Source: an uncultured Oscillospiraceae bacterium
GTDB taxonomy: Bacteria > Bacillota > Clostridia > Oscillospirales > Oscillospiraceae
Assembly: GCA_947626495.1 (NCBI GenBank)
Contig: CANQSJ010000013.1
Span: 1-60,537 of the forward strand
Direction of reading: 5' to 3'
DNA: 60,537 bases
The notes beneath the pieces are model-generated. The model saw nothing but the letters and a program-made list of their open reading frames with translations. It was not told the origin of the DNA and did no database searches. This document shows, piece after piece, positions 1-60,537 of this stretch. Both the position numbers and the translations under genes were made by a program. Numbering within the stretch: the stretch's first letter is position 1; each line of letters starts with the position of its first letter.

Positions 1-2
1 GC

Positions 3-350
3 ATCAGCAAGGACGTGGAAGGCGGCATCAAGCTGGCGGAGGAGCTGGCAGCGGAGCTGGGCGGCGTCGTCGGCGGCAGCCGCGCGGTGATCGACTCTGG
101 GTGGCTGTCTGCGGACCACCAGGTGGGCCAGACGGGCAAGACGGTGCACCCGAAGGTATACGTGGCGCTGGGCATCTCCGGAGCGATTCAGCACAAGGCG
201 GGGATGCAGGACAGCGAGTGCATCATCGCGGTGAACAAGAACGAGACGGCGCCGATCTTCGAGATTGCGGACTATGGCATCTGCGGGGACCTGTTCAAGG
301 TCACGCCCATGCTCACCGAGGCCATCCGCGCCGCCAAGGCTGCGAAATAA
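3..350 (+). CDS. etfA: Electron transfer flavoprotein alpha subunit, C-terminal part
   Basis: This is the last 115 codons of a gene that enters from the left edge; the first in-frame codon is at base 3. EtfA pairs with EtfB and moves electrons from acyl-CoA or other flavin dehydrogenases. The visible part is the FAD-binding C-terminal domain. Family landmarks are [21 protein letters not shown] and [12 protein letters not shown], followed by the usual ending in which [15 protein letters not shown] precedes the final helix. The GTG at 15 is an internal valine, not a start. A strong terminator follows 16 bases after the stop, so etfA is the last gene of its operon, presumably etfBA with an acyl-CoA dehydrogenase to the left (inference). 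Confidence 0.95.
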
Positions 351-365
351 CCCCCTACACAAGCA

Positions 366-396
366 AAAAACACCGCCTGTTGGCGGTGTTTTTTAT
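366..396. terminator. Bidirectional intrinsic terminator
   Basis: The stem CACCGCC/GGCGGTG (371-377 and 382-388) has a 4-base loop, with an A-run before it and a T-run after it. It can end etfA on the plus strand and the recombinase-like gene at 408-1256 on the minus strand. Confidence 0.9.
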
Positions 397-407
397 TGTC
401 CGGATCC

Positions 408-1256
408 TTATACTTCCCATCCAATCGTCAGCTGTTCCTCGTCCAGCTGGCGTTCCAGGGCCTGATCAACCAGCAGGGCGACATTGTCCTCAATGGCCTT
501 GCGGCCGGCGAGATACAGCCGCCGCAGGCAGCGAGGACTGCCCTTCTCCACCGGGATCTTGGCGACCGCGCAGAGATTGCGGATCGCGCTGGTCACATAG
601 GTCCGGCTCATGGGGGTGTTATCCTTGGTGAGGAAAATCGGTCCGCGATAGATGCCCTGCCGCTCGGCGAAGGCCAGCAGCTCCTTGCGGACGCAGCCCG
701 GCAAGCGGATGTTGCGCCGGGAATTGCCCTCACCCACCGTCACCTGGCCGGCGGTCACGGACTCCACCGTCACCTTATCCAGCTCCTGGACGGGCATGTC
801 GGCGCTGGCAAAAAGCTTGACGAGAAGGTACACCTTCTCGCGGCCAAGCAGCTTCGCCACCTGCAGCAGGTGCCGATACTCGCTCCGCGTCAATTCCGGA
901 TGCAGCTTCGCTTCCGTCTCCAAGGTGTCCGCCAGCTGATACTCCCGGTGGCCCATATAGGCCACGTACGTATTCGCCACGGAGAGCACCAGATTCACGG
1001 TCCTCGGCGCATAGCCCGCCGCAAGGAGCGCCTCGCGGCACTGCCGCAGCGTGCCCCGCCGGATCTTCCGGTCCTCGGGCAGGACCTCGGCCAGGTGCTC
1101 CAAGCTCCGGCGGTAGCGCTCCACAGTCTCGGGCGCGCGGCCCTTGGCCGCAAGATCCGCGAGGAACCGCTCGCCGTCCGCCTCGGTCATGGGCACGCCG
1201 GCCTCGCGGGACCGCGTCTGCGCCCTCGGCCTCAGTTCCAGTACGTCCATGGTCAT
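408..1256 (-). CDS. Tyrosine recombinase-like protein lacking catalytic residues
   Basis: This 282-residue protein has the layout of a phage-integrase-family recombinase: an N-terminal SAM-like DNA-binding half (about 23-110) and a C-terminal catalytic-fold half (about 120-282). Aligned by eye to its neighbour at 5076-5921, the first catalytic arginine (GARAGEL there) is replaced in SADMPVQEL, and the HxxR box reads RCLRR with the histidine lost. The segment with the second histidine and the nucleophilic tyrosine is absent. It should therefore bind DNA but not cut it. It lies directly downstream of the surface-protein gene on the same strand, behind a hairpin at 1271-1297. The second ATG (1250) has the better spacing to the AAAGGGGG site. 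A regulatory partner of the active recombinase is plausible; simple decay is the alternative, although the frame is intact. Confidence 0.75.
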   Translation of the reverse strand: MTMDVLELRPRAQTRSREAGVPMTEADGERFLADLAAKGRAPETVERYRRSLEHLAEVLPEDRKIRRGTLRQCREALLAAGYAPRTVNLVLSVANTYVAYMGHREYQLADTLETEAKLHPELTRSEYRHLLQVAKLLGREKVYLLVKLFASADMPVQELDKVTVESVTAGQVTVGEGNSRRNIRLPGCVRKELLAFAERQGIYRGPIFLTKDNTPMSRTYVTSAIRNLCAVAKIPVEKGSPRCLRRLYLAGRKAIEDNVALLVDQALERQLDEEQLTIGWEV

Positions 1257-1270
1257 CCCCCTTTTGGAAA

Positions 1271-1297
1271 GGGAGCAGGGCCAGAGACCCTGCTCCC
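1271..1297 (-). terminator. Hairpin after the surface-protein gene
   Basis: A perfect 10-bp stem GGGAGCAGGG/CCCTGCTCCC has a 7-base loop and is followed on the minus strand by only TTTCC. It is a weak or partial terminator, so some readthrough into the recombinase-like gene is likely. Confidence 0.65.
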
Positions 1298-1316
1298 AAT
1301 TTGCGTTAGGTTTGCA

Positions 1317-4300
1317 TTACTTGACGGGCTTGTAGTCCTTGTAATCACCCTGGTTGGTGGTGTAAGTGCACATGCCCTGGTGGCCGTTGCTGCGGGTCTC
1401 GAACCAGCCCCACTGACCGGTCAGCTCGTCATTGACCTCCCACCAGCCGGTGCGCATGCGGCCCTGGGTGCCCTTGTCGTTGCTTTCCTCCAGGTAGTAC
1501 CAGCCGTCGCCCCAATCGTCCACGATGTGGATGAAGCCGGTGTCCATGGTGCCGTCCGCGCCCATGTGATACCACAGGCCCTTGGACTTAACCCAGTCAG
1601 ACTTGACCATCTTGCCGTCCTTGCAGTAGTAGTACTCACCCTCGATCAGGTTCCAGCCTTCCTTCAGCTCGGGCTCTGCCTCAGCGGGAACCAGCCCCTT
1701 CACAGCGGCGTCCAGCTTGTCGATGGCCTCCTGGATCTCGGCAGCGGTGGCGTCATCGCCCAGCGCCTTGGCGGCGGTGATGGCGTCCTGCACGGCCAGA
1801 ACGGACTCGTCGGTGTACTTGCTGGGATCGGCGATGGCGGCCTCAGCGGCGGCAATGGCCTCTTCCAGATCCTCGGTGGTGAGATCTCTCTTCACCAGCG
1901 CGGCGACAGCCTTGTTCAGCTTGTCGGCGGCGTTGGTCAGCTGAGCCTGGGTGGCATCCTCGTCAGCCAGCACGTTCTTGGCTTCGGTCAGAGCATCCTC
2001 CAGGTCGGCCCAGGACTCGGGAGTGTAATCTTCCTCGTTCAGAGCCTCGGCGGCGGCGATGGAAGCCTCCAGCTCGGACTTGTCGATGTCGGCGAGCTCT
2101 ACCAGGCCATCCAGAGCGGCCTTCAGCGCAGCGGTAGCAGCATCAACCTGAGACTGGAGAGCACCAGTGGCGCCCGCATTTTTCACTTTAGTAGCGGCAT
2201 CAATCGCGTCTTTCAGGCGGCCGCGGGAGTCAAAGGTGTACTTGCCGGTGCCTTCATTCTCAGGAGAGGCTCCGTACTCATTCGTCGCCTCAGCAAGCAG
2301 CTGATTCATCTCATCCATCTCAGCGGGCTTCTTCGTGAGGTAGCCGATCACGGTGAGCAGCTTCTGGAGGCAGGTCGCGTTGTCGTCACTGATATTGACT
2401 GCATTATTGTGGTTGGTCATCGTGCTGCCAGCAGTGGTATCATTCAAGAGCGCACGGATGCCGTCAATGTTCTTCTGGATCAACTCAAAGGCCTGAGTCA
2501 GCTTGCCCTCATCCGTAGTGGCGCTCAGATCGATTTTATGATCTTCGGAAATCTCATAGTCGCTGGGGATCAGCTTCTCGGCCGCGACCAGAACACTCTC
2601 GATGTTCTCGGGCTGATTTGCGCCAGTAACCGTCCAATCAGCAAGAGCACCGATCTGGAGCTTTGCCGTGGACTGGATATCGGAAACCCCAAGGGCCATC
2701 TCATCGTTCTTGCAGGTGTGCAGCTCAACGATATAAGTACCAGCCTTAAGGGCAGAATCGTCGAACTGGCCTGCACTTGTGCCGGCCTGGAGCACGATCG
2801 TCTCGCCGGTGCCTGTTGTCAGCTCATTACTGGTGAAGATGACTTTTTTGTTGGAGTCCTTGATCACAACCCAAAGATCGCCCTTGTCCTTATTGCTCTC
2901 AATATCGAACTCAGCATTCAAGGTGATGGTGATCTTCGCGCCGGTCTCTTTACCGTTGGTCGCAAACCCCCCCAAAAGCTTCGTCGCGTCATATTTGCTG
3001 GCTCCGAAGAAGGAATCAGTCGTCCCAAACTTTGTAACCGAACCCGCGGTAGAAGCGAAAGCAGCGTATTCGACACTCTTGATCGTCGGCCATGCAACTT
3101 CCTCATCCTCAGTAGCCGGACCAATTGTGAAGGAGTCGCTGGTTACCTGCTCCCAAACCTTATTTGCCGCCGTTCCCTTATTCCGGAAGATATAAACGGT
3201 AACGACATCATCTTCATTGAACTTCGCGGTGGCGCTCGCACCAATGGGCTTCAAAGCGCCAGAGGCGTAATAGAAAGACTTGGTCACGGGGTCAAGAGTC
3301 CACTGCGTGCAGCTGACGTCAAACCCGGAGAACAGATCCTGAATCAGATCCGTGGGAAGAGCAGCACCGGCCTTATATTCCTTGCCGTTCTCGTTGCTCT
3401 TATCGAACCAATACTCGCCGCCCTCGGTCTTAACGCGCCAGAGAATGCCGTACGAATAGCCGTCCATCTTCGCCTTTGCGGTGCCAACGGTGTTACCCGC
3501 AACACTCGTAATGGTGAACTTGACAGTTGCTGTCTTTTCCTGATCCTCGCCGTAGCCATCCGCAAGCTTGATGGTCGACTTGCCAATCTCAATCTCGTGG
3601 TTCGCAAGAGCGGTAACAGCATCATTCACATCCCAGAGGAACTTACTGCTCTTGAAAGCAGTCGTAGCCTGGGCACTATCACCCTTCAGATCGGTCACAG
3701 CATCAACAAGGGCCTTGAAGGCGTCCCAGCCGCTCTGATCCGGATCGAGAACATAATGATGGGTCGTATAAGCGGTCTTCGCGGGAGCCTTCGCGAGCAC
3801 AGCATCCACACGGGTCATGTCCGCAGGGACAGGCTTCGCGGCAGCTTCCTGCAGAGCCAGAGCGTCCATGATCGTGTAGATCAGGCTCTTGTAATCAGAG
3901 TAGGTCTTACTGCGATTGCGGCCATAAGCGATCACGTCGTTGATAGCCTTCTGCAGAGCGGTCAGATAATTGGGCTGATAGGCCTTTTTCCAAACTGCGC
4001 TGGTGGTGACATCCGTCTTACCATCAAAGGTGATATCCGGCAAAGCATCCTGCACAGGGGTCTTGGTGGAGTATGCGCTCTCAGAAAGCGTTTTGAGCTC
4101 TTCCCCGATGGTAGTCGCGTCCATGCCGGTGGCCGCGATCTTGGTGGTCAGCGCGGTGGCCACAGTGTCGCCCACAAAGTAATTCAGAGCATTAGCCGCA
4201 TCCTGCACAGTCGTGGTAGTCACATTGACGTCCACTTCCTTGCCGTCGACGCCCTCCAGAATGACCTTGGCCTCAGCCAAGGTCTCCGCGAAAGACTTCT

Positions 4301-4751
4301 TGGTGAGAGGGTTGACTGTCTCATCCTTGAAGGGGTCATTCTTTACAGGGTCTTCGATATAGTCTTCCAGCTTATCGGTAATGGTCACTGCCGAGCCACC
4401 GCCCAGGCGGAGCTTGCCGGCCTCCACGTCAGGAAGCAGTGCCTCGGCGGCATCGACAGCCTTCTTCAGGGCCCAGTGAGCCTCCTTGGTGACGACGCCC
4501 AGAGCAACCAGCAGGGGCTCGTCGACCGCGGCGGTCTCCGGCTCGTCGACGGCCACCTCGGCGGGCTCGTCAACGGGCTCCGCCTCAGCCTCGACCTCTT
4601 CCGCCTCGATCTCCTCAGCCTCGGCCGCAGGGGCCTCGACCTCGGTAGCAGGCTCATCAGCACTAACAGGCTCGTCAGCCGCGAAGGCCGGGACGCACAG
4701 AGACAGAGCCATGATCAGCGCCATGAGCATGCTGAGTACACGTTTTGTCAT
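1317..4751 (-). CDS. Large secreted cell-surface protein with wall-binding-like repeats
   Basis: The protein has 1144 residues. The start is the ATG at 4751, preceded by AGGAGG with 10-base spacing and followed by a clear signal peptide (MTKRVLSMLMALIMALSLCV, cleavage after the A-F-A near residue 25). Next comes an acidic Glu/Ala/Val-rich stretch (about 26-75), then a long middle with beta-rich and helical parts. Alanine-rich helical repeats of FIVAR-like character occupy about 850-1025. The last ~110 residues are aromatic Trp/Tyr/Gly repeats (WNLIEGEYYYCKDGKMV, WYHMGADGTMDTG, GWYYLEE) typical of choline/cell-wall-binding modules. No LPxTG sorting signal is visible, so non-covalent wall attachment is likely. 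Cys is very rare and Ala, Asp, Glu and Thr dominate. Its upstream region is the proposed invertible promoter (4795-5072), which faces away here, so expression should be OFF in this assembly. The ligand or role is unknown; adhesin or surface coat is a guess. Confidence 0.85.
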   Translation of the reverse strand: MTKRVLSMLMALIMALSLCVPAFAADEPVSADEPATEVEAPAAEAEEIEAEEVEAEAEPVDEPAEVAVDEPETAAVDEPLLVALGVVTKEAHWALKKAVDAAEALLPDVEAGKLRLGGGSAVTITDKLEDYIEDPVKNDPFKDETVNPLTKKSFAETLAEAKVILEGVDGKEVDVNVTTTTVQDAANALNYFVGDTVATALTTKIAATGMDATTIGEELKTLSESAYSTKTPVQDALPDITFDGKTDVTTSAVWKKAYQPNYLTALQKAINDVIAYGRNRSKTYSDYKSLIYTIMDALALQEAAAKPVPADMTRVDAVLAKAPAKTAYTTHHYVLDPDQSGWDAFKALVDAVTDLKGDSAQATTAFKSSKFLWDVNDAVTALANHEIEIGKSTIKLADGYGEDQEKTATVKFTITSVAGNTVGTAKAKMDGYSYGILWRVKTEGGEYWFDKSNENGKEYKAGAALPTDLIQDLFSGFDVSCTQWTLDPVTKSFYYASGALKPIGASATAKFNEDDVVTVYIFRNKGTAANKVWEQVTSDSFTIGPATEDEEVAWPTIKSVEYAAFASTAGSVTKFGTTDSFFGASKYDATKLLGGFATNGKETGAKITITLNAEFDIESNKDKGDLWVVIKDSNKKVIFTSNELTTGTGETIVLQAGTSAGQFDDSALKAGTYIVELHTCKNDEMALGVSDIQSTAKLQIGALADWTVTGANQPENIESVLVAAEKLIPSDYEISEDHKIDLSATTDEGKLTQAFELIQKNIDGIRALLNDTTAGSTMTNHNNAVNISDDNATCLQKLLTVIGYLTKKPAEMDEMNQLLAEATNEYGASPENEGTGKYTFDSRGRLKDAIDAATKVKNAGATGALQSQVDAATAALKAALDGLVELADIDKSELEASIAAAEALNEEDYTPESWADLEDALTEAKNVLADEDATQAQLTNAADKLNKAVAALVKRDLTTEDLEEAIAAAEAAIADPSKYTDESVLAVQDAITAAKALGDDATAAEIQEAIDKLDAAVKGLVPAEAEPELKEGWNLIEGEYYYCKDGKMVKSDWVKSKGLWYHMGADGTMDTGFIHIVDDWGDGWYYLEESNDKGTQGRMRTGWWEVNDELTGQWGWFETRSNGHQGMCTYTTNQGDYKDYKPVK

Positions 4752-4794
4752 TGTTTGATGTCCTCCTAATAATATAGTTTTTCGAGCCCTTCTC

Positions 4795-4820
4795 ACCATA
4801 GAATTCACAATCTGTGGTAT
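4795..4820. repeat. Left inverted repeat of the invertible segment
   Basis: On the minus strand it begins ATACCACAGATTGTGAATTC, differing from the right copy at two of 26 positions. It is an imperfect palindrome (ACCATAGAAT against AATCTGTGGT around TCAC). Confidence 0.85.
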
Positions 4821-4972
4821 CGGCGCTTGGGCGAAGGCACTAATTTTCTCATTTGAGCGAGATTTGGACGGCTGAGACCCGAAAAAAGCGCGCGACGACA
4901 CGCTTGCGGCTCTTTGACAGAGCCTCAAGCGCCTTTGGTATGTAAAAAATCAAACTTTTTTTGAAAATCCCC

Positions 4973-5001
4973 TTGCTTTTTTAAGGGAAGCGGGCTATAA
5001 T
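4973..5001 (+). promoter_or_regulatory. SigA-type promoter inside the invertible segment
   Basis: TTGCTT (4973-4978) and TATAAT (4996-5001) are separated by exactly 17 bp. The promoter points right, away from the surface gene. Downstream, still inside the segment, is GGAGG (5023-5027) with a GTG at 5039. Confidence 0.8.
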
Positions 5002-5044
5002 CATCCTCGTAAAGCTGGGCTCGGAGGAATTAATTTCCGTGTAC

Positions 5045-5072
5045 ATACCACAGAATGTGAATTCTGTGGTAT
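5045..5072. repeat. Right inverted repeat, doubling as a terminator hairpin
   Basis: This is a perfect palindrome: 12-base arms ATACCACAGAAT/ATTCTGTGGTAT around GTGA, followed at once by a run of six T. It is both the partner of 4795-4820 and, for rightward transcripts, an intrinsic terminator. It ends three bases from the recombinase stop codon. Confidence 0.85.
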
Positions 5073-5075
5073 TTT

Positions 5076-5921
5076 TTATAGCAGGAGCGCCAGCGAATCC
5101 ATCTGCCGCCGCTGCTCAATGGGGCTGCGGGCGGTGTAGATGCGGGTGGTCTCCACGCTCGAGTGTCCCAGGATGTCGGCGAGCCGCACGATGTCCCGGG
5201 TCTTTTTATAATAGGTACGGGCGAAAAGATGCCGCAGGTTGTGCGGGAAAACTTTGTTCGCCAGCACCTTTGCCTTCGCCGCCAGAGCTTTCAGCGTCTT
5301 CCAAAGGTTGCTCCGGTCCAGAGGCTTCCCGGACGCGGTGATGAAGACGGGGCCGCTGGTGATGCTGCGCTTGGCGCAGTAATTGAGCAGGAGTTTGCAA
5401 AGTTTCTTTGGAAGGAGGATCATGCGGATCTTGCCCTTGGAGCGGATTTCCGCGTGACCGGCGCGCGCCGCCTCCACGGTGATGGCGGAGAGCTCCCCCG
5501 CCCGCGCGCCGGTGGAGCAGAGAGTCTGTAAAATCGTGGCGGTGCGTTCGTCTCCGTTCATGCGGGCGGTATTCACCAGCCTTTCATACTCCGCGCGGGT
5601 CATCTCCCGCTCGGGAGCCATGAAAACCCGGCGTTGGACCTTGAGGAACCGAAGCCGCCATTCGCGGTATCCGCTGATATTCAGAAGCTTATTCACCGCC
5701 GTTAAGACGCCGTTTACCGTCCCCGGCGCCAGGTCCGACGCCTCCAAGTCCTGTTTGAAGGCCACCAGCTGGGTCTTGCTCCACAGGTTTCCGTGGCAGA
5801 ACGCTGCCAATTTCCGCACGGCCGACAGATACTTCGCCACCGTGGCCGGCGCCGCCTCGTCCTCTACCAATCGTGCGCGGAAATCCGCCAGTGCTTGTTC
5901 GTTCAGTGCGATCATGTTCAT
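5076..5921 (-). CDS. Tyrosine recombinase, probable DNA invertase of the adjacent switch
   Basis: This 281-residue XerC/D-like site-specific recombinase has an N-terminal SAM-like DNA-binding domain (about 5-95) and a catalytic domain (about 105-281). All six active-site residues can be seen: R140 in GARAGEL, K164 in SKGKIRM, H227 and R230 in PHNLRH, H253 in LGHSS, and Y262 in RIYTAR. The gene ends against the right inverted repeat of the promoter segment, the usual position for a dedicated invertase. The ATG at 5921 is too close to the GGGGGT ribosome site, and the ATG at 5915 is better spaced. The leader contains a hairpin with six T (5934-5976), so its own expression may be attenuated. The catalytically dead relative at 408-1256 flanks the surface gene on the other side. 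Confidence 0.9.
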   Translation of the reverse strand: MNMIALNEQALADFRARLVEDEAAPATVAKYLSAVRKLAAFCHGNLWSKTQLVAFKQDLEASDLAPGTVNGVLTAVNKLLNISGYREWRLRFLKVQRRVFMAPEREMTRAEYERLVNTARMNGDERTATILQTLCSTGARAGELSAITVEAARAGHAEIRSKGKIRMILLPKKLCKLLLNYCAKRSITSGPVFITASGKPLDRSNLWKTLKALAAKAKVLANKVFPHNLRHLFARTYYKKTRDIVRLADILGHSSVETTRIYTARSPIEQRRQMDSLALLL

Positions 5922-5933
5922 ACCCCCATATAA

Positions 5934-5976
5934 AAAATCAATGTGCCGGTCCTATCTTTCCCGACACATTGATTTT
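5934..5976 (-). terminator. Leader hairpin/attenuator before the recombinase gene
   Basis: Arms of 16 bases (AAAATCAATGTG inner part; one mismatch) flank an 11-base loop. On the minus strand six T follow, then the ribosome site and start of the recombinase. It may limit recombinase expression or mark the end of an upstream transcript. A protein-binding palindrome is the alternative. Confidence 0.6.
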
Positions 5977-6063
5977 ATATGAAAACCCCGCGTCCCGCGC
6001 TGCGATCCTGGCTTTCGCGGTGGGCACAGAAGAATTATATATATTATGTAAACTTTACTTCTA

Positions 6064-6098
6064 TAAAAATATCCGCTCCTCCATGGGAAGAGCGGATA
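6064..6098 (-). terminator. Terminator after rpe
   Basis: TATCCGCTC/GAGCGGATA forms a 9-bp stem (6070-6078 and 6090-6098) followed on the minus strand by ATTTTTATAG. It lies just past the rpe stop codon. Confidence 0.8.
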
Positions 6099-6114
6099 AT
6101 ATTATGTCAACAAG

Positions 6115-6762
6115 TTATGCCTCCCGCAGCGTCCGGATGGCGACGGATCTGTCCGCCTGCCCGAAGATGGCGCTGCCCGCCACCAGCACGTTGGCTCCCG
6201 CGGCCTTCACCCGCCCGGCGTTTTCGGGCGTGACGCCGCCGTCCACCTCCAGGTCGCAGGCGGGATTGTACCGGTCCAGCAGCGCCCGGACCCGGCGCAC
6301 CGTCTCCAGCTGGCTCTCGATGAGCGTCTGGCCGCCGAAGCCCGGCTCCACGGTCATCACCAGCACCATGTCCAGCCTGTCCACGTAGGGCAGTATGGCC
6401 TCCGGCGCGCTGATGGGACGCAGGGCCAGCGCCCGCTTCACCCCGCAGCGCTCCATCTCATCCAGCGCCTGGGCGGTGCCCTGGTGGGTGTCCGCCTCCA
6501 GATGCACGGAGAGGATGTCCGCGCCGGCGGCGGCAAACCGCTCCACATACCGGACCGGGTCGTGGATCATCAGATGCACGTCCAGCGTCATGTCCGTGAA
6601 CGCGCGCACCGACTTCAGCACCGGGATGCCGAAGGAGATATTGGGCACAAAGCTGCCGTCCATCACGTCGAAGTGGAGCATGTCCCCTTCCCGGACCGAG
6701 GCGATGTCCTCTCCCAGACGGCAGAAGTCCGCTGCCAGGATCGACGGTGCGATCTTTATCAT
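6115..6762 (-). CDS. rpe: Ribulose-phosphate 3-epimerase
   Basis: The 215-residue TIM-barrel enzyme interconverts ribulose 5-phosphate and xylulose 5-phosphate in the pentose phosphate pathway. It starts MIKIAPSILAADF, the classic N-terminus. Further family marks are HFDVMDGSFVPNISFG (metal-binding His and catalytic Asp), LDVHLMI, VMTVEPGFGGQ and DGGVTPENAG. The start is the ATG at 6762 with GGAAGGAG upstream, and the length is normal for the family. It is transcribed in the same direction as the sigG 3' half, 145 bases downstream of it, with a hairpin (6885-6903) between them, so it is probably a separate unit. Confidence 0.96.
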   Translation of the reverse strand: MIKIAPSILAADFCRLGEDIASVREGDMLHFDVMDGSFVPNISFGIPVLKSVRAFTDMTLDVHLMIHDPVRYVERFAAAGADILSVHLEADTHQGTAQALDEMERCGVKRALALRPISAPEAILPYVDRLDMVLVMTVEPGFGGQTLIESQLETVRRVRALLDRYNPACDLEVDGGVTPENAGRVKAAGANVLVAGSAIFGQADRSVAIRTLREA

Positions 6763-6884
6763 GGTGTTTCTCCTTCCGGACGGTGGTCCCCTGTTATAGG
6801 GGGGCTTCCCCATTATAACCTGACAGGCCCGCCCCCGCAAGACGCAATTTCCCATTTATCGCCAAATAATTATTATGTAAATCA

Positions 6885-6903
6885 GAGGCCGACTGGCGGC
6901 CTC
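6885..6903. terminator. Hairpin between sigG and rpe
   Basis: GAGGCCG/CGGCCTC is a 7-bp stem with a 5-base loop. The T-run is on the plus-strand side. On the minus strand it directly follows the sigG stop codon but lacks a good U-tract. Confidence 0.55.
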
Positions 6904-6907
6904 TTTT

Positions 6908-7402
6908 TCACAGGGGAAACAGGGCCTTTTTGATCTGGTTCACGGCGTTTTTCTCCAGCCGGGACACCTGTGCCTGGCTGATGCCGATGGCGGCGGCCAC
7001 CTCCATCTGGGTGCGGCCGTCGAAAAAGCGCATGGACAGGATGCGCTTTTCCCGCTCGTTCAGCTTGTCCACCGCCTCGGTGAGGGCGATGCGCTCCAGC
7101 CAGGCCGCGTCGGTATTCTTGCTGTCGCCGATCTGGTCCATCACCGCCACGCTCTCGCCGCCGTCGTTGTAGACCGGCTCAAACAGGCTCACCGGGTCGG
7201 ATATGGCGTCCATGGCCATGACCACGTCCCCGGCGGTGATGTCCAGCATCCTCGCCACATCCTCCACCGAGGGCTCCCGCTGGTGCCGGGCCAGGAATTC
7301 CTCCTTGGCCTGCATCACCTTGTAGGCGGTATCCCGCAGGGACCGGCTCACCCGCAGGGCGCTGTTGTCCCGCAGATACCGGCGGATCTCCCCCGATATC
7401 AT
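6908..7402 (-). CDS. sigG: RNA polymerase sigma factor SigG, 3' half (gene interrupted)
   Basis: This is the C-terminal 164 codons of the forespore-specific sigma factor. The sequence begins at the element boundary with M-I-S-G-E-I-R-R-Y-L-R-D-N, then RVSRSLRDTAYK (region 3), SLFEPVYNDGG, and the region 4 helix-turn-helix TQMEVAAAIGISQAQVSRLE that reads the -35 box. It continues exactly where the 5' half at 23672-23388 stops: the last codons there are TYGVP, and SigG has TY-x-VP-M-I-x-GEIRR. Joined through the shared 9-mer the two parts give 259 codons, against about 260 in Bacillus. A GTG at 7408 lies inside the repeat but has no ribosome site, so this half is unlikely to be translated alone. 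No frameshift or stop is present, which argues for a live, restorable gene. Confidence 0.95.
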   Translation of the reverse strand: MISGEIRRYLRDNSALRVSRSLRDTAYKVMQAKEEFLARHQREPSVEDVARMLDITAGDVVMAMDAISDPVSLFEPVYNDGGESVAVMDQIGDSKNTDAAWLERIALTEAVDKLNEREKRILSMRFFDGRTQMEVAAAIGISQAQVSRLEKNAVNQIKKALFPL

Positions 7403-7409
7403 CGGCACC
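7401..7409. repeat. Left attachment core
   Basis: ATCGGCACC; on the sigG coding strand GGTGCCGAT, covering the codons for Val-Pro and the start of Met. It is identical to 23386-23394; flanking bases differ on both sides (C before, G after here). Confidence 0.88.
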
Positions 7410-7529
7410 GTTATCTAAAGTGGAAATGGAATGCCCTATTTTCAAGGGTTTGCGGGTTTTCTCTCCCCTGTAGATCACCGTCGAACGATGACGTGTCGTA
7501 GACAAAAAAGAAAGGCGGCGACAAAAAAC

Positions 7530-8135
7530 ATGACGACTGCAAAGGCATTTCGACTGATCGTCCACTATCTGGATACCATCGAGGGTCTCAGCGACAGCCT
7601 CCACCAGGCAAAAGATGTACTCGAAGATCTGCTGTCAGACTACCCCGGCAAGAAGTGGGACGACCTCTCCATCCGCGCGGCTGTGGAAAGCTTCATAGCG
7701 GCCCACGGCAGACCACCGACGACCAAGGAACTGGACACCCTGCCCGAGCTTCCCAGCCATCGGTGCATGGAGCTGGAATTTGACATGAAAGCAGCCCAGT
7801 GGCTCCGGGAGAACTATCCCAGCAAGGACCAGCTCTGGTACAAATACCGCGACGAGGACCACACACCGGAGGAATACCGGGCCGTATTCGTAGGCGAGTA
7901 TAACCGCACACACCCCCATTCCTGTCTGGAATATAACCGCAAGCGGGACCCCCGCTATCCCTCCTGGCAGTACACCGCCAAAATGCTGGGCTGCCGCCTC
8001 TGGAGCGAGCTGATACATATGTGTGAGAAGGAACTGGACGTGCCCAAAATTCACGAGCGCAACTTCACGGTAGAATCCAGCATCCAGCTCATCTGCGGCC
8101 CATTGCATGACCAGCAGGTGTATCAGATCAGATAA
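7530..8135 (+). CDS. Hypothetical element protein
   Basis: I do not recognise this 201-residue protein. The start at 7530 is chosen because AAAGGCGG lies at suitable spacing before it. The N-terminal part (1-45) is helical. A segment around 48-75 (AAVESFIAAHGRPPTTKELD) looks like the short helix-turn-helix repeat found next to homing endonucleases (inference from pattern only). The C-terminal half is rich in charged and aromatic residues, with several Trp and Tyr, and has no signal peptide or membrane segment. It is the first gene inside the left edge and is followed by a hairpin (8151-8178) and then parB. A DNA-binding accessory role would fit, but nothing proves it. Confidence 0.6.
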   Translation: MTTAKAFRLIVHYLDTIEGLSDSLHQAKDVLEDLLSDYPGKKWDDLSIRAAVESFIAAHGRPPTTKELDTLPELPSHRCMELEFDMKAAQWLRENYPSKDQLWYKYRDEDHTPEEYRAVFVGEYNRTHPHSCLEYNRKRDPRYPSWQYTAKMLGCRLWSELIHMCEKELDVPKIHERNFTVESSIQLICGPLHDQQVYQIR

Positions 8136-8150
8136 ATAAACTGTACTTCC

Positions 8151-8178
8151 TAGCCGTCCACGTTGCCGTGGGCGGCTA
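8151..8178 (+). terminator. Hairpin between the hypothetical gene and parB
   Basis: TAGCCGTCCACG/CGTGGGCGGCTA with a TTGC loop is a 12-bp stem with one G-T pair, followed by AAATTTATAT rather than a T-run. It is probably a partial terminator or a processing site upstream of parB. Confidence 0.55.
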
Positions 8179-8203
8179 AATTTATATCTAGGAGGAATTT
8201 ACA

Positions 8204-9130
8204 ATGGCAAAATCAAGACCCAGTGCAGCGTCCCTGCTGACCTCGCTGGACGACCTGTTCACCACCCAGGCCGAGCGGGACGAAGCCAAGCTGGAACCCA
8301 TCCTCGAAATCCCGCTGGAACAAATCAGCCCCTTCCCCGGCCACCCGTTCAAGGTAAAGGCAGACGGGGACCTGGCGGCCCTCGCGGACAGCATCCGGGA
8401 GCGCGGCGTGCTTGTGCCCGCGCTGGTGCGGCCCCTGGGCGACGGCTATCAGATGGTAGCCGGCCACCGTCGCATGGCCGCCGCGGAGCTGACAGGCGCG
8501 GAGGCGCTCCCCTGTATCGTCCGCGACCTGACCGACGAGGAAGCGACCATCGTTATGGTGGACAGCAACCTTCAGCGGGAGAAGATACTGCCCAGCGAAA
8601 AGGCGTTCGCCTATAAAATGAAGCTGGACGCCATGAAGCGACAGGGCAAGCGGACCGATCTAATTTGTGCCCCAGTGGGCGAGAAGTTGACCAGCGTGGC
8701 AAAACTGAGCAAAAGCGAAGAGGACAGCGCCCGGCAGATACACCGCTATATCCGCCTGACCAGCCTCATCCCGGAGCTGCTGAAGCTGGTGGACGATGGC
8801 AAGATCGCCATGCGGCCCGCCGTGGAGCTGTCCTACCTCACCCAGCGGGAACAGGCGTCGCTCTATGAGACCATGGTGAGCGAGAACCGCACTCCCTCCA
8901 ACGCCCAAGCCGTCAAGATACGCAAATTCTCCCAGGAGGGCCGCCTGTCCCCGGAGGTCATTCTCTCCATCATACGGGAAGAAAGAGGGGAGAAGAACAA
9001 GTATTTGAGCTTCTCCAAATCCCGTGTAGCCAGCTATTTCAAGCCGGATACACCCAATGAAGTGATAGAGGACACCATCGTCAAAGCCCTGGAATACTAC
9101 CGCAGTTTACAGCGGGGGCAGGAAAGATAG
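8204..9130 (+). CDS. ParB/Spo0J-family partition protein
   Basis: This 308-residue DNA-binding protein starts at ATG 8204 after TAGGAGGAATTTACA. The ParB N-terminal CTPase domain (about 35-125) begins with IPLEQISPFPGHPFKV and contains AGHRRMAAAE, the nucleotide-binding GxRRxxA box. It is followed by the IVMVDSNLQRE helix and a helix-turn-helix (about 165-220, LSKSEEDSARQIHRYIRLTS). No ParA ATPase gene lies beside it and no parS-like repeat was noticed, which is usual for ParB-like proteins of integrative elements that may stabilise the circle or act as regulators. The following ~200 bases (9131-9333) hold only the next gene's leader. Confidence 0.88.
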   Translation: MAKSRPSAASLLTSLDDLFTTQAERDEAKLEPILEIPLEQISPFPGHPFKVKADGDLAALADSIRERGVLVPALVRPLGDGYQMVAGHRRMAAAELTGAEALPCIVRDLTDEEATIVMVDSNLQREKILPSEKAFAYKMKLDAMKRQGKRTDLICAPVGEKLTSVAKLSKSEEDSARQIHRYIRLTSLIPELLKLVDDGKIAMRPAVELSYLTQREQASLYETMVSENRTPSNAQAVKIRKFSQEGRLSPEVILSIIREERGEKNKYLSFSKSRVASYFKPDTPNEVIEDTIVKALEYYRSLQRGQER

Positions 9131-9333
9131 GCAAAAGCGAAAAAGAAAACGCCTTACTCACAAGGGCGCACCATACCCATTGGCCCGTGACAGTTTTGCC
9201 GCCGCGCTCCCCCTCCCCACACCCCACCCCTGTTTACTGCCTGTACTACCCGAAAAAAGAAAACTTCCGGTGATTCGCACATTTGCAGTTATTCTCCATA
9301 CGCCCTACAATGGAGCAAAAGGAGGGTATGAAC

Positions 9334-9687
9334 ATGAACGAGATCGGCTACACCATGGTGAACGGCTATCGCATCCCCAACCTTCTCCCCCACCAAGAGC
9401 CGGAGATCCACCTGGGAAAATACGCCCTGCTGCGCCGGAGGTTTCTCATGCACCACCGGCCAGGGACATTCACCAATCTGCTGACATCCGGCGGTCTGAA
9501 TCCGCACCTGCTGCAGGTGGAACAGGATGCCCGCGCCAGGATGGAACGACTCACCGCCGAGATGGCCCGCTCTCAAGGCGTCACGGAGGAACTGAAAGCA
9601 GCGAACCAAATGCGCTGGGTGGGGCTCATGAACAACATCCGTAACGCCGCCGAGGAAATTGTTTTGAACGAACTCATCTACGTCTGA
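9334..9687 (+). CDS. TnpV-like transposon protein
   Basis: The protein has 117 residues and starts MNEIGYTMVNGYRIPNL, the recognisable N-terminus of TnpV proteins in Tn4451-type elements of Clostridia. In those elements it has been compared to excisionases. The ATG at 9334 stands 8 bases after GGAGGG; the ATG at 9328 is too close. The middle is basic (KYALLRRRFLMHHRP) and the C-terminal half is a long amphipathic helix (MERLTAEMARSQ). It may be the directionality factor that drives excision of the element, but the tiny ORFs beside the recombinase (21545-21804) are rival candidates. A hairpin without a T-run (9692-9731) follows. Confidence 0.8.
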   Translation: MNEIGYTMVNGYRIPNLLPHQEPEIHLGKYALLRRRFLMHHRPGTFTNLLTSGGLNPHLLQVEQDARARMERLTAEMARSQGVTEELKAANQMRWVGLMNNIRNAAEEIVLNELIYV

Positions 9688-9691
9688 ACCG

Positions 9692-9731
9692 CAAAGCCGG
9701 GAACGGGCTCAAACCCGCTCCCGGCTTTGCA
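9692..9731 (+). terminator. Long hairpin after tnpV
   Basis: GCAAAGCCGGGA arms pair with TCCCGGCTTTGC, with a further inner CGGG/CCCG pairing. No T-run follows, so it is a likely 3'-end stabiliser or weak terminator. Confidence 0.6.
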
Positions 9732-9777
9732 TATGGCCGCAGGAAACACAAAAGCCCATAAAGTTGCACAGTTCCCC

Positions 9778-9806
9778 TTGCAAAGTGTTATCATATATGG
9801 TAACAT
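9778..9806 (+). promoter_or_regulatory. Promoter with overlapping dyad operator for the HipA-like gene
   Basis: TTGCAA (9778-9783) and TAACAT (9801-9806) are 17 bp apart. The dyad TGTTATC-6-GGTAACA (9786-9805) covers the spacer and -10 box, the position expected for self-repression by the XRE domain of the gene that starts at 9838. Confidence 0.65.
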
Positions 9807-9837
9807 ATCAATCAGACCAGAGATATGAGGGAGCACC

Positions 9838-11211
9838 ATGCGCAGACAGGAGATCATCGCGCAGCTTGTGGCGGCGCGGCTGGAAAAGGGCATATCGCAG
9901 GCGGAGCTGGCCCGGATGATCGGCACCCAGCGGTCCAGCATCTGCCGGCTGGAGAGCGGCGGGCAGAACCTGACATTGGATATGGTCCTGAAGATCGCCG
10001 CCGCCCTTGGCAAGACGGTATCGCTGTCCCTAGAGGAGCAGGAAGAAATGGCATCAAGCGTTTACAGCCTCCGCATCTACGACACGGAGCTCATGAGATT
10101 TACCCTGGAAAAGCGCGGCCTGGAGGGTCTGGTGGCCGAGGTCTTGTCTGTCAACGAGGAAGCCCGCCATCTGCTCCCGCTGGACATGGCCTGCACCGGC
10201 GAGGGCGTCGTCAAGTGGCTGGGCCGGCGCGTGATTCCCAAGAACCGGGCCTTCGTGGACGAGATACTAAAAACGCTGGGGCTGAGCCAGAACGACACGA
10301 AAGGCATCATCGACGTGTGCAAGGGGCTATCCCTCAACGACAGCTATTGGGTCGTGCCGGACGGCTTTGAGGGGAAGTTTGCCGACTACAACCTCTATGA
10401 GAACCGCTTTTCCGAGATGCTGGCGCTGGTGGCCTATACCGGCGCGGGTCAGAGCCGGGAGGCGTTCACCACCTCCCCGGAGCTGACCACAAACGGTATG
10501 CTGCCCAAGGCGTGGCGCTTCATCGAAAACGACGGCATCTATCTCTATAAGGGCGGCTCCAGCGGCGCACACAACGCCGGGCGGGAACCCTACTGCGAAT
10601 ACTATGCCTCCCAGATCGCCCAGACCATGCGGCTGAACGCGGTCCACTACGACCTGGAGAACTGGAAGGGCATCACAGCTTCCAAATGCGCGTTGTTCAC
10701 CGACGTGGATACGTCCTATATCCCCATCGGCAGTCTTGTGAAATCCGGCGGTATCCAAGGGTGCCTGGAATACTTTGACGCCCTTGGCCCGGCGTTTGGA
10801 GAGCAGCTCCGCAGTATGCTGGTCTTTGACGCGCTCATTTACAACGAGGACCGGCACCTCGGAAACTTCGGCGTCCTGCGGGACAACCACACTGGCAGGA
10901 TCATCGCTCCTGCGCCCATCTTCGATAACGGCTTGTCCCTGCTGTGCTACGTCGGCCGGGAGGAGATCGAGGATTTTGAGAAGCTGAAGGAATACGCCGG
11001 GACGCGAATGAATCCATACCGGCTGTCCTACGAGGAGGTATGCGCCGCCGTGATGGGTGCGAAGCAGAAGCAGCAGCTTCGCCGGATGATCGGCTTCACC
11101 TTCCAACGCCATCCCAGCATCAACCTGCCGGAAGAGCATCTGCGGGCGCTGGAGCAGCTGTTGGAACTGCGTGTCCGGCAGCTTCTGGCAATCCCCACCA
11201 GAGGGAAATAA
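9838..11211 (+). CDS. XRE-HipA fusion, Ser/Thr kinase toxin-like protein
   Basis: The protein has 457 residues. An N-terminal XRE helix-turn-helix (about 3-62, ISQAELARMIGTQRSSICRL) is joined to a HipA-like kinase fold. In the C-terminal lobe N336-E-D338-R-H340-L-G-N343 matches the HipA catalytic motif NxDRHxxN, and IFDNG (D363) matches the metal-binding motif. HipA kinases phosphorylate tRNA synthetases or other targets and halt growth. HipB, usually a separate small gene, is here covalently attached, so repressor and kinase are one chain. A dyad over its promoter fits autoregulation. The region 62-230 does not resemble classic HipA N-lobes. A terminator follows at 11230-11262. The kinase assignment rests on motifs; the target is unknown. 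Confidence 0.8.
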   Translation: MRRQEIIAQLVAARLEKGISQAELARMIGTQRSSICRLESGGQNLTLDMVLKIAAALGKTVSLSLEEQEEMASSVYSLRIYDTELMRFTLEKRGLEGLVAEVLSVNEEARHLLPLDMACTGEGVVKWLGRRVIPKNRAFVDEILKTLGLSQNDTKGIIDVCKGLSLNDSYWVVPDGFEGKFADYNLYENRFSEMLALVAYTGAGQSREAFTTSPELTTNGMLPKAWRFIENDGIYLYKGGSSGAHNAGREPYCEYYASQIAQTMRLNAVHYDLENWKGITASKCALFTDVDTSYIPIGSLVKSGGIQGCLEYFDALGPAFGEQLRSMLVFDALIYNEDRHLGNFGVLRDNHTGRIIAPAPIFDNGLSLLCYVGREEIEDFEKLKEYAGTRMNPYRLSYEEVCAAVMGAKQKQQLRRMIGFTFQRHPSINLPEEHLRALEQLLELRVRQLLAIPTRGK

Positions 11212-11229
11212 CTCAGGGGAAAACACGAA

Positions 11230-11262
11230 AAGCAGCTTGCTTGAACGCAGGCTGCTTTTTTG
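11230..11262 (+). terminator. Terminator after the HipA-like gene
   Basis: AGCAGCTTGC/GCAGGCTGCT is a 10-bp stem with a 6-base loop followed by six T. Confidence 0.88.
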
Positions 11263-11338
11263 TATTTCTCTTTCAGGCAGTGGTCCCTCAAAGGGGCTGT
11301 CATACCGTGCAATCAAATGCGATATACCCGCAAGCATC

Positions 11339-11384
11339 GTGTTTGTACTCCCACAAACACATTTTTACAGGGGCGAGCCCCTGT
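11339..11384 (+). other. Candidate transfer origin (oriT)
   Basis: Two perfect 8-bp inverted repeats lie back to back just before mobC: GTGTTTGT-6-ACAAACAC (11339-11360) and ACAGGGGC-GA-GCCCCTGT (11367-11384). Paired hairpins next to a mobC gene are typical of nic regions in mobilizable elements. There is no direct evidence for nicking. Confidence 0.6.
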
Positions 11385-11421
11385 GACCCCACATCAATCG
11401 ACCGAAAAAGGAGGCACTTTT

Positions 11422-11799
11422 ATGAGAAGCAGAAACATCCGGCTCCAGGTCTGGGTGAACGAAAAGGAGCTTGCAATGCTGGACAGAAAGGCCCAGCGAA
11501 GCTGCCTTACGCGGGCGGCCTATATCCGTCAGCTCATCAGAGGCTATATCCCCCGGGACGCTCCGCCGCCGGACTACTACGCCATGATGAAGCAACTATA
11601 CCGCATCGGCAACACCCTCAACCAAATAGCGCAGAAAGCCCATGTGCTGAATGTGATAGACGTGCAACGGTATGACGCCGGCGTCCGCCAATTCGAGGAG
11701 GCGGTCAGGGCTATCACCAAAGCCACGATCCTGCCCAGGAAGACGAGCGAAGAAGACGCCCCGGCTAATCTGCCAGGACCCGGTCACAGAACGCCTTGA
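11422..11799 (+). CDS. mobC: MobC-like relaxosome accessory protein
   Basis: The protein has 125 residues. It starts at ATG 11422 after AAGGAGG. The N-terminal ribbon-helix-helix (about 4-45: RLQVWVNEKELAMLD, then RAAYIRQLIRG) is followed by the MobC box LYRIGNTLNQIAQKAH (about 58-73) and a helical tail. MobC binds oriT and helps the relaxase nick DNA. No relaxase gene follows; instead mobC runs into the 3' end of the antiparallel hepT gene and overlaps it by 35 bases. The last residues (PANLPGPGHRTP) are encoded in that overlap and look unlike MobC, so the original gene end may have been cut off where the toxin-antitoxin/defence block was inserted. Confidence 0.85.
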   Translation: MRSRNIRLQVWVNEKELAMLDRKAQRSCLTRAAYIRQLIRGYIPRDAPPPDYYAMMKQLYRIGNTLNQIAQKAHVLNVIDVQRYDAGVRQFEEAVRAITKATILPRKTSEEDAPANLPGPGHRTP

Positions 11800-12112
11800 G
11801 GAGAGGAATATCCTGCTCGATCGTCTCCCATGTGGTCTTCACACTGATGCTGCCATAAGCGTGTGCCATCACATTGCGCATCCCGCGTATCTCATCCCAC
11901 GGCATTTCCCTGTGCGCCGCCCGGAACTCTGGGCTCAGATGGCCGCCCAGCTCCCCAATCTGCAGGATGCACATCGCACAGCTGTTTCGATAGTCCTTGT
12001 CGGCTTTGAACGCCTCAAAGCTGTTTCCGAATCTTTCATTCGCCTTTTCAATGTCCTCACAGTAGGAAATGATATGCCGGAGGATCGATCTGTCACGCTC
12101 ACTCGTGGGCAT
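11765..12112 (-). CDS. hepT: HepT-like ribonuclease toxin (HEPN family)
   Basis: This 115-residue all-helical protein (DUF86) has the HEPN ribonuclease motif R79-x4-H84-x-Y86 (RNVMAHAY). It is preceded by the family signature around CILQIGELGGHLS and the PWDEIRGMRN segment. In characterised pairs HepT is a tRNA-cutting toxin that MntA inactivates by adding AMP groups to the tyrosine of this motif. Its start (ATG 12112, GGAGGAGG upstream) lies inside the end of mntA, so the two are translationally coupled. Its 3' end overlaps mobC on the opposite strand. Confidence 0.9.
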   Translation of the reverse strand: MPTSERDRSILRHIISYCEDIEKANERFGNSFEAFKADKDYRNSCAMCILQIGELGGHLSPEFRAAHREMPWDEIRGMRNVMAHAYGSISVKTTWETIEQDIPLLKAFCDRVLAD

Positions 12113-12401
12113 AGAGAAGCACCTCCTCCGGTCGGATATGAGCAAGGAATTCTGCGTCCAAACTGTCGGAGGTGAGAAGATCCACTTTCCTGCCCAAACG
12201 CTCCTCCAAGGCAAGGTGGAGGCCTGACAAGGCAAACAGGCCGCGTATCTTGCCCTTGTCGATCCGAAGGTCTATGTCGCTGTCAGCCGCAGCATCTCCG
12301 CGGGCAAACGAGCCGAAAAGGAATATCCGTTCGGCGCCATACTGTTTTCCCAAGTCTGCCACAGTTCTCTGTATGTCGGCGATCTGAGGGGTCTGAGTCA
12401 T
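12099..12401 (-). CDS. mntA: MntA-like nucleotidyltransferase antitoxin
   Basis: This 100-residue minimal nucleotidyltransferase shows G30-S-x10-D42-x-D44 (GSFARGDAAADSDID), the metal- and ATP-binding signature. MntA adds AMP to the HepT active-site tyrosine. The start is ATG 12401 with GGAAGGAGGG upstream. It is the first gene of the pair and overlaps hepT by 14 bases. A promoter TTGAGT-17-TATAAT (12432-12460, minus strand) lies 31 bases upstream, divergent from the promoter of the restriction-modification genes. Confidence 0.9.
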   Translation of the reverse strand: MTQTPQIADIQRTVADLGKQYGAERIFLFGSFARGDAAADSDIDLRIDKGKIRGLFALSGLHLALEERLGRKVDLLTSDSLDAEFLAHIRPEEVLLYAHE

Positions 12402-12431
12402 CGTTCTCCCTCCTTCCCTGTCTTGTGATTC

Positions 12432-12460
12432 ATTATATCCTACCGGGTGGCAAAACTCAA
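12432..12460 (-). promoter_or_regulatory. Promoter of mntA-hepT
   Basis: On the minus strand TTGAGT (12460-12455) and TATAAT (12437-12432) are 17 bp apart, 31 bases before the mntA start. Confidence 0.75.
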
Positions 12461-12511
12461 CACGTTTCTTTTGGGGCTGGACACTTCGGTCCGACAACCA
12501 ACAAAAACAGT

Positions 12512-12540
12512 TTGTGAGAGGAATGTGTCTGTGGTATAAT
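12512..12540 (+). promoter_or_regulatory. Promoter of the type III restriction-modification operon
   Basis: TTGTGA (12512-12517) and TATAAT (12535-12540) are separated by 17 bp. It reads toward mod with a leader of about 110 bases, and is arranged back to back with the mntA-hepT promoter. Confidence 0.7.
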
Positions 12541-12654
12541 GATGGTAAAATTGCTATTCTGCTCATCCCAGTACGGATGAAATCAGTTCGCCCAGCATAT
12601 CAACTTGAAGTAGGATTATTCCGCAAGAAACACCAATGAACGAGGTACATCACA

Positions 12655-14796
12655 ATGGCGGCGATAAATGACTTGATCAATCAAATAGAAAATGTGGAGC
12701 TGCGGGAGCGGATACAGAAAGAAGTGGACAAGCTCTCCAAGCAGAAAAAGTTCGGACTCGTTTTTGAAGAGCATTTGCCCGAATGTACGCCGCTATACGA
12801 TGTTCCCGTGCGCCGGGGCTCAAAAGTCGCACGAAAGCACGGCGAGGTCAACGAGATATACGAGGTACTGAAGCTGGAGGGCGATAACGCCACCTGTCTA
12901 AGAAGAGGCGAGACAGATGCCGTTACGATCGCCGTGGATGAGCTAGTTACCATAGCGGAATTTGGCGAGGCCATCTATCCATGTCTCAAGCCTATAGACA
13001 CGGTCTGCAACGCGCCGGACAGCGACCTTTGGCACACCCTGATCGAAGCGGACAACTATCACGCTCTACAGCTTTTGGAATACCTTTATGCAGGGAAAGT
13101 TGACTGCATCTATATCGACCCTCCATATAATACTGGCGCCAAGGATTGGAAGTACAACAATAACTACGTGGACGGCAGTGACACCTACCGTCACAGCAAA
13201 TGGCTTTCTATGATGCAAAAGAGGCTTAGGATTGCCAAACGACTTCTCAATCCAAAAAGGTCATTTTTGGTTATTACAATTGATGAAAAAGAATATCTAC
13301 ATCTTGGCTGCCTATTGGAAGAGATGTTTCCTGATGCGCGCATACAAATGGTAGACAGTGTAATCAACAGAAAAGGTGTCTCTCATAAAGGAAAAAAAGG
13401 AGAATCGGAAAGAGAAGAAATTACACAGTTCTCACGTGTATCTGAATACTTGTTTTTTGTAATGATGGGAAGGTCATCAATCCAAAAAAGTATTTGTAAC
13501 ATGTTGGATACACAGGTTACTGATGCAACCATTGATACTGTGCCAGATAGTGTTCAATGGCTTTCTATGTTAAGGCGTGGTGCAGCATCACGGAGAGCTG
13601 ATAAAGCAAAGCATTTTTATCCAATTTTTGTGAATCCACAGACTGCAACTATTACAAAAGTTGGAGATCCTATTCCTTTAAATCAGGATCGTAATACGGT
13701 TGTTGTTCCTGATGGCAGTGTTGCTGTCTGGCCTATGCGTACTAACGGCAGCGAAGGACGTTGGCAACTTAAGAAAGAAACCTTTGAAAAAGCGTTATCG
13801 GATGGAACCGCAAAACTAGGAAGCTACAACAAAAAGAAAGATCGCTGGGCAATTAACTACCTGAATGAAGGGACGCTAGAGGAAATCGAAAAAGGCTCTA
13901 TTATTATAACCGGAAAAGATGAAAAAGGCGCCCTTCTCCTGAAGCGCATATCAGAAAAGTTGATTGAGCCAAAATCAGTATGGAATCAAACATCTCATAA
14001 CGCAAGTGAATATGGAACAACACTCCTAAATGGTATTATTGGCAAGCGGTTTGAGTATCCAAAATCCTTGTACGCTGTCGAAGATGTATTAAGAATGTGC
14101 CTTGGTGATAACAAGCATGCTCTTATCGTTGATTTCTTTGCAGGTAGCGGCACAACACTCCATGCCGTCAATCTTCTCAACTCAGAAGACAATGGACACC
14201 GCCGATGCATTCTGGTGACAAATAATGAGGTGTCTGCGGATGAAGCAGAGGCTCTCACGGAGCAGGGGCAACATCCTGGTGACGAAGAATGGGAAAATCT
14301 GGGCATCGCTCGGTATGTCACCTGGCCCCGCACCGTCTGCTCCATAGAGGGGCATGATGTCAACGGCGAACCTTTGAAGGGCAATTATCTGGGCAGCGGT
14401 CTGCCTATGGCAGACGGTTTTAAAGCAAATGCCACCTATTTCAAGCTGGGCTTCCTGGACAAGAACGCCGTGGCGCTTGGCAAGCAGTTCAAGGAAATGT
14501 TGCCAACGTTATGGATGAAAGCTGGAGCGATAGGAAAATGCCCTGTACTGGATGGTGACATAATTCCCAAGGTGTTGTTGCTACCCAATAATCGCTTTGC
14601 CGTGCTGACAGATGAGACTGCCTTTTCCGAACTGGAAAGAGTGCTTGCCGAACACCCCGAGATCGAGACCGTGTATATCATCACCGATTACGAAGCCGGG
14701 TACTGCACCATGGCAAAGAACTTGCATGTCAGGCATACATATCAACTCTATCGGGATTATCTGGACCATTTCCGGGTCAATGTAGCGAGGGATTGA
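12655..14796 (+). CDS. mod: Type III restriction-modification system, DNA methyltransferase (Mod)
   Basis: The protein has 713 residues and is a beta-class adenine methyltransferase by motif order: motif IV D155-P-P-Y158 (DPPYNTG) comes first, then a target-recognition region, then motif I D493-F-F-A-G-S-G499. It modifies one strand of an asymmetric site and gives Res its specificity. The recognition part (about residues 180-480; bases 13,200-14,100) is visibly AT-richer than the gene ends and lies between conserved blocks, the pattern left when recognition domains are swapped. No simple-sequence tract that would phase-vary the gene was seen. ATG 12655 follows GAGGT; the stop is 2 bases before the res start. 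Confidence 0.95.
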   Translation: MAAINDLINQIENVELRERIQKEVDKLSKQKKFGLVFEEHLPECTPLYDVPVRRGSKVARKHGEVNEIYEVLKLEGDNATCLRRGETDAVTIAVDELVTIAEFGEAIYPCLKPIDTVCNAPDSDLWHTLIEADNYHALQLLEYLYAGKVDCIYIDPPYNTGAKDWKYNNNYVDGSDTYRHSKWLSMMQKRLRIAKRLLNPKRSFLVITIDEKEYLHLGCLLEEMFPDARIQMVDSVINRKGVSHKGKKGESEREEITQFSRVSEYLFFVMMGRSSIQKSICNMLDTQVTDATIDTVPDSVQWLSMLRRGAASRRADKAKHFYPIFVNPQTATITKVGDPIPLNQDRNTVVVPDGSVAVWPMRTNGSEGRWQLKKETFEKALSDGTAKLGSYNKKKDRWAINYLNEGTLEEIEKGSIIITGKDEKGALLLKRISEKLIEPKSVWNQTSHNASEYGTTLLNGIIGKRFEYPKSLYAVEDVLRMCLGDNKHALIVDFFAGSGTTLHAVNLLNSEDNGHRRCILVTNNEVSADEAEALTEQGQHPGDEEWENLGIARYVTWPRTVCSIEGHDVNGEPLKGNYLGSGLPMADGFKANATYFKLGFLDKNAVALGKQFKEMLPTLWMKAGAIGKCPVLDGDIIPKVLLLPNNRFAVLTDETAFSELERVLAEHPEIETVYIITDYEAGYCTMAKNLHVRHTYQLYRDYLDHFRVNVARD

Positions 14797-14798
14797 AC

Positions 14799-17570
14799 AT
14801 GAAAGTTGAACTGTTTCCATTTCAGAAAAAGGCAACTTCCGATCTTCGAATGAAGATCGCAGAAGCACTTGGTGGCTATCATAGGACCCATACGCCACAG
14901 GTAGTATCCCTACAAGCTCCCACCGGCGCAGGCAAGACCATCATCATGGCAGCTCTGGTAGAGGATATCTATTTCGGTACAGATCAATACGCGGAACAGC
15001 CAGAGGCTATTTTTGTCTGGCTGTCGGACTCTCCCGCACTGAATGAACAATCCAAACAGAAATTCGATCTGAAAGCAGACAGAATCCGATTTGGCCAGTG
15101 TGTGACCATCGAGGATGAATCCTTTGATATGGAAGTGCTGGAGGACGGACACATCTACTTCCTGAATACACAGAAGTTGGGCAAATCTGGAAATTTAGGA
15201 AAACATTCTGACACCCGCCAATACACCATTTGGGAAACTTTAGAGAATACAGCAAGACAAAAATCCGACCGACTCTATTTCATTATCGATGAGGCGCATC
15301 GTGGTATGCAGGGTCGCGCAGCCGGCTCAGCGACGACGATTATGCAGCGTTTTATCATGGGAAGTCCCGCACTGAAGCTCTCCCCCATGCCTGTGGTCAT
15401 TGGCGTCAGCGCGACTGCGGCAAGATTCAATGCGTTGGTAGGTGACACTACTTCCACACTGCAAAAATGCATCATCACAGCCAATGAGGTTCGCGCCTCC
15501 GGCCTGCTCAAGGATCGGATCCTGATCACTTACCCGACTGATCCGAAGAAGAATAACGACATGGCGGTTTTGCAGACCGCAACCACAGAGTGGAAAAACA
15601 AATGCGACCATTGGTATCAGTACTCTTATGAACAGCATTATGCACAGGTGAATCCTGTGTTCGTGATTCAGGTACTGGCCGGGAGTGGGAAAAAACTGTC
15701 CGATACGAATCTGGATGATGTCATCGCAGCTGTGGAAGAACGGAGTGGGATAAGATTCCAAGAGCACGAGGTCGTACATACTTTTGGCTCCACGGGAACC
15801 ATCACTGTGAATGGCCTTCCTGTCCATCATATCGAACCCTCGGACATCACAGATGACAAGCGTGTCCGCGTTGTACTGTTCAAGGAAAACCTGTCTACCG
15901 GCTGGGACTGCCCCAGAGCGGAGACCATGATGTCTTTCCGCCACGCCGAGGATGTCACCTATATTGCACAGCTCCTTGGGAGAATGGTGCGCACACCCCT
16001 GCAGTGCCACATTCTTGTGGACGATTTTCTGAATGATGTCCGGCTGTATCTGCCACATTTTAACGCTGGCACCGTACAACAGATCATTGACGAATTGCAG
16101 AACACTGAAGGCGGAGAGATCCCTACTATAATCGACGGAGAATCACTGGAACAGCAGGTTTATGTGCCGTGGTCGGTGTATTCCTCCGGGAAGAGGCCTT
16201 CCGCCGTCAGCCCCGACCAGATCTCAATAGCGGATGTTATGGCCGAACAGGAGCAGTCGTCAAAGCCCGCTCAGGAGGACACATCACAGCGGGAGGTCCA
16301 TCCACAGGTAGAACCGACGGTCATGGTCCCCGCTGTGAAGCAGCCGACGCCTATGGAGGCTCCCGGGCAGCGTGCCCAAAGCTATGAGCAGATGTCGCAG
16401 GATACGGGCGAGATTGACCGCGAGGCCATCACAAAATTTATTAATGATAAAGGGCTGTTGACCTACATGGTCAGAAACGTCAAGATCAATAATTATCTCA
16501 AATCTCTATTGGACTTGGCCGGGCTCTTGACACAGACGAACATTTATACCCAGGCAAACGAGGAAGTCGAATCTGCTGTCGTTGAGATGATTCACACCTA
16601 TATTGACGAGTTGCACACGAGCGGAAAGTACGATGCGCTTGCCGGACAGGTCTTGTCTTTTAAGCTTTCTGTGCGTATCTTTGATATATTCGGCGAAGCG
16701 CTGGATAACGGTCATGCACAGGACATTTATACTGCGTCTGAAAGTGATCTGGACAGGCAGCTCCGTGCCGCCGATGCCAAGCTGGGGGCTTACGGTTTCC
16801 CATATAAGTATGGGCGGTTTTATGGCGATTTGAATGATCCCTCCGGGTACAAGATCGACTGCATTTTGTTTGCTGCCGACGACGTCTGTGTCGGGAAGCT
16901 GAATCGGTATGCGGAAGATAAGTTCCACGCACTGAATGACCAGTATCGCAAGTATGTTGTGAATAAATCAGACCGTTGCAAGAAACAGTACAGCGATATT
17001 ATCGCCGACGGCGATATCGTCAGCAAGCATAATTTCACCCTGCCCGAAACGATCAGCGTGCGGATAGAAGAAGGTGGAAAAGAATACACTGACCATCTCT
17101 TTGCCGATGAGAACGGGATCGCCAAAATCAAGCTGAACGGCTGGGAAGAGGGCGTGCTTGCGGAAGAAAGAACAGCGGCAGACTTTGTATGCTGGCTGCG
17201 CAACCCTCCCCGCGGTACTTGGTCACTTTGTATCCCATATGAGATTAACAGCGAGGCAAAACCGATGTACCCAGATTTCATCATTGTCAGAAGCGATCCT
17301 ATCCTGGGTTATGTGCTTGATATTCTGGAGCCTCACGGCAACCAGTATGCGGATAACCTCGCCAAGGCAAAGGGGATGGCAAAATACGCCGAGGAAGAGC
17401 CGCGTATTGGCCGAATCCAGTTGATTCATCAGAGCAAAGACGCCGTCGGCAAGAACCGTTTTTGCCGTCTCGATCTGTCCAAAGGTGCCATTCGAGAGAA
17501 AGTTTTGAAGGCACAGACGACGGATGAGATAAATCACATTTTTGAAACTGACGGTTTCTTTGAAAACTAA
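14799..17570 (+). CDS. res: Type III restriction endonuclease, helicase/nuclease subunit (Res)
   Basis: The protein has 923 residues. An N-terminal superfamily 2 helicase motor carries Walker A A40-PTGAGKT47 and the DEAH box D164-E-A-H167 (IIDEAHRG). Motif VI-like QLLGRMVRTP lies near 395. A linker rich in Gln/Pro/Glu (about 470-540) is followed by the C-terminal nuclease part, where YPDF (D826) and the nearby VLDILEPHG resemble the PD-(D/E)xK core, although the usual Lys is not obvious. Res with Mod translocates or slides on ATP and cuts near two unmethylated sites. The start is ATG 14799, two bases after the mod stop. The SIR2 gene follows after 50 bases on the same strand. Confidence 0.93.
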   Translation: MKVELFPFQKKATSDLRMKIAEALGGYHRTHTPQVVSLQAPTGAGKTIIMAALVEDIYFGTDQYAEQPEAIFVWLSDSPALNEQSKQKFDLKADRIRFGQCVTIEDESFDMEVLEDGHIYFLNTQKLGKSGNLGKHSDTRQYTIWETLENTARQKSDRLYFIIDEAHRGMQGRAAGSATTIMQRFIMGSPALKLSPMPVVIGVSATAARFNALVGDTTSTLQKCIITANEVRASGLLKDRILITYPTDPKKNNDMAVLQTATTEWKNKCDHWYQYSYEQHYAQVNPVFVIQVLAGSGKKLSDTNLDDVIAAVEERSGIRFQEHEVVHTFGSTGTITVNGLPVHHIEPSDITDDKRVRVVLFKENLSTGWDCPRAETMMSFRHAEDVTYIAQLLGRMVRTPLQCHILVDDFLNDVRLYLPHFNAGTVQQIIDELQNTEGGEIPTIIDGESLEQQVYVPWSVYSSGKRPSAVSPDQISIADVMAEQEQSSKPAQEDTSQREVHPQVEPTVMVPAVKQPTPMEAPGQRAQSYEQMSQDTGEIDREAITKFINDKGLLTYMVRNVKINNYLKSLLDLAGLLTQTNIYTQANEEVESAVVEMIHTYIDELHTSGKYDALAGQVLSFKLSVRIFDIFGEALDNGHAQDIYTASESDLDRQLRAADAKLGAYGFPYKYGRFYGDLNDPSGYKIDCILFAADDVCVGKLNRYAEDKFHALNDQYRKYVVNKSDRCKKQYSDIIADGDIVSKHNFTLPETISVRIEEGGKEYTDHLFADENGIAKIKLNGWEEGVLAEERTAADFVCWLRNPPRGTWSLCIPYEINSEAKPMYPDFIIVRSDPILGYVLDILEPHGNQYADNLAKAKGMAKYAEEEPRIGRIQLIHQSKDAVGKNRFCRLDLSKGAIREKVLKAQTTDEINHIFETDGFFEN

Positions 17571-17620
17571 CCAGTAGATCAAAGCCTGACTTCAGTATTG
17601 GCGAGCAGTGAGGTAATTCC

Positions 17621-20581
17621 ATGTATGAGGAAGAAATAGAAAGGATATTGGATGCTTCGCAAAAGAACGCGCTTACTTTTTTCGTCGGCGCAGGCGTATC
17701 AGCCTTGTCTGGAGCACCGGCCTGGAATGATTTAATTAATGCAATTTGTGATGCATTAGGCCGCAAGAAGAAAAGCGAGTACTCTTCCGATGAATACTTG
17801 CGGATTCCACAAATGTACTATTATTCCCTGGGAGATAATCACAATACATACTATAAATTTATTGAAAAACAATTGAATTCTTCTAAATTAGTCCCGAATT
17901 CAATTCATCGTGAGATGCTCAACCTAAATCCATCTTCATTTATCACGACCAACTTTGACAGTCTGCTTGAGGACGCCGCTACTCAGTATTGTCAGAGTTT
18001 CAAGGTGATCGCCCGGGATGAAGATGTCCCACGTATATTTGGTGACAGATTCATTCTCAAATTACATGGTGATTTTCAGAACGATAACTTTGTGCTCAAA
18101 GAAGAAGACTATCTCAACTACAGCGAAAACTTTAAATTGATGGAGACATTAGCAAAATCTATCTTCTCAACTAATACAGTTGTATTTATCGGATATAGTC
18201 TAAATGATTATAACATAAGGTTGATTCTTAACTGGGTTAAAACACTTCTTAAAGAGAACTTTAGATCGCCTATTTTTCTATATACTGGGAGTCATACTCT
18301 TTCGCCTGAAGAATTATTATATCAAAACTCAAAGGGACTCACGGTAATCGAATGCAATAAACTCAGCCCTCTCTCTGACAATTACCCCGCTAGATATCAA
18401 TCTTTTTTTGATGTGCTAAGAGCTCACTCAAAGTTCTCCGTTGAAGGCAAATCAGAAGATGAAGCATTTGAAATGCTCTACCAGCTGTTAAGGCCACTGG
18501 ATTCCTTGTCTGCGCTACGAATTGAGGATGTCTCCAAAAAGCTATACCCAAATGTTAGTATTAGCGATGGTGGGGTAATATATTTACGCGAAAAGAATAT
18601 TTTAATGAAAAAATTCTTTTCTATAAATCAGCTTTCAGATAGTGAACGTGATAGTCTTCCCAAAGATATCAAGAAACAATACCATTGCATCCTAAGCGTT
18701 TTCAAAAAAGCTAGAATAACCGATGTCATCAATAACCACAAATGGTCATGCTTTGTAACAGATGAAATACCGTTTGCTGATAAGAGTTGCATTTTATTTG
18801 ATTATAGCCTGATGTACAAATTTACAGCGAGAGAATATAAGTCTGTCAAATACAATTATAAGAAAGCTTATTATTTAACCCGTCTGAAGCAATATGACAA
18901 AGCATTCTATTTATTTTCAGATGTTGCAAAAGAATCATATAAGGCAAATAATTATTTGTTTTATTACTTAGCCGAAGCCAACTGTATAAACCTGCGCAGG
19001 ACAATGGAAAATACAAACAGGTGGTATAGATGTTACGATATGAATCAGATTAACGCTTTATCACCCAATGACTTAGAGGTTGAGAATCTGTTCAGGAGAC
19101 TGCCTGTTGAGTTTAGAAATAAATATGATAGCCTTAGAGATATTCATAGTGCATCATTACTTTACAGATATGCTTATAACGCCTTTATCGATGGCCAGAA
19201 GCTCCAACATGCAATCGAGGCAAACACTATAGAATATGGGCTTACAAGCAACGAAAAGGTCACATACCGAATCAATGATTATCTACACTTCCTTCTTGGA
19301 AATGGTATTAGTGATGATATGTTTATCGAATATAAGACCGCAGTTAAATACCTCATGTCATTACTTGTGTATAAATACTCTATGCAAAAGAAGATAGCCT
19401 TAAACAGCCGAGCTCTACCTGATAATGCTGCCTGTGAAGTTTACTTTGACGAGATTGATTTCTATTGTTTTATTAGTTACTTTAGTGATAAAGAGATCAA
19501 AGCGCTCTTCAACAAGCATCATGTTATAGAGATTGAGTTCCAACATATGGAACTAGTTGAATGTGCGATTAGCAATTTAATTGAATATTATGAATTTGCA
19601 GTTAAGAAATCTGAAAACAACCTCGATGTGATTGGGCTCCAGATACAAATCAAGAATTGCATCACGCTACTTCGATATGTTAGGATTTCTCAAGACTTGG
19701 TAAACAGGATTTGCACTTTTATCCTGTCACACGAGTTTAGAGAAATACATATTGATGATAAGATTATGTTTCTTGTATATCAATTAGAGCGCAAAAACAT
19801 GTTTAGTGAGACCACCTCTAGAATTGTTGAAGATACTCTGATCTCTTATATTGACAAACACATTGCAGCATTGAAGGATGGGGGAGCGTTTGATCTGCTT
19901 TCTACGACCACCAACATCAATTATTTCAGTCTGGTTCATTTCATATATCCCACAGGGAGCCATCGTGTATCACGTAAATTATCTATGAGAATATCTAAAA
20001 TCATATCCGACGATATATCGCAACTGTATCCGCATATAGAACAACATTATTATTTATATGTATCCAAATACCAAATGAAGAAAATAATCTCTTGGGCCAA
20101 CAAGAAATTACTTGAAAGCTTCAACTTTGATTTATTCGTTTTGCTAGTGGAGTGTGATGCCCATATATCCACTTTGTTAGTGGATCGCCTCAAGTTATTT
20201 CTCAGAAACAAAATTTCTGTTGTCCAAAGCAATCCATCAAATAGCAATGCAATCGTTTTTCCTTCCAGAAGGCCCTATGAAGAACTAGTTCAAGTGGGAT
20301 ATTGGTGTTTAATTAATGTACTCAAATCAAACGACTTCAAGGATTTTCTTGGTATTAGTCCTGAATTTGATTTTCTGTGTGAATATACCCAGTTTGATTT
20401 TAATAAATTCGATGTTTCATGGTTGATGAACTTTCAGCCTACTGCTCTGGAGCGGATATCAAGTAATGCAGATGTAAAGGCGTGTATCCGATCAGCAATA
20501 GCCCATGAACTGACGGAACACGATTTGGAACTGAATGATAAACAAAAGCTACAAAATATCCTCATTCAGTTCTTTTGCTAA
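17621..20581 (+). CDS. SIR2-domain protein, probable anti-phage NADase
   Basis: The protein has 986 residues. The N-terminal SIR2 domain (about 10-270) shows the NAD-binding motifs G23-A-G-V-S27 (FFVGAGVSALSG), T109-T-N-F-D113 and K147-L-H149-G-D, then FIGYSLND. Catalytic Asn and His are present. The remaining ~700 residues are helical, without a second recognised domain; they are Tyr-, Lys- and Asn-rich and AT-rich in codon use, unlike the neighbours. Size and layout resemble defence-associated sirtuins (DSR type), which deplete NAD when they sense phage proteins through the long C-terminal part. That role is inferred from architecture and from its place behind a type III restriction system. 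A terminator follows at 20683. Confidence 0.85.
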   Translation: MYEEEIERILDASQKNALTFFVGAGVSALSGAPAWNDLINAICDALGRKKKSEYSSDEYLRIPQMYYYSLGDNHNTYYKFIEKQLNSSKLVPNSIHREMLNLNPSSFITTNFDSLLEDAATQYCQSFKVIARDEDVPRIFGDRFILKLHGDFQNDNFVLKEEDYLNYSENFKLMETLAKSIFSTNTVVFIGYSLNDYNIRLILNWVKTLLKENFRSPIFLYTGSHTLSPEELLYQNSKGLTVIECNKLSPLSDNYPARYQSFFDVLRAHSKFSVEGKSEDEAFEMLYQLLRPLDSLSALRIEDVSKKLYPNVSISDGGVIYLREKNILMKKFFSINQLSDSERDSLPKDIKKQYHCILSVFKKARITDVINNHKWSCFVTDEIPFADKSCILFDYSLMYKFTAREYKSVKYNYKKAYYLTRLKQYDKAFYLFSDVAKESYKANNYLFYYLAEANCINLRRTMENTNRWYRCYDMNQINALSPNDLEVENLFRRLPVEFRNKYDSLRDIHSASLLYRYAYNAFIDGQKLQHAIEANTIEYGLTSNEKVTYRINDYLHFLLGNGISDDMFIEYKTAVKYLMSLLVYKYSMQKKIALNSRALPDNAACEVYFDEIDFYCFISYFSDKEIKALFNKHHVIEIEFQHMELVECAISNLIEYYEFAVKKSENNLDVIGLQIQIKNCITLLRYVRISQDLVNRICTFILSHEFREIHIDDKIMFLVYQLERKNMFSETTSRIVEDTLISYIDKHIAALKDGGAFDLLSTTTNINYFSLVHFIYPTGSHRVSRKLSMRISKIISDDISQLYPHIEQHYYLYVSKYQMKKIISWANKKLLESFNFDLFVLLVECDAHISTLLVDRLKLFLRNKISVVQSNPSNSNAIVFPSRRPYEELVQVGYWCLINVLKSNDFKDFLGISPEFDFLCEYTQFDFNKFDVSWLMNFQPTALERISSNADVKACIRSAIAHELTEHDLELNDKQKLQNILIQFFC

Positions 20582-20682
20582 TTTGTCCTTTGTAATTCAT
20601 CTTTTAGAGGTCTACACGGTTATCTAACTGCAATGGTTGCACGGAATCCATTAATGGCAAAAGCAATTGATATATATTGATG

Positions 20683-20710
20683 AGCCGCTGGAATGACCCA
20701 GCGGCTTTTG
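20683..20710 (+). terminator. Terminator downstream of the SIR2 gene
   Basis: AGCCGCTGG/CCAGCGGCT is a perfect 9-bp stem with a 6-base loop followed by TTTG. It ends the mod-res-SIR2 transcript. Confidence 0.85.
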
Positions 20711-20880
20711 CTTACTCCTCATAGACATAAAAGATTTCTATAGCCGTATAACCTTTCTGGATTCCTCAACAGTTACATAGCAGAAAAGTCCCTCCCTTCT
20801 CAGAACACTCAGACTTTGACACCCAGCCGTTGAAATGTGTCGACAAATTTTTCTTGCTACTATCTAACCTTTTGACCCTT

Positions 20881-21021
20881 CCCAGCGGCTATACGGTGTA
20901 GGGAGGTTCTTCTCTGAACACATAGCCTCCGGGCTTTGAGGCATTGACATGCATCGGTAAAATGGAGATCAAAAAATTTTCCTTGGACCTTCTAATATTC
21001 TGGCCTCTCCCAGCGGCTATA
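20881..21021. repeat. Two diverged repeat units sharing CCCAGCGGCTATA
   Basis: CCCAGCGGCTATA occurs at 20881 and 21009, 128 bases apart. Each copy is preceded by an A/T-rich run (AAATTTTT or AAAATTTT) followed by about 30 pyrimidine-rich bases. The preceding SIR2 terminator carries the same CCCAGCGGCT core in its 3' arm. Confidence 0.6.
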
Positions 21022-21490
21022 TAGTGAGAAGGAAATCCCTCGGTTGAAAACCTAAATTGTGAACAATTTGTAAATTCTACGGAAGTAAGGGTTGTAAACC
21101 CGGCTCTAACTTAGGTAGATAGCAGAGGGACATCCTTCGCCCCGCCGGAGGCGCGAACCGTGCGGGGCTGCCAGACAACTGAATAGCCCATTCATCAGAC
21201 ACATTCCCATTGTTATTGCGATGAGCATGAGCCACTTCAGCGGCCGCGCCATGACCTGCCCCGGCAGAGAGCGACTGACGGCCCGCTGAGAGCGCCGGGC
21301 GGCACCCGGCGCGGCGATGACCGGCAATGGGGACAATGATACTCCCGTCCAGCCACAGTCGGCGGCTCTCTGCGCATGGCAAGCCCAGACCCGTCTCAGG
21401 CAATGGGGGCGGCCGCGTGAGAACCACGCGGGGGTGAGACGCCCGTGGAGCCGGCAAGCCGCCGGCCGTCCGGTGAATGTTCCTATAACC

Positions 21491-21522
21491 CCCATGAAAG
21501 CCCGCTTCCGGGCTTTCATGGG
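21491..21522. other. Perfect 14-bp hairpin before the tiny ORFs
   Basis: CCCATGAAAGCCCG and CGGGCTTTCATGGG flank a CTTC loop. The structure stops 9 bases before AAGGAGG of the 25-codon ORF and has no T-run, so a regulatory leader structure is more likely than a terminator. Confidence 0.7.
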
Positions 21523-21544
21523 ACCCAGGAAGGAGGCGCGGCAC

Positions 21545-21622
21545 ATGAAAACGCCGCCCTTACTAAAAAACACCTTCCGTGGCTATGATTTCACCAGCAG
21601 TCCCTATCCTTGCCGCTTGTGA
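21545..21622 (+). CDS. Tiny ORF (25 residues) with strong ribosome site
   Basis: ATG 21545 stands 8 bases after AAGGAGG and encodes 25 residues (MKTPPLLKNTFRGYDF...). I do not recognise the peptide. It follows the 14-bp hairpin, and its stop lies 8 bases before the next small ORF, which lacks a good site of its own; it may therefore be a leader peptide that couples translation of that ORF. It could also be a fragment of a longer decayed gene. Confidence 0.5.
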   Translation: MKTPPLLKNTFRGYDFTSSPYPCRL

Positions 21623-21630
21623 GGCCCGCC

Positions 21631-21804
21631 ATGGAAGTCAGCAGATTCATAAACGAACAGCCCGTCAGCGCGATCCCTCCCATGAAGGTCGCCAATGAGG
21701 GCGTCATCCAACTCATCCGCGAGGTGCAGTCCCGGGCGGTCCGGGCCCAGCCGCAGCCGCCCAAAGACGAGCCCAAACAGGAAACATCTCCCATAGCAGG
21801 TTAA
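21631..21804 (+). CDS. Small protein (57 residues) upstream of the recombinase
   Basis: It starts MEVSRFINEQPVSAIPPM; a helix is likely around 18-38 (KVANEGVIQLIREVQSRAV), and the tail is rich in Pro, Gln and Glu. I do not recognise the family. The ribosome site is weak (GTGAGG), so coupling to the 25-codon ORF is probable. It sits 111 bases before the recombinase gene on the same strand. Recombination directionality factors of serine integrases are often small unrelated proteins in this position, so it is a candidate; there is no direct evidence. Confidence 0.5.
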   Translation: MEVSRFINEQPVSAIPPMKVANEGVIQLIREVQSRAVRAQPQPPKDEPKQETSPIAG

Positions 21805-21842
21805 ATCTTCCTTTCCCTCCACCATTTACCTGCTTTGCACAT

Positions 21843-21871
21843 TTGCATTTGGCATTTGCCGGAATTATACT
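21843..21871 (+). promoter_or_regulatory. Promoter of the serine recombinase gene
   Basis: TTGCAT (21843-21848) and TATACT (21866-21871) are 17 bp apart. The region repeats CATTTG three times (about 21839-21858), a possible operator. The boxes are of the vegetative SigA type, not of sporulation sigma type. Confidence 0.7.
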
Positions 21872-21915
21872 GGGTATGAACTTGGTGGAGTTCGATCATC
21901 GAGGAAAGGAGTGTT

Positions 21916-23334
21916 ATGAACAGCAATAACCCCAACGAGGAAAAGATCTGCGCCCTGTACATCCGTGTGTCCACCGACGCCCAGGCGGAGGAGGGCTACA
22001 GCATCCCCGCCCAGACCGAGAAGCTGGAGGCCTACTGCGCCGTAAAGGGCTGGAAGCGGTTCGACCTCTATGTGGACGGCGGCTACAGCGGCAGCAACCT
22101 GAACCGGCCGGAGATCCAGCGGCTCATCGCCGACGCCCAGGCGGGCAGGCTGGCAAACGTAGTGGTCTATAAGCTGGACCGTCTGTCCCGAAGCCAGAAG
22201 GACACCCTCTATCTCATCGAGGACGTGTTTCTGCCCAACGAGGTGGGCTTCGTGTCCATCAACGAGAACTTTGACACCACCACCCCCTTTGGCCGGGCCA
22301 TGATCGGCATCCTCTCCGTTTTCGCCCAACTGGAGCGGGAGAACATCTACCTCCGCACCCGGATGGGGATGCTGGAGAGGGTTAAGCAGGGTCTCTGGCG
22401 GGGCGGCGGCAACGTCCCTTTCGGCTACGACTACGACCAGCAGCAGGGCATTCTGGTGCCCAACCAGGATGCGGAGACCGTCCGCAAGATATACGATCTC
22501 TACATCCAGGGCTACTCCACGAACAAGATCGCCGGTATCCTGGGACTGCCGCATGAGAGGCTCGTGTCGAACGTGCTGGGGCGCCGGTGCTATCTGGGCT
22601 TGGTGACCTACAAGGGCCAGGAATATCCCGGCTGCCACGAGGCCATCCTCAGCGAGGAGACCTATGAACTGGCCGTGCGGAAGATGCGCGAGCGCTCCGT
22701 TGCCCACGCCCCCGTCAAGGCATCCCACCTGCTCACCGGGATCATCTACTGCGGCTGCTGCGGCGGACGGCTCCGGTATCAGAAGTGGGGCAAGGCGGGC
22801 TTCAAGCTGGTCTGCTATTCCCACGACCCGGCCAAGGCCCACATGGTCAGGGACCCGGACTGCGCCTATGAGCCGGTCTGGTCCCACCAGATCGAGAGCA
22901 TCGTCCTGGGCGACCTGTTCAACATCTCCGCCGATATGCGGTCCGGCAAGGAAGCTGACGCCTTCACGGTCATCGACCCGGTGGCGGAGCTGAAAAACCG
23001 CATCCGACAGACGGAGAACAAGCTGGAGCGGCTCTACACCCTGTACGCCGAGGGAACGGACGACACGCTCCTCAAGGTCATCGAGGACACAAAGCAGGCT
23101 CTGGCCTCTCTCCGGGCCCAGTATGAGCAGGAGAAGGAGGACCAGGCCAGCGCCCGGCGGCTGGCCCTCATCTGGGACCAGGTGGCCGGCATCGCGGAGA
23201 CCTGGCCCTACCTGACCGACCTGCAGAAGCAGACCATGATCCGGGACTGCGTGAGCCGGATCGTCATCACCAACGAAAGGGTGCAGATATTTTACACCTT
23301 CAAGGAAAGCGGCGGACAGCAAAAAAGCGCCTGA
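21916..23334 (+). CDS. Large serine recombinase of the element
   Basis: The protein has 472 residues. The N-terminal resolvase domain (about 10-155) holds the nucleophile S19 in LYIRVSTDAQAEEGYS and the arginine cluster in YKLDRLSRSQKD. The recombinase domain follows (about 165-265, NVPFGYDYD and NKIAGILGL). A zinc ribbon (CGCCGGRLRY then two further Cys near 290-315) and a coiled coil (about 350-410, NRIRQTENKLERLYTLY) complete it. This is the architecture and size of SpoIVCA, which excises skin from sigK. It lies 51 bases from the right attachment core and reads toward it. Start ATG 21916 follows AAAGGAG. It should cut ATCGGCACC sites in sigG and on the circle; whether excision is tied to sporulation is unknown. 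Confidence 0.95.
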   Translation: MNSNNPNEEKICALYIRVSTDAQAEEGYSIPAQTEKLEAYCAVKGWKRFDLYVDGGYSGSNLNRPEIQRLIADAQAGRLANVVVYKLDRLSRSQKDTLYLIEDVFLPNEVGFVSINENFDTTTPFGRAMIGILSVFAQLERENIYLRTRMGMLERVKQGLWRGGGNVPFGYDYDQQQGILVPNQDAETVRKIYDLYIQGYSTNKIAGILGLPHERLVSNVLGRRCYLGLVTYKGQEYPGCHEAILSEETYELAVRKMRERSVAHAPVKASHLLTGIIYCGCCGGRLRYQKWGKAGFKLVCYSHDPAKAHMVRDPDCAYEPVWSHQIESIVLGDLFNISADMRSGKEADAFTVIDPVAELKNRIRQTENKLERLYTLYAEGTDDTLLKVIEDTKQALASLRAQYEQEKEDQASARRLALIWDQVAGIAETWPYLTDLQKQTMIRDCVSRIVITNERVQIFYTFKESGGQQKSA

Positions 23335-23385
23335 TACCAAGGGTTTCATGGCTTTTGCTCCACACTTTTTCCACCTAAACCATCG

Positions 23386-23394
23386 ATCGGCACC
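23386..23394. repeat. Right attachment core
   Basis: ATCGGCACC, identical to 7401-7409. Beyond it (23395 onward) the sigG 5' half begins; inside it the sigG frame runs 13 more codons into element sequence before a TGA at 23346. Confidence 0.88.
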
Positions 23395-23672
23395 CCGTAG
23401 GTGGAAAATTTCACGTCCTGGGTGATGTCAAAATTGTCGATGGCCTTGATCAGGCCGATGCACCCCACCTGGAACAGGTCGTCCATGTTCTCGCCCCGGC
23501 CGGAAAACTTCTGGATCACACTGAGCACCAGCCGCAGATTTCCGCTGATCAGCTCCTCCCGGGCCTGCATGTCCCCGGCCTTGGCCCGGACCAGCAGCTG
23601 CCGCGTCTCCTCGCTTTTCAGCACCTTCAGCCTGGCAGTATTCACGCCGCAGATCTCCACTTTGCATTGCAA
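23388..23672 (-). CDS. sigG: RNA polymerase sigma factor SigG, 5' half (gene interrupted)
   Basis: The first 95 codons of SigG. A TTG start at 23672 is chosen because GGGAGGGG lies 8 bases upstream and because the product then opens M-Q-C-K-V-E-I-C-G-V, matching the SigG N-terminus (KVEICGV) that distinguishes it from SigF and SigB. Region 2 is complete: GNLRLVLSVIQKF, then GRGENMDDLFQVGCIGLIKAI and KFSTYGVP. In the present state the frame reads past the junction into the element and stops at 23346, giving a 108-residue truncated product without regions 3 and 4. A SigF/SigG-type promoter lies upstream at 23710-23739. The other half is at 6908-7402. Confidence 0.95.
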
Positions 23673-23709
23673 CGGACTATCCCCTCCCGTTGGTATCGTC
23701 AGGCGAAGA

Positions 23710-23739
23710 TAGTGTTGCCAGCGGCGGCGGATTTGATTC
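23710..23739 (-). promoter_or_regulatory. SigF/SigG-type promoter of sigG
   Basis: On the minus strand the -10 region GGCAACACTA (23719-23710) fits the forespore consensus GGNNANANTR at every fixed position. GAATC (23739-23735) stands 15 bp upstream and matches 4 of 5 of a G-H-A-T-R box. It lies 37 bases before the TTG start. The spacing and identity fit SigF control of sigG. Confidence 0.7.
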
Positions 23740-23869
23740 ACCCGGCCGGCGGCGGTTCAGCCGGGGAAAAAACCGAAAAAAGCTTCCCTTTTCCGGGAGA
23801 GTATGCTAAAATATCGCTTTGAAAGCATACAAAGAGCGATCAAAAATACGCGAGGATGGAGTAACGCCC

Positions 23870-24748
23870 ATGGCCAACCCCTATAAGACCCGGGAAGGCG
23901 GCGCAACCGTCACGGTGTTCGTGCCTTATGACTGCCGCAACCACTGCCCCTTCTGCATCAACAAACAGGAATACGCCGACATGAGCGGCTTCAGCCTGGA
24001 GAAGATCTGCCAGAGCATCCATCGTATGGACGCCATCACCCCCCGGTGCGACTTTGTATTCACCGGCGGCGAGCCCATGGCGAACCTGGAGAGTCTGCAG
24101 GTGATGCTGGACTGCATCCCCACCACCCACCGGGTGTTCATCAACACCACCCTGCCGGTGTTCGAGGACCAGGACCCGGAGGATGTTCTCTCCTTCCTGG
24201 CGAGAAACAAGGGCAAGATCACCTGCGTCAACATCTCCCGCCACATGCAGAAATACGTGGAGGAGTCCCCGGACGAGCTGATCGGCCGGCTGCCGGTCCC
24301 GGCGCGGGTCAACTGCGTGCTGTGGAAAAATTACCCGTCCGAGAAGCTGCCCGATTTCGTCCGCCGCTGGAAGGGCCGGCATGTGTCCATCCAATTCCGG
24401 TACGACTACACCGACACCACGCCGGAGAACCTGTATCGCACGGAGGACGACAACATCCTCCACGACCTGAAGAAGTACTTCACCTACAAGGGCCTGGACG
24501 GCTGCCGGATGCGCAACGGCTACCACTTCCAGTTCGAGGGCGTGGAGATCACCTACCACCGCACCCTGCCCTACAGCACCATCACCGAGACCGGCCCCGA
24601 CGGGGTGACCTACGACATCCTGTACGACGTGCTCATCAAGCAGAACGGCGACATCCACTCCGACTGGACCGGCGTCAAAATGGACGTGCCCGCCTATGAG
24701 CGGGTGGTCTTTGAGCCGGACGATCAGCACTGGATCGAGCGGTGCTGA
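23870..24748 (+). CDS. Radical SAM protein
   Basis: The protein has 292 residues. C-R-N-H-C-P-F-C (about residues 23-30) is the Cx3Cx2C motif that binds the 4Fe-4S cluster and S-adenosylmethionine. FTGGEPMAN (about 62-70) is the GGE motif. No extra C-terminal cluster motif is clear, and the substrate is unknown. The start at ATG 23870 has GGAGTAA upstream; an earlier in-frame TTG (23819) has no ribosome site. It is divergent from sigG, and a strong terminator follows. Confidence 0.85.
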   Translation: MANPYKTREGGATVTVFVPYDCRNHCPFCINKQEYADMSGFSLEKICQSIHRMDAITPRCDFVFTGGEPMANLESLQVMLDCIPTTHRVFINTTLPVFEDQDPEDVLSFLARNKGKITCVNISRHMQKYVEESPDELIGRLPVPARVNCVLWKNYPSEKLPDFVRRWKGRHVSIQFRYDYTDTTPENLYRTEDDNILHDLKKYFTYKGLDGCRMRNGYHFQFEGVEITYHRTLPYSTITETGPDGVTYDILYDVLIKQNGDIHSDWTGVKMDVPAYERVVFEPDDQHWIERC

Positions 24749-24763
24749 GGAATAAAAAAAGAT

Positions 24764-24795
24764 CCGCCGGGAGGCAGTGCCTCCCGGCGGTTTTT
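24764..24795. terminator. Bidirectional terminator
   Basis: CCGCCGGGAGGC/GCCTCCCGGCGG has a 3-base loop, TTTTT on the right and an A-run on the left. It separates the radical SAM gene from the convergent dehydrogenase gene. Confidence 0.92.
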
Positions 24796-24804
24796 GTCTT
24801 TTTG

Positions 24805-25788
24805 TCACACCAGCCGCGTCCGGTAAGCCCCGGTCCGGGCCATCTCCACCGGCCCCTCGATGCCGCAGCGGACCATGCTGGCCACCGCCTCCCGGGTGTA
24901 AAAGGCCATGTGCTGGGTCATGATGACGTTCCGGAACTGGTGCAGGTAGAACACGTTCCGGTTGGCCAGGATGTCCGTGCGGTGGTCGCCGTGGACGATG
25001 CCGGTCTCCCCCTCGATGGTGTCCATGCCCAGGGCGCCGATCTTCAGCGTCTCGATGCCCTCCACCAGCGCCTCGATGTCCGTCAGCTCCCCCCGGGCGC
25101 AGTTGACGATCACCACCCCGTCCTTCATCCTGGCCAGGGAGTCCCGGTCGATGATGTGCCTGGTGGCCGGGGTCAGGGGCAGATGCAGGCTGATCACGTC
25201 GCACTGGCGGTAGAGGGTGTCCAGATCCACGAATTGGGCGTACCGGGCGGCCTCGGCCGTCTCATGCCGGTTCCAGGCCAGCAGCCGGCAGCCGAAGCCG
25301 GACAGGTTTTTCAGCACCTGGGTGCCGATGCGGCCGGTGCCCATTACCCCCACGGTGAGGCTGGACATATCCCGGCCCTGGAGGCCCTCCAGGGAGAAGT
25401 CGTTCACCATCCCCCGCCACATGGCCTGCTTATAGTGCCGCAGGCACATGAGCATCAGCATCACGGCGAAGTCCGCCACCCCGTCGGGCGGGTAGCAGGC
25501 ATTGCACACGGCGATGCCCAGGCTGTGGGCCGCCTCCAGGTCGATGTGGTCATAGCCCACCGTCCGGGTGGAGAGATACCGCACCCCCTGGGCGGCGTAC
25601 CGCTCCAGCAGCGGCCGGTCGATCTGCCCCTGGCCCAGCACGCTCACCGCCTCGAAGCCGGCCGTACGCCCGGCGTTTTCCCATGTGGGCACGTCCCCGG
25701 AGCAGTACGCCTCCACGCCCAGGCGGGCGCACTCCCGGGCGATGTCCTCCCGCTCGTCCGGACGGACCTCGTAAAGATAGATCCTCAT
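24805..25788 (-). CDS. D-isomer 2-hydroxyacid dehydrogenase (D-lactate dehydrogenase-like)
   Basis: The protein has 327 residues and is NAD-dependent. STRTVGYDHIDLEAA, the Rossmann motif VGVMGTGRIGTQVLKN (about 150-165), LHLPLTPATRHIID and NCARGEL (catalytic Arg) are present. A catalytic Glu follows, and H in MTQHMAFYT completes the R-E-H triad. It most resembles D-lactate dehydrogenases of the LdhA/VanH type. The start ATG (25788) overlaps the pepT stop as ATGA, so the two are one operon. Reduction of pyruvate to D-lactate is the likely reaction; another 2-keto acid cannot be excluded. Confidence 0.9.
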   Translation of the reverse strand: MRIYLYEVRPDEREDIARECARLGVEAYCSGDVPTWENAGRTAGFEAVSVLGQGQIDRPLLERYAAQGVRYLSTRTVGYDHIDLEAAHSLGIAVCNACYPPDGVADFAVMLMLMCLRHYKQAMWRGMVNDFSLEGLQGRDMSSLTVGVMGTGRIGTQVLKNLSGFGCRLLAWNRHETAEAARYAQFVDLDTLYRQCDVISLHLPLTPATRHIIDRDSLARMKDGVVIVNCARGELTDIEALVEGIETLKIGALGMDTIEGETGIVHGDHRTDILANRNVFYLHQFRNVIMTQHMAFYTREAVASMVRCGIEGPVEMARTGAYRTRLV

Positions 25789-27005
25789 GCCTCGCTGTAA
25801 AGTCCCACGATATTCAAAAGGATCTCGGTCACGGTGTCCATATCCTCCGCCGCAATGCACTCCATGGGGCCGTGGAAGTTATAGCCGCCGGTGCCCAGGT
25901 TGGGGCAGGGCAGGCCCACGTAGCTCAGCCGCGCCCCGTCGGTGCCGCCCCGGATGGGCTCCACCGACGGCTCCACCCCCGCCATGCGGGAGGCCTTCTT
26001 GGCGTTCTCCACCAGGTGCATGCACCCGGTCAGCTTCTCCTTCATGTTGTAGTAGCTGTCCCGCAGCTCCAGCTCCACCTTCGCGGTGGGATGGGCCGCC
26101 GCGGCCCGGTCGCAGGCCGCCGTCAGCAGGGCCTTGCGCTCTTCGAACCGCGCCCGGTCATGATCCCGGATGATGTATCCCATCTGGGCATAGGCGGCGG
26201 TGCCCTTCAGCCCGTCCAGATGGAAGAAGCCCTCATAGCCCTCGGTCCGGCCGGGGATCTGCTCCGGCGGCAGGGCGGCGTTCACCTCCTGGGCGATGAG
26301 GAGGGCGTTTTCCATGATGCCCTTGGCGGTGCCGGGGTGCACGGACACGCCGGTGATGGTGATGACCGCCGAGGCGGCGTTGAAGTTCTCATACTCGATG
26401 GACCCGGCCGCGCCGCCGTCCACCGTGTAGGCGTATTTCGCCCCGAAGGCGTCCACGTTGAAGTGGTCCGGCCCCTGGCCGATCTCCTCGTCGGGGGTGA
26501 AGGCCACGCAGATCCGCCCGTGGGGCAGCTTTTCCCCGACGAGCCGCTGGCATAAGGTCATGATCTCCGCCACGCCGGCCTTGTCGTCCGCGCCCAGAAG
26601 GCTGGAGCCGTCGGCGGTGATGAGGGTCTTGCCGGCCAGGTCCTTCAGGAAGGGGAAGTCCTCCCGGCGGATGACGCGCCCCTCCCGGGGCAGGACCACA
26701 TCCCCGCCGTCATAGTCCGGGTGCAGCACCGGCGTCACCTTCGCGCCCGGGAAGGCCGGGGCGGTGTCCATGTGGGCGAGAAAGCCGATAGCCGGGGCGT
26801 TCTCATATCCCGGCGTTGCGGGCAGCCAGGCGGTGACGATACAGTTTTCGTCCACCGAGGGATTCTCCAGACCCAGCTCCTTCAGCTCCTCCACCAGCAC
26901 ATTCGCCAGATCCCACTGGCACGGGGTGGACGGCGTCGTCCCGGTCTCATCGCTGGAGGGGGTGCCGATCCGGGCGTACTTCAAAAAACGCTCATAGGCG
27001 CGCAT
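25785..27005 (-). CDS. pepT: Peptidase T (tripeptide aminopeptidase)
   Basis: The protein has 406 residues and is an M20-family zinc aminopeptidase that removes N-terminal residues from tripeptides in the cytoplasm. Metal-site motifs are GFLAHMDTAP, GADDKAGVAEIM and FTPDEEIGQGPDHF. TVDGGAAGSIEYENFNA and the C-terminal RGGTDGARLSY and NFHGPMECI are typical of PepT. The length is normal. The start is ATG 27005 with AAGGAGC upstream, and it is translationally coupled to the dehydrogenase gene downstream. Confidence 0.96.
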   Translation of the reverse strand: MRAYERFLKYARIGTPSSDETGTTPSTPCQWDLANVLVEELKELGLENPSVDENCIVTAWLPATPGYENAPAIGFLAHMDTAPAFPGAKVTPVLHPDYDGGDVVLPREGRVIRREDFPFLKDLAGKTLITADGSSLLGADDKAGVAEIMTLCQRLVGEKLPHGRICVAFTPDEEIGQGPDHFNVDAFGAKYAYTVDGGAAGSIEYENFNAASAVITITGVSVHPGTAKGIMENALLIAQEVNAALPPEQIPGRTEGYEGFFHLDGLKGTAAYAQMGYIIRDHDRARFEERKALLTAACDRAAAAHPTAKVELELRDSYYNMKEKLTGCMHLVENAKKASRMAGVEPSVEPIRGGTDGARLSYVGLPCPNLGTGGYNFHGPMECIAAEDMDTVTEILLNIVGLYSEA

Positions 27006-27106
27006 TGCAAACAGCTCCTTTTTTCTGGTTTTTCTGCTTCTCCGGTAGCCCGCCCGGAGCACTGACAGGATACCACACCGGGCCGGTCACGTCAAATCCT
27101 CTTTCG

Positions 27107-27140
27107 CAAAAACGGCCGGGGAGTTTGCCTCCCCGGCCGT
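27107..27140 (-). terminator. Terminator of the ABC export operon
   Basis: ACGGCCGGGGAG/CTCCCCGGCCGT is a 12-bp stem with a 5-base loop; TTTTTG follows on the minus strand. Confidence 0.9.
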
Positions 27141-28559
27141 TCACTCGACGACGGTGTCCTCCAGGATGAGCGCCTCGGCGTTGCTGGCCAGGGCGTCGGC
27201 GGAGGTGCGGGACACCAGGTAGTACTCCTGGCCGTTCACCACGCACAGGTGATGGACGCTGTCGTAAGCGCGAAATTCCACCACTACCTCCGGAAACTGC
27301 TCGCTGTCCTGGCGGAAGGTGAACCGGTACAGCATCCCCCGGCCCTCCGTCTCGCCCACCCGGCTGTCCGCCGGCAGCTCATAGACCTGGCGCAGCCAGT
27401 TGTTCACCCGCTCGGTGTTCAGACTCCTCTCGCCGGCGGTAAAGATGTCCTCCGGCTCCTCCCCCTCCTGGGTGGGGGTGGACACGCTGTGCTCGATGGT
27501 GTAGGTGTCCCGCTCCAGCTCCATGAACACGCTCTCCAGCCGCTCCCAGTCCAATGCCGTGGGCGCCAGGGGCTCCATGGCCTCGAAGTCCGGGTACATC
27601 ATCCCGTCCAGCACCGTCCCGGCCACCAGGTAGACCATGTCCGAGCCCGCCAGGCGCACGTACACGTCCCCGTCCTTGTAGTCCCCAAACTGGAGGGTGA
27701 AGGACCGCTCCTTGCCGTCCGGGTCCCGATAGTCCACCCGGACGGTGCCCTGGGGCCGGTCCAGGCCGTATTCCGTCCCCCGGCCCGCCGACCAGCTGAC
27801 GCAGTCGGTGAGGACCAGCTTCGTGGCGAGGCCGTAGAGCTGCTCCACCTGATCGGTGTCCAGCGGCCGGACCGCCGCGCCGCTCTCGTCCAGGAGAAAC
27901 CAGGGCCACGTATCGGTGTACCAGCTGTCCGTCCCATCGGGGAGCCAGGCCAGCTCATAATCCCCCACGTCGGTGGTCACGGCCAGGGCCGTGACGGAGG
28001 CGATGTCCGCCGGGACGCTCTCCAGAGCCAGCACGTCGTCCAGCCCGATCTGAAAGTTCTCCGCCAGCACGCCGTCCTCCAGATAGACCGTGTCGGTCCC
28101 GTCCACGCGCACATACCACTGGCCGGTGGGGGCGGTGGAGCCGATGGCATAGGTGACCACCTGATCCGCCGTGCCGGCCATCACCGTGAAGGCCGGGTCC
28201 ACCAGGCCGTACTGGTCGAAGTCGGTCACATCCTCCACCGCTCCCGAGGCCGTCACCGAGGCCACCGCCCGGACCAGCGGGGCCACCGCCTCGCCGTCGA
28301 TGGGGCAGTCCGGGTCCTGCTGGTTCACCCAGCCGCCGGCGTCGGCGTCATAGCGCAGACTCACCGCGTCGCCGAAATAGTTCCACGCCAGGGCGATCAC
28401 GTCCTCCTCCGCGCCCACGGAGAGATCCGTCTTCGGCATATTGGCCTGCTCCGCCAGATCCTCCTCATGGCGCTGGGTCATGGACTCGGCCAGCAGCCAC
28501 GCTCCGATCAGCACCGCCAGCGCCGCCAGAAGCACCGCCAGCTTCGCTCCGCGCTTCAT
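27141..28559 (-). CDS. DUF4340 domain protein
   Basis: The 472-residue protein has one N-terminal membrane anchor (about 8-25, LAVLLAALAVLIGAWLLA) and a large extracytoplasmic part with two DUF4340-like halves. It is the last gene of a four-gene ABC export operon (ATPase, permease, GldG-like, DUF4340). Its start overlaps the stop of the GldG-like gene by one base (TGATG). Proteins of this family regularly accompany Gld-type ABC-2 transporters in Bacteria that do not glide; the substrate is not known. Confidence 0.85.
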   Translation of the reverse strand: MKRGAKLAVLLAALAVLIGAWLLAESMTQRHEEDLAEQANMPKTDLSVGAEEDVIALAWNYFGDAVSLRYDADAGGWVNQQDPDCPIDGEAVAPLVRAVASVTASGAVEDVTDFDQYGLVDPAFTVMAGTADQVVTYAIGSTAPTGQWYVRVDGTDTVYLEDGVLAENFQIGLDDVLALESVPADIASVTALAVTTDVGDYELAWLPDGTDSWYTDTWPWFLLDESGAAVRPLDTDQVEQLYGLATKLVLTDCVSWSAGRGTEYGLDRPQGTVRVDYRDPDGKERSFTLQFGDYKDGDVYVRLAGSDMVYLVAGTVLDGMMYPDFEAMEPLAPTALDWERLESVFMELERDTYTIEHSVSTPTQEGEEPEDIFTAGERSLNTERVNNWLRQVYELPADSRVGETEGRGMLYRFTFRQDSEQFPEVVVEFRAYDSVHHLCVVNGQEYYLVSRTSADALASNAEALILEDTVVE

Positions 28560-30013
28560 CAGCGCCGCCTCCTTCTCATGTAGATCACCAGCCCCGCCGC
28601 CAGGAACAGCGCCGGGATCACCGCCGTCAGCGCCACCTTCAGCACCCCGGCCGCACTCTCGTCAAAGGTCAGGTAGTCCCCGGTCAGGATCTTGGGGTGG
28701 ATGGAGATGCCCTGCTCCTGGCGGCTGAGCCAGTTCACGCCGTTCAAAAACAGGTCCATTCCCGCCCCGGACACCATGTCGCTGAAGTCCGCCTCCATGA
28801 ACCGGGTGGAGCCGAACACCGCCAGCCGCGCCCCGGTGGTCTCGTTTTCCGCCGCCGCCGCCAGGATGAAGGAGCCCGTCCGGTCCCCGTCCGCCCGCTC
28901 GTAGCCCGTCAGGCCCTCCAGGCCCTCCTTCAGATAGCTGGTCAGGCTGCTCTCCAGCAGGGGCGTCACCGTGATGTCCGCCGGGATATGCTCCGCCAGG
29001 ACCATGCCCTGGCTGTCGGGCATGAGCACGGAGTATCCCCCCTCCCTCAGGGGCGCGGTGATGTCGTGGCTGCCGATCTGGGGCAGGAGAAGGTCGATGT
29101 AGCCGTAGCTGTAATAGCGGCTGTCGTCCTCCATGACGCACCCGTCCAGCAGCTCCAGCCCGAAGCCGTCCAGCAGCGCCTTCAGATGGGGCATGTCCGC
29201 CGCCGTGTAGGCGGTGGTCACCAGCAGCTGTCCGCCCCCGGCCAGATACTCCTCCACCATGGCCGCCTCCCGGGCGGTCAGGTCGCTGACCGGGCCGAAC
29301 AGCGCCAGCACGGCGCAGTCGTCCGGTACCGCCTCCGCCGTCAGCAGATTCAGGCTCTCCGCCTGGACGTTCTCCAGCGCCATGGCGTCCAGCACATCGT
29401 CGCTGACGCCCGTCTCCCCGTGGCCGGTGAGATAATAGAGGATCGGCAGATCCCCGCCGGTCACATAGCCGATGGCGCCGGTGATCTTCCCCTCCCCGGC
29501 GAACACGTCCAGATACTCCGAGCCGTAATATGTAAGGTAATAGCTGTACATCTCATAGTCGGAGTAGGTCCACACGCTGTCGTAGGGGATGTACATGCTC
29601 CGGTCGCCGCTGGCCACGATCAGGCTGTTCTCCGTCACCGTCTCGTCGGTGTACTCCGCGGCGAAGCCGGGATAGCGCACCGGGTCCACGCTGGTGACCG
29701 TCACCCGGTCGAACTGGGCATAGCGCAGCAGCACCTGCTCCATGGTGGTGTTTTCGTTGCCCGGCTGGACCAGCCAGTAGATCTCCACGTCCTTGTCCAG
29801 GGCCGCCAGCGCCTGCTCCGTTCCCTGGGACAGGGTATACAGCTGCTCGTCCGTCATATCCAGCTGTGTGGCCGTGGCTGGCAGCGCTCCCACCGCCAGA
29901 TTCGCCACCACCGCCATGGCGGCGACGATCACCGCGGCGAACACGCTGTAAGCGCCCGCCCGCCAGCTCTTCGTGCGGAAGGAGGCGGCCAGCTTTTCCC
30001 GCAGCTTTTTCAT
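28559..30013 (-). CDS. GldG-like ABC transporter accessory protein
   Basis: The 484-residue protein has an N-terminal membrane segment (about 20-42), a large outside domain, and a C-terminal membrane segment followed by arginines (GLVIYMRRRRR). The outside part starts with LDMTDEQLYTLSQGT and contains YYLTGHGETGVSDD and LLVTTAYTAADMPHL, marks of the ABC-type uncharacterised transport family that includes GldG. The start at ATG 30013 is 8 bases after AGGAGG; the in-frame GTG at 30022 is too close. It overlaps the permease gene by 4 bases. Confidence 0.88.
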   Translation of the reverse strand: MKKLREKLAASFRTKSWRAGAYSVFAAVIVAAMAVVANLAVGALPATATQLDMTDEQLYTLSQGTEQALAALDKDVEIYWLVQPGNENTTMEQVLLRYAQFDRVTVTSVDPVRYPGFAAEYTDETVTENSLIVASGDRSMYIPYDSVWTYSDYEMYSYYLTYYGSEYLDVFAGEGKITGAIGYVTGGDLPILYYLTGHGETGVSDDVLDAMALENVQAESLNLLTAEAVPDDCAVLALFGPVSDLTAREAAMVEEYLAGGGQLLVTTAYTAADMPHLKALLDGFGLELLDGCVMEDDSRYYSYGYIDLLLPQIGSHDITAPLREGGYSVLMPDSQGMVLAEHIPADITVTPLLESSLTSYLKEGLEGLTGYERADGDRTGSFILAAAAENETTGARLAVFGSTRFMEADFSDMVSGAGMDLFLNGVNWLSRQEQGISIHPKILTGDYLTFDESAAGVLKVALTAVIPALFLAAGLVIYMRRRRR

Positions 30014-30882
30014 GCCGCCCACCTCCTGCGCTCCATGGCCTGGACCGTGAGGAACAGGAACACCGCCGCCACCGACAGGAAATAGACGACGGACCGTATG
30101 TCGAATATATCATAGGCGAAGCTGTCGAATCTGTCGAAAACGGCCAGCTGGCCCACCACCTTGGCAAAAAGGCCGGGAAATGCCTTCGGCCACAGGGCAT
30201 AGCTGGCCCCCAGCGCTCCCTCCAGCGCCAGACCCAGCGCCAGCGAGAAGGTCCGGTTGGCGGTGACGCGCCACACGATCAGCGCGAACACCGCCGCCGC
30301 CAGCGCGAAGGCCGCCAGACTGGCGGGCCCGGAGGCGGGGATATAGTCGGTGAGGGGTGTGAGAAAATACACCAGCAGCAGCACGATGAAGCTGGTCCCC
30401 GCCGCCAGGGCCGGGCTCTCCATCAGGCTGGACACATACAGTCCAATCGCCGTCAGGGCCATGCCCAAGAACACATAGCCCACCAGCGCCCCGTAGGCGC
30501 TCTTCAGCGACACGCTCCCCGCCGTGGCCAGGGCGTTGAGCAGCAGCGGATACAGGCCCACCACCAGGATGGGCATGGCCATCACCGTCACCAGGGCCAG
30601 ATACTTGCCCAGCACGATCTTCGTCATGCTCAGGGGCAGGCTGTACAGCAGCTGGTCCGTCTTCTGATGCCGCTCCTCCGCCACGCTCCGCATGGTCAGC
30701 AGCGGGATGGCGATGAGGTAGATGAAGGTCATGCTGTACAGCACGTTGGTGAAGTCGGGGGACCCGGCCAGGTTGCTCACCATCACATAGATGCCGGCGA
30801 ACAGCAGCATCAGCGCCCCGTATACATAGCCGGTCAGGCCGTTGAGCTGGCTGTCCAGCTCCCGCTCGTAGATCGCGCTCAT
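30010..30882 (-). CDS. ABC-2 type permease (GldF-like)
   Basis: The 290-residue protein has about six membrane segments (for example LTGYVYGALMLLFAGIYVMV and PILVVGLYPLLLNALA). The cytoplasmic loop RSVAEERHQKTDQLLYSLPLS between segments 2 and 3 is the typical contact for the ATPase in this family. ATGA overlaps join it to the ATPase upstream and the GldG-like gene downstream, so the subunits are made together. Confidence 0.9.
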   Translation of the reverse strand: MSAIYERELDSQLNGLTGYVYGALMLLFAGIYVMVSNLAGSPDFTNVLYSMTFIYLIAIPLLTMRSVAEERHQKTDQLLYSLPLSMTKIVLGKYLALVTVMAMPILVVGLYPLLLNALATAGSVSLKSAYGALVGYVFLGMALTAIGLYVSSLMESPALAAGTSFIVLLLVYFLTPLTDYIPASGPASLAAFALAAAVFALIVWRVTANRTFSLALGLALEGALGASYALWPKAFPGLFAKVVGQLAVFDRFDSFAYDIFDIRSVVYFLSVAAVFLFLTVQAMERRRWAA

Positions 30883-31877
30883 GCTCTCCCTCCTCTGGCC
30901 CCTCTCCCGCTCCGGCGGGACGCCGGGACGGCGGGCTCGTCGGGCTGCTCCTTTGTCAGGGCCAGGAACACGTCCTCCAGATCGGCCTGCTCCCGCTCCA
31001 GGCGCAGCACCGGTATGCGCATATCGCTCAGGGCGAAGCTGAGCCGCTCATCCATGGCCGGGCCGGCATCCGAGGACTCCGCCGTCACCTCCAGCCGTCC
31101 GTCGGTCCCCGGCTCCGTGGTCACCGCCAGCACGCCCTCCACCGGCTCCAGGGCCTGGTGGACCTCCCCGGGAGCGGCCTTCACCGTCAGCCGATAGGTC
31201 ACCTTCCCGGCGAACCGCTGCTCCAGCTCTCCCGGCGTCCCCTGGGCCACCAGACGGCCCCGGTGGATCATCAGCACCCGGTCGCACACCGCCTGCACCT
31301 CGCTGAGGATATGGCTGGAGAGGATCACCGTCCGCTCCCGGCCCAGGGACCGGATCAGCTGGCGGATTTCCACGATCTGCAGCGGGTCCAGGCCCACCGT
31401 GGGCTCGTCCAGGATGATGACCTGGGGCTTGCCCAGCAGGGCCTGGGCGATGCCCACCCGCTGGCGGTAGCCCTTGGACAGATTGCGGATCAGCCGTCCG
31501 GCCACATCCGCCACGCCGGTGACGGCCTCCGCCTGGGAGAGCTGTCCCTCCAGCTCCCGGAAGGGCACGCCCTTGGCCCGGGCCACGAAGGTGAGGTATT
31601 CCTCCACCGTCATGCCCATGTACAGCGGCGGTTGCTCCGGCAGATAGCCCACCAGCCGCTTGGCGGCGATGGGCTGGTCGAATATGTCGAATCCCCCGAT
31701 GGTCACCCGGCCCTCCGTGGCGGCCAGGCAGCCGGTGAGGATGTTCATGGTCGTGGTCTTCCCCGCCCCGTTGGGGCCCAGAAAGCCGTAGACAAGGCCG
31801 CTGTCCACCGTGAAGGACAGATCCTCCACCGCGGCGCGGGAGCCGTATCGCTTTGTCAGGTGGCTCACCTCGATCAC
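30879..31877 (-). CDS. ABC transporter ATP-binding protein (GldA-like)
   Basis: The protein has 332 residues: Walker A GPNGAGKTT (about 36-44), Q-loop YLPEQPPLY, signature LSKGYRQRVG, Walker B VIILDEPTVGLDP and H-switch SSHIL. After residue 215 it carries the accessory C-terminal domain common to ABC-2 exporter ATPases. The start is a GTG or ATG-equivalent codon at 31877 after GGAGGCGG. First gene of the operon; about 100 bases of leader lie between it and the thiN terminator. Confidence 0.93.
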   Translation of the reverse strand: MIEVSHLTKRYGSRAAVEDLSFTVDSGLVYGFLGPNGAGKTTTMNILTGCLAATEGRVTIGGFDIFDQPIAAKRLVGYLPEQPPLYMGMTVEEYLTFVARAKGVPFRELEGQLSQAEAVTGVADVAGRLIRNLSKGYRQRVGIAQALLGKPQVIILDEPTVGLDPLQIVEIRQLIRSLGRERTVILSSHILSEVQAVCDRVLMIHRGRLVAQGTPGELEQRFAGKVTYRLTVKAAPGEVHQALEPVEGVLAVTTEPGTDGRLEVTAESSDAGPAMDERLSFALSDMRIPVLRLEREQADLEDVFLALTKEQPDEPAVPASRRSGRGARGGRA

Positions 31878-31970
31878 GGGACCGCCTCCTTTCCTTCAGC
31901 CTCCCCATTGTACACCACAAGGCAAGCACTTTTGTGACCGAATGATGAAATTTTCTTTGATATTTTCGCA

Positions 31971-32000
31971 AAAAAGGCGCCCCGCCTTGCGCGGAGCGCC
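31971..32000 (-). terminator. Terminator of the thiamine operon
   Basis: GGCGCTCCGC pairs with GGCGGGGCGCC across a short loop; six T follow on the minus strand, just past the thiN stop. Confidence 0.8.
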
Positions 32001-32013
32001 CTTCATGGCCCGT

Positions 32014-32652
32014 TCAGTCCCTATCCGTCCAGTCCCGGCGGACCAGGACCAGCAACAGCCGGCCCTTTTTCACGCGGATCTCGGCCGTCTGCCCCGGCAG
32101 GGGCTCATTGCTCACGGCATACTGCCAGCCGGCGTCGATCCTGGCGTTCTCCAGGGGATATTTGGCGTGCCGGATGGTGACCCCCTCCGCCGGACCGTCC
32201 ACGGCCAGCAGGGAGAAGTACGGCCAGCTGTCCGCCACCTCCGCCCGGCGGGAGACGATCTCCATCCGGGAGTAATCGTCCAGCGCCGCGGCCCTCTTTC
32301 CCGCGGCGTCCAGCATGAGCAGCACGCCCACGTTGGCCAGGGTGTGGTCCAGCCGCCCGCCGATGACGCCCAGCAGCAGAAAATCCTCAAAGCCCCGCCG
32401 CAGGGCCTCTTTGGCGGCGAAGACCGTGTCGGTGTCGTCCTTCTCCCGGGGCAGCACCAGCGTCTCCGCCTCCGTCTCCGGCCGCGGACAGGAGTCGAAG
32501 TCCCCCACCACCAGATCCGGCCGCACGCCCAGGGCGGCGGCGTGGCGCAGCCCGCTGTCGCAGCAGATCACATAGTCCTCCGGCCCGATGGCCTCCCGGG
32601 CCCGGGCGTAGTCGGCGATGGGGCCGCCGCCCACGATCACGCACCGGCGCAT
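32014..32652 (-). CDS. thiN: Thiamine pyrophosphokinase
   Basis: The 212-residue protein transfers pyrophosphate from ATP to thiamine. CDSGLRHAAALGVRPDLVVGD, GDFDS, the substrate motif REKDDTDTVFA and GVIGGRLDHTLANV are all diagnostic. It is the last gene of the TPP-riboswitch operon. It starts one base after the cytX stop, so salvaged thiamine can be converted directly to the cofactor. Confidence 0.95.
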   Translation of the reverse strand: MRRCVIVGGGPIADYARAREAIGPEDYVICCDSGLRHAAALGVRPDLVVGDFDSCPRPETEAETLVLPREKDDTDTVFAAKEALRRGFEDFLLLGVIGGRLDHTLANVGVLLMLDAAGKRAAALDDYSRMEIVSRRAEVADSWPYFSLLAVDGPAEGVTIRHAKYPLENARIDAGWQYAVSNEPLPGQTAEIRVKKGRLLLVLVRRDWTDRD

Positions 32653-32653
32653 A

Positions 32654-33826
32654 TCAGCCCTCTCTCCGCTTCCGCAGGGGGCTCACCGCCAGGCACAGCG
32701 CCGCCGTGACCACCATGTCCGGCAACGTGTTGCCCACGGGGATGTCCACGGTCATCAGGTACCGGTACAGGGCGAAGCCCACGACCCACACAGCCATGTT
32801 CAGCCAGTCCACGCCCCGGCCGCTGCGGTCCGCCTTCAGGAAGAAGAAGTCCGCGATCTGCACGGCGATCATGGGGGCGAACACGGAGCCGATGAGATAC
32901 AGAAAATCGGTGATGTCGTCCATGGGGAAGGCGATGGCCCCCGCCGTGCCCAGCACCGCCGCGGCCACGGCGATCCACTTGGCGGAGAGCTTTTTGGACA
33001 GGGACTCGCTGCTCACCCCGGCGGACCAGGCGTCCAGGAAGGTGGTGGTCACCGTGGAGAACACGATGATCAGCAGCCCCGCTATGCCCAGACCGGCCTT
33101 CACCATGATGGCGGCGATGTCCGCCTCGGCGGTATAGATGGCCGCGCCCATGCCGATGACGTACATCCAGCAGCTGACCAGGCCGTAGACGACGGCGCTG
33201 GCCGCCGTGGCCGCCAGGGGCTTTTCCGCCTCCCGGGTGTAGTCGCTGATCAGCGGCAGCCAGGACAGGGGCATGGCCACCGCCAGCTCCACCGCCGCGC
33301 CGAAGCTCATTCCCTCGCCGGAGAGGTTCAGCGCCCCGCCCTTGAAGAAGATCACATAGCTGAGGATCAGCGTCAGCAGAAACAGCAGCCCCATGGCCAC
33401 GGTGTTCACCCGGCCCAGATTCTCGATGCCGATGAGGATCCACAGCACGATGAGCCCGCCGATGACGAGACACCAGACCCAGTTGCCCACGTCCCACACG
33501 CCGGCCGCGGCCAGCGCGCCGTCGTAGATCATGATGGCCGTCCAGCCCAGCAGCTGGACGATGTTCAGCAGGGAGAACAGCAGCCCGCCCCGGCTGCCGA
33601 AGCTCATCTTCACCGTCTCCATGGCGCTGCGGCGGACCCGGCCGCCGATGAGCCCCGCCAGAAACAGCAGCACGCAGCCGATCACGTGGCCCGCCAGGAT
33701 GGCCGCCAGGCCCTTGCCGAAGCCCAGAGGCGCGAAATAGGTGCCCGTGAGGATCTCCGCGATGGATACGCCGGCCCCGAACCAGATCAGACTGTTCTCC
33801 CGGACGGACGTGCGTTTTTCCTCCAT
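32654..33826 (-). CDS. cytX: CytX-like hydroxymethylpyrimidine/thiamine-precursor permease
   Basis: The 390-residue protein has about 12 membrane segments of the NCS1 (cytosine/purine) family. Motifs are NSLIWFGAGVSIAEILTGTY near the N-terminus and SWLPLISDYTR in the middle. CytX is linked to the pyrimidine half of thiamine because it occurs in TPP-riboswitch operons; here it sits between thiD and thiN, which supports uptake of hydroxymethylpyrimidine. The substrate is inferred from context. Confidence 0.9.
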   Translation of the reverse strand: MEEKRTSVRENSLIWFGAGVSIAEILTGTYFAPLGFGKGLAAILAGHVIGCVLLFLAGLIGGRVRRSAMETVKMSFGSRGGLLFSLLNIVQLLGWTAIMIYDGALAAAGVWDVGNWVWCLVIGGLIVLWILIGIENLGRVNTVAMGLLFLLTLILSYVIFFKGGALNLSGEGMSFGAAVELAVAMPLSWLPLISDYTREAEKPLAATAASAVVYGLVSCWMYVIGMGAAIYTAEADIAAIMVKAGLGIAGLLIIVFSTVTTTFLDAWSAGVSSESLSKKLSAKWIAVAAAVLGTAGAIAFPMDDITDFLYLIGSVFAPMIAVQIADFFFLKADRSGRGVDWLNMAVWVVGFALYRYLMTVDIPVGNTLPDMVVTAALCLAVSPLRKRREG

Positions 33827-33827
33827 A

Positions 33828-34634
33828 TCAGAGCGCCTCCTCTTTGAACCGGCCGGTCAGGTCGAAGGCGTGGTCCATGGGGCCCCGGCCCGCGCCCAGG
33901 TCCAGCATGGCGCCCAGGGCGCCGGAGAGATATTCCTTGGCCCGCCGCACGGAGGCGGCCAGATCGAAGCCCTTGGCCAGATTGGCCGCGATGGCGCTGG
34001 ACAGGGTGCAGCCGGTGCCGTGGGTGTTGGGGTTGGCGATCCGCTCCCCATAAAACCAGGTCAGCTTCCCGTCCGCCCAGAGCACGTCGTCGGCGTCGCT
34101 GACGGCATGGCCGCCCTTGACCAGCACGGCGCAGCCGTGCCTCTCGCCGATGGCCCTCGCCGCGGCCTCCATGCCCGCCCCGTCACGGATGGACAGGCCG
34201 GACAGGACCTCCGCCTCGGGGATGTTGGGCGTGGCCACCGCCGCCAGGGGAAGCAGCCGCGCCTTCACCTCCGCCACGGCGTCCGTCTCCATGAGGGCCG
34301 AGCCGCTGGTGGCCACCATCACCGGGTCCACCACGATGTTCTCCGCCCGATAAAAGGCCAGCCGCTCCGCGATGACGCGGACCAGCGCTGCGGAGGATAC
34401 CATGCCGATCTTCACCGCGTCGGGACGGATGTCCTCGAATACCGCGTCGATCTGCTGGGCCAAAAATTCCGGAGTGGCCTCCAGAATGCCTCTCACGCCG
34501 GTGGTGTTCTGGGCCGTCAGGGCCGTGACAGCGCTCATGGCGAACACGCCGTTGAGCGTCATGGTCTTCAGATCGGCCTGGATACCGGCGCCTCCGCTGG
34601 AATCGCTGCCAGCGATGGATAATGCTGTTCTCAT
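33828..34634 (-). CDS. thiD: Hydroxymethylpyrimidine/phosphomethylpyrimidine kinase
   Basis: The 268-residue ribokinase-fold enzyme phosphorylates hydroxymethylpyrimidine twice. SIAGSDSSGGAGIQADLKT at the N-terminus binds substrate; GGHAVSDADDVLW and NTHGTGCTLSSAIAAN (ATP site, catalytic Asp replaced by the usual GTGC Cys context) complete the family pattern. ATG 34634 follows GGGAGG. The gap of 95 bases to the HAD gene upstream is the longest inside the operon. Confidence 0.95.
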   Translation of the reverse strand: MRTALSIAGSDSSGGAGIQADLKTMTLNGVFAMSAVTALTAQNTTGVRGILEATPEFLAQQIDAVFEDIRPDAVKIGMVSSAALVRVIAERLAFYRAENIVVDPVMVATSGSALMETDAVAEVKARLLPLAAVATPNIPEAEVLSGLSIRDGAGMEAAARAIGERHGCAVLVKGGHAVSDADDVLWADGKLTWFYGERIANPNTHGTGCTLSSAIAANLAKGFDLAASVRRAKEYLSGALGAMLDLGAGRGPMDHAFDLTGRFKEEAL

Positions 34635-34729
34635 CTTTTTACCTCCCGATGCAAATGCAGCATATCTTTTTTATAGCGACGCAAGGTGGTGCCCCCGATG
34701 CGCCGCTTGGAATCCGGCAGGGATGCCGG

Positions 34730-35365
34730 CTATTCCTCAAATGTGACCGTCTCGTCCGCCAGGGCGGTCAGCTCCTCCCAGCGGTCCGCCTCGCACACGT
34801 CGTACACGCCCACGGTGTAATACCCCGCCGCCTTGGCCGTGCGGGCGGCCACGTTGGAGTCCTCGTACACCGCCGTGTCCGCCGGTCCGGGCGCGCCCAG
34901 GCGCGCCGCCGCGGCGTGGTAGATGTCCGGCCGGTCCTTCCCGGCCCCCACGCTCTCGCAGGAGAGCACGAACTGAAAAAACTGCCGCACCCCCAGCCGC
35001 TCCAGGCACATCTCCACCAGCGGCTCCGGCGTGGCGGAGACCACGCACATGCTCACGCCCCGGCGGGCCAGCCCGTCCAGATAGGCCGGCACGCCCGGCT
35101 TGAGCAGGATGTCCCGGCGGTAGTGGTCCTCCATGATGCCCAGCAGCGACTTCTGGGCCCGCTCCGGGGTGTCGTCCAGGCCGAACTCCCGGATGAACAG
35201 CGCCAGCGTCGCGGACATGGGCAGCGGCGCGGTCCGCTGCAAAAGCTCGTCGGACACCGTCTCCACGCCCTGTCCCCGCAGATACTCCACCGCCAGATCG
35301 TCCCAGTATCCCATGGAATCCACCAGTGTGCCGTCCAAATCGAAAATGGCGTATTTTTTATCCAT
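34730..35365 (-). CDS. HAD-family phosphatase in the thiamine operon
   Basis: The 211-residue protein has HAD motif I FDLDGTLVDS (about 8-17), motif II SATPEPLVE and motifs III/IV GKDRPDIYHA and VYEDSNVAART. It resembles beta-phosphoglucomutase-type phosphatases. Its start overlaps the thiE stop, so it is co-translated with it. A thiamine phosphate phosphatase role is attractive: ThiE makes thiamine monophosphate but ThiN accepts thiamine, and no ThiL is seen here. This is inference. Confidence 0.88.
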   Translation of the reverse strand: MDKKYAIFDLDGTLVDSMGYWDDLAVEYLRGQGVETVSDELLQRTAPLPMSATLALFIREFGLDDTPERAQKSLLGIMEDHYRRDILLKPGVPAYLDGLARRGVSMCVVSATPEPLVEMCLERLGVRQFFQFVLSCESVGAGKDRPDIYHAAAARLGAPGPADTAVYEDSNVAARTAKAAGYYTVGVYDVCEADRWEELTALADETVTFEE

Positions 35366-36017
35366 GGCGCACCGCTCCCTCCGAAAGGGCCCGGAGCCGC
35401 CGGGCCGCGGCGGTCACGTCCTCTGCCGCGAAGAGCGCGGACACCACCGCCACCCCGGCCACGCCGGTGCCGGCCAGGGCCATGATATTGTCCGCGTTGA
35501 TGCCGCCGATGGCCACCGCCGGGATGGACACCGCCGCCGTAATGCTCCGCAGCAGGTCCAGATCCATGGGCCGGGCGTCCCGCTTGGTGCCGGTGGGGAA
35601 CACCGCCCCCACGCCGATGTAGTCCGCGCCGGCGGCCTCCGCCGCCACGGCCTCGGCCACCGTCCTGGCGGAGATGCCCAGGATGCGGTCCGGCCCCACC
35701 AGGGCGCGCACGTCCCGGCCCCGCAGGTCCGACTGGCCCAGATGCACCCCGTCCGCCCCGGCCGCCAGGGCCAGCTCGATGCTGTCGTTGACGATGAGCG
35801 GCACGCCGTACCGGGCGCACAGCGGCTTCAGTTCGGCCGCCTCCGCCAGGATGCCGTTCCCGTCCAGCTCCTTCTCCCGCAGCTGCAGGAGCGTCGCCCC
35901 GCCGTCCATCGCCATGGCGCATACCTCCGCCAGCGTCTGGCCCGGCCGGAGCCACGAGCGGTCCGACACCGCGTACAGCGTCAGGGCCCGGCGGATGTCA
36001 TCCCTTGTATATCTCAT
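35358..36017 (-). CDS. thiE: Thiamine-phosphate synthase
   Basis: The 219-residue TIM-barrel enzyme joins hydroxymethylpyrimidine diphosphate and thiazole phosphate. GATLLQLREKE, LIVNDSIELALAAGADGVHLGQSD, GAVFPTGTK and IPAVAIGGINADN are diagnostic. It overlaps thiM by 20 bases and the HAD gene by 8 bases. Confidence 0.95.
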   Translation of the reverse strand: MRYTRDDIRRALTLYAVSDRSWLRPGQTLAEVCAMAMDGGATLLQLREKELDGNGILAEAAELKPLCARYGVPLIVNDSIELALAAGADGVHLGQSDLRGRDVRALVGPDRILGISARTVAEAVAAEAAGADYIGVGAVFPTGTKRDARPMDLDLLRSITAAVSIPAVAIGGINADNIMALAGTGVAGVAVVSALFAAEDVTAAARRLRALSEGAVRHG

Positions 36018-36831
36018 ATCTCGCGCCCTCCGTCAGCGTTTTCCCCGTCATGTTGAACACCGCGTCGATGAGATCGGTGCGGAAGGTGGCGTTGCCCGTG
36101 CCCCCGGCCAGGCGCTTCTCCTCCGCGATCTCCCCCGCCAGACCCATGGCGGCCAGGGCCGCCACCGCCGCGGTGAGGGGCGCGTCGGGCATCGCCCCGC
36201 AGAAGGCCCCCATCAGGCTCGTGACCATGCAGCCGCTGCCGGTGATCCGGGTCATGGTGGCGCAGCCGTTGCGCACCAGCACCACCCGCTCCCCGTCCGT
36301 GACCATATCCACCGCCCCGGACATGGCGACGACCGCCCCGGTCCGTCTGGCAAACGCGCGGACAAGGGCCGCCGTGGCGGCCAGGTTGTCCCCGGTCAGC
36401 TCATCCCCCGCGGCCACGTCCACGCCGCTGCCGGACGCGCCCTCCCGGCCCGCCAGATAGCGGATCTCCGAGCCGTTGCCCCGGATGGCGGCGAAGCGCA
36501 CCTCCTCCAAAAGCCGGGCCGCGCCCTCCCGGCGCAGCCGGGTGCCGCCGGCGGCCACCGGGTCCAGCACCACGGGGATGTCCAGGGCGTTGGCCTCCTG
36601 GCCCGCCAGGACCATGGACTCCACCTGGGCGATGGCGCCCAGGTTGCACACCAGCGCCTGGGCGGCATGCACCGCCTCTGCCGATTCCCGGCTGTCCCCG
36701 GCCATGGAGGCGTTGCCCCCCGCCGCCAGGATGATGTTGGCACAGTCGTTGACCGTGACGAAATTGGTGATGCACTGCACCAGGGGCGCCGTCTGCCGCA
36801 CCCGGTCCAGCGCCCAGGCCAGATCCATCAT
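35998..36831 (-). CDS. thiM: Hydroxyethylthiazole kinase
   Basis: The 277-residue ribokinase-like enzyme salvages hydroxyethylthiazole. QCITNFVTVNDCANIILAAG, VVLDPVAAGGT, GNGSEIRYLAG and ITGSGCMVTSL (anion hole and catalytic Cys) identify it. The start is one of two adjacent ATGs (36831 or 36828) after GAAGGGAC. First gene after the TPP riboswitch. Confidence 0.95.
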   Translation of the reverse strand: MMDLAWALDRVRQTAPLVQCITNFVTVNDCANIILAAGGNASMAGDSRESAEAVHAAQALVCNLGAIAQVESMVLAGQEANALDIPVVLDPVAAGGTRLRREGAARLLEEVRFAAIRGNGSEIRYLAGREGASGSGVDVAAGDELTGDNLAATAALVRAFARRTGAVVAMSGAVDMVTDGERVVLVRNGCATMTRITGSGCMVTSLMGAFCGAMPDAPLTAAVAALAAMGLAGEIAEEKRLAGGTGNATFRTDLIDAVFNMTGKTLTEGARYEIYKG

Positions 36832-36913
36832 GTCCCTTCCCTCGTTTCGTCCGAGATATCCTCCCAAGGAAAAGCGGGAAACCCCTCCCGGGCTCCCCGC
36901 GCAAAGACGCATT

Positions 36914-37005
36914 CCAGCGTTCCCTCCGTTGGCATTACCCAAATCAGGTTTGATGGGTCGAAGGTCGCACCTTCCTCTCAGCCTGTCACACAAGCTCCCC
37001 GCTGT
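36914..37005 (-). promoter_or_regulatory. TPP riboswitch (THI element)
   Basis: On the minus strand the conserved blocks GGCTGAGA and ACCTGATTTGGGTAATGCCA followed by CGGAGGGAA are in order. CAGCG/CGCTG (37004-37000 and 36919-36915) closes P1. A GC hairpin near 36,860-36,900 with TTTTCC after it is a probable expression platform. Thiamine diphosphate should shut off thiM and the genes behind it. Confidence 0.95.
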
Positions 37006-37021
37006 TCGGTTGTCGGGCGGT

Positions 37022-37050
37022 ATTATACACCGCCCCGGCGGAAAATGCAA
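37022..37050 (-). promoter_or_regulatory. Promoter of the thiamine operon
   Basis: On the minus strand TTGCAT (37050-37045) and TATAAT (37027-37022) are 17 bp apart, about 20 bases before the riboswitch. Confidence 0.8.
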
Positions 37051-37071
37051 CCCGCCGGCGAAAAATCCCTC

Positions 37072-38499
37072 TCACGTATCCTCCCGGGGCAGGCGGCGGA
37101 AGAAGTGGATCACAAAGGGCACGGCGATGAGGGCGGACAGCACGTCGCTGATGGGCTGGGAGTACATGATCCCCGGCAGGCCCCAGACCCGGGACAGGAC
37201 CAGCACCAGCGGGATGAAGCAAGCGCCGCTGCGCAGCGAGCTCATCAGCGTGGCCCGGCCGGACAGGCCGATGCTCTGGAACATCATATTGGCGCACACC
37301 GACATCGGCATGCTCACCAGCGCCGCGCACTGCACCCGCATGGCCGGCACGGCGATGGCGATCACCGCCGGGTCGTCCCGCATCAGGGTGGACACCGCCG
37401 GGGCCAGCAGCGCCCCCGCGGCGGCGAACAGGGAGATGAGCACCGTGCCGAAGCCCAGGGTGAAGAAGAACCCCGACCGGACCCGGGAGTATTTTTTCGC
37501 GCCGTAGTTGTACCCGGACACGGGCTGATAACCCTGGCCGATGCCCAGGCCCACGCAGAACAGCAGATTCGTCACCCGGGCCACGATGCTCATGGCGGCG
37601 ATGGCCGCGTCCCCGAAGATCTTGGCCCGGGCGTTGAGGATCATGGTGGACACGCTGCTCAGGCCCTGTCGGGTCAGACTGGGCAGGCCGGTGAGCAGGA
37701 TGCTGCCGGTGGTGGCAAAAAACAGCCTCCACCCCGCCCGGTCCGCCTCGCCGTCCGGCTCCGTGCCCGCCGCCGGCGGCTTCAGGAAGGGCAGATACCG
37801 CAGGGAGAACACGGTCTGGGTCTTCCGGCGCAGATACATGGACAGCAGGATGGCGGAGCTGATGTACTGGGAGATCATGGTGGACAGTCCCGCCCCGGCG
37901 ATGCCCATGTTCAGCCCCTTCATCAGCACGGCGTCCCCGAAGATGTTCAGCACGCCGCCGCTGACCAGCCCGATCATGGCGAAGGCGGCCCGGCCCTCAT
38001 AGCGGAGGATGTTGTTCATCACGCAGCCGGTCACCATGGCCGGCGCGGCCAGCAGGATGAAGACGGCGTACGTCTTGGCGTAGGGCAGGATGGTCTCCGT
38101 GGAGCCCAGCAGCCGGCACAGAGGCTCCAAAAACGTCAGCCCCAGCGCCGCGATCAGCATGCTGCAGGCCAGGGAGACGAAAAACGCCGCGGAGGAGAAC
38201 TGCCGGGCCCGGCGCAGCCGCTTCGCCCCCAGCAGCCGGGCAATGTTGCTGCCGGAGCCGTGGCCGAACATGAACCCCACCGCCTGCAGGATGGACATCA
38301 TGCCGAACACCACGCCCGTGGCGCCGGAGGCGCTGGTGTTGATCTGCCCCACGAACCAGGTGTCCACCACGTTGTAGAGATTGGTGACCATCATGCTCAG
38401 AGTGGTGGGCAGGCCCAGCTCCAGGATCAGGGAGGGGATGGGCTGACAGGTCATCTTCTCATACTGGGACGAGTATTCGCGCTTGCCGGTTCTGGTCAT
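37072..38499 (-). CDS. MATE-family efflux transporter
   Basis: The 475-residue protein has about 12 membrane segments in two homologous halves. It begins like other MATE proteins (PIPSLILELGLPTTLSMMVTNLYNVVD); repeated GxGxGQGxQP-like sequence occurs in the second half (GLGIGQGYQPVSGYNYGA). It exports cationic compounds driven by sodium or protons. ATG 38499 follows CAAGGAGGACGCC. It is a single gene between the thiamine operon and the aminotransferase; the substrate is unknown. Confidence 0.92.
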   Translation of the reverse strand: MTRTGKREYSSQYEKMTCQPIPSLILELGLPTTLSMMVTNLYNVVDTWFVGQINTSASGATGVVFGMMSILQAVGFMFGHGSGSNIARLLGAKRLRRARQFSSAAFFVSLACSMLIAALGLTFLEPLCRLLGSTETILPYAKTYAVFILLAAPAMVTGCVMNNILRYEGRAAFAMIGLVSGGVLNIFGDAVLMKGLNMGIAGAGLSTMISQYISSAILLSMYLRRKTQTVFSLRYLPFLKPPAAGTEPDGEADRAGWRLFFATTGSILLTGLPSLTRQGLSSVSTMILNARAKIFGDAAIAAMSIVARVTNLLFCVGLGIGQGYQPVSGYNYGAKKYSRVRSGFFFTLGFGTVLISLFAAAGALLAPAVSTLMRDDPAVIAIAVPAMRVQCAALVSMPMSVCANMMFQSIGLSGRATLMSSLRSGACFIPLVLVLSRVWGLPGIMYSQPISDVLSALIAVPFVIHFFRRLPREDT

Positions 38500-38570
38500 G
38501 GCGTCCTCCTTGCTTCGCGGGATAACACCATTTTATACCTGTTTTCGAAAAAAGCAAGCGCCGCCGGCCG

Positions 38571-39779
38571 TCACTGCCGGTAGTCGGACAGGAACCGGCC
38601 GATCTCCATGATCGCCTGGTACAGCCGCTCCCTCTCCGGCAGCAGCACCAGCCGGAAGTGGTCCGGCCGAGGCCAGTCGAAGCCGCTGCCCGGCACCAGC
38701 AGGATGTGCTTCGCCTCCAGCAGATCCTCGGCGAAGCGCCGGTCGTCCCGGATATGCCCGCCCAGCACCCGGGGAAAGACGTAAAAGGCGGCCTGGGGTC
38801 TGCGGTATCGGACGCACTCCAGACTGTCCAGCGCCCGGCAGGCGGCCTCCCTCTGCTCATACAGCCTCCCTCCCGGCACCAGCATGGCCCGGGTGCTGGC
38901 CTCGTCGGCCATGGCCGCGGGGATCACCAGCTGGGTCAGAACGTTGCCGCACAGCCGCAGGGCGCAAAGCTCCGCCAGCGCCCGCCGGACCGGCTCCGTC
39001 TCCCGCCGGGGGCCGGACACCGCCGCCCATCCGCACCGGAAGCCGCAGACGATGTGGCTCTTGGACAGGCCGTTGAGCGTCACCACCGGCTGATCCGGGG
39101 CGGCCGCCGCCGCGGGGGCGAAGGGCGCGTCGTCCATGATGAGCCGGTCGTATATCTCGTCGGAGATGAGCAGCAGCCCGTGTCGGCGGCACAGCGCCGC
39201 CACGTCCGCCACCAGGTCCGGCGCGTATACCTGACCGGTGGGGTTGTTGGGGTTGATGAGCAGCACGGCCCGGGTCCGGGAGGTGACCTTCCGCTCCATG
39301 TCCCCCACATCGGGATACCACCCGGCGGCCTCGTCGCAGGTATAAAACACCGGCCTCGCCCCGGCCAGGATGGCCGCGTTGGACCAGAGGCTGTAGCTGG
39401 GGGAGGGCATGAGCAACTCGTCCCCGGCGCTGAGCACGCACTGGCAGAGCATCTGGGCCATCTCGCTGACCCCGTTGCCGATATAGATATCCTCCTCCGT
39501 CAGATCCCGGGCGCCCCGGTCCCGATGGTAGGCCGCCAGAGCCCGGCGTGCCTCCGGCATCCCCTGCGGGGCGCAGTAGGCCACGGCCCGGTCCGCGTTC
39601 GCCATAAGCGCCGCGCGGACGCTCTCGGGCATGGCAAAGCCAAAGCTGGCCGGATTGCCGGTGTTCAGCTTCAACACCGGGACGCCGGCCTGCTCCATGG
39701 CCAGGGCCTTGCGGTAGATGGGGCCGCGGATGTCGCTGCGCACCAGGCGCAGCTTGTCGGAACTCTGGATGGGATTCAT
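38571..39779 (-). CDS. Aminotransferase class I/II (alanine-type)
   Basis: The 402-residue PLP enzyme has LKLNTGNPASFGF near the N-terminus, IYIGNGVSEMAQMLCQ, INPNNPTGQVY (cofactor and substrate contacts) and LNGLSKSHIVCGFRCGW with the Schiff-base lysine. The pattern is that of the AlaA/AspC-like alanine or aspartate aminotransferases of Clostridia. It has an isolated gene position, with about 65 bases of leader after the terminator at 39845. Confidence 0.92.
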   Translation of the reverse strand: MNPIQSSDKLRLVRSDIRGPIYRKALAMEQAGVPVLKLNTGNPASFGFAMPESVRAALMANADRAVAYCAPQGMPEARRALAAYHRDRGARDLTEEDIYIGNGVSEMAQMLCQCVLSAGDELLMPSPSYSLWSNAAILAGARPVFYTCDEAAGWYPDVGDMERKVTSRTRAVLLINPNNPTGQVYAPDLVADVAALCRRHGLLLISDEIYDRLIMDDAPFAPAAAAAPDQPVVTLNGLSKSHIVCGFRCGWAAVSGPRRETEPVRRALAELCALRLCGNVLTQLVIPAAMADEASTRAMLVPGGRLYEQREAACRALDSLECVRYRRPQAAFYVFPRVLGGHIRDDRRFAEDLLEAKHILLVPGSGFDWPRPDHFRLVLLPERERLYQAIMEIGRFLSDYRQ

Positions 39780-39844
39780 AATGACACGCTCCTTTTTCTG
39801 TCCGGGGATGGCGTTCGTCCGCCGACGGACAACTGTAGTATAAC

Positions 39845-39884
39845 AAAAAAGGCAGCCGGCCCTGCACGGACCGGCTGCCTTTTT
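39845..39884. terminator. Bidirectional terminator after the 31-codon ORF
   Basis: GGCAGCCGG/CCGGCTGCC (39851-39859 and 39871-39879) has an 11-base loop, A6 on one side and T5 on the other. On the minus strand it ends the small ORF transcript before the aminotransferase gene. Confidence 0.88.
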
Positions 39885-39908
39885 GGATACGAAAAATAAA
39901 CCCCGGCC

Positions 39909-40004
39909 CTATCGCAAAGCCAGAGCTGCTGCCCGCTTGGAGGCCAAGCGGGTAGCGGTCATGATCGCGGTATTGCCGAGGGACAGATTGTCAATAGGCT
40001 CCAT
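39909..40004 (-). CDS. Small ORF (31 residues) with its own promoter and terminator
   Basis: The ATG at 40004 stands 7 bases after AAGGAG and encodes 31 residues starting MEPIDNLSLGNTAIM and ending in a basic, Ala/Leu-rich helix (ASKRAAALALR). A consensus promoter (40045-40073, minus strand) and a terminator (39845-39884) bound it, giving a transcript of about 190 bases. I do not recognise it. A membrane- or nucleic-acid-binding helix, or a dual-function small RNA, are possibilities. Confidence 0.6.
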   Translation of the reverse strand: MEPIDNLSLGNTAIMTATRLASKRAAALALR

Positions 40005-40044
40005 AAGGACGCTCCTTCGCCACCCATCGGCGGCATTTGGGAGG

Positions 40045-40073
40045 ATTATAAGCGAAAATGATGGATTTGTAAA
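40045..40073 (-). promoter_or_regulatory. Promoter of the 31-codon ORF
   Basis: On the minus strand TTTACA (40073-40068) and TATAAT (40050-40045) are 17 bp apart. Confidence 0.82.
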
Positions 40074-40116
40074 GTATTCATTGTGTCAAAGACATAAAAA
40101 TCGTCACTTGCGGCCA

Positions 40117-40145
40117 TTTACAATCGCCTTTCGACGCATTATAAT
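40117..40145 (+). promoter_or_regulatory. Promoter of the DUF975 gene
   Basis: TTTACA (40117-40122) and TATAAT (40140-40145) are 17 bp apart, divergent from the small-ORF promoter and with the same box sequences. Confidence 0.85.
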
Positions 40146-40193
40146 AGAAGAGACTTAATTCCGGCAGCGCCCTGCCGGAGAAGGAGGACAAAG

Positions 40194-40829
40194 ATGAAAT
40201 CTAGAGCAGAGATTAAGCAGCTTGCCAAGACCGCCTTTTCGGCGCGGTACTGGTACTGCGTGGGCGCGGCTGTGCTGGTGAGTCTGTTTCTGGCCGCCTG
40301 CGCGCCCCTCACCCTGGGCATAGGCGCACTGATCCTCACGGGCCCCATCACGTCAGGCGCCTGTTATTTCTTCACCCAGGTCTTCCAGGGCCGGGGCAGC
40401 GAGGTAGACGTGGGCACGCCCTTCTCCGTGGGCTTCACCAACTTCAGCCGGAAGCTGGGCGGCTTCCTGTGGATGTTCCTGTTCGAGTACCTGTGGAGCC
40501 TGCTGTTCGTCATCCCCGGCATCATCAAGGCCTTCTCCTATTCCATGACCATGTATATCCTGGGGGACTGCCCCAACGTGCGGGCCAAGGACGCGCTGAA
40601 GCTGTCCATGCGCATCATGAAGGGACACAAGTGGGAGCTGTTCGTGTTCCAGCTCAGCTTCATTGGCTGGTCGCTGCTCAGCGCCCTCACCTGCGGGCTG
40701 CTCGGCATATTCTATGTGAACCCCTATATGGAGACCTCCCTGGCCGGGTTCTACCTGGAGGTGCGGGAGGAAGCCCTGCGGACCGGGGCCATCACCCTGG
40801 CCCAGCTCAACGGCGAGGCGCTGGTCTGA
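40194..40829 (+). CDS. DUF975 family membrane protein
   Basis: The 211-residue protein has about five membrane segments. It opens with SRAEIKQLAKTAFSARYWYC, the usual DUF975 N-terminus, and contains FVIPGIIKAFSYSMTMYILGD and the ALKLSMRIMKGHKWELF loop. Function in the family is unknown. The ATG follows GGAGGACAAAG. Strong promoter upstream, bidirectional terminator downstream: a single-gene unit. Confidence 0.9.
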   Translation: MKSRAEIKQLAKTAFSARYWYCVGAAVLVSLFLAACAPLTLGIGALILTGPITSGACYFFTQVFQGRGSEVDVGTPFSVGFTNFSRKLGGFLWMFLFEYLWSLLFVIPGIIKAFSYSMTMYILGDCPNVRAKDALKLSMRIMKGHKWELFVFQLSFIGWSLLSALTCGLLGIFYVNPYMETSLAGFYLEVREEALRTGAITLAQLNGEALV

Positions 40830-40850
40830 GCGCGGAAAAAAGCCGTACAA

Positions 40851-40885
40851 AAAACAGAGGGACGCCGCCGTCCCTCTGTTTTTTT
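40851..40885. terminator. Bidirectional terminator
   Basis: ACAGAGGGAC/GTCCCTCTGT has a 6-base loop and A- and T-runs on the two sides. It is shared by DUF975 and the convergent macro-domain gene. Confidence 0.92.
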
Positions 40886-40899
40886 GCGCTCCGGGCGGT

Positions 40900-42015
40900 T
40901 TACGCCCCCAGCAGGCTCTGGTCGAACACGAACAGGGCCTCGTTGATCTCGAACACGTTGTAGTTTCCCTTGCGGATGAAGTACTCCACGATCACGTCCG
41001 CCTTGCTGGCCGGGGACAGGGCGTATCCCGCCTTGGCCAGCATCTCCTTCGTCTCCTCCAGGGGCAGCTCCAGGGCGATGGCGAAGGCCATGGCCGTGGC
41101 CTTGCTGGGCTTATAGTGGATGTCGGAGCGGATCTTGGAGAACAGCTTGCGGTCGATGTTGGCCTTTTTGTAGCACTCTGCGTCGGTCATGCCCTTCTCG
41201 TCGATCTTCCGCAGAAGCATCTGGGAGAAGCTCTCGTCGATCTGCTCCAGCAGCCGCTCCAGGGTGGGATAGGGCGCCGCGGCGGACTGCGCCGGCGACC
41301 CCGCGAGGGCGTCCGAGGCGCGCTTTTTGAGCCGGAAAAGGGGGCGGGAGGACTGCTTTTTCTCCGGGGGAGCGGCCCCGCGCGGCGCACCGGCAGGGGG
41401 CGCTGCGGCCATGGACTCCATCCCTCCCGGCGCGGCGTTCATCCGCTGGGCGCGCATCCTCTCGGCGCAGGCGTCGTAGTGGGTGTCCACATAGTGGTCG
41501 TCGATGAACGACTGCACGTCGGGGAACAGCTTTTTGCTCAAGAGATAGGGCGTGGGGCTGAACACCAGCAGATACACCTGCATCTCCTCGTTCTCCAGCA
41601 GGTAGGCGCTGATGGTATCCACCGCCACCCGCAGGGCCTGGTCCTTGGGGTAGCCGAACACCCCCGCGGAGATCAGCGGGAAGGCCACGCTGTGGCATCC
41701 CTTCTCCCGGGCCAGCGCCAGGCTCTCCCGGTAGCAGCTGGCCAGCAGCTCCCGCTCCCCATGGTCGCCGCCCTGCCACACGGGCCCCACGGTGTGGATC
41801 ACATATTTGCAGGGCAGGTCGTAGCCCCCGGTGATCTTGGCCCGGCCGGTCTCGCACCCGCCCAGGGTCCGGCACTCGGCCAGCAGCCCCGGCCCGGCGG
41901 CCTTATGGATGGCCCCGTCCACGCCGCCCCCTCCCAGCAGGGAGTTTTTCGCGGCGTTCACGACGGCGTCGCAGGGGAAGGCCGTGATGTCGGCCCGGAC
42001 GATGGAAAACGGCAT
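40900..42015 (-). CDS. Macro domain protein with C-terminal helix-turn-helix-like domain
   Basis: The protein has 371 residues. The macro domain (about 1-165) shows [29 protein letters not shown] and [15 protein letters not shown], the ADP-ribose-binding loops of the O-acetyl-ADP-ribose/ADP-ribosyl-hydrolase family. A low-complexity linker (about 200-265, Ala/Pro/Arg) leads to a helical C-terminal domain (about 275-371, [20 protein letters not shown]) that looks like an XRE-type DNA-binding unit. The start is ATG 42015 with AAAGGAGG upstream. It probably reads or removes ADP-ribose and binds DNA or a partner; target unknown. Confidence 0.85.
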
Positions 42016-42126
42016 AGGATCGCCTCCTTTTGGTACGGGACCATTATATCCCATCTCCCCGCCGGCCGCAAGTGTCCCCCCGGCGCGGGCGGCGGAGAAA
42101 ACCGGCCGGACTTTTGCGGTTTCCCT

Positions 42127-42154
42127 TTGCAAACCGGGAAAAATATGGTATACT
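42127..42154 (+). promoter_or_regulatory. Promoter of the DUF554 gene
   Basis: TTGCAA (42127-42132) and TATACT (42149-42154) are 16 bp apart, 45 bases before the GTG start. Confidence 0.7.
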
Positions 42155-42198
42155 GCGTTGGTTACATACAATTTTCCAAGACAAGAGGGCATCCGGCT

Positions 42199-42981
42199 GT
42201 GTGGAAGTATTTTGGCGTGATATGCAACGTGCTGACGGTGCTGCTGGGCGGCAGTCTGGGACTGCTGCTGCGGCGGCGCGGCGGCGGTAAGAAGGCGAAG
42301 ACAGGCAAATACCCGCCCCGGGAGGATCTGCCGGGGGCCATGATGGCGTGCCTGGGCTTTTGCACGGTGTTCGCCGCCGCCTCCGGCATCGTGGGCGTGG
42401 AGAGCGGCGCCCAGGCCCTCGTGTGCGTGTTCTCCATGGCCGTGGGCCTGCTCGTCGGCTGGTGGCTGCGGCTGGACGACCGGCTGAACCGGCTGGGAGA
42501 CGCGGTGCTGGCGAAGCTGGGCGGCGGCGAGGCGGGCCTGGCCAATCCGGCGGAGGGCTTCGTGACGGCGTGCCTGCTGTTTTGCATCGGCTCCATGACG
42601 GTGCTGGGCTCCTTTGAGAGCGCCGCCAACCCGGCGGGGCACCTGGCGCTGGAGTGCCACACCACCCTGCTCATCAAATCCATGCTGGACTTCGTCTCCT
42701 CCACCTGCCTGGCCGTCACCTACGGCGCGTCGGTGCTGGCGTCGGCGGCCTTCGTGCTGGTGTTCCAGGGGGCGCTGGTGGCCCTGGCGGCCTCCATCCA
42801 GCCCTTTTTGGAGCGGATCGGGGCCATGCCGGTGATGAACTGCGCCGGGTCGCTGATCCTGCTGGCCATTGCCCTGAATCTGCTGGGCATCAAGAAGATC
42901 AAGACCGCGGACTATCTGCCCGCGCTGGCGCTGCCCATCCTGGTCTGCTGGTTGCTCACCGCGCTGGGCGCGGCGATATGA
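42199..42981 (+). CDS. DUF554 family membrane protein
   Basis: The 260-residue protein has about seven membrane segments. The start is the GTG at 42199, with GAGGG nine bases upstream, because DUF554 proteins normally open with a short F-G-x-I-x-N-V-x-x-V-x-x-G-x-x-x-G segment ([18 protein letters not shown]). [14 protein letters not shown] and [16 protein letters not shown] are family blocks. Role unknown, possibly transport. An ATG at 42145 in frame lies over the promoter and is rejected. Confidence 0.88.
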
Positions 42982-43100
42982 GGGACAAGGCCCGATCAAA
43001 GGGCGCAATTGATACTTGCATCCCCGTTAAAAATATGTTTAAATATAAATATCTTGAAGTAATTACCGGGCCCGCCCGGTGAGAGAGGAGCGCGGCACGA

Positions 43101-43952
43101 ATGGGCAGACCTGACGGCATTCGGGTGAAAAACGAAGTCCCGATGTATTACCTCATCCCCCAGTTCATGACCGAGCGCCACGACGCCATGAATATGGTCA
43201 CGGTGGACATCCCCGTGGAGCCCCTGCGGCAATATATGAACGCCAAGCGCCGGGAGGGCGTGCACATCAGCCACATGGCGCTGGTGATGACCGCCTATGC
43301 CCATCTGGCGGCGGAGTTTCCGTCCCTGAACCGGTTCATCGTCAACCGGCGCATCTACCAGCACACGGACTTCAAAATCTCCCTGGTGGTGCTCCGGCCC
43401 GGCGCCAGCGCCAACGAGAACACCATGAGCAAGCTGTCCCTCACCGGCGAGGACACGGTGCTGGACGTGCAGCGCAAGATCGACGAGTACGTGGAGAAGA
43501 ACACCGCCGTGGGCGAGGACGCCGCTACGGGCCTGGACAAGATCATGAAGGTGTTCGTGAACCTGGGCCCGCTGATGAACTTCGTGGGGTGGCTGCTCCG
43601 CTTCGGCGACCGGCACGGGCTGCTGCCCCAGGCGCTGCTGGACGTCAGCCCCTTCCACGCCAGCGCGCTGATGACCAACCTGGCCAGCATCCGCACCAAC
43701 CATATCTATCACCACGTGTACGACTTCGGCACCACCTCCGTAGCCATCGCCATGGGCAACATGCGCGACACGGTAAAGCGGGGCAAGGGCGGCTCGCTGG
43801 AAGTGATCCGCACCATCCCCCTGGGCGTGGTCATGGACGAGCGCATCGCCTCCGGCCACTACTTCGCCCTGGCCTTCGCCCGGCTGAAGGAGATGCTGGC
43901 CAACCCCGTGTGCCTGGAGCAGCCCGCCGACACCTCCAACCCCATAAAATAA
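43101..43952 (+). CDS. 2-oxoacid dehydrogenase E2-like acyltransferase domain protein
   Basis: The 283-residue protein has the catalytic-domain fold of dihydrolipoyl acyltransferases (chloramphenicol-acetyltransferase superfamily) without a lipoyl or E1-binding domain. The region that should read DHRxxDG is MDERIASGHYFALAF: the catalytic histidine is Glu and the aspartate is Ser. It is therefore probably not a normal E2 enzyme. No E1 or E3 genes lie nearby. ATG 43101 has AGAGAGGAG upstream. A terminator follows at 43972. Confidence 0.8.
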   Translation: MGRPDGIRVKNEVPMYYLIPQFMTERHDAMNMVTVDIPVEPLRQYMNAKRREGVHISHMALVMTAYAHLAAEFPSLNRFIVNRRIYQHTDFKISLVVLRPGASANENTMSKLSLTGEDTVLDVQRKIDEYVEKNTAVGEDAATGLDKIMKVFVNLGPLMNFVGWLLRFGDRHGLLPQALLDVSPFHASALMTNLASIRTNHIYHHVYDFGTTSVAIAMGNMRDTVKRGKGGSLEVIRTIPLGVVMDERIASGHYFALAFARLKEMLANPVCLEQPADTSNPIK

Positions 43953-43971
43953 TCCGGAAATCCTTCCGTTG

Positions 43972-43999
43972 ACACCGCCCTTTTCGGGCGGTGTTTTTT
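43972..43999 (+). terminator. Terminator after the E2-like gene
   Basis: ACACCGCCC/GGGCGGTGT has a 5-base centre and a run of T after it. Confidence 0.92.
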
Positions 44000-44100
44000 C
44001 GATCGGGGCGTCCGGCCGAAAAACCGGTTAGTCTTGCTGAAATGTGGGTCGCCGAAATTCCTGTTTTTCCCTTATGCTAGGGGGAAAAGGAGGGGATTCT

Positions 44101-44445
44101 GTGGAGAGGAATAACAATCTTTCCAAAAATCTGAGAGCGTTCCAACAGGCGCGGAGCCAATCCCTGGCCGAGTTCTCCCGGACGCTGGGCATCCCGAAGT
44201 CCACCCTGCAGTCCGTCATGCTCGACGGCAATACCACGCTGGACACACTGATCCATCTGGCCGACGCACTGAACCTGACGCTCGATCAACTCGTTTTCGG
44301 AGCCGACATCCACGAGAAGTTGAATTTCACCCGATGCCTTCTCAGCGGCGCCGCCTGGTTTTCCGGGCTGCCGCCCGCCCTTCAGAAGAAGCTCCATCTT
44401 TATATAGACGAGATCCTTGATCTGATAGAAAACAACAACGATTAA
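44101..44445 (+). CDS. XRE-family transcriptional regulator
   Basis: The 114-residue protein has an N-terminal helix-turn-helix (about 6-62: LSKNLRAFQQARSQSLAEFS then GIPKSTLQSVMLDG). A C-terminal helix (about 85-112) may dimerise. The start is GTG 44101, preceded by AAAAGGAGGGGATTCT. The following gene with a Spo0A-type DNA-binding domain starts 13 bases after its stop, so they form one operon. Confidence 0.85.
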   Translation: MERNNNLSKNLRAFQQARSQSLAEFSRTLGIPKSTLQSVMLDGNTTLDTLIHLADALNLTLDQLVFGADIHEKLNFTRCLLSGAAWFSGLPPALQKKLHLYIDEILDLIENNND

Positions 44446-44458
44446 GGTGCTGTTTCCG

Positions 44459-44803
44459 ATGTGGAACGGAGATATTTCCGAGATCTATGATATCTTGTAC
44501 CGCCTCGGAGTCACGGCCAATTACGCCGGATTTTTTCATACCTCCTACGCGGTAACTCTAGCCGTACAGCAGCCGGAGCGCCTGCTGATGGTGACCAAAT
44601 GGCTCTATCCCGACGTAGCCAAAAAGTATGATACGAACTGGAGCTGTGTGGAACGGAACATACGTACTGCGGCGGCCGTCGCCTGGAAGCACAACCGCCC
44701 GCTGATGGAGCAGCTGGCCCGCCGGTCCCTGCCGCGCCGGCCCACCGCCTCCCAATTCCTCGCGATGCTGACGGCCCACCTCATCGGCATGCCGGCCGCC
44801 TGA
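44459..44803 (+). CDS. Free-standing Spo0A C-terminal (DNA-binding) domain protein
   Basis: The 114-residue protein covers the whole Spo0A effector domain without a receiver domain. It shows DISEIYDILYRLGVTANYAGF (helices A-B), MVTKWLYPDVAKKYDTNWSC, then VERNIRTAAAVAWKHN, the recognition-helix block VERAIRHAIEVAW of Spo0A, and PTASQFLAMLTAHL at the end. Several residues of the recognition helix are conserved, so binding to 0A-box-like DNA is likely, but without phosphorylation control. The XRE gene upstream may regulate it or partner with it. ATG 44459 is chosen over GTG 44447 because AAGG lies before it. Confidence 0.85.
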   Translation: MWNGDISEIYDILYRLGVTANYAGFFHTSYAVTLAVQQPERLLMVTKWLYPDVAKKYDTNWSCVERNIRTAAAVAWKHNRPLMEQLARRSLPRRPTASQFLAMLTAHLIGMPAA

Positions 44804-44914
44804 GCCGCCCTTGCACATCATCCCACAGCCCACCAAAATCAACGAAGCGACGGCCGCCGGCCGCCGCTTGTCGGCGTGCCCGGAACGCCGCTCCCACCCG
44901 GCGGTCATTTCCCC

Positions 44915-44968
44915 TTGACAAACGCTTTCTAGCGGAGTAGAATATGCACATGTTCTATTTCGATAGAA
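44915..44968 (+). promoter_or_regulatory. Promoter and dyad operator of blaI-M56 operon
   Basis: TTGACA (44915-44920) and TAGAAT (44938-44943) are 17 bp apart. Ten bases further, TTCTAT-TTCG-ATAGAA (44953-44968) is a perfect dyad, the probable BlaI-type binding site, 20 bases before the start at 44989. Confidence 0.85.
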
Positions 44969-44988
44969 ATTGAAAGGACGGCGGGGAC

Positions 44989-45342
44989 ATGAAGCTGTAC
45001 GACTCGGAGCTGAAGGTGATGGAGGTGCTGTGGGACTTGGGCGAGGCCAGCGCCAAGACCATCGCCCAGCGGCTGGGCCAGCAGGTGGGTTGGTCCAAGA
45101 CCACCACGTACACGGTGATCAAGAAATGCCTGGACAAGGGGGCGCTGGCCCGGACGGAGCCCGGCTTTCTCTGCCGGCCCCTCATCTCCCGCCAGCAGGC
45201 CCAGGCCTTCGCCACCGACGAGCTGGTGGACAAGCTATACGGCGGCGCGGCGGACAAGCTGGTGGCCTCTCTGCTGGGCCGGAAGCGGCTGACGGCGGAG
45301 GAGCTGGAGGGGCTGAAAAAGCTGGTGGAGGAACTGCAATGA
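44989..45342 (+). CDS. BlaI/MecI/CopY-family repressor
   Basis: The 117-residue winged-helix repressor reads LYDSELKVMEVLWDLGEASAKTIAQRL then GWSKTTTYTVIKKCLDKGAL, and the C-terminal dimer helices. It is normally released from DNA by cleavage through its partner sensor peptidase, encoded next with a 4-base ATGA overlap. A dyad in its own promoter indicates autorepression. No beta-lactamase or penicillin-binding protein gene is nearby, so the regulated target may be elsewhere or be the membrane genes behind it. Confidence 0.93.
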   Translation: MKLYDSELKVMEVLWDLGEASAKTIAQRLGQQVGWSKTTTYTVIKKCLDKGALARTEPGFLCRPLISRQQAQAFATDELVDKLYGGAADKLVASLLGRKRLTAEELEGLKKLVEELQ

Positions 45343-46376
45343 GCACGCTGTGGCACATGACCCTCTCCGCCTCGGTGCTGATCGCTCTGACGGCGCTGCT
45401 GCGCGCGGCCTGGCTGGACCGGCTGCCCAAGGGGCTGTTCACCGCCCTGTGGCTGGTGGCGGCGGCCAGGATGGTCCTGCCGGTGTCCTTTGCCCTGCCC
45501 ATGCCCGCGCCGGTGGCCCGGGCGGTGGAAGCGGCCGCGGCGGTACCGACAGAGCCGGCCGGCGGGGGCGGCTTTCCCTGGCTGACGGCGCTGTGGCTCG
45601 CAGGCGCGGCGGTCGCCTTCGCCCTGGTGGCCGGGCGGCATCTGGCCTGCCTGGCCCGCTATCGGGAGGCGCTGCCGGTGACAGACGAGGCCGTTCTGGC
45701 GGTCGTCCGCTCCTTCGGTCTGCGCCGGCAGGTGACCGTGGCGGTGTGCCAGACCGTGAGCGCCCCCGTCACCTACGGCCTGTTCCGGCCGGTGATCCTG
45801 CTGCCCAAGGACTGGGAGCGGTCCGACGGCCGGACTCTGGCCCACATCCTCACCCACGAGCTGATCCACATCCGGCAGCTGCACGTGCCCTACAAATACC
45901 TGCTCACGGCGGCGGTGTGCCTGCACTGGTTCAACCCCCTGGCCTGGGTCATGTACGAGCTGGCGGGCCGGGATCTGGAACTCAGCTGCGACGAGGCAGT
46001 GCTCCGGCGGATGGCCGACGGCCGGGCGGAGTACGCCATGACCCTGATCTCCCTGGAGGAGCGGCGGATGCCCGACCCGCTGCTGTCCGGCTTCGGCGGC
46101 CGGGCGGTCCGGGAGCGGGTGCGGCAGATCATGCTCTACCGGCAGCGGGGCCTGCGGGGCTCCCTCATCGGGGCGGCCATTCTGCTGGTCTCGCTGACCG
46201 TGTTCGCCACGGCGGCGGCCGCCGCGCCGGCGTATGAGGCGTCCGATGTTATCCCCACTCCGGACCCGGTTTTGTTCGTTTCCGAAGATTCTGTCCCCAC
46301 TAACGATTCATATCCATCCTATTTCATTCCCGTATCCCCCACCCCGGACCCCATCCCCTGGGAGCCCGCATCCTGA
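45339..46376 (+). CDS. M56-family (BlaR1-like) sensor metallopeptidase
   Basis: The 345-residue protein has membrane segments at about 5-25, 30-55, 75-100 and near 285-310. The zinc site H-E-L-I-H is in AHILTHELIHIRQLH, and a third ligand Glu in LELSCDEAVLRRM. The C-terminal outside part is only about 45 residues, Pro/Ser/Thr-rich, with no penicillin-binding domain, so it cannot sense beta-lactams the way BlaR1 does. It is likely to cleave the BlaI-type repressor encoded just upstream. Confidence 0.9.
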   Translation: MSTLWHMTLSASVLIALTALLRAAWLDRLPKGLFTALWLVAAARMVLPVSFALPMPAPVARAVEAAAAVPTEPAGGGGFPWLTALWLAGAAVAFALVAGRHLACLARYREALPVTDEAVLAVVRSFGLRRQVTVAVCQTVSAPVTYGLFRPVILLPKDWERSDGRTLAHILTHELIHIRQLHVPYKYLLTAAVCLHWFNPLAWVMYELAGRDLELSCDEAVLRRMADGRAEYAMTLISLEERRMPDPLLSGFGGRAVRERVRQIMLYRQRGLRGSLIGAAILLVSLTVFATAAAAAPAYEASDVIPTPDPVLFVSEDSVPTNDSYPSYFIPVSPTPDPIPWEPAS

Positions 46377-46392
46377 GAAAGGAGGCCGACGG

Positions 46393-47616
46393 ATGCACGA
46401 TCTGACGCGTTCCCGCCTTCCGGCCCCTTCGGTGACCACCCTGCTGGCGCTGCTGGCCGCCATGGCGGCGGGTTACTTTCTGCTCAGCGACCTGATGGGC
46501 GGCACCCTCTTCAGCCACCAGTACTGGGACAGCTATACCCTCCAGACCTGGAACTGGCTTCAGGGGCGGACCTACATCGCGGACCCGGAGCAATACGAAT
46601 ACCTGGAGCTGGCCATCTACCAGGGCCGGTACTATGTGTCCTTCCCGCCGCTGCCGTCGGTGCTGCTGATCCCGTCGGTGCTGCTGCACGGGATGGACAC
46701 GCCCAACGACCTGATCATCGCCGGATACGGCCTTCTCGCCGCGGCGCTGGCCTATCTCGTCATGCTCCGCGCCGGCCGGACGCCGGCCGTGAGCGCCTTT
46801 TGGGCGCTGGTGTGCGTGTGGGGCTCCAACGCCCTGTGGATGAGCACCAACGCCGGGGTCTGGTTCCAGGCCCAGGTGCTGAACATGGTGATGTGCCTGG
46901 CGGCGGTGCTGTGCGCCCAGGCGGGAAAGAAGGCCCTGGCCACCACCTTCCTGGCCCTGGCGGTGGGCTGCCGGCCCATGAGCGGCGTATTCCTGCCGGT
47001 GTTCTTTTTCCTGTTCGCCTGGCAGGAGCGGGAAAGCCGCGGCGGCTTTGTGAAAAGCTGCCTGGCCCAGTGGCGGTGCCTTATCGGGCCCATCCTCATC
47101 GGCGCCTGCTATATGGCCTACAACTACGTCCGCTTCCATAACCCCCTGGAGTTCGGCCACAACTATCTGCCGGAATTCGTGCGGGCCGAGCACGGCCAGT
47201 TTCACTGGAGCTATCTCTGGCCCAACCTGCGGCAGGTGCTCTTCACGCCGGTCAAATTTGAAAACGGCCGGCTCAGCTTCCCCCTGTTCCAGGGCTTCAT
47301 GTTCTTCGTGGCCAACCCGCTGTTCGCCATCTTCTTCCTCCGGGCGGCGCTGAACCTGGCCCGGGACAGGCGGCCCTCCGCCCTGGGCGTCCTGCTGACG
47401 GCGGGCATGGCCCTGGAGCTGGTGCTCACCTGTCTGCACAAGACCCTGGGCGGCTGGCAGTTCGGCGCCCGGTATACCTGCGACATGCTCCCCTTCGCCT
47501 ATATGTACCTGGCTGCCCGGGGCCGGAAGGTTCCCGCCGCCTGGGAGCTGGCGCTGGGCGGCATGGCCGTGGCCTTCAACGCCTACGGCACGCTGTATAT
47601 GCACTTTTACGGCTGA
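46393..47616 (+). CDS. Polytopic membrane protein, glycosyltransferase-C-like
   Basis: The 407-residue protein has about 10 membrane segments. An early outside loop contains DSYTLQTWNWLQGRTYIADP, and there are Arg/Tyr-rich loops as in GT-C lipid-linked sugar transferases, but no certain catalytic motif. ATG 46393 follows GGAGGCCGACGG. It leads a three-gene envelope group (membrane protein, acyltransferase, PIG-V-like) on the same strand with short gaps, right after the M56 gene. Confidence 0.65.
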   Translation: MHDLTRSRLPAPSVTTLLALLAAMAAGYFLLSDLMGGTLFSHQYWDSYTLQTWNWLQGRTYIADPEQYEYLELAIYQGRYYVSFPPLPSVLLIPSVLLHGMDTPNDLIIAGYGLLAAALAYLVMLRAGRTPAVSAFWALVCVWGSNALWMSTNAGVWFQAQVLNMVMCLAAVLCAQAGKKALATTFLALAVGCRPMSGVFLPVFFFLFAWQERESRGGFVKSCLAQWRCLIGPILIGACYMAYNYVRFHNPLEFGHNYLPEFVRAEHGQFHWSYLWPNLRQVLFTPVKFENGRLSFPLFQGFMFFVANPLFAIFFLRAALNLARDRRPSALGVLLTAGMALELVLTCLHKTLGGWQFGARYTCDMLPFAYMYLAARGRKVPAAWELALGGMAVAFNAYGTLYMHFYG

Positions 47617-47641
47617 TCCGGCCGCGGAAAGGAGGCAGCCC

Positions 47642-48769
47642 ATGTTCACCAGAGACGACGCCCGGGCCTTGAAGGGCGTGGCCGTCGAGCTGATGCTCTT
47701 TCACCATCTGGCTGCCTTTCCCGACCGGTGGCCGGTGGGCTTTGAAGGATTTCGCTCCCTGTGGCCGGGCTTTGTGGAGGATGGCTATCTGGCGGACTTT
47801 GCCATGAACGGGCTGCTGTGCGTGCCGCTGTTCTTCTTTCTGGGCGGATACGGCCTGTTCTGCCGCCGGGCGGCGGGCCGGGCCGATCTGGCGGAGGACG
47901 TGCTGGGGCTGTACCGGCGGTTCTGGCGGGTGTTTTTCCTGTTCATCCCCATCGGCTTTCTCTTCTTCGCCCGCTCCGGGGAGGGAATCAACCCCCTGTG
48001 CGCCCGCTTCAACCTCACCGACGGCAAGAGCCTGCTGCGCACGCTGCTGCTCAATTTCACCGGCTACGACACCACCCTCAACGGGGAGTGGTGGTTTCTG
48101 GGCTCCTATCTGTGCGCCCTGCCCCTGGGGTATCTCTTCTGCCGGGCCACGGACCGGGCCCGGGGCTTTCTGCCGGATCTGTTCGCGGTGTTCTGCCTGG
48201 ACATCCTGACCCAGGGGGTGTTCCCGGGTCTGGCGGGCGTGCCCGGCCTGTCCGGACTGGGCGGCAACCTCTATTTCCGGCGCTTTTGCACCGTCAACAA
48301 GTATATGCCGGCCTTTTTCGCCGGCATCGTCTTCGCCCGGTACGGCGGCATCGGCCGGCTGAAAAAAGCGCTCGGCCGGCTGGCCCATCCCGGGGCGGCG
48401 GCCCTGGGGGGCATGGCGGCGCTTTTTCTGGTCCGGTGCTATGTGCTCACGGACGTGGCCAACGGGGATATCCTGACGGCGCCGCTGTTCGTCGTCTGCT
48501 GCTCGGCGTTTTTCGATCGGGCGCGGCCCGTGAAGGCGCTCTTCGGCTTTCTCGGCCGGCACAGCGCCAATATGTGGCTGACCCACTCCTTCTTCTGTTT
48601 CTATTTTCTGGAGTTCACAAATGTGGTATACTGGTCCCGGAGCGTCTGGCTGGATCTGGCGGTGCTGACCGCGCTGAGCCTGGGCGCCTCCGTCCTGGTG
48701 GACGCGCTTTACCGCTGTCTGGGCCGGCTGCGGCCGGCACGGCCCCTGCCCGCCATGGAGGCCAGATAA
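47642..48769 (+). CDS. Membrane acyltransferase (acyltransferase family 3)
   Basis: The 375-residue protein has about ten membrane segments. RALKGVAVELMLFHHL near the N-terminus fits the conserved start, with the family His in FHH. GLLCVPLFFFLGGYGLF and LNGEWWFLGSYL follow the family layout. It probably acylates a sugar or polymer at the cell surface. ATG 47642 follows AAAGGAGGCAGCCC. Confidence 0.8.
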   Translation: MFTRDDARALKGVAVELMLFHHLAAFPDRWPVGFEGFRSLWPGFVEDGYLADFAMNGLLCVPLFFFLGGYGLFCRRAAGRADLAEDVLGLYRRFWRVFFLFIPIGFLFFARSGEGINPLCARFNLTDGKSLLRTLLLNFTGYDTTLNGEWWFLGSYLCALPLGYLFCRATDRARGFLPDLFAVFCLDILTQGVFPGLAGVPGLSGLGGNLYFRRFCTVNKYMPAFFAGIVFARYGGIGRLKKALGRLAHPGAAALGGMAALFLVRCYVLTDVANGDILTAPLFVVCCSAFFDRARPVKALFGFLGRHSANMWLTHSFFCFYFLEFTNVVYWSRSVWLDLAVLTALSLGASVLVDALYRCLGRLRPARPLPAMEAR

Positions 48770-48788
48770 TCTCCCGCGAGGTCACGCT

Positions 48789-50027
48789 ATGGAAAATCTG
48801 CTTTGGATACTGTCCACCGCCGGGATGCTGGCGCTGCTCATGCTGCTGGCGCTGCGGGCGCTGGACGAGCTGCTGGGGGTCCGGGTGAGCCTGTCCCTGC
48901 CCCGGGCGGCGACGGCTCTGGGCCGGCTCAGCCCCGCCAACTGGCCCTGGCCGGCGGTGTTTTTCGCGTCGGTGGCGGTGTTGTGGCTGGGGGCGTTTTA
49001 CGGCTATAAAGCCATGGACTGGCCCGGGCAGGGCTTCCTGGCCCGGATGTGGGTCCGCTTCACCGAGGCCGGCGACGCGCCCCACTATCTGTTCATCGCG
49101 GAAAACGGCTATGTGTCCGCCGGGGAGAACGTGAACAACATCGTGTTCTACCCCCTCTACCCCACCCTGATCCGGCTGCTGGGCGGACTGCTGGGCGGCC
49201 GGTACGCCCTGGCGGGGCTGCTGCTGTCCCAGATCTGCTGCGGCCTGGCCGGGGTGCTGTTTCAAAAGCTGGCGAAAAAAGACTGCCCCCATCCGGGGAC
49301 GGCCATGGCGGCCTACTGGCTGTATCCCTTCGGCTTCTTCTGCCTGGGGGTGTTCACGGAGGGGCTGTTCCTGCTGCTGACCGTCGCGGGCCTGTGGGCC
49401 ATCCGGGAGAGGAAATGGCTCCTGGCCGGAGCGGCGGGCTTTCTGTGCGCCCTGACCCGGGCCCAGGGGATGCTGCTGCTCCTGCCGGGGGCCTACTGCG
49501 CCTGGCGGGACATGCGGGACCGGGGCTGGAAGTTCAACCCCCGGTATCTGGCCCTGCTGGCCCCCGCCCTGGGCTGGGGGCTCTATCTGGGACTGAACCG
49601 GGCGGTGTGCGGGGACTGGTTCGCCTTCCGCTACTATGAGAGCATCGCCCCCTGGTGGCAGACGCCCCAGTGGCTGGGGGACACCCTGGCCCAGCAGTTC
49701 TCCATGGGGGTGCAGTATCCCGGCCTGGCCAACTGGATCTACTGGCCCCAGCTGTTCATCTACTTCATCGCTGCGGCCCTGCTCATGGCCGGGTGGAAGC
49801 GGCGGCTGGACAACGCCCACGTGCTGTACGGCACGGCCTATCTGGGCATGAGCTACACCGCCTCCTGGCTCATCAGCGGCGGGCGGTACATGCTGGGCTG
49901 CGCGCCCATGTACCTGGCGGCGGGCAGTCTGAAAAACCGGGCGGTGCGGGCGCTGATCCTGGGGGGAGAGACGGTGCTGTTTCTCTATTACGCCGCCTGC
50001 TTCATGCGGGGCGAGGCCATCATGTGA
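48789..50027 (+). CDS. GT-C glycosyltransferase, mannosyltransferase (PIG-V)-like
   Basis: The 412-residue protein has about ten membrane segments. The first outside loop carries FTEAGDAPHYLFIAENGYV, matching the D-x-x-x-Y-x-x-I-A-x-x-G-Y motif of PIG-V-like mannosyltransferases, then FYPLYPTLIRL. It would add a sugar from a lipid-linked donor outside the membrane. It ends in a shared terminator at 50051. Confidence 0.82.
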   Translation: MENLLWILSTAGMLALLMLLALRALDELLGVRVSLSLPRAATALGRLSPANWPWPAVFFASVAVLWLGAFYGYKAMDWPGQGFLARMWVRFTEAGDAPHYLFIAENGYVSAGENVNNIVFYPLYPTLIRLLGGLLGGRYALAGLLLSQICCGLAGVLFQKLAKKDCPHPGTAMAAYWLYPFGFFCLGVFTEGLFLLLTVAGLWAIRERKWLLAGAAGFLCALTRAQGMLLLLPGAYCAWRDMRDRGWKFNPRYLALLAPALGWGLYLGLNRAVCGDWFAFRYYESIAPWWQTPQWLGDTLAQQFSMGVQYPGLANWIYWPQLFIYFIAAALLMAGWKRRLDNAHVLYGTAYLGMSYTASWLISGGRYMLGCAPMYLAAGSLKNRAVRALILGGETVLFLYYAACFMRGEAIM

Positions 50028-50050
50028 CGGCCCATAAAACCGAAAAATAA

Positions 50051-50077
50051 CCCCGGCGGTCGGTGTGACCGCCGGGG
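50051..50077. terminator. Bidirectional terminator
   Basis: CCCCGGCGGTC/GACCGCCGGGG is an 11-bp stem with a 5-base loop and T-rich sequence following. It lies between the GT-C gene and the convergent wecB gene. Confidence 0.88.
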
Positions 50078-50093
50078 CGATTGTTTTTCCGTC

Positions 50094-51188
50094 CTATACC
50101 TTTTCCAGCACGTCCGCGATGCGCCGGCAGGCGAAGCCGTCCCCGTAGGGATTTTCCGCCCGGGCCATGGCGCCGTAGGCGGCGGGGTCGTCCAGCAGGC
50201 GGCTCACCGCCCGGTACACCCCCTCCTCCGAGGTCCCGGCCAGCAGCAGCGTGCCGGCGGCGACCCCCTCGGGCCGCTCCGTCACATCCCGCATCACCAC
50301 CACCGGCTTGTCCAGGGCGGGGGCCTCCTCCTGGATACCCCCGGAGTCGGTGACCGCCAGGTGGCACCGGGCCATGAGGTTGTGAAAGTCCACCGGGTCC
50401 AGGGGCTCCGTGAGCCGGACCTGGGCGCAGTCCCCCAGCACCTTTTCCGCCGCGGCCCGGACCGGACCGTTCCGATGCACGGGATATACCGCCGCGGTGT
50501 CCGGCCGCTCCTCCAGCGCCCGGCGCACCGCCCGGAGCATCCCCTCCATGGGCGCGCCCAGACTCTCCCGCCGGTGGGCGGTGAGCAGGATCAGCCGCCG
50601 GCCGGCGGCCCAGTCCAGGAGCGGGTGGCGGTAATCCTGCCGCACCGTGGTTTGCAGCGCGTCGATGGCGGTGTTGCCGGTGACAAACACCCGCTCCGGC
50701 GCTACGCCCTCCCGGAGCAGATTCTGCCGGGCGGCCTCGGTGGGGGCGAAATGGAGCCGGGCGATGAGACTCACGGCCCGGCGGTCGAACTCCTCCGGCC
50801 AGGGCCGGTCCATGTCCCATGTGCGCAGCCCCGCCTCCACGTGGGCCACGGGAATGTGGGCGTAAAAGGCCGCCAGCGCCCCCGCCAGGGCGGTGGTGGT
50901 GTCCCCCTGGACGACCACGAGTCCGGCGGAGGACCGCGCCAGCGCGTCGCTCACGCCCGCCAGCGCCCCCGCCGTCAGCGCCGCCAGATTCTGCTCCGGG
51001 CGCATCAGGTCCAGATCCACGTCCGGCGTCACGCCGAAGGCGCGAAGCACCTGGTCCAGCATCTGGCGATGCTGGCCGGTGACGCACACCGTCACCGGAA
51101 ATCCCCGGCGGCGCAGTTCGCCGACGAGGGGGCACAGCTTCACCGCCTCCGGCCGGGTGCCGAACACGGCCATCACCCGTTTTTTCAT
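50094..51188 (-). CDS. wecB: UDP-N-acetylglucosamine 2-epimerase
   Basis: The 364-residue non-hydrolysing epimerase makes UDP-ManNAc for surface polymers. MAVFGTRPEAVKLCPLV, VQGDTTTALAGALAAF, HVEAGLRTWD, FVTGNTAIDAL and TDSGGIQEEAP are all family blocks. The ATG (51188) overlaps the stop of the adenylating enzyme gene as ATGA, so the two are coupled; that pairing is unusual. Confidence 0.95.
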   Translation of the reverse strand: MKKRVMAVFGTRPEAVKLCPLVGELRRRGFPVTVCVTGQHRQMLDQVLRAFGVTPDVDLDLMRPEQNLAALTAGALAGVSDALARSSAGLVVVQGDTTTALAGALAAFYAHIPVAHVEAGLRTWDMDRPWPEEFDRRAVSLIARLHFAPTEAARQNLLREGVAPERVFVTGNTAIDALQTTVRQDYRHPLLDWAAGRRLILLTAHRRESLGAPMEGMLRAVRRALEERPDTAAVYPVHRNGPVRAAAEKVLGDCAQVRLTEPLDPVDFHNLMARCHLAVTDSGGIQEEAPALDKPVVVMRDVTERPEGVAAGTLLLAGTSEEGVYRAVSRLLDDPAAYGAMARAENPYGDGFACRRIADVLEKV

Positions 51189-52696
51189 CCGATGTGTTCC
51201 TTTTTCAGCGTCACCCGGTCGATCTTGTCGTTGATGGTCATGGGCAGCCGGTCCAGATGCACGTACCGGTTGGGCATCATGTACTCCGGCAGCTTCACCT
51301 TCAGCTGGCCGGCCAGGTCGGCGGGCTCGTCGCTGCCCACGTATACGCACACGATCTCGTCCTTCGCCTCGTCGAACAGGCAGCAGCCGTTGCCCACCCC
51401 CGGCGCCGCCAGAAGGGCGGTCTCGATCTCTCCCAGCTCGATGCGGTAGCAGCCCTGGTGCTTGATCTGGAAGTCCTTCCGCCCCAGGAACATGATCTCT
51501 CCCCGCTCGTTATAGCGGGCCAGGTCCCCGGTGCGGTACATCCGCTCGTGGAAGCGGCTGTTCAGGGGATTCTGGACAAAGGCCTTCTCCGTCTGGGCGG
51601 GGTTGTTGTAGTAGCCCAGGGACAGGCAGGTGCCCAGCACGCACAGCTCCCCCGTCTGGCCGGGACCCACGGGCCGGTTCTCGTCGTCCAGGATCAGGAT
51701 GCGGGTATTGGCGCAGGCCTGGCCGATGGGCAGGGGATCGTCGTCCCCGAAGGGCCGGTCCACGATGTAATAGGCGCACACGTCGGTGATCTCCGTGGGG
51801 CCGTACATGTTGCAGTACTTGGCCGCCGGCACCGCCCGCCGCCACATATTCAGCTGCCGGTTGGGCATGACCTCGCCGCAGAAAAACACGTTCTTCAGCC
51901 CCAGGGGCGGGTCCTTTTCCAGAATGCCGGAGTTGGCCATGGCGATGAGGGCCGAGGGCACGAAAAAGATGGTGTCGATGGCATGCTCCCGCAGAAACTG
52001 CACCATGGTCTTGTGGAAGGAGAAGCACTTCTTCGGGATGATCCAGGTGGTGCAGCCGTTGCGCAGGGTGGAGTAGATGTCCAGGGTGGAGTTGTCGAAC
52101 ACGAAGGGCGCCTGGTTGCCCAGGGTGCAGTTCTCGTCGATGCCCAGCCCCTCATGCAGCCAGTCGGCGTAATCCACCATGGCCCGGTGGCTGATGGTCA
52201 CCCCCTTGGGCACGCCGGTGGATCCGCTGGTGAACAGCACGTACAGCAGATCCGTGTCCACATGGGCGGCCCGGACGGCGTCCAGGACGCTCCCGTCCGC
52301 CTCCGTCTGACACGCCTCGTCGAAGAGGGCGCATCCGGCGTCCCCCGCCACGGCCCGGGCCGCCTCGGCGTTTTTCTCGTCACAGAACACGAAGGCCGGA
52401 TGGAGGGTGTCGAAGATGAGCCGGATCCGCTCGGCGGGCATTTTGGTGTCCAGGGGCACATAAAAGCACCCGGCGCTTACGGCGGCGAAAAAGGCCGCCA
52501 GGCACTCCGGCGTCTTTTCCATGAACACCGCCACGGGGCGGTTCATCCCGATGCGGCGGGCGAGGTATGTGCCGCCCCGGCGGGCAAGCTCCCGCAGCCG
52601 GGCAAAGCTCAGCGTGCTCTTCTCCCCGCCGAAGGCGATCTTGTCCGGCAGGCGGTCGGCGGTGGCGTCCAGCCAGTCCAGTACGTTGGTGATCAT
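51185..52696 (-). CDS. Amino-acid adenylating enzyme, DltA-like
   Basis: The 503-residue ANL-superfamily ligase contains LFTSGSTGVPKGV (phosphate loop), NMYGPTEITDVC, MYRTGDLARYN, FLGRKDFQIKHQGCYRIELGEIE and a catalytic Lys near the C-terminus (NDKIDRVTLKK). Size and pattern resemble D-alanine:carrier ligase DltA, but no dltB, dltC or dltD is nearby. A partner carrier protein must be elsewhere. The substrate cannot be read from the sequence. Confidence 0.85.
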   Translation of the reverse strand: MITNVLDWLDATADRLPDKIAFGGEKSTLSFARLRELARRGGTYLARRIGMNRPVAVFMEKTPECLAAFFAAVSAGCFYVPLDTKMPAERIRLIFDTLHPAFVFCDEKNAEAARAVAGDAGCALFDEACQTEADGSVLDAVRAAHVDTDLLYVLFTSGSTGVPKGVTISHRAMVDYADWLHEGLGIDENCTLGNQAPFVFDNSTLDIYSTLRNGCTTWIIPKKCFSFHKTMVQFLREHAIDTIFFVPSALIAMANSGILEKDPPLGLKNVFFCGEVMPNRQLNMWRRAVPAAKYCNMYGPTEITDVCAYYIVDRPFGDDDPLPIGQACANTRILILDDENRPVGPGQTGELCVLGTCLSLGYYNNPAQTEKAFVQNPLNSRFHERMYRTGDLARYNERGEIMFLGRKDFQIKHQGCYRIELGEIETALLAAPGVGNGCCLFDEAKDEIVCVYVGSDEPADLAGQLKVKLPEYMMPNRYVHLDRLPMTINDKIDRVTLKKEHIG

Positions 52697-52714
52697 AGCG
52701 CTGTCTCCTTCTCT

Positions 52715-53407
52715 TTATAAAAGCCGTCGGATGAAAAACGTCTGCTGCAGCACCTGGCCGTTGAGCCAGGAGGTGTCGACGAACAGGGTCAGCAGGTCCA
52801 GCACGAACACAAAGGCCCATGCGCTCACCAGCCCCTCCCCGATGCCCAGGCCCAGGCCCAGCAGCCGGTTGGTCATGCTCAGAATGTTGTCTCCGTGGCG
52901 GGAGGCCGCCAGTCGGGCCAGCGCCCGGGATATGCCCAGACACACGATCAGGATCAACACCGACACCACCATCTGCACCACGCTCACCAGCATGGGCTGC
53001 AGCACGGTCTGGGTGATGGCCTGGGCCAGGCTCCCGGTGTTCTGGCTCAGCATGGCGAGGATGGCCGCGGAGGAGGACTCGTCCAGGACCTGCCCGCCCA
53101 GGATGCCGCTGAGGCTGTCCAGCACGGCCTGCAGCTGTGTCATGGCGGCGGCGCCGCTCTCCATGGCGGTGATTACCTCCGCGGGGATGGAGGCCGCCAC
53201 GGCGGCCACGACCCGCTGCTCCACCACAGAATGGTAGATCCTCTCCGCCCAGGGCTCGGCGTAGACCGCCACCAGGATGATGGCCGCCGCCCAGCCCGCC
53301 AGGCGCAGCAGCTCCGACACCAGTCCCTGCTGCCAGCCCCGCCAGAGGATATGCAGGACCATGAGCATCAGAATGATGTCGTAGACCATTCCCGCCGTCA
53401 GCTTCAA
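52715..53407 (-). CDS. CvpA family membrane protein
   Basis: The 230-residue protein has four membrane segments: MVYDIILMLMVLHILWRGWQ at the start, GLVSELLRLAGWAAAIIL, a segment near 125-150 and one near 185-215. The TTG at 53407 is preferred because GGAGG lies 7 bases before it. CvpA proteins are linked to colicin V production and biofilm, with unclear mechanism. It leads the minus-strand group with the adenylating enzyme and wecB. Confidence 0.85.
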   Translation of the reverse strand: MKLTAGMVYDIILMLMVLHILWRGWQQGLVSELLRLAGWAAAIILVAVYAEPWAERIYHSVVEQRVVAAVAASIPAEVITAMESGAAAMTQLQAVLDSLSGILGGQVLDESSSAAILAMLSQNTGSLAQAITQTVLQPMLVSVVQMVVSVLILIVCLGISRALARLAASRHGDNILSMTNRLLGLGLGIGEGLVSAWAFVFVLDLLTLFVDTSWLNGQVLQQTFFIRRLL

Positions 53408-53855
53408 GGATACGCCTCCATTCCGGAAACAATTTACATAATTACATAGTATTATATCCTCTCCCGGCCTCAAATGCAACCCCCGTCGTCGGAGCACGCA
53501 CGGCCAGGTCTCCCCATGCCGCAAGCGGCATGGCTCGAGTGGCCCGCGGCTCCTCCTCTCCCCAAAAGGCAGGCGTGCCTTTTGGGGGGCCCCATACACG
53601 CGCGGCCAGGTCTCCCCAAAAGGCGGTCGGCGTAAAACAGTATATCCGATAAAATGGCCGCTGGCTTTTCACCGGGGAGTCGGTGTGTCAACGGCCTTTT
53701 TCGGTATTCAATTTCCAGATCTGCCCGACAGGTGAAGACGCGAAGCGACGAAACCTCTCGGAGGTTGGCTTTCTGCTGTCAGAGAGAGCCTTCCGAGCGC
53801 ACGAGTGCGCCCTTTCGTTCCTAAAGGGGTTTGCAATGTCTCGACAAATGAGGAT
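53408..53855. other. Gene-free stretch with palindromic repeats
   Basis: About 450 bases with no supported gene. It holds two near-identical 20-base direct repeats (53497 and 53599) and two strong hairpins. After 53,700 there is a GC-mixed sequence with AACCTCTCGGAGGTT (53,752-53,766). Probably a repeat-type intergenic element; the start of the region carries the cvpA promoter. Confidence 0.55.
53497..53618. repeat. Palindromic repeat cluster
   Basis: CGCACGGCCAGGTCTCCCCA (53497-53516) recurs as CGCGCGGCCAGGTCTCCCCA (53599-53618), 102 bases apart. Between them are perfect hairpins CCATGCCGC-AA-GCGGCATGG (53514-53533) and CCCCAAAAGGCA-GGCG-TGCCTTTTGGGG (53560-53587). Confidence 0.8.
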
Positions 53856-54275
53856 TTAACCCTCAAACGCAAACAGATTTCCAAGCGGAATAGTAAAGCC
53901 TAATGACTGATACATTTTGATGTCGCAATCCGCACATCCAACTGTGAGAGAACCCACACCGCTTTCTTGATAAGCAAATCTGACTAACTGCCTTGCAATT
54001 CCTTTGTGTCGATATTCAGGAACAATGTAGAAATCTTCAAACACGCCTCCCGTTTGGTAGTTAAATGTGGAATAGGTCGGTGTGATGGAGCAGCAGGCGA
54101 TCAGTCTGCCCTCATCAGCGCACCCGTAAAAGATGATCTGCCCCTTTTTAATAGCCTCAGATAGGCTGTCAAAGTTCTCATCCGTAGGCGGTTCTTCTCC
54201 GATCTCCTGTTTGTAACCGATGTGAAGCGCTTTAAGTCCGTCCATATTGCCGTTCGTTATACGAATATATTCCAT
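53856..54275 (-). CDS. GNAT-family acetyltransferase
   Basis: The 139-residue protein has the GNAT core. DFYIVPEYRHKGIARQLVRFA (about 82-102) is motif A with the acetyl-CoA loop (Q/R-x-x-G-x-A/G), and the C-terminal CDIKMYQSLGF is motif B. ATG 54275 follows AAAAGGAG. The gene is clearly lower in GC than the surrounding genes and follows a repeat cluster, so recent transfer is possible. The substrate is unknown. Confidence 0.85.
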   Translation of the reverse strand: MEYIRITNGNMDGLKALHIGYKQEIGEEPPTDENFDSLSEAIKKGQIIFYGCADEGRLIACCSITPTYSTFNYQTGGVFEDFYIVPEYRHKGIARQLVRFAYQESGVGSLTVGCADCDIKMYQSLGFTIPLGNLFAFEG

Positions 54276-54423
54276 TTGTTCTCTCCTTTTCAAGTGTCGA
54301 TCTGTCGAACATTCACCCACTCGACAATTCGCATTATACCACCCGAACGGGAAGAAATCCACTGTCCGATAAGACGGTCGATCCCAGGCAAGCGCACGAC
54401 CGGCTGTTTATGAACGTCCCCCA

Positions 54424-54458
54424 AAAAGACCGGCCCCCGCGTGAGGGGCCGGTCTTTT
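54424..54458. terminator. Bidirectional terminator
   Basis: AAAAGACCGGCCCC/GGGGCCGGTCTTTT has a 7-base loop and serves the DUF4179 gene on the minus strand. Confidence 0.9.
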
Positions 54459-54468
54459 CCTCCGGGTG

Positions 54469-55605
54469 TCATTTCGTGAACGTCAGCTCCAGCGCGTCGT
54501 GCACCGGCTGGCCGTCCCGCTGGCCGGAGCCCTTGCCCCGGGCGGTGACGCTCACCACCTGCTCCGGGTCGATGATCCGGTTGAAGACGAAGTTGCTCTT
54601 CTCGCCCTCATAGCACCCCGCCGTGCAGTTATACATATTGGACCCCTCCTGCTTCAGGACATACTGCGTGCCGTCGGCTATATGGATGACCAGGTCGTTG
54701 AAGTAATAGTTCTGGCCGTAGACATTCTCCGCCGGGGGCACGATCTGCAGCCCCAGAGGGGAGATGCTGGCGCTCCAGCCGTCGGGGCCGGTCAGGGCCG
54801 TGGCCGGCACCGCCGCGGACAGAGGGAAGAGCACCCCGCCCCGCTTCTGGGCCACCTCGCCGGTGTCCGGGTCATATCCCGTGACCACGCCGAAGCTCAG
54901 CCGCAGCTGCTCCATACCGTCCATGCTCTCCAGGGGGGCGAAGTACACCGCCACGGTCCGGCGGGTGTCCGTCCCGTCCGCGGCCGCCATCTCCACGCAG
55001 GAGAGGGCGCGGCCCACGTTTCCGTCGGCGTCGCAGCTCTCCAGCAGGGGCGGCATCTGGCTGCCCGGGGTATAGGGGTCATACTGCATGAAGCCGCCGT
55101 CGAAGGTCATGCCCGGGAAGCCGTTGGGATCGTCCATGACGTAGGTGAGCGCGCCCATGCCGTGCTCGTCCAGGACGAACTGCTCCACGGTGTAGGTGAC
55201 GTCTCCCACGGTGACGGACTGGCCCACGCTGGCCGTCTCGTCTCCCACCAGGGCCTGGGCCGTCTCCGGGTCCGCCGGCACCCTCTCCTGGCCGGGCATG
55301 TCATACTCCGTCCAGACATTGCCGTCCTCATCGGTGAGGACCTTGTGCTCCTCGTCCCAGCCGGCGATGGCCTTATCGCCGAACACCGTCTCAAAAAAGC
55401 CGGTATACTCCCCCGCGGCGTAGGCCGCCACGGACAGCGCCAGCACCATCGCCGCGGCGACGAGGGCGGTGCGCACAGCCCTGCGGCCGGCCCGCCGGCC
55501 GTACGTTTCCTCTCTTTCGACCATATCCAATACCTCCTCCAAGGTGTTCCCGGAGGCATGAAGGGGCTCCAGAGCCCGCTGAATCCGTTCTCTCTCCGTC
55601 ATCAT
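54469..55605 (-). CDS. DUF4179 membrane protein, probable anti-sigma factor
   Basis: The 378-residue protein has a cytoplasmic N-terminus (1-42), one membrane segment (about 43-65, TALVAAAMVLALSVAAYAAG) and a large outside domain of DUF4179 type. It is co-transcribed with and overlaps (ATGA) the ECF sigma factor gene upstream, the usual sigma/anti-sigma arrangement. Sequestration of the sigma factor by the short N-terminal part is inferred from context. Confidence 0.82.
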   Translation of the reverse strand: MMTERERIQRALEPLHASGNTLEEVLDMVEREETYGRRAGRRAVRTALVAAAMVLALSVAAYAAGEYTGFFETVFGDKAIAGWDEEHKVLTDEDGNVWTEYDMPGQERVPADPETAQALVGDETASVGQSVTVGDVTYTVEQFVLDEHGMGALTYVMDDPNGFPGMTFDGGFMQYDPYTPGSQMPPLLESCDADGNVGRALSCVEMAAADGTDTRRTVAVYFAPLESMDGMEQLRLSFGVVTGYDPDTGEVAQKRGGVLFPLSAAVPATALTGPDGWSASISPLGLQIVPPAENVYGQNYYFNDLVIHIADGTQYVLKQEGSNMYNCTAGCYEGEKSNFVFNRIIDPEQVVSVTARGKGSGQRDGQPVHDALELTFTK

Positions 55606-56081
55606 CTGTCAGCCTCCGTCAGCCAATGTCTCAGTTGTTCCCGGGCCCGGGCCAGGCGGGTGCCCACCGTGGCGGGCGGCACCCCCAGCAGCCGGGCCGT
55701 CTCCCGGATGGAATAGCCCTCGTAGTAGTACAGCACGATCACCGCCCGGTATTTCCCGTCCAGATCCATGATGGCGGCGTACAGCTCCCGGTCCTGGGGC
55801 TGCTGGAACATGAGCGTGTCCTCGTAGTCCTCCAGGGGCTCGCCCCGCTTCCGCCAGGGGGAGCGCAGGATCTTCCTGCACTCGTTCACCGTCACCCGGA
55901 TGAGCCAGGCCTTCACGTGCTCCTCGCCGGAGAAGTCCTTGTCCGTGCGGTACAGGGCAAGCAGGGCGTTTTGTACCGCGTCGTCCGCATCCTCCCGGCT
56001 CTTCAGATAGCTGAAGGCCACCCGAAAGATCGTGTCCATATAGGTTTGGGCGATCTGTGTAAAGCGTTCTCTCGTAAGCAT
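55602..56081 (-). CDS. ECF-type RNA polymerase sigma factor
   Basis: The 159-residue protein has region 2 (about 10-75: YMDTIFRVAFSYLKSREDADDAVQNALLALY) and region 4 (about 100-150: AVIVLYYYEGYSIRETARLLGVPPATVGTRLARAREQL). It has no region 3, as expected for ECF factors. It has the sequence pattern of SigM/SigV-like group members in Clostridia. The ATG at 56081 follows AGAGGAAACGGAA. It is the first gene of the pair with the DUF4179 protein. Confidence 0.93.
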   Translation of the reverse strand: MLTRERFTQIAQTYMDTIFRVAFSYLKSREDADDAVQNALLALYRTDKDFSGEEHVKAWLIRVTVNECRKILRSPWRKRGEPLEDYEDTLMFQQPQDRELYAAIMDLDGKYRAVIVLYYYEGYSIRETARLLGVPPATVGTRLARAREQLRHWLTEADR

Positions 56082-56241
56082 TTCCGTTTCCTCTTGAAAA
56101 GCTTTTCACCTATAACATCCGCCGGCAGGGCCGGATTTTTCAATCTCCGGCAAAAAATTTCCTCTCCCGGCGACGCCGGCGTCTTTTCATCCCGCCCCTG
56201 CCATGGTATACTTATCCAAAAACTGTGTAGGAGACCGCGCC

Positions 56242-57276
56242 ATGATCCGATTCAACAACGACTATAACCGCGCCGCCCACCCCGCCGTCCTCCAGGCCCT
56301 GGCCGACACCGCCGCCGACAGCTTCCCCGGCTACGGCACGGACCCGTGGTGCCGGGCGGCCGCCGACGAGATCAAAACGCATCTGGACTGCCCGGAGGCT
56401 GCGGTGCATTTTCTCGTGGGGGGCACCCAGGTCAACTTCACCGCCATCGCCGCGGCGCTGCGGCCCTATCAGAGCGCGATCTGCGCCGACAGCGGCCACA
56501 TCCACGCCCATGAGACCGGCGCGGTGGAGCACACCGGCCACAAGATCCTGGCCGTTCCCGGCCGGGAGGGCAAGCTCACCGCCGCCCAGGTGGCCGAGCT
56601 GGGGGAGCAATACCGCCAAAGCCCCGTCCAGGAGCACATCACCCAGCCGAAGTTGGTGTACGTCTCCTTCCCCACGGAGTACGGCACCGTCTATTCCCTG
56701 CGGGAGCTGACGGATCTGCGGGTGGTATGCGACAAATACGGGATGTACCTGTTCGTGGACGGGGCCCGGATGGGGTACGGCCTGGCAGCCCGGGGCGGGG
56801 ATGTGACGCTGCGGGACATGGCCCGGCTGGCGGACATGTTCACCGTCGGCGGCACCAAGTGCGGCGCCCTGTTCGGGGAGGCGCTGGTGATCACAGAGCC
56901 GGCCCTGCAGCCGGATTTCCGCAGCTACATCAAGCAGAACGGCGGCATGCTGGCCAAGGGCTGGCTGCTGGGCCTGCAGTTTGCCGCCCTCTTCCGGGAC
57001 GGGATCTATTTCGACATCTGCCGCCGGGCGGTGGATCTGGCCATGCAGATCCGGGACGCCTTCGCCGCCAGGGGCATCCCCTTCTATATCGACAGCCCCA
57101 CCAACCAGCAGTTCGTCCTCCTCACCCGGGACCAGATCCGGGCGCTGGAGGGAAAATACACCTTCGAGCCGGACCACGACGCCGGCGACGGACGCCAGTG
57201 CGTGCGCTTTTGCACCAGCTGGGCAACCACCCAGGCGGAGGCGGACGCCCTCATGGCGGACATCGCCCGGCTGTAA
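56242..57276 (+). CDS. Threonine aldolase-like PLP enzyme
   Basis: The 344-residue fold-type I PLP enzyme has HFLVGGTQVNFTAIAA, a DSGHIHAHETGAVEHTGHK segment, LVYVSFPTEYGTVYSL, LFVDGARMGYGL and the lysine in FTVGGTKCGALFGEA. Similarity is to low-specificity L-threonine aldolases (glycine plus acetaldehyde from threonine). ATG 56242 follows GTAGGAGACC. It precedes the FMN riboswitch but is not under it. Confidence 0.9.
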   Translation: MIRFNNDYNRAAHPAVLQALADTAADSFPGYGTDPWCRAAADEIKTHLDCPEAAVHFLVGGTQVNFTAIAAALRPYQSAICADSGHIHAHETGAVEHTGHKILAVPGREGKLTAAQVAELGEQYRQSPVQEHITQPKLVYVSFPTEYGTVYSLRELTDLRVVCDKYGMYLFVDGARMGYGLAARGGDVTLRDMARLADMFTVGGTKCGALFGEALVITEPALQPDFRSYIKQNGGMLAKGWLLGLQFAALFRDGIYFDICRRAVDLAMQIRDAFAARGIPFYIDSPTNQQFVLLTRDQIRALEGKYTFEPDHDAGDGRQCVRFCTSWATTQAEADALMADIARL

Positions 57277-57283
57277 ATAGGGG

Positions 57284-57312
57284 TTGCATTCGCCGGTGTA
57301 AAGTGCTATAGT
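57284..57312 (+). promoter_or_regulatory. Promoter of ribU
   Basis: TTGCAT (57284-57289) and TATAGT (57307-57312) are 17 bp apart and lie just before the riboswitch. Confidence 0.8.
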
Positions 57313-57334
57313 ATTCCCGACAACTGAAAAGGCG

Positions 57335-57470
57335 AACGATGTCTTCAGGGCAGGGTGAAATTCCCGATCGGCGGTACAGTCCGCGAGCGCGAAGCAAAAA
57401 CAACGAGCTCCGAGCGCAGATTTGGTGTGATTCCAAAACCGACAGTTACAGTCTGGATGGAAGAAGATGT
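57335..57470 (+). promoter_or_regulatory. FMN riboswitch (RFN element)
   Basis: AGGGCAGGGTGAAATTCCCG, then GATCGGCGGT with AGTCCGCGAGCGC, then GATTTGGTGTGATTCC, CCGACAGTTACAGTCTGGATG and GAAGAAGAT follow in the conserved order. Together with the terminator at 57531-57577 it should switch off ribU when FMN is plentiful. Confidence 0.96.
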
Positions 57471-57530
57471 GTTGAGCGGCGCTGTTTCGGCGTCGGGCTT
57501 TTGCCCGCGCCCCTGGAACGCGGCCCCATA

Positions 57531-57577
57531 TTGACACCTGGAAGGCATATAAGCCCCCCAGGTGTCAAATACTTTTT
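57531..57577 (+). terminator. Riboswitch-controlled terminator
   Basis: TTGACACCTGG/CCAGGTGTCAA forms an 11-bp stem (57531-57541 and 57558-57568), followed by ATACTTTTT and, at once, the GGAGG of ribU. Confidence 0.9.
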
Positions 57578-57591
57578 GGAGGTACACTTCC

Positions 57592-58278
57592 ATGGACAGC
57601 AATCCCACCGTTCACACCGGCGCCCGATCCGCCGGCGCCCGCCGGCCCGCCACCATCGGCATGCTGTGCGCCGTGGCCTATGTGGTCATGCTCGTAGGCC
57701 AGCTCATCCCCCCGGTCATGTTCCTCAGCTATGACCCCAAGGACGTGATCATCGTCATCAGCGGCTTCATCTTCGGGCCCCTCTCCGCCGTGCTCATCAC
57801 CGTGCTGGTGGACCTGGTGGAGATGGTCACCGTCTCCTCCACGGGCGTCTACGGCTTCATCATGAACACCGTCCAGACCTGCTCCTTCGCGGTGCCCGCC
57901 GCCCTCATCTATCAGCGCTGGCGCACCTCCAAGGGCGCCATCGGCGGCCTGGCCGCGGCCGTCGCCTGCATGACGGCGATGATGTGCCTGTGGAACTACA
58001 TCATCACCCCCTTCTACATGGGCCAGCCCCGGGCGGCGGTGGCCGCCATGATCCCCACGCTGTTTCTGCCCTTCAACCTTGTCAAGGGCACCATCAACGC
58101 AGGGCTCACGCTGCTGCTGTATAAGCCCATCGTCACCGCCCTGCGCAAGGTGAATCTGGTGGAGCCCTCCACCGGCAGCGGCGGCAAGGGCAGCCTCAAC
58201 TGGGGCATGGTGCTGCTGGGCGCAGTGCTGACCGTCACCGGCGCGCTGCTCATCATGGTTCTGATGGGCGTGCTCTGA
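57592..58278 (+). CDS. ribU: Riboflavin ECF transporter S component
   Basis: The 228-residue protein has six membrane segments. MLCAVAYVVMLVGQLIPPVMF and LSYDPKDVIIVISGFIFGP (substrate and coupling-helix region) and VDLVEMVTVSSTGVYGFIMN are RibU blocks. The FMN riboswitch upstream supports riboflavin as substrate. It works with shared EcfA/A'/T proteins encoded elsewhere. ATG 57592 follows GGAGGTACACTTCC. Confidence 0.95.
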   Translation: MDSNPTVHTGARSAGARRPATIGMLCAVAYVVMLVGQLIPPVMFLSYDPKDVIIVISGFIFGPLSAVLITVLVDLVEMVTVSSTGVYGFIMNTVQTCSFAVPAALIYQRWRTSKGAIGGLAAAVACMTAMMCLWNYIITPFYMGQPRAAVAAMIPTLFLPFNLVKGTINAGLTLLLYKPIVTALRKVNLVEPSTGSGGKGSLNWGMVLLGAVLTVTGALLIMVLMGVL

Positions 58279-58290
58279 AAAAAGAAAAAA

Positions 58291-58319
58291 GCCGCCGCCT
58301 CCCAAGGGAGGCGGCGGCT
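58291..58319. terminator. Terminator between ribU and the convergent gene
   Basis: GCCGCCGCCTCCC/GGGAGGCGGCGGC has a short A-A loop and an A-run on the left, which is a T-run for the minus-strand gene. Confidence 0.88.
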
Positions 58320-58326
58320 GTCTTTA

Positions 58327-58734
58327 TCACGGCTCCACGGTCAGGTTGTCGATGCCGTGCTGCTCAAACTCATTGTAATACTCCTCGATGCGGTTCATCA
58401 GCTCGGTCTCGTCGTCGGCGTCCACGCCCTCGCCCTCCATATCCCGGCGGGCCAGCTCCTCGGCCAGGATATCGAAGAACACCGCGTCCTCATAGTCCGC
58501 GATGGCCTCGTGGATGCCCCCCTCCTCGTATGCCTGGGAGGGGAACACATGGCCCTGCCATGTCTCGATGAGCGAGCGCATGCCCGCCTGGGGACACATG
58601 GCAAACAGCTTCTCCTGCAGCAGATCATAATCCTCAAACCGATCCTCCCCGCGGGCGGAGTTCAGTATCCAATCCCCCACATAGACCAGGTCGAGCAGCC
58701 TTCTGAATTCCTTATCGGTAAGCTCGATCGTCAT
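58327..58734 (-). CDS. Hypothetical acidic protein
   Basis: The 135-residue cytoplasmic protein is not recognised beyond a general helical character. Acidic throughout (DDETELMNRIEEYYNEFEQ near the end), with LLDLVYVGDWILNSAR near the N-terminus, a start seen in uncharacterised Clostridia proteins. ATG 58734 is 8 bases after GGAGG; the GTG at 58743 is too close. Divergent from DUF1934/argS across a palindromic promoter region. Confidence 0.7.
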   Translation of the reverse strand: MTIELTDKEFRRLLDLVYVGDWILNSARGEDRFEDYDLLQEKLFAMCPQAGMRSLIETWQGHVFPSQAYEEGGIHEAIADYEDAVFFDILAEELARRDMEGEGVDADDETELMNRIEEYYNEFEQHGIDNLTVEP

Positions 58735-58836
58735 GACGCTCACCTCCTTATAGTCGTTGCGTGTGTGTAACGCCGGGGCTCCCCGCGGTCATAGCATTTC
58801 CGCCTTCCCTGCGAAGTATCATGACCGCCCCTGGTC

Positions 58837-58860
58837 ATTATAGCATAGTTGTGCTATAAT
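58837..58860. promoter_or_regulatory. Palindromic divergent promoter region
   Basis: ATTATAGCA-6-TGCTATAAT places a TATAAT box on each strand inside a 9-bp dyad. The plus-strand box has TGGTCA 17 bp upstream (58832-58837). It probably drives DUF1934-argS and, less clearly, the minus-strand gene; a single protein could block both. Confidence 0.6.
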
Positions 58861-58944
58861 GTTCCATAGGGCAAAGCAACGAATCTTTGCGGGGGAGCAA
58901 ATTTTCCCTTGTTTTGGGGAAGATTTTATATTATGATAGAGCCT

Positions 58945-59379
58945 ATGAATATGCGAGACGTTATCATTTCCATAACGGGCGTCCAGCACGACCCCTCGGG
59001 CCAGCGGGACGCCGTGGAGCTCGTCACCGCCGGCAAGTACGGCTTCGAGAACGGGGAGAGCCGCTTCACCTACGAGGAGAGCGACCTGACCGGTCTGGAG
59101 GGGACGCGCACCACCTTCACCATCAGCCCCATGGGCGTGGTGCTCCGCCGGGAGGGCAGTCTGAACGCCGAGACGGTGTTCCGGGAGGGAAAAAAGGACT
59201 TCTTCCTGTACCAGACCCCCTTCGGCAGCGCCACCATGGGGGTGGATACCCGTCGCATCGACGCCCGTCTGGATGAACACGGCGGCACCATGGAGCTGGA
59301 TTACGACATCGACTTCAACCACACCCCCATGGGCCGGAATCAATTCAAGATCAACGTGAAAGAGAAGAGAAATGGCTGA
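58945..59379 (+). CDS. DUF1934 family protein
   Basis: The 144-residue small beta-barrel (calycin-like) protein runs VIISITGVQHDPSGQRDAVE, FTYEESDLTGLEGTRTTF and a C-terminal LDYDIDFNHTPMGRNQF. Function unknown. It commonly lies directly before argS in Clostridia, and here its stop overlaps the argS start by 8 bases. The start is uncertain: ATGs at 58933, 58945 and 58951 share weak ribosome sites. Confidence 0.82.
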   Translation: MNMRDVIISITGVQHDPSGQRDAVELVTAGKYGFENGESRFTYEESDLTGLEGTRTTFTISPMGVVLRREGSLNAETVFREGKKDFFLYQTPFGSATMGVDTRRIDARLDEHGGTMELDYDIDFNHTPMGRNQFKINVKEKRNG

Positions 59380-60537
59380 CCTGATCGAACGGGCAAAGTC
59401 GGACATCGACGCGCTCATCAAAAAAGCGGTCCCGGCGCTGGAGGGCGCCTCCGGGTCCGTCGGCATCCCCAAGGACACCCGCAACGGCGACTTTGCCGCC
59501 AACCACGCCATGGCCGGGGCCAAGGTCCTGCACGCCGCCCCCCGGGCCATCGCGGAGGACATCCTGAAAAACATCGCTCTGGAGGGCACCTTCTTCACCT
59601 CCGCCGAGGCCGCCGGCCCCGGCTTTTTGAACTTCCGGCTGGGGGACGGCTGGTACTCCGCCGTGCTGGACGCGGTGCTCTCCGAGGGCGCCGCTTACGG
59701 CCGCAGCGCCCACCGGAACGGCAAGCGGGTGATGGTGGAATTCGTCTCCGCCAACCCCACCGGCCCCATGACCATCGGCAACGCCCGGGGCGGCGTGCTG
59801 GGCGACACCACTGCCGCCGTGCTGGACTGGGCCGGATGGGACGTATGGCGGGAATTTTATGTAAACAATGCCGGCCACCAGGTGGAACTGTTCGGCCGCT
59901 CCATCGAGGCCCGGTATCTCCAGCTGATTCTCGGTGAAGACGCGGTGGAATTCCCCGACAACGGCTATCACGGGGACGACATCCGGGAGCTGGCGGCGGA
60001 GATCTACGCCGCAGAGGGGGAGAAATATGTAAACCAATCCCCCGCTGAGCGCCAGGCCGCCTTCATCGCCTACGGACTGCCCCGGAACATCCAGCGGATG
60101 CGCGAGGATCTGGAGCGCTACGGTGTGCGGTTCGATCGGTGGTTTTTGGAGACGGAGCTGCACGAGTCCGGCTACGTGGCCGAGACGGTGGACATCCTCA
60201 CCAGGTCCGGCCACACCTACGAAAAGGACGGCCAGCTGTGGCTGCGCAACACCGACTTCGGCGCGGACAAGGACGAGTGCATGCGCCGGGCGGACGGCAC
60301 CTGGACCTACTACGCCGTGGACATCGCCTACCACCGCAACAAATTCGTGGAGCGGGGCTTCGACCGGGTGGTGGACGTGTGGGGCGCGGACCACCACGGC
60401 CACGCCATCCGCTTCGGCAAGACCATGGCCTGCCCCGAGCTGGGGCTCAACGGCCGGAATCTGGACTTCCTCATCATGCAGATGGTGCGCCTGACGAGAA
60501 ACGGCGAGACCGTGAAGGTCTCCAAGCGCACGGGCAA
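59372..60537 (+). CDS. argS: Arginyl-tRNA synthetase, N-terminal two thirds (runs off the window)
   Basis: The first 388 codons of a class I synthetase that charges tRNA-Arg. The N-terminal Add-1 domain (about 1-85) includes FAANHAMAGAKVLH; ANPTGPMTIGNARGGVLGD (about 126-144) is the HIGH box, in which the first His is Thr and the last is Asn. YVNNAGHQVELFG, VDVWGADHHGH and, at the right edge, VKVSKRTG (KMSKS-type loop) follow. ATG 59372 lies inside the end of the DUF1934 gene. The missing C-terminal part holds the anticodon-binding domain. Confidence 0.95.
   Translation, partial: MADLIERAKSDIDALIKKAVPALEGASGSVGIPKDTRNGDFAANHAMAGAKVLHAAPRAIAEDILKNIALEGTFFTSAEAAGPGFLNFRLGDGWYSAVLDAVLSEGAAYGRSAHRNGKRVMVEFVSANPTGPMTIGNARGGVLGDTTAAVLDWAGWDVWREFYVNNAGHQVELFGRSIEARYLQLILGEDAVEFPDNGYHGDDIRELAAEIYAAEGEKYVNQSPAERQAAFIAYGLPRNIQRMREDLERYGVRFDRWFLETELHESGYVAETVDILTRSGHTYEKDGQLWLRNTDFGADKDECMRRADGTWTYYAVDIAYHRNKFVERGFDRVVDVWGADHHGHAIRFGKTMACPELGLNGRNLDFLIMQMVRLTRNGETVKVSKRTG

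Follow-up and report, generated by a model that had tools for sequence, protein, structure and literature searches.

The window analysed here, a stretch of 60,537 nucleotides from an uncultured Oscillospiraceae bacterium, carries the gene of the forespore sigma factor SigG in two pieces. Both lie on the minus strand, the C-terminal half matching TIGR02850 (profile positions 91-253) at 6923-7411 and the N-terminal half (2-94) at 23385-23663, and sigG is interrupted behind codon 93/94 by an element of 15,976 bp (7410-23385) that lies between 9-bp repeats. The features of the locus are given below.

6908..7409, minus strand: sigG, C-terminal half, residue 94 to the stop codon at 6908; TIGR02850 91-253; 166-aa open frame with SigG NF006071 as best match
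7401..7409: left core repeat ATCGGCACC, reading GGTGCCGAT on the sigG strand
7410..23385: the 15,976-bp element lying between the two cores
7431..8135, plus strand: 234-aa protein at the left end, no Pfam match; homologues adjoin the C-terminal half in other genomes of the genus
8204..9130, plus strand: ParB-like protein (Pfam ParB_N, 8.4e-17)
9283..9687, plus strand: TnpV-like protein (Pfam TnpV, 1.5e-39)
9838..11211, plus strand: helix-turn-helix protein (weak HipA_C match)
11410..11799, plus strand: NikA-like mobilization protein, start uncertain (Pfam NikA-like, 1.3e-12)
11765..12235, minus strand: HepT-like ribonuclease of toxin-antitoxin type (Pfam HepT-like, 6.4e-19)
12099..12566, minus strand: MNT-like nucleotidyltransferase, HepT partner (Pfam NTP_transf_2, Polbeta)
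12655..14796, plus strand: type III DNA methyltransferase (PADLOC MTase_III, 5.6e-153)
14793..17570, plus strand: type III restriction subunit (Pfam ResIII, 3.8e-14; PADLOC REase_III, 1.2e-9)
17621..20581, plus strand: 986-aa SIR2-domain protein, defence-like (Pfam SIR2_2, 5.4e-22; ThsA-like, 1.1e-27)
21333..21448, plus strand: pemK RNA motif RF02913 (63 bits, gathering 34.8)
21631..21804, plus strand: 57-aa candidate recombination directionality factor, of the small-protein family found upstream of the recombinase
21916..23334, plus strand: large serine recombinase of 472 aa with Pfam domains Resolvase (1.6e-39), Recombinase and Zn_ribbon_recom; the gene's 3' end points to sigG's N-terminal half
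23386..23394: right copy of the core repeat, ATCGGCACC
23386..23672, minus strand: N-terminal half of sigG, TTG start at 23672; TIGR02850 2-94
23710..23719, minus strand: GGCAACACTA, forespore-type -10 of the sigG promoter

The splitting of sigG by a recombinase element is real. Joined at the repeat, the flanks form a single uninterrupted SigG frame of 259 codons, which NF006071 assigns to SigG (419.5 bits, cut-off 372) and which scores 416 bits with TIGR02850, below that profile's cut-off of 457, reached by none of 60 relatives. The TTG start of the joined frame is identical in the nearest intact relative (L063, genome G021), as are the residues over the joint, TYGVPMISGEI. The first-pass annotation had described the identical 9-bp repeats, the restored 259-codon frame and a serine recombinase at the right edge, all of which we recover, the last with resolvase, recombinase and zinc-ribbon domains; its bounds of 7401..23394 are corrected to 7410-23385 for the element proper. 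Regarding the observations that it named as fatal, no second sigG was found among the profile matches in the genome of the window (G000; 2.14 Mb, 62 contigs, 89.8% complete), and the presence of the identical joint in 11 further genomes makes an assembly artefact unlikely. The intact gene that it proposed to seek in related genomes is present in congeners, including the nearest, G021.

The element has a G+C content of 0.35-0.38 at 18-21 kb, as against 0.54-0.68 in flanking intervals. Of the parts that characterize an integrative and mobilizable element, it encodes the recombinase and a NikA-like protein; a Pfam scan of nine of its proteins found no relaxase domain. In an alignment of 11 recombinases, Y15, R17 and S19, among other residues, are invariant. 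Of 77 evaluable loci, 69 have the small protein, a candidate directionality factor, encoded just upstream of the recombinase, compared with 1 of 5213 decoy open reading frames; no Pfam or PHROGs family was found for the window's copy, and one relative's protein has two sub-threshold Pfam matches. The arms of the window's attP are moderately symmetrical (13 of 24 matches; 245 of 20,000 shuffles were equally good). Pattern searches for an excised circle junction of the window's type found none in 35 genomes of the genus and none in viral contigs.

Related recombinases are found repeatedly at sigG. Among the 80 best named-genome recombinase loci, the 3' end of the recombinase gene lies at most 100 nt from a sigG half in 52, a half is found farther away in nine and none in 19; this share is biased upwards because the loci are the best 80 of 199 and were retrieved with an alignment built from six recombinases, all of them located at sigG. 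The 52 near loci comprise 36 codirectional C-terminal halves and 16 antiparallel N-terminal halves, with no in-frame stop in the matched stretches. In each of 19 pairs the two sides share a core of 3-12 nt whose sigG coordinates agree, and random insertion is ruled out by this fixed site together with the fixed orientation of the recombinase towards the half (52 of 52 near cases). In four viral contigs (L199 and the three near-alike L202-L204) the recombinase also stands beside a sigG-like half, L203 carrying phage-type genes as well.

Within the genus of the window, sigG is interrupted in 13 of 35 genomes and uninterrupted there in 18, four (G005, G016, G017, G024) falling in neither class. 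Twelve of the 13 are split at the window's site (G000 and 11 others, some seen from one half only) and G020 by a different recombinase; of the 18, 17 are full length, while in G023 the gene begins at position 36 of the profile. On the tree, split genomes are scattered among intact ones, with six changes. Moreover, the recombinase diverges less than sigG at third positions (0.05-0.12 versus 0.15-0.26; six pairs, four genomes), which suggests that it is younger than its hosts, and omega of the C-terminal halves is about equal (0.19 split, 0.22 intact), as expected for recent insertions. Because its recombinase differs less than sigG and no forespore-type motif precedes the candidate directionality gene, the evidence favours reading the window's own copy as a mobile element using sigG as its attachment site. 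Four further genomes (G035, G097, G242, G188) were ruled out as split, their short open frames being contig edges. As separate observations, one of two sigG copies in G318 is a bare C-terminal half with no window-recombinase match within 20 kb, and at L137 (G037) the recombinase recorded is located outside the interval between the halves, the contig of the N-terminal half bearing a partial and distant match to a recombinase (32% over residues 11-209).

The genus Flavonifractor/Pseudoflavonifractor presents another pattern. There, 11 of 20 species are split, which takes one change on the tree (none of 500 shuffles was as low), and the recombinase adjoins sigG in all 11 split species and in none of the nine intact ones. 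Omega of the C-terminal half is 0.048 in split (54 pairs) versus 0.118 in intact species (36 pairs), a contrast of raw values from non-independent pairs after those with dS outside 0.05-1.2 were dropped; stop codons are absent from the sigG halves examined for omega and for the near-sigG count. Across 10 genomes, divergence of the recombinase tracks that of sigG (r 0.81, 0 of 5000 permutations), the means at third positions being 0.265 and 0.274. Between this genus and that of the window, SpoIVB is retained in all 11 split genomes of one and in 12 of the 13 of the other, and SASP genes are present in all eight genomes tested, six of them split. At the level of sequence, the split in these relatives bears the marks of long-term inheritance under purifying selection.

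Promoter motifs are consistent with developmental regulation of the element in these relatives. Of 53 intact rows, 50 have the forespore-type motif class GGNNANANTR in front of sigG, a raw count over a span of 85 nt; the rows scored as split there take in several loci from one genome as well as L053 and L054, which are contig edges. The motif also precedes the small gene in 30 of 73 loci against a 3% background, a count inflated by kinship (two groups supply 21 of the 30) and made on 73 of 75 automatically picked starts, two being dropped for too short an upstream sequence and at least one (L189) being placed too far upstream. The recombinase operon has a sigG-type -10 motif in 8 of the 10 Flavonifractor/Pseudoflavonifractor species scanned. 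No such motif was found ahead of the small gene in the window, in its two nearest relatives (L119, L120) or in L135 and L139, the two inverted loci that the scan covered, the third being L307. Six of the 30 motif-bearing loci lack a sigG half (L159, L174, L175, L186, L195 and viral L201), so that the motif is not confined to sigG, and the ssp promoters examined showed no clear motif.

In three species the sigG halves are inverted relative to each other, and a 3.7-kb inversion made in silico rebuilds the reading frame in each of them. As in DNA-inversion switches, recombination sites stand in inverted orientation around the segment (relatives L307-L309); all three inverted loci are assembled split, the intact orientation being absent from the assemblies.

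We consider it probable, taking the explanation as a whole, that this recombinase group mostly sits at sigG, its main attachment site, as a mobile island in the window and as an inherited switch in the Flavonifractor relatives. The recombinase would join the attP of the element to conserved region-2 codons of sigG (core at about sigG nt 279-293), thereby splitting the gene, and together with its small upstream partner would recombine the two hybrid sites to give intact sigG. In the window, sigma-G would be blocked for as long as the mobile 16-kb island, with its defence and mobilization genes, stays in place; in the Flavonifractor relatives, the same module may have turned into an inherited switch, with forespore sigma-F reading both sigG and, in most species scanned, the operon of directionality factor and recombinase through the same promoter type. 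The element would then exit in the forespore and be reinserted after germination by the recombinase alone, and in three species the DNA would invert rather than exit. The chances seem to us evenly balanced that a gut lineage has a true reversible sigG switch, in which sigma-F would drive the directionality factor and excision, or a 3.7-kb inversion in the Pseudoflavonifractor phocaeensis lineage, and the recombinase alone would split the gene again after germination. Against such a switch, the germ line would lose the element through forespore excision if there were no re-integration.

A rival reading is that attachment is purely selfish: elements, perhaps some phages among them, would use sigG because its sequence is conserved, lysogens would stop sporulating, and intact copies would arise only through strain replacement or rare random loss, with no developmental timing. 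The interleaved states, the less divergent recombinase and the similar omega values in the window's genus agree with it, as do the mobile and defensive cargo and the viral contigs with a recombinase beside a sigG-like half; it leaves unexplained, however, the one split common to 11 species at an omega of 0.048, the shared forespore-type motif and the inverted arrangement in three species, and we judge it unlikely. That the halves are translated separately, as a two-piece sigma factor or for another function and with no rearrangement needed, is very improbable: both are open and conserved, and a possible start codon opens the C-terminal half (GTG in the window, ATG in several relatives), but the cut falls within conserved region 2 at a position set by the recombinase core, and separate proteins would not need the constant core coordinates of the 19 pairs. 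Equally remote is recent pseudogenization in lineages abandoning sporulation, which would suit cultured relatives described as non-spore-forming (Flavonifractor porci) or variable (F. plautii) (PMC12050419) but not halves free of stop codons, a C-terminal omega lower in split than in intact Flavonifractor, or the retained SpoIVB and SASP genes.

Our preferred explanation, a recombinase group attached to sigG, can be set against known systems. As in sporulation gene-intervening elements, the coding sequence of a sporulation gene is interrupted from inside, a short core (9 bp in the window) leaves an intact frame on joining, and a large serine recombinase is on board; a terminal mother-cell target, a feature of skin and gin that belongs to no formal definition of the class, is lacking here, the gene being sigG by family assignment. 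The gene of the vfbin element is spoVFB. The skin of Bacillus subtilis (SpoIVCA) likewise interrupts a sporulation sigma gene with an element that encodes a large serine recombinase, its core probably lying in the homologous region-2 part of sigK; gene and compartment differ. The compartment of sigK is the mother cell, where loss of DNA is harmless because the cell dies; that of sigG is the forespore, whose chromosome passes to the progeny, and a switch there must therefore be reversible or alter the inherited genome. In Clostridioides difficile, skin interrupts sigK with the recombinase CD1231 encoded immediately upstream of the 3' part, CD1234 setting the direction and excision rebuilding the gene (PMC5025042), much as in the loci facing a C-terminal half here; the gene is again a mother-cell one, CD1234 is under sigma-E/SpoIIID control, and both proteins are set beside those of the window by description only. 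Like the element in the window, gin in gerE of Bacillus cereus ATCC10987 is not a phage, encodes a restriction-modification system and has a 9-bp repeat (recombinase GirC acting with a partner, GirX; PMC5595907), but gerE is a mother-cell gene and gin has three recombinases. SP-beta in spsM (PMC4191935) and vfbin (PMC5595907) are also excisable elements in sporulation genes, neither in a forespore sigma factor, and SP-beta is an active prophage. Finally, RecV of C. difficile performs reversible inversion as a site-specific recombinase (PMC7446863, PMC5386303), its switch, as described there, lying upstream of an operon, whereas inversion at sigG would join two halves of a coding sequence.

In line with the first-pass annotation, which knew of no comparable interruption of sigG, literature searches found no split, invertible or element-interrupted sigG, the only phrase match for a disrupted sigG concerning, in the text matched, an engineered disruption (PMC8102284). 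Its suggestion of a new developmental rearrangement has gained ground because the relatives show long-term inheritance, purifying selection and forespore-type promoter motifs, and has lost some for the window itself, where a mobile element is favoured. While skin and gin rearrange mother-cell genes, the rearrangement at sigG concerns a forespore gene and, if true, would mean programmed DNA rearrangement in the germ-line compartment of the sporulating cell and an invertible sporulation sigma factor. A recombinase group with a predictable target is gained. If true, the finding would show that mobile elements have control over whether gut commensals complete a spore; more speculatively, it might help to explain some Oscillospiraceae that have sporulation genes yet are described as non-spore-forming.

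The interruption of sigG in the window is not an isolated case. In the genome holding it (2.14 Mb in 62 contigs, the window being contig C13), sigG, a minus-strand gene, is interrupted after codon 93/94, with the following features in and around the cut:

5076-5921: XerA-like tyrosine recombinase gene, scoring below the family cut-off, just outside the element, next to rpe and sigG
7401-7409: nine bases, ATCGGCACC, at one sigG cut end
7410-23385: element of 15,976 bp
20581-21100: roughly 500 bp separating the SIR2 gene from the recombinase module, in which no clear gene is seen; by eye, it has two CCCAGCGGCTATA boxes and part of a third
21333-21448: pemK RNA motif (RF02913) at 63 bits, within the element and upstream of both small gene and recombinase; also at 6240-6355 in L120, a locus of a near relative, and absent from 8 other loci scanned alongside
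23386-23394: the identical nine bases at the other cut end
Adjoining the N-half of sigG: a protein of 57 aa and a large serine recombinase of 472 aa
Element cargo: ParB-like protein, TnpV, HTH/HipA-like protein, NikA-like mobilization protein, HepT/MNT pair, type III restriction-modification pair, SIR2 protein

The repeats and the 259-codon frame claimed by the first-pass annotation were both recovered: joined at the 9-bp repeat, the flanks give a single frame of 259 residues, which is SigG above the NF006071 cut-off, yet under that of TIGR02850. The annotation had also raised the matter of a second sigG copy, of which none was found in the rest of the genome (62 contigs), and of relatives with an intact gene, which do exist. 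Indeed, among 35 genomes of the window genus, 13 are interrupted, 18 are not (including the nearest relative, G021) and 4 gave no call; 12 of the 13 interruptions are at the same site, G020 being interrupted by another recombinase.

At the level of the family, the C-half was matched in 122 of 150 evenly sampled genomes, and in nine (G000, which holds the window, G060, G061, G079, G103, G108, G223, G229 and G234) a bare C-half has a recombinase next to it or nearby. Named genomes were then searched with an alignment of six recombinases, all located at sigG, and the best 80 of 199 loci were used; in 52 of these 80 the recombinase 3' end lies within 100 nt of a sigG half, a share biased upwards by both the choice of query and the restriction to the best 80. 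Of these halves, 36 are C-halves, each of them codirectional, and 16 are N-halves, each antiparallel; none of the 52 matched stretches contains an in-frame stop. The remaining loci have a half farther off (9, including L137, whose recombinase is outside the split) or no sigG half at all (19). By record title, hosts with a half include Flavonifractor, Pseudoflavonifractor, Agathobaculum, Butyricicoccus, Lachnospiraceae, Defluviitaleaceae and other Oscillospiraceae, and the window recombinase is closest, among the best 80 of 199, to 'Lapin' MAGs of uncultured Oscillospiraceae. In two loci, L144 and L152, the recombinase 3' end abuts another gene, which we take to be RqcH-like, so that this recombinase group probably has a second target. 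Two genomes hold additional pieces of sigG. G318 has an intact sigG (loci L113 on C49 and L116 on C39 for the two copies) plus a bare C-half that adjoins a homologue of the window's 234-aa protein, with no match to the window's recombinase within 20 kb; G006, which has a split copy, carries on C93 (L045) a C-terminal piece, from residue 112 on, bounded by a contig end and possibly from a second strain.

As for the joint, both sides of 19 half-pairs (13 on a single contig, 6 from two contigs of the same genome) have in common a core whose sigG coordinates coincide and fall within nt 279-293, so that the frame is preserved. Cores measure 3-12 nt, those of 3 nt in G020 (another recombinase) and 4 nt in L131 each being weak alone; two pairs, L135 and L139, have their halves inverted. 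A protein of some 40-60 aa with the pattern MxVxRYINGKxV...N, encoded immediately upstream of the recombinase, is matched at 69 of the 77 genome loci that could be evaluated and at 5 of 80 viral loci by a profile built from ten sequences in three iterations (53 loci in a single pass at the same threshold), with 1 match in 5,213 decoy ORFs and 0 in 557 reversed ORFs. The window copy and one Flavonifractor copy matched no family in Pfam or PHROGs. Being also present at loci without a sigG half, this protein goes with the recombinase, and by its position we regard it as a candidate directionality factor.

The motif GGNNANANTR, presumably a sigma-F type -10, stands upstream of sigG in 50 of the 53 intact rows and in 28 of the 41 labelled split, the latter including two contig-edge rows and repeated loci of one genome; the sigG rows served as control for this assignment. 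Ahead of the small gene it occurs at 30 of the 73 loci, as against 3.0% in random windows and 2.6% at the starts of other ORFs. Of those 30, 27 have it 27-35 nt from the start codon, 21 belong to two related groups and 6 lack a sigG half. At 8 of the 10 loci of Flavonifractor type, the small gene is preceded by GGGCAYACTG with GTCTG 15 nt ahead, and sigG has GTATG and GGACATACTG, separated by 14 nt. On the other hand, the motif is absent upstream of the small gene in the window, its two nearest relatives and both inverted loci scanned.

Four viral contigs (L199, L202-L204), three of them near-alike, have a sigG-like half beside the recombinase, which suggests to us that prophage ends in some viral contigs include host sigG halves. 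L203, in the part covered, has nucleotide-metabolism genes typical of phages and is possibly a phage integrating in sigG; since the sigma-like piece in it is also matched by a phage sigma-factor family, that piece may instead be a phage-borne sigma gene. In this contig (site noted: 11390-11890), PhoH, ribonucleotide reductase, dUTPase and methyltransferase genes are followed by the recombinase and a terminal sigG-like C-half. Phage-borne sigG homologues are already described in PMC10294663.

In the window genus, split and intact states are interleaved (6 changes in a tree of 25 genomes), third positions are less diverged in the recombinase (0.05-0.12) than in sigG (0.15-0.26; six pairs of four genomes), and the pooled omega of the C-half is alike in split (0.19) and intact (0.22) genomes. 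Together these argue for a travelling element, and that of the window behaves as a mobile one using sigG as its site. No excised circle junction of the window type was found in 35 genomes of the genus or in viral contigs.

The genus to which Flavonifractor sp. AGMB03687 (G229) belongs is represented by 20 species genomes; sigG is split in 11 of them, and the recombinase adjoins it in all 11 and in none of the 9 intact ones. The C-half tree has one change between states (branch support 93/83), a number that none of 500 shuffles equalled, and among 10 genomes recombinase and sigG distances are correlated (r 0.81; 0 of 5,000 permutations), with nearly equal third-position means (0.265 and 0.274). 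C-half omega has a median of 0.048 in split (54 pairs) versus 0.120 in intact genomes (pooled 0.118; 36 pairs), pairs sharing branches; at so low an omega, a never-used gene is not expected. This pattern points to vertical inheritance of the split sigG under selection. Of the 11 elements, seven measure about 6.4 kb and carry genes for aldehyde oxidoreductase and alcohol dehydrogenase as a set; that of L130, at about 3.1 kb, has the dehydrogenase only, and the three inverted ones lack this cargo. In L101, a multi-gene metabolic-type cargo found in several Flavonifractor species lies inside sigG (2447-7021); we assume its genes to be aldehyde oxidoreductase, ferredoxin, MoaD/ThiF and alcohol dehydrogenase.

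Regarding sporulation, all 11 split Flavonifractor genomes have SpoIVB, as do 12 of the 13 split genomes in the window genus (G007 and G025 just below the family cut-off), the exception, G029, being 75% complete. SASP genes occur in all 8 genomes tested; six of these are split, G060 as judged by the C-half only. On the other hand, PMC12050419 describes F. porci as a non-spore-former and F. plautii as variable.

The system resembles the skin of C. difficile (PMC5025042) and gin (PMC5595907) in having a recombinase at the joint, a partner protein (here a candidate) and a gene rebuilt across a short repeat (here in silico); it differs in gene and compartment and, in three species, in geometry. 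The first-pass statement that comparable interruptions are known in other genes but not in sigG agrees with the literature searched, subscription papers and preprints excluded, whose consulted titles, abstracts and passages yielded no interrupted or invertible sigG; the term 'sigma factor' has zero occurrences in the main text of the recombinase catalogue PMC10083194.

The inverted geometry is found in three sister species, P. phocaeensis An507 (G324), G329 and G337, with the order HD hydrolase, reversed sigG N-half, MocR, 57-aa gene, candidate factor, recombinase and sigG C-half; in L130 and L133 the order is HD, 57-aa gene, MocR and sigG. The 57-aa gene after MocR (L308, 5743-5913), which in the inverted lineage comes to be linked with the switch operon, starts within an inverted repeat that, by eye, is perfect in L135 and has one mismatch in L139. 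All three assemblies are in the split state, the intact orientation not being seen among them. In silico inversion between the cores (3,701, 3,710 and 3,697 bp) gives a full sigG frame in all three species and, at the other end, an attP-like joint that is roughly palindromic by eye. As inversion loses no DNA, the main objection to a forespore rearrangement would fall.
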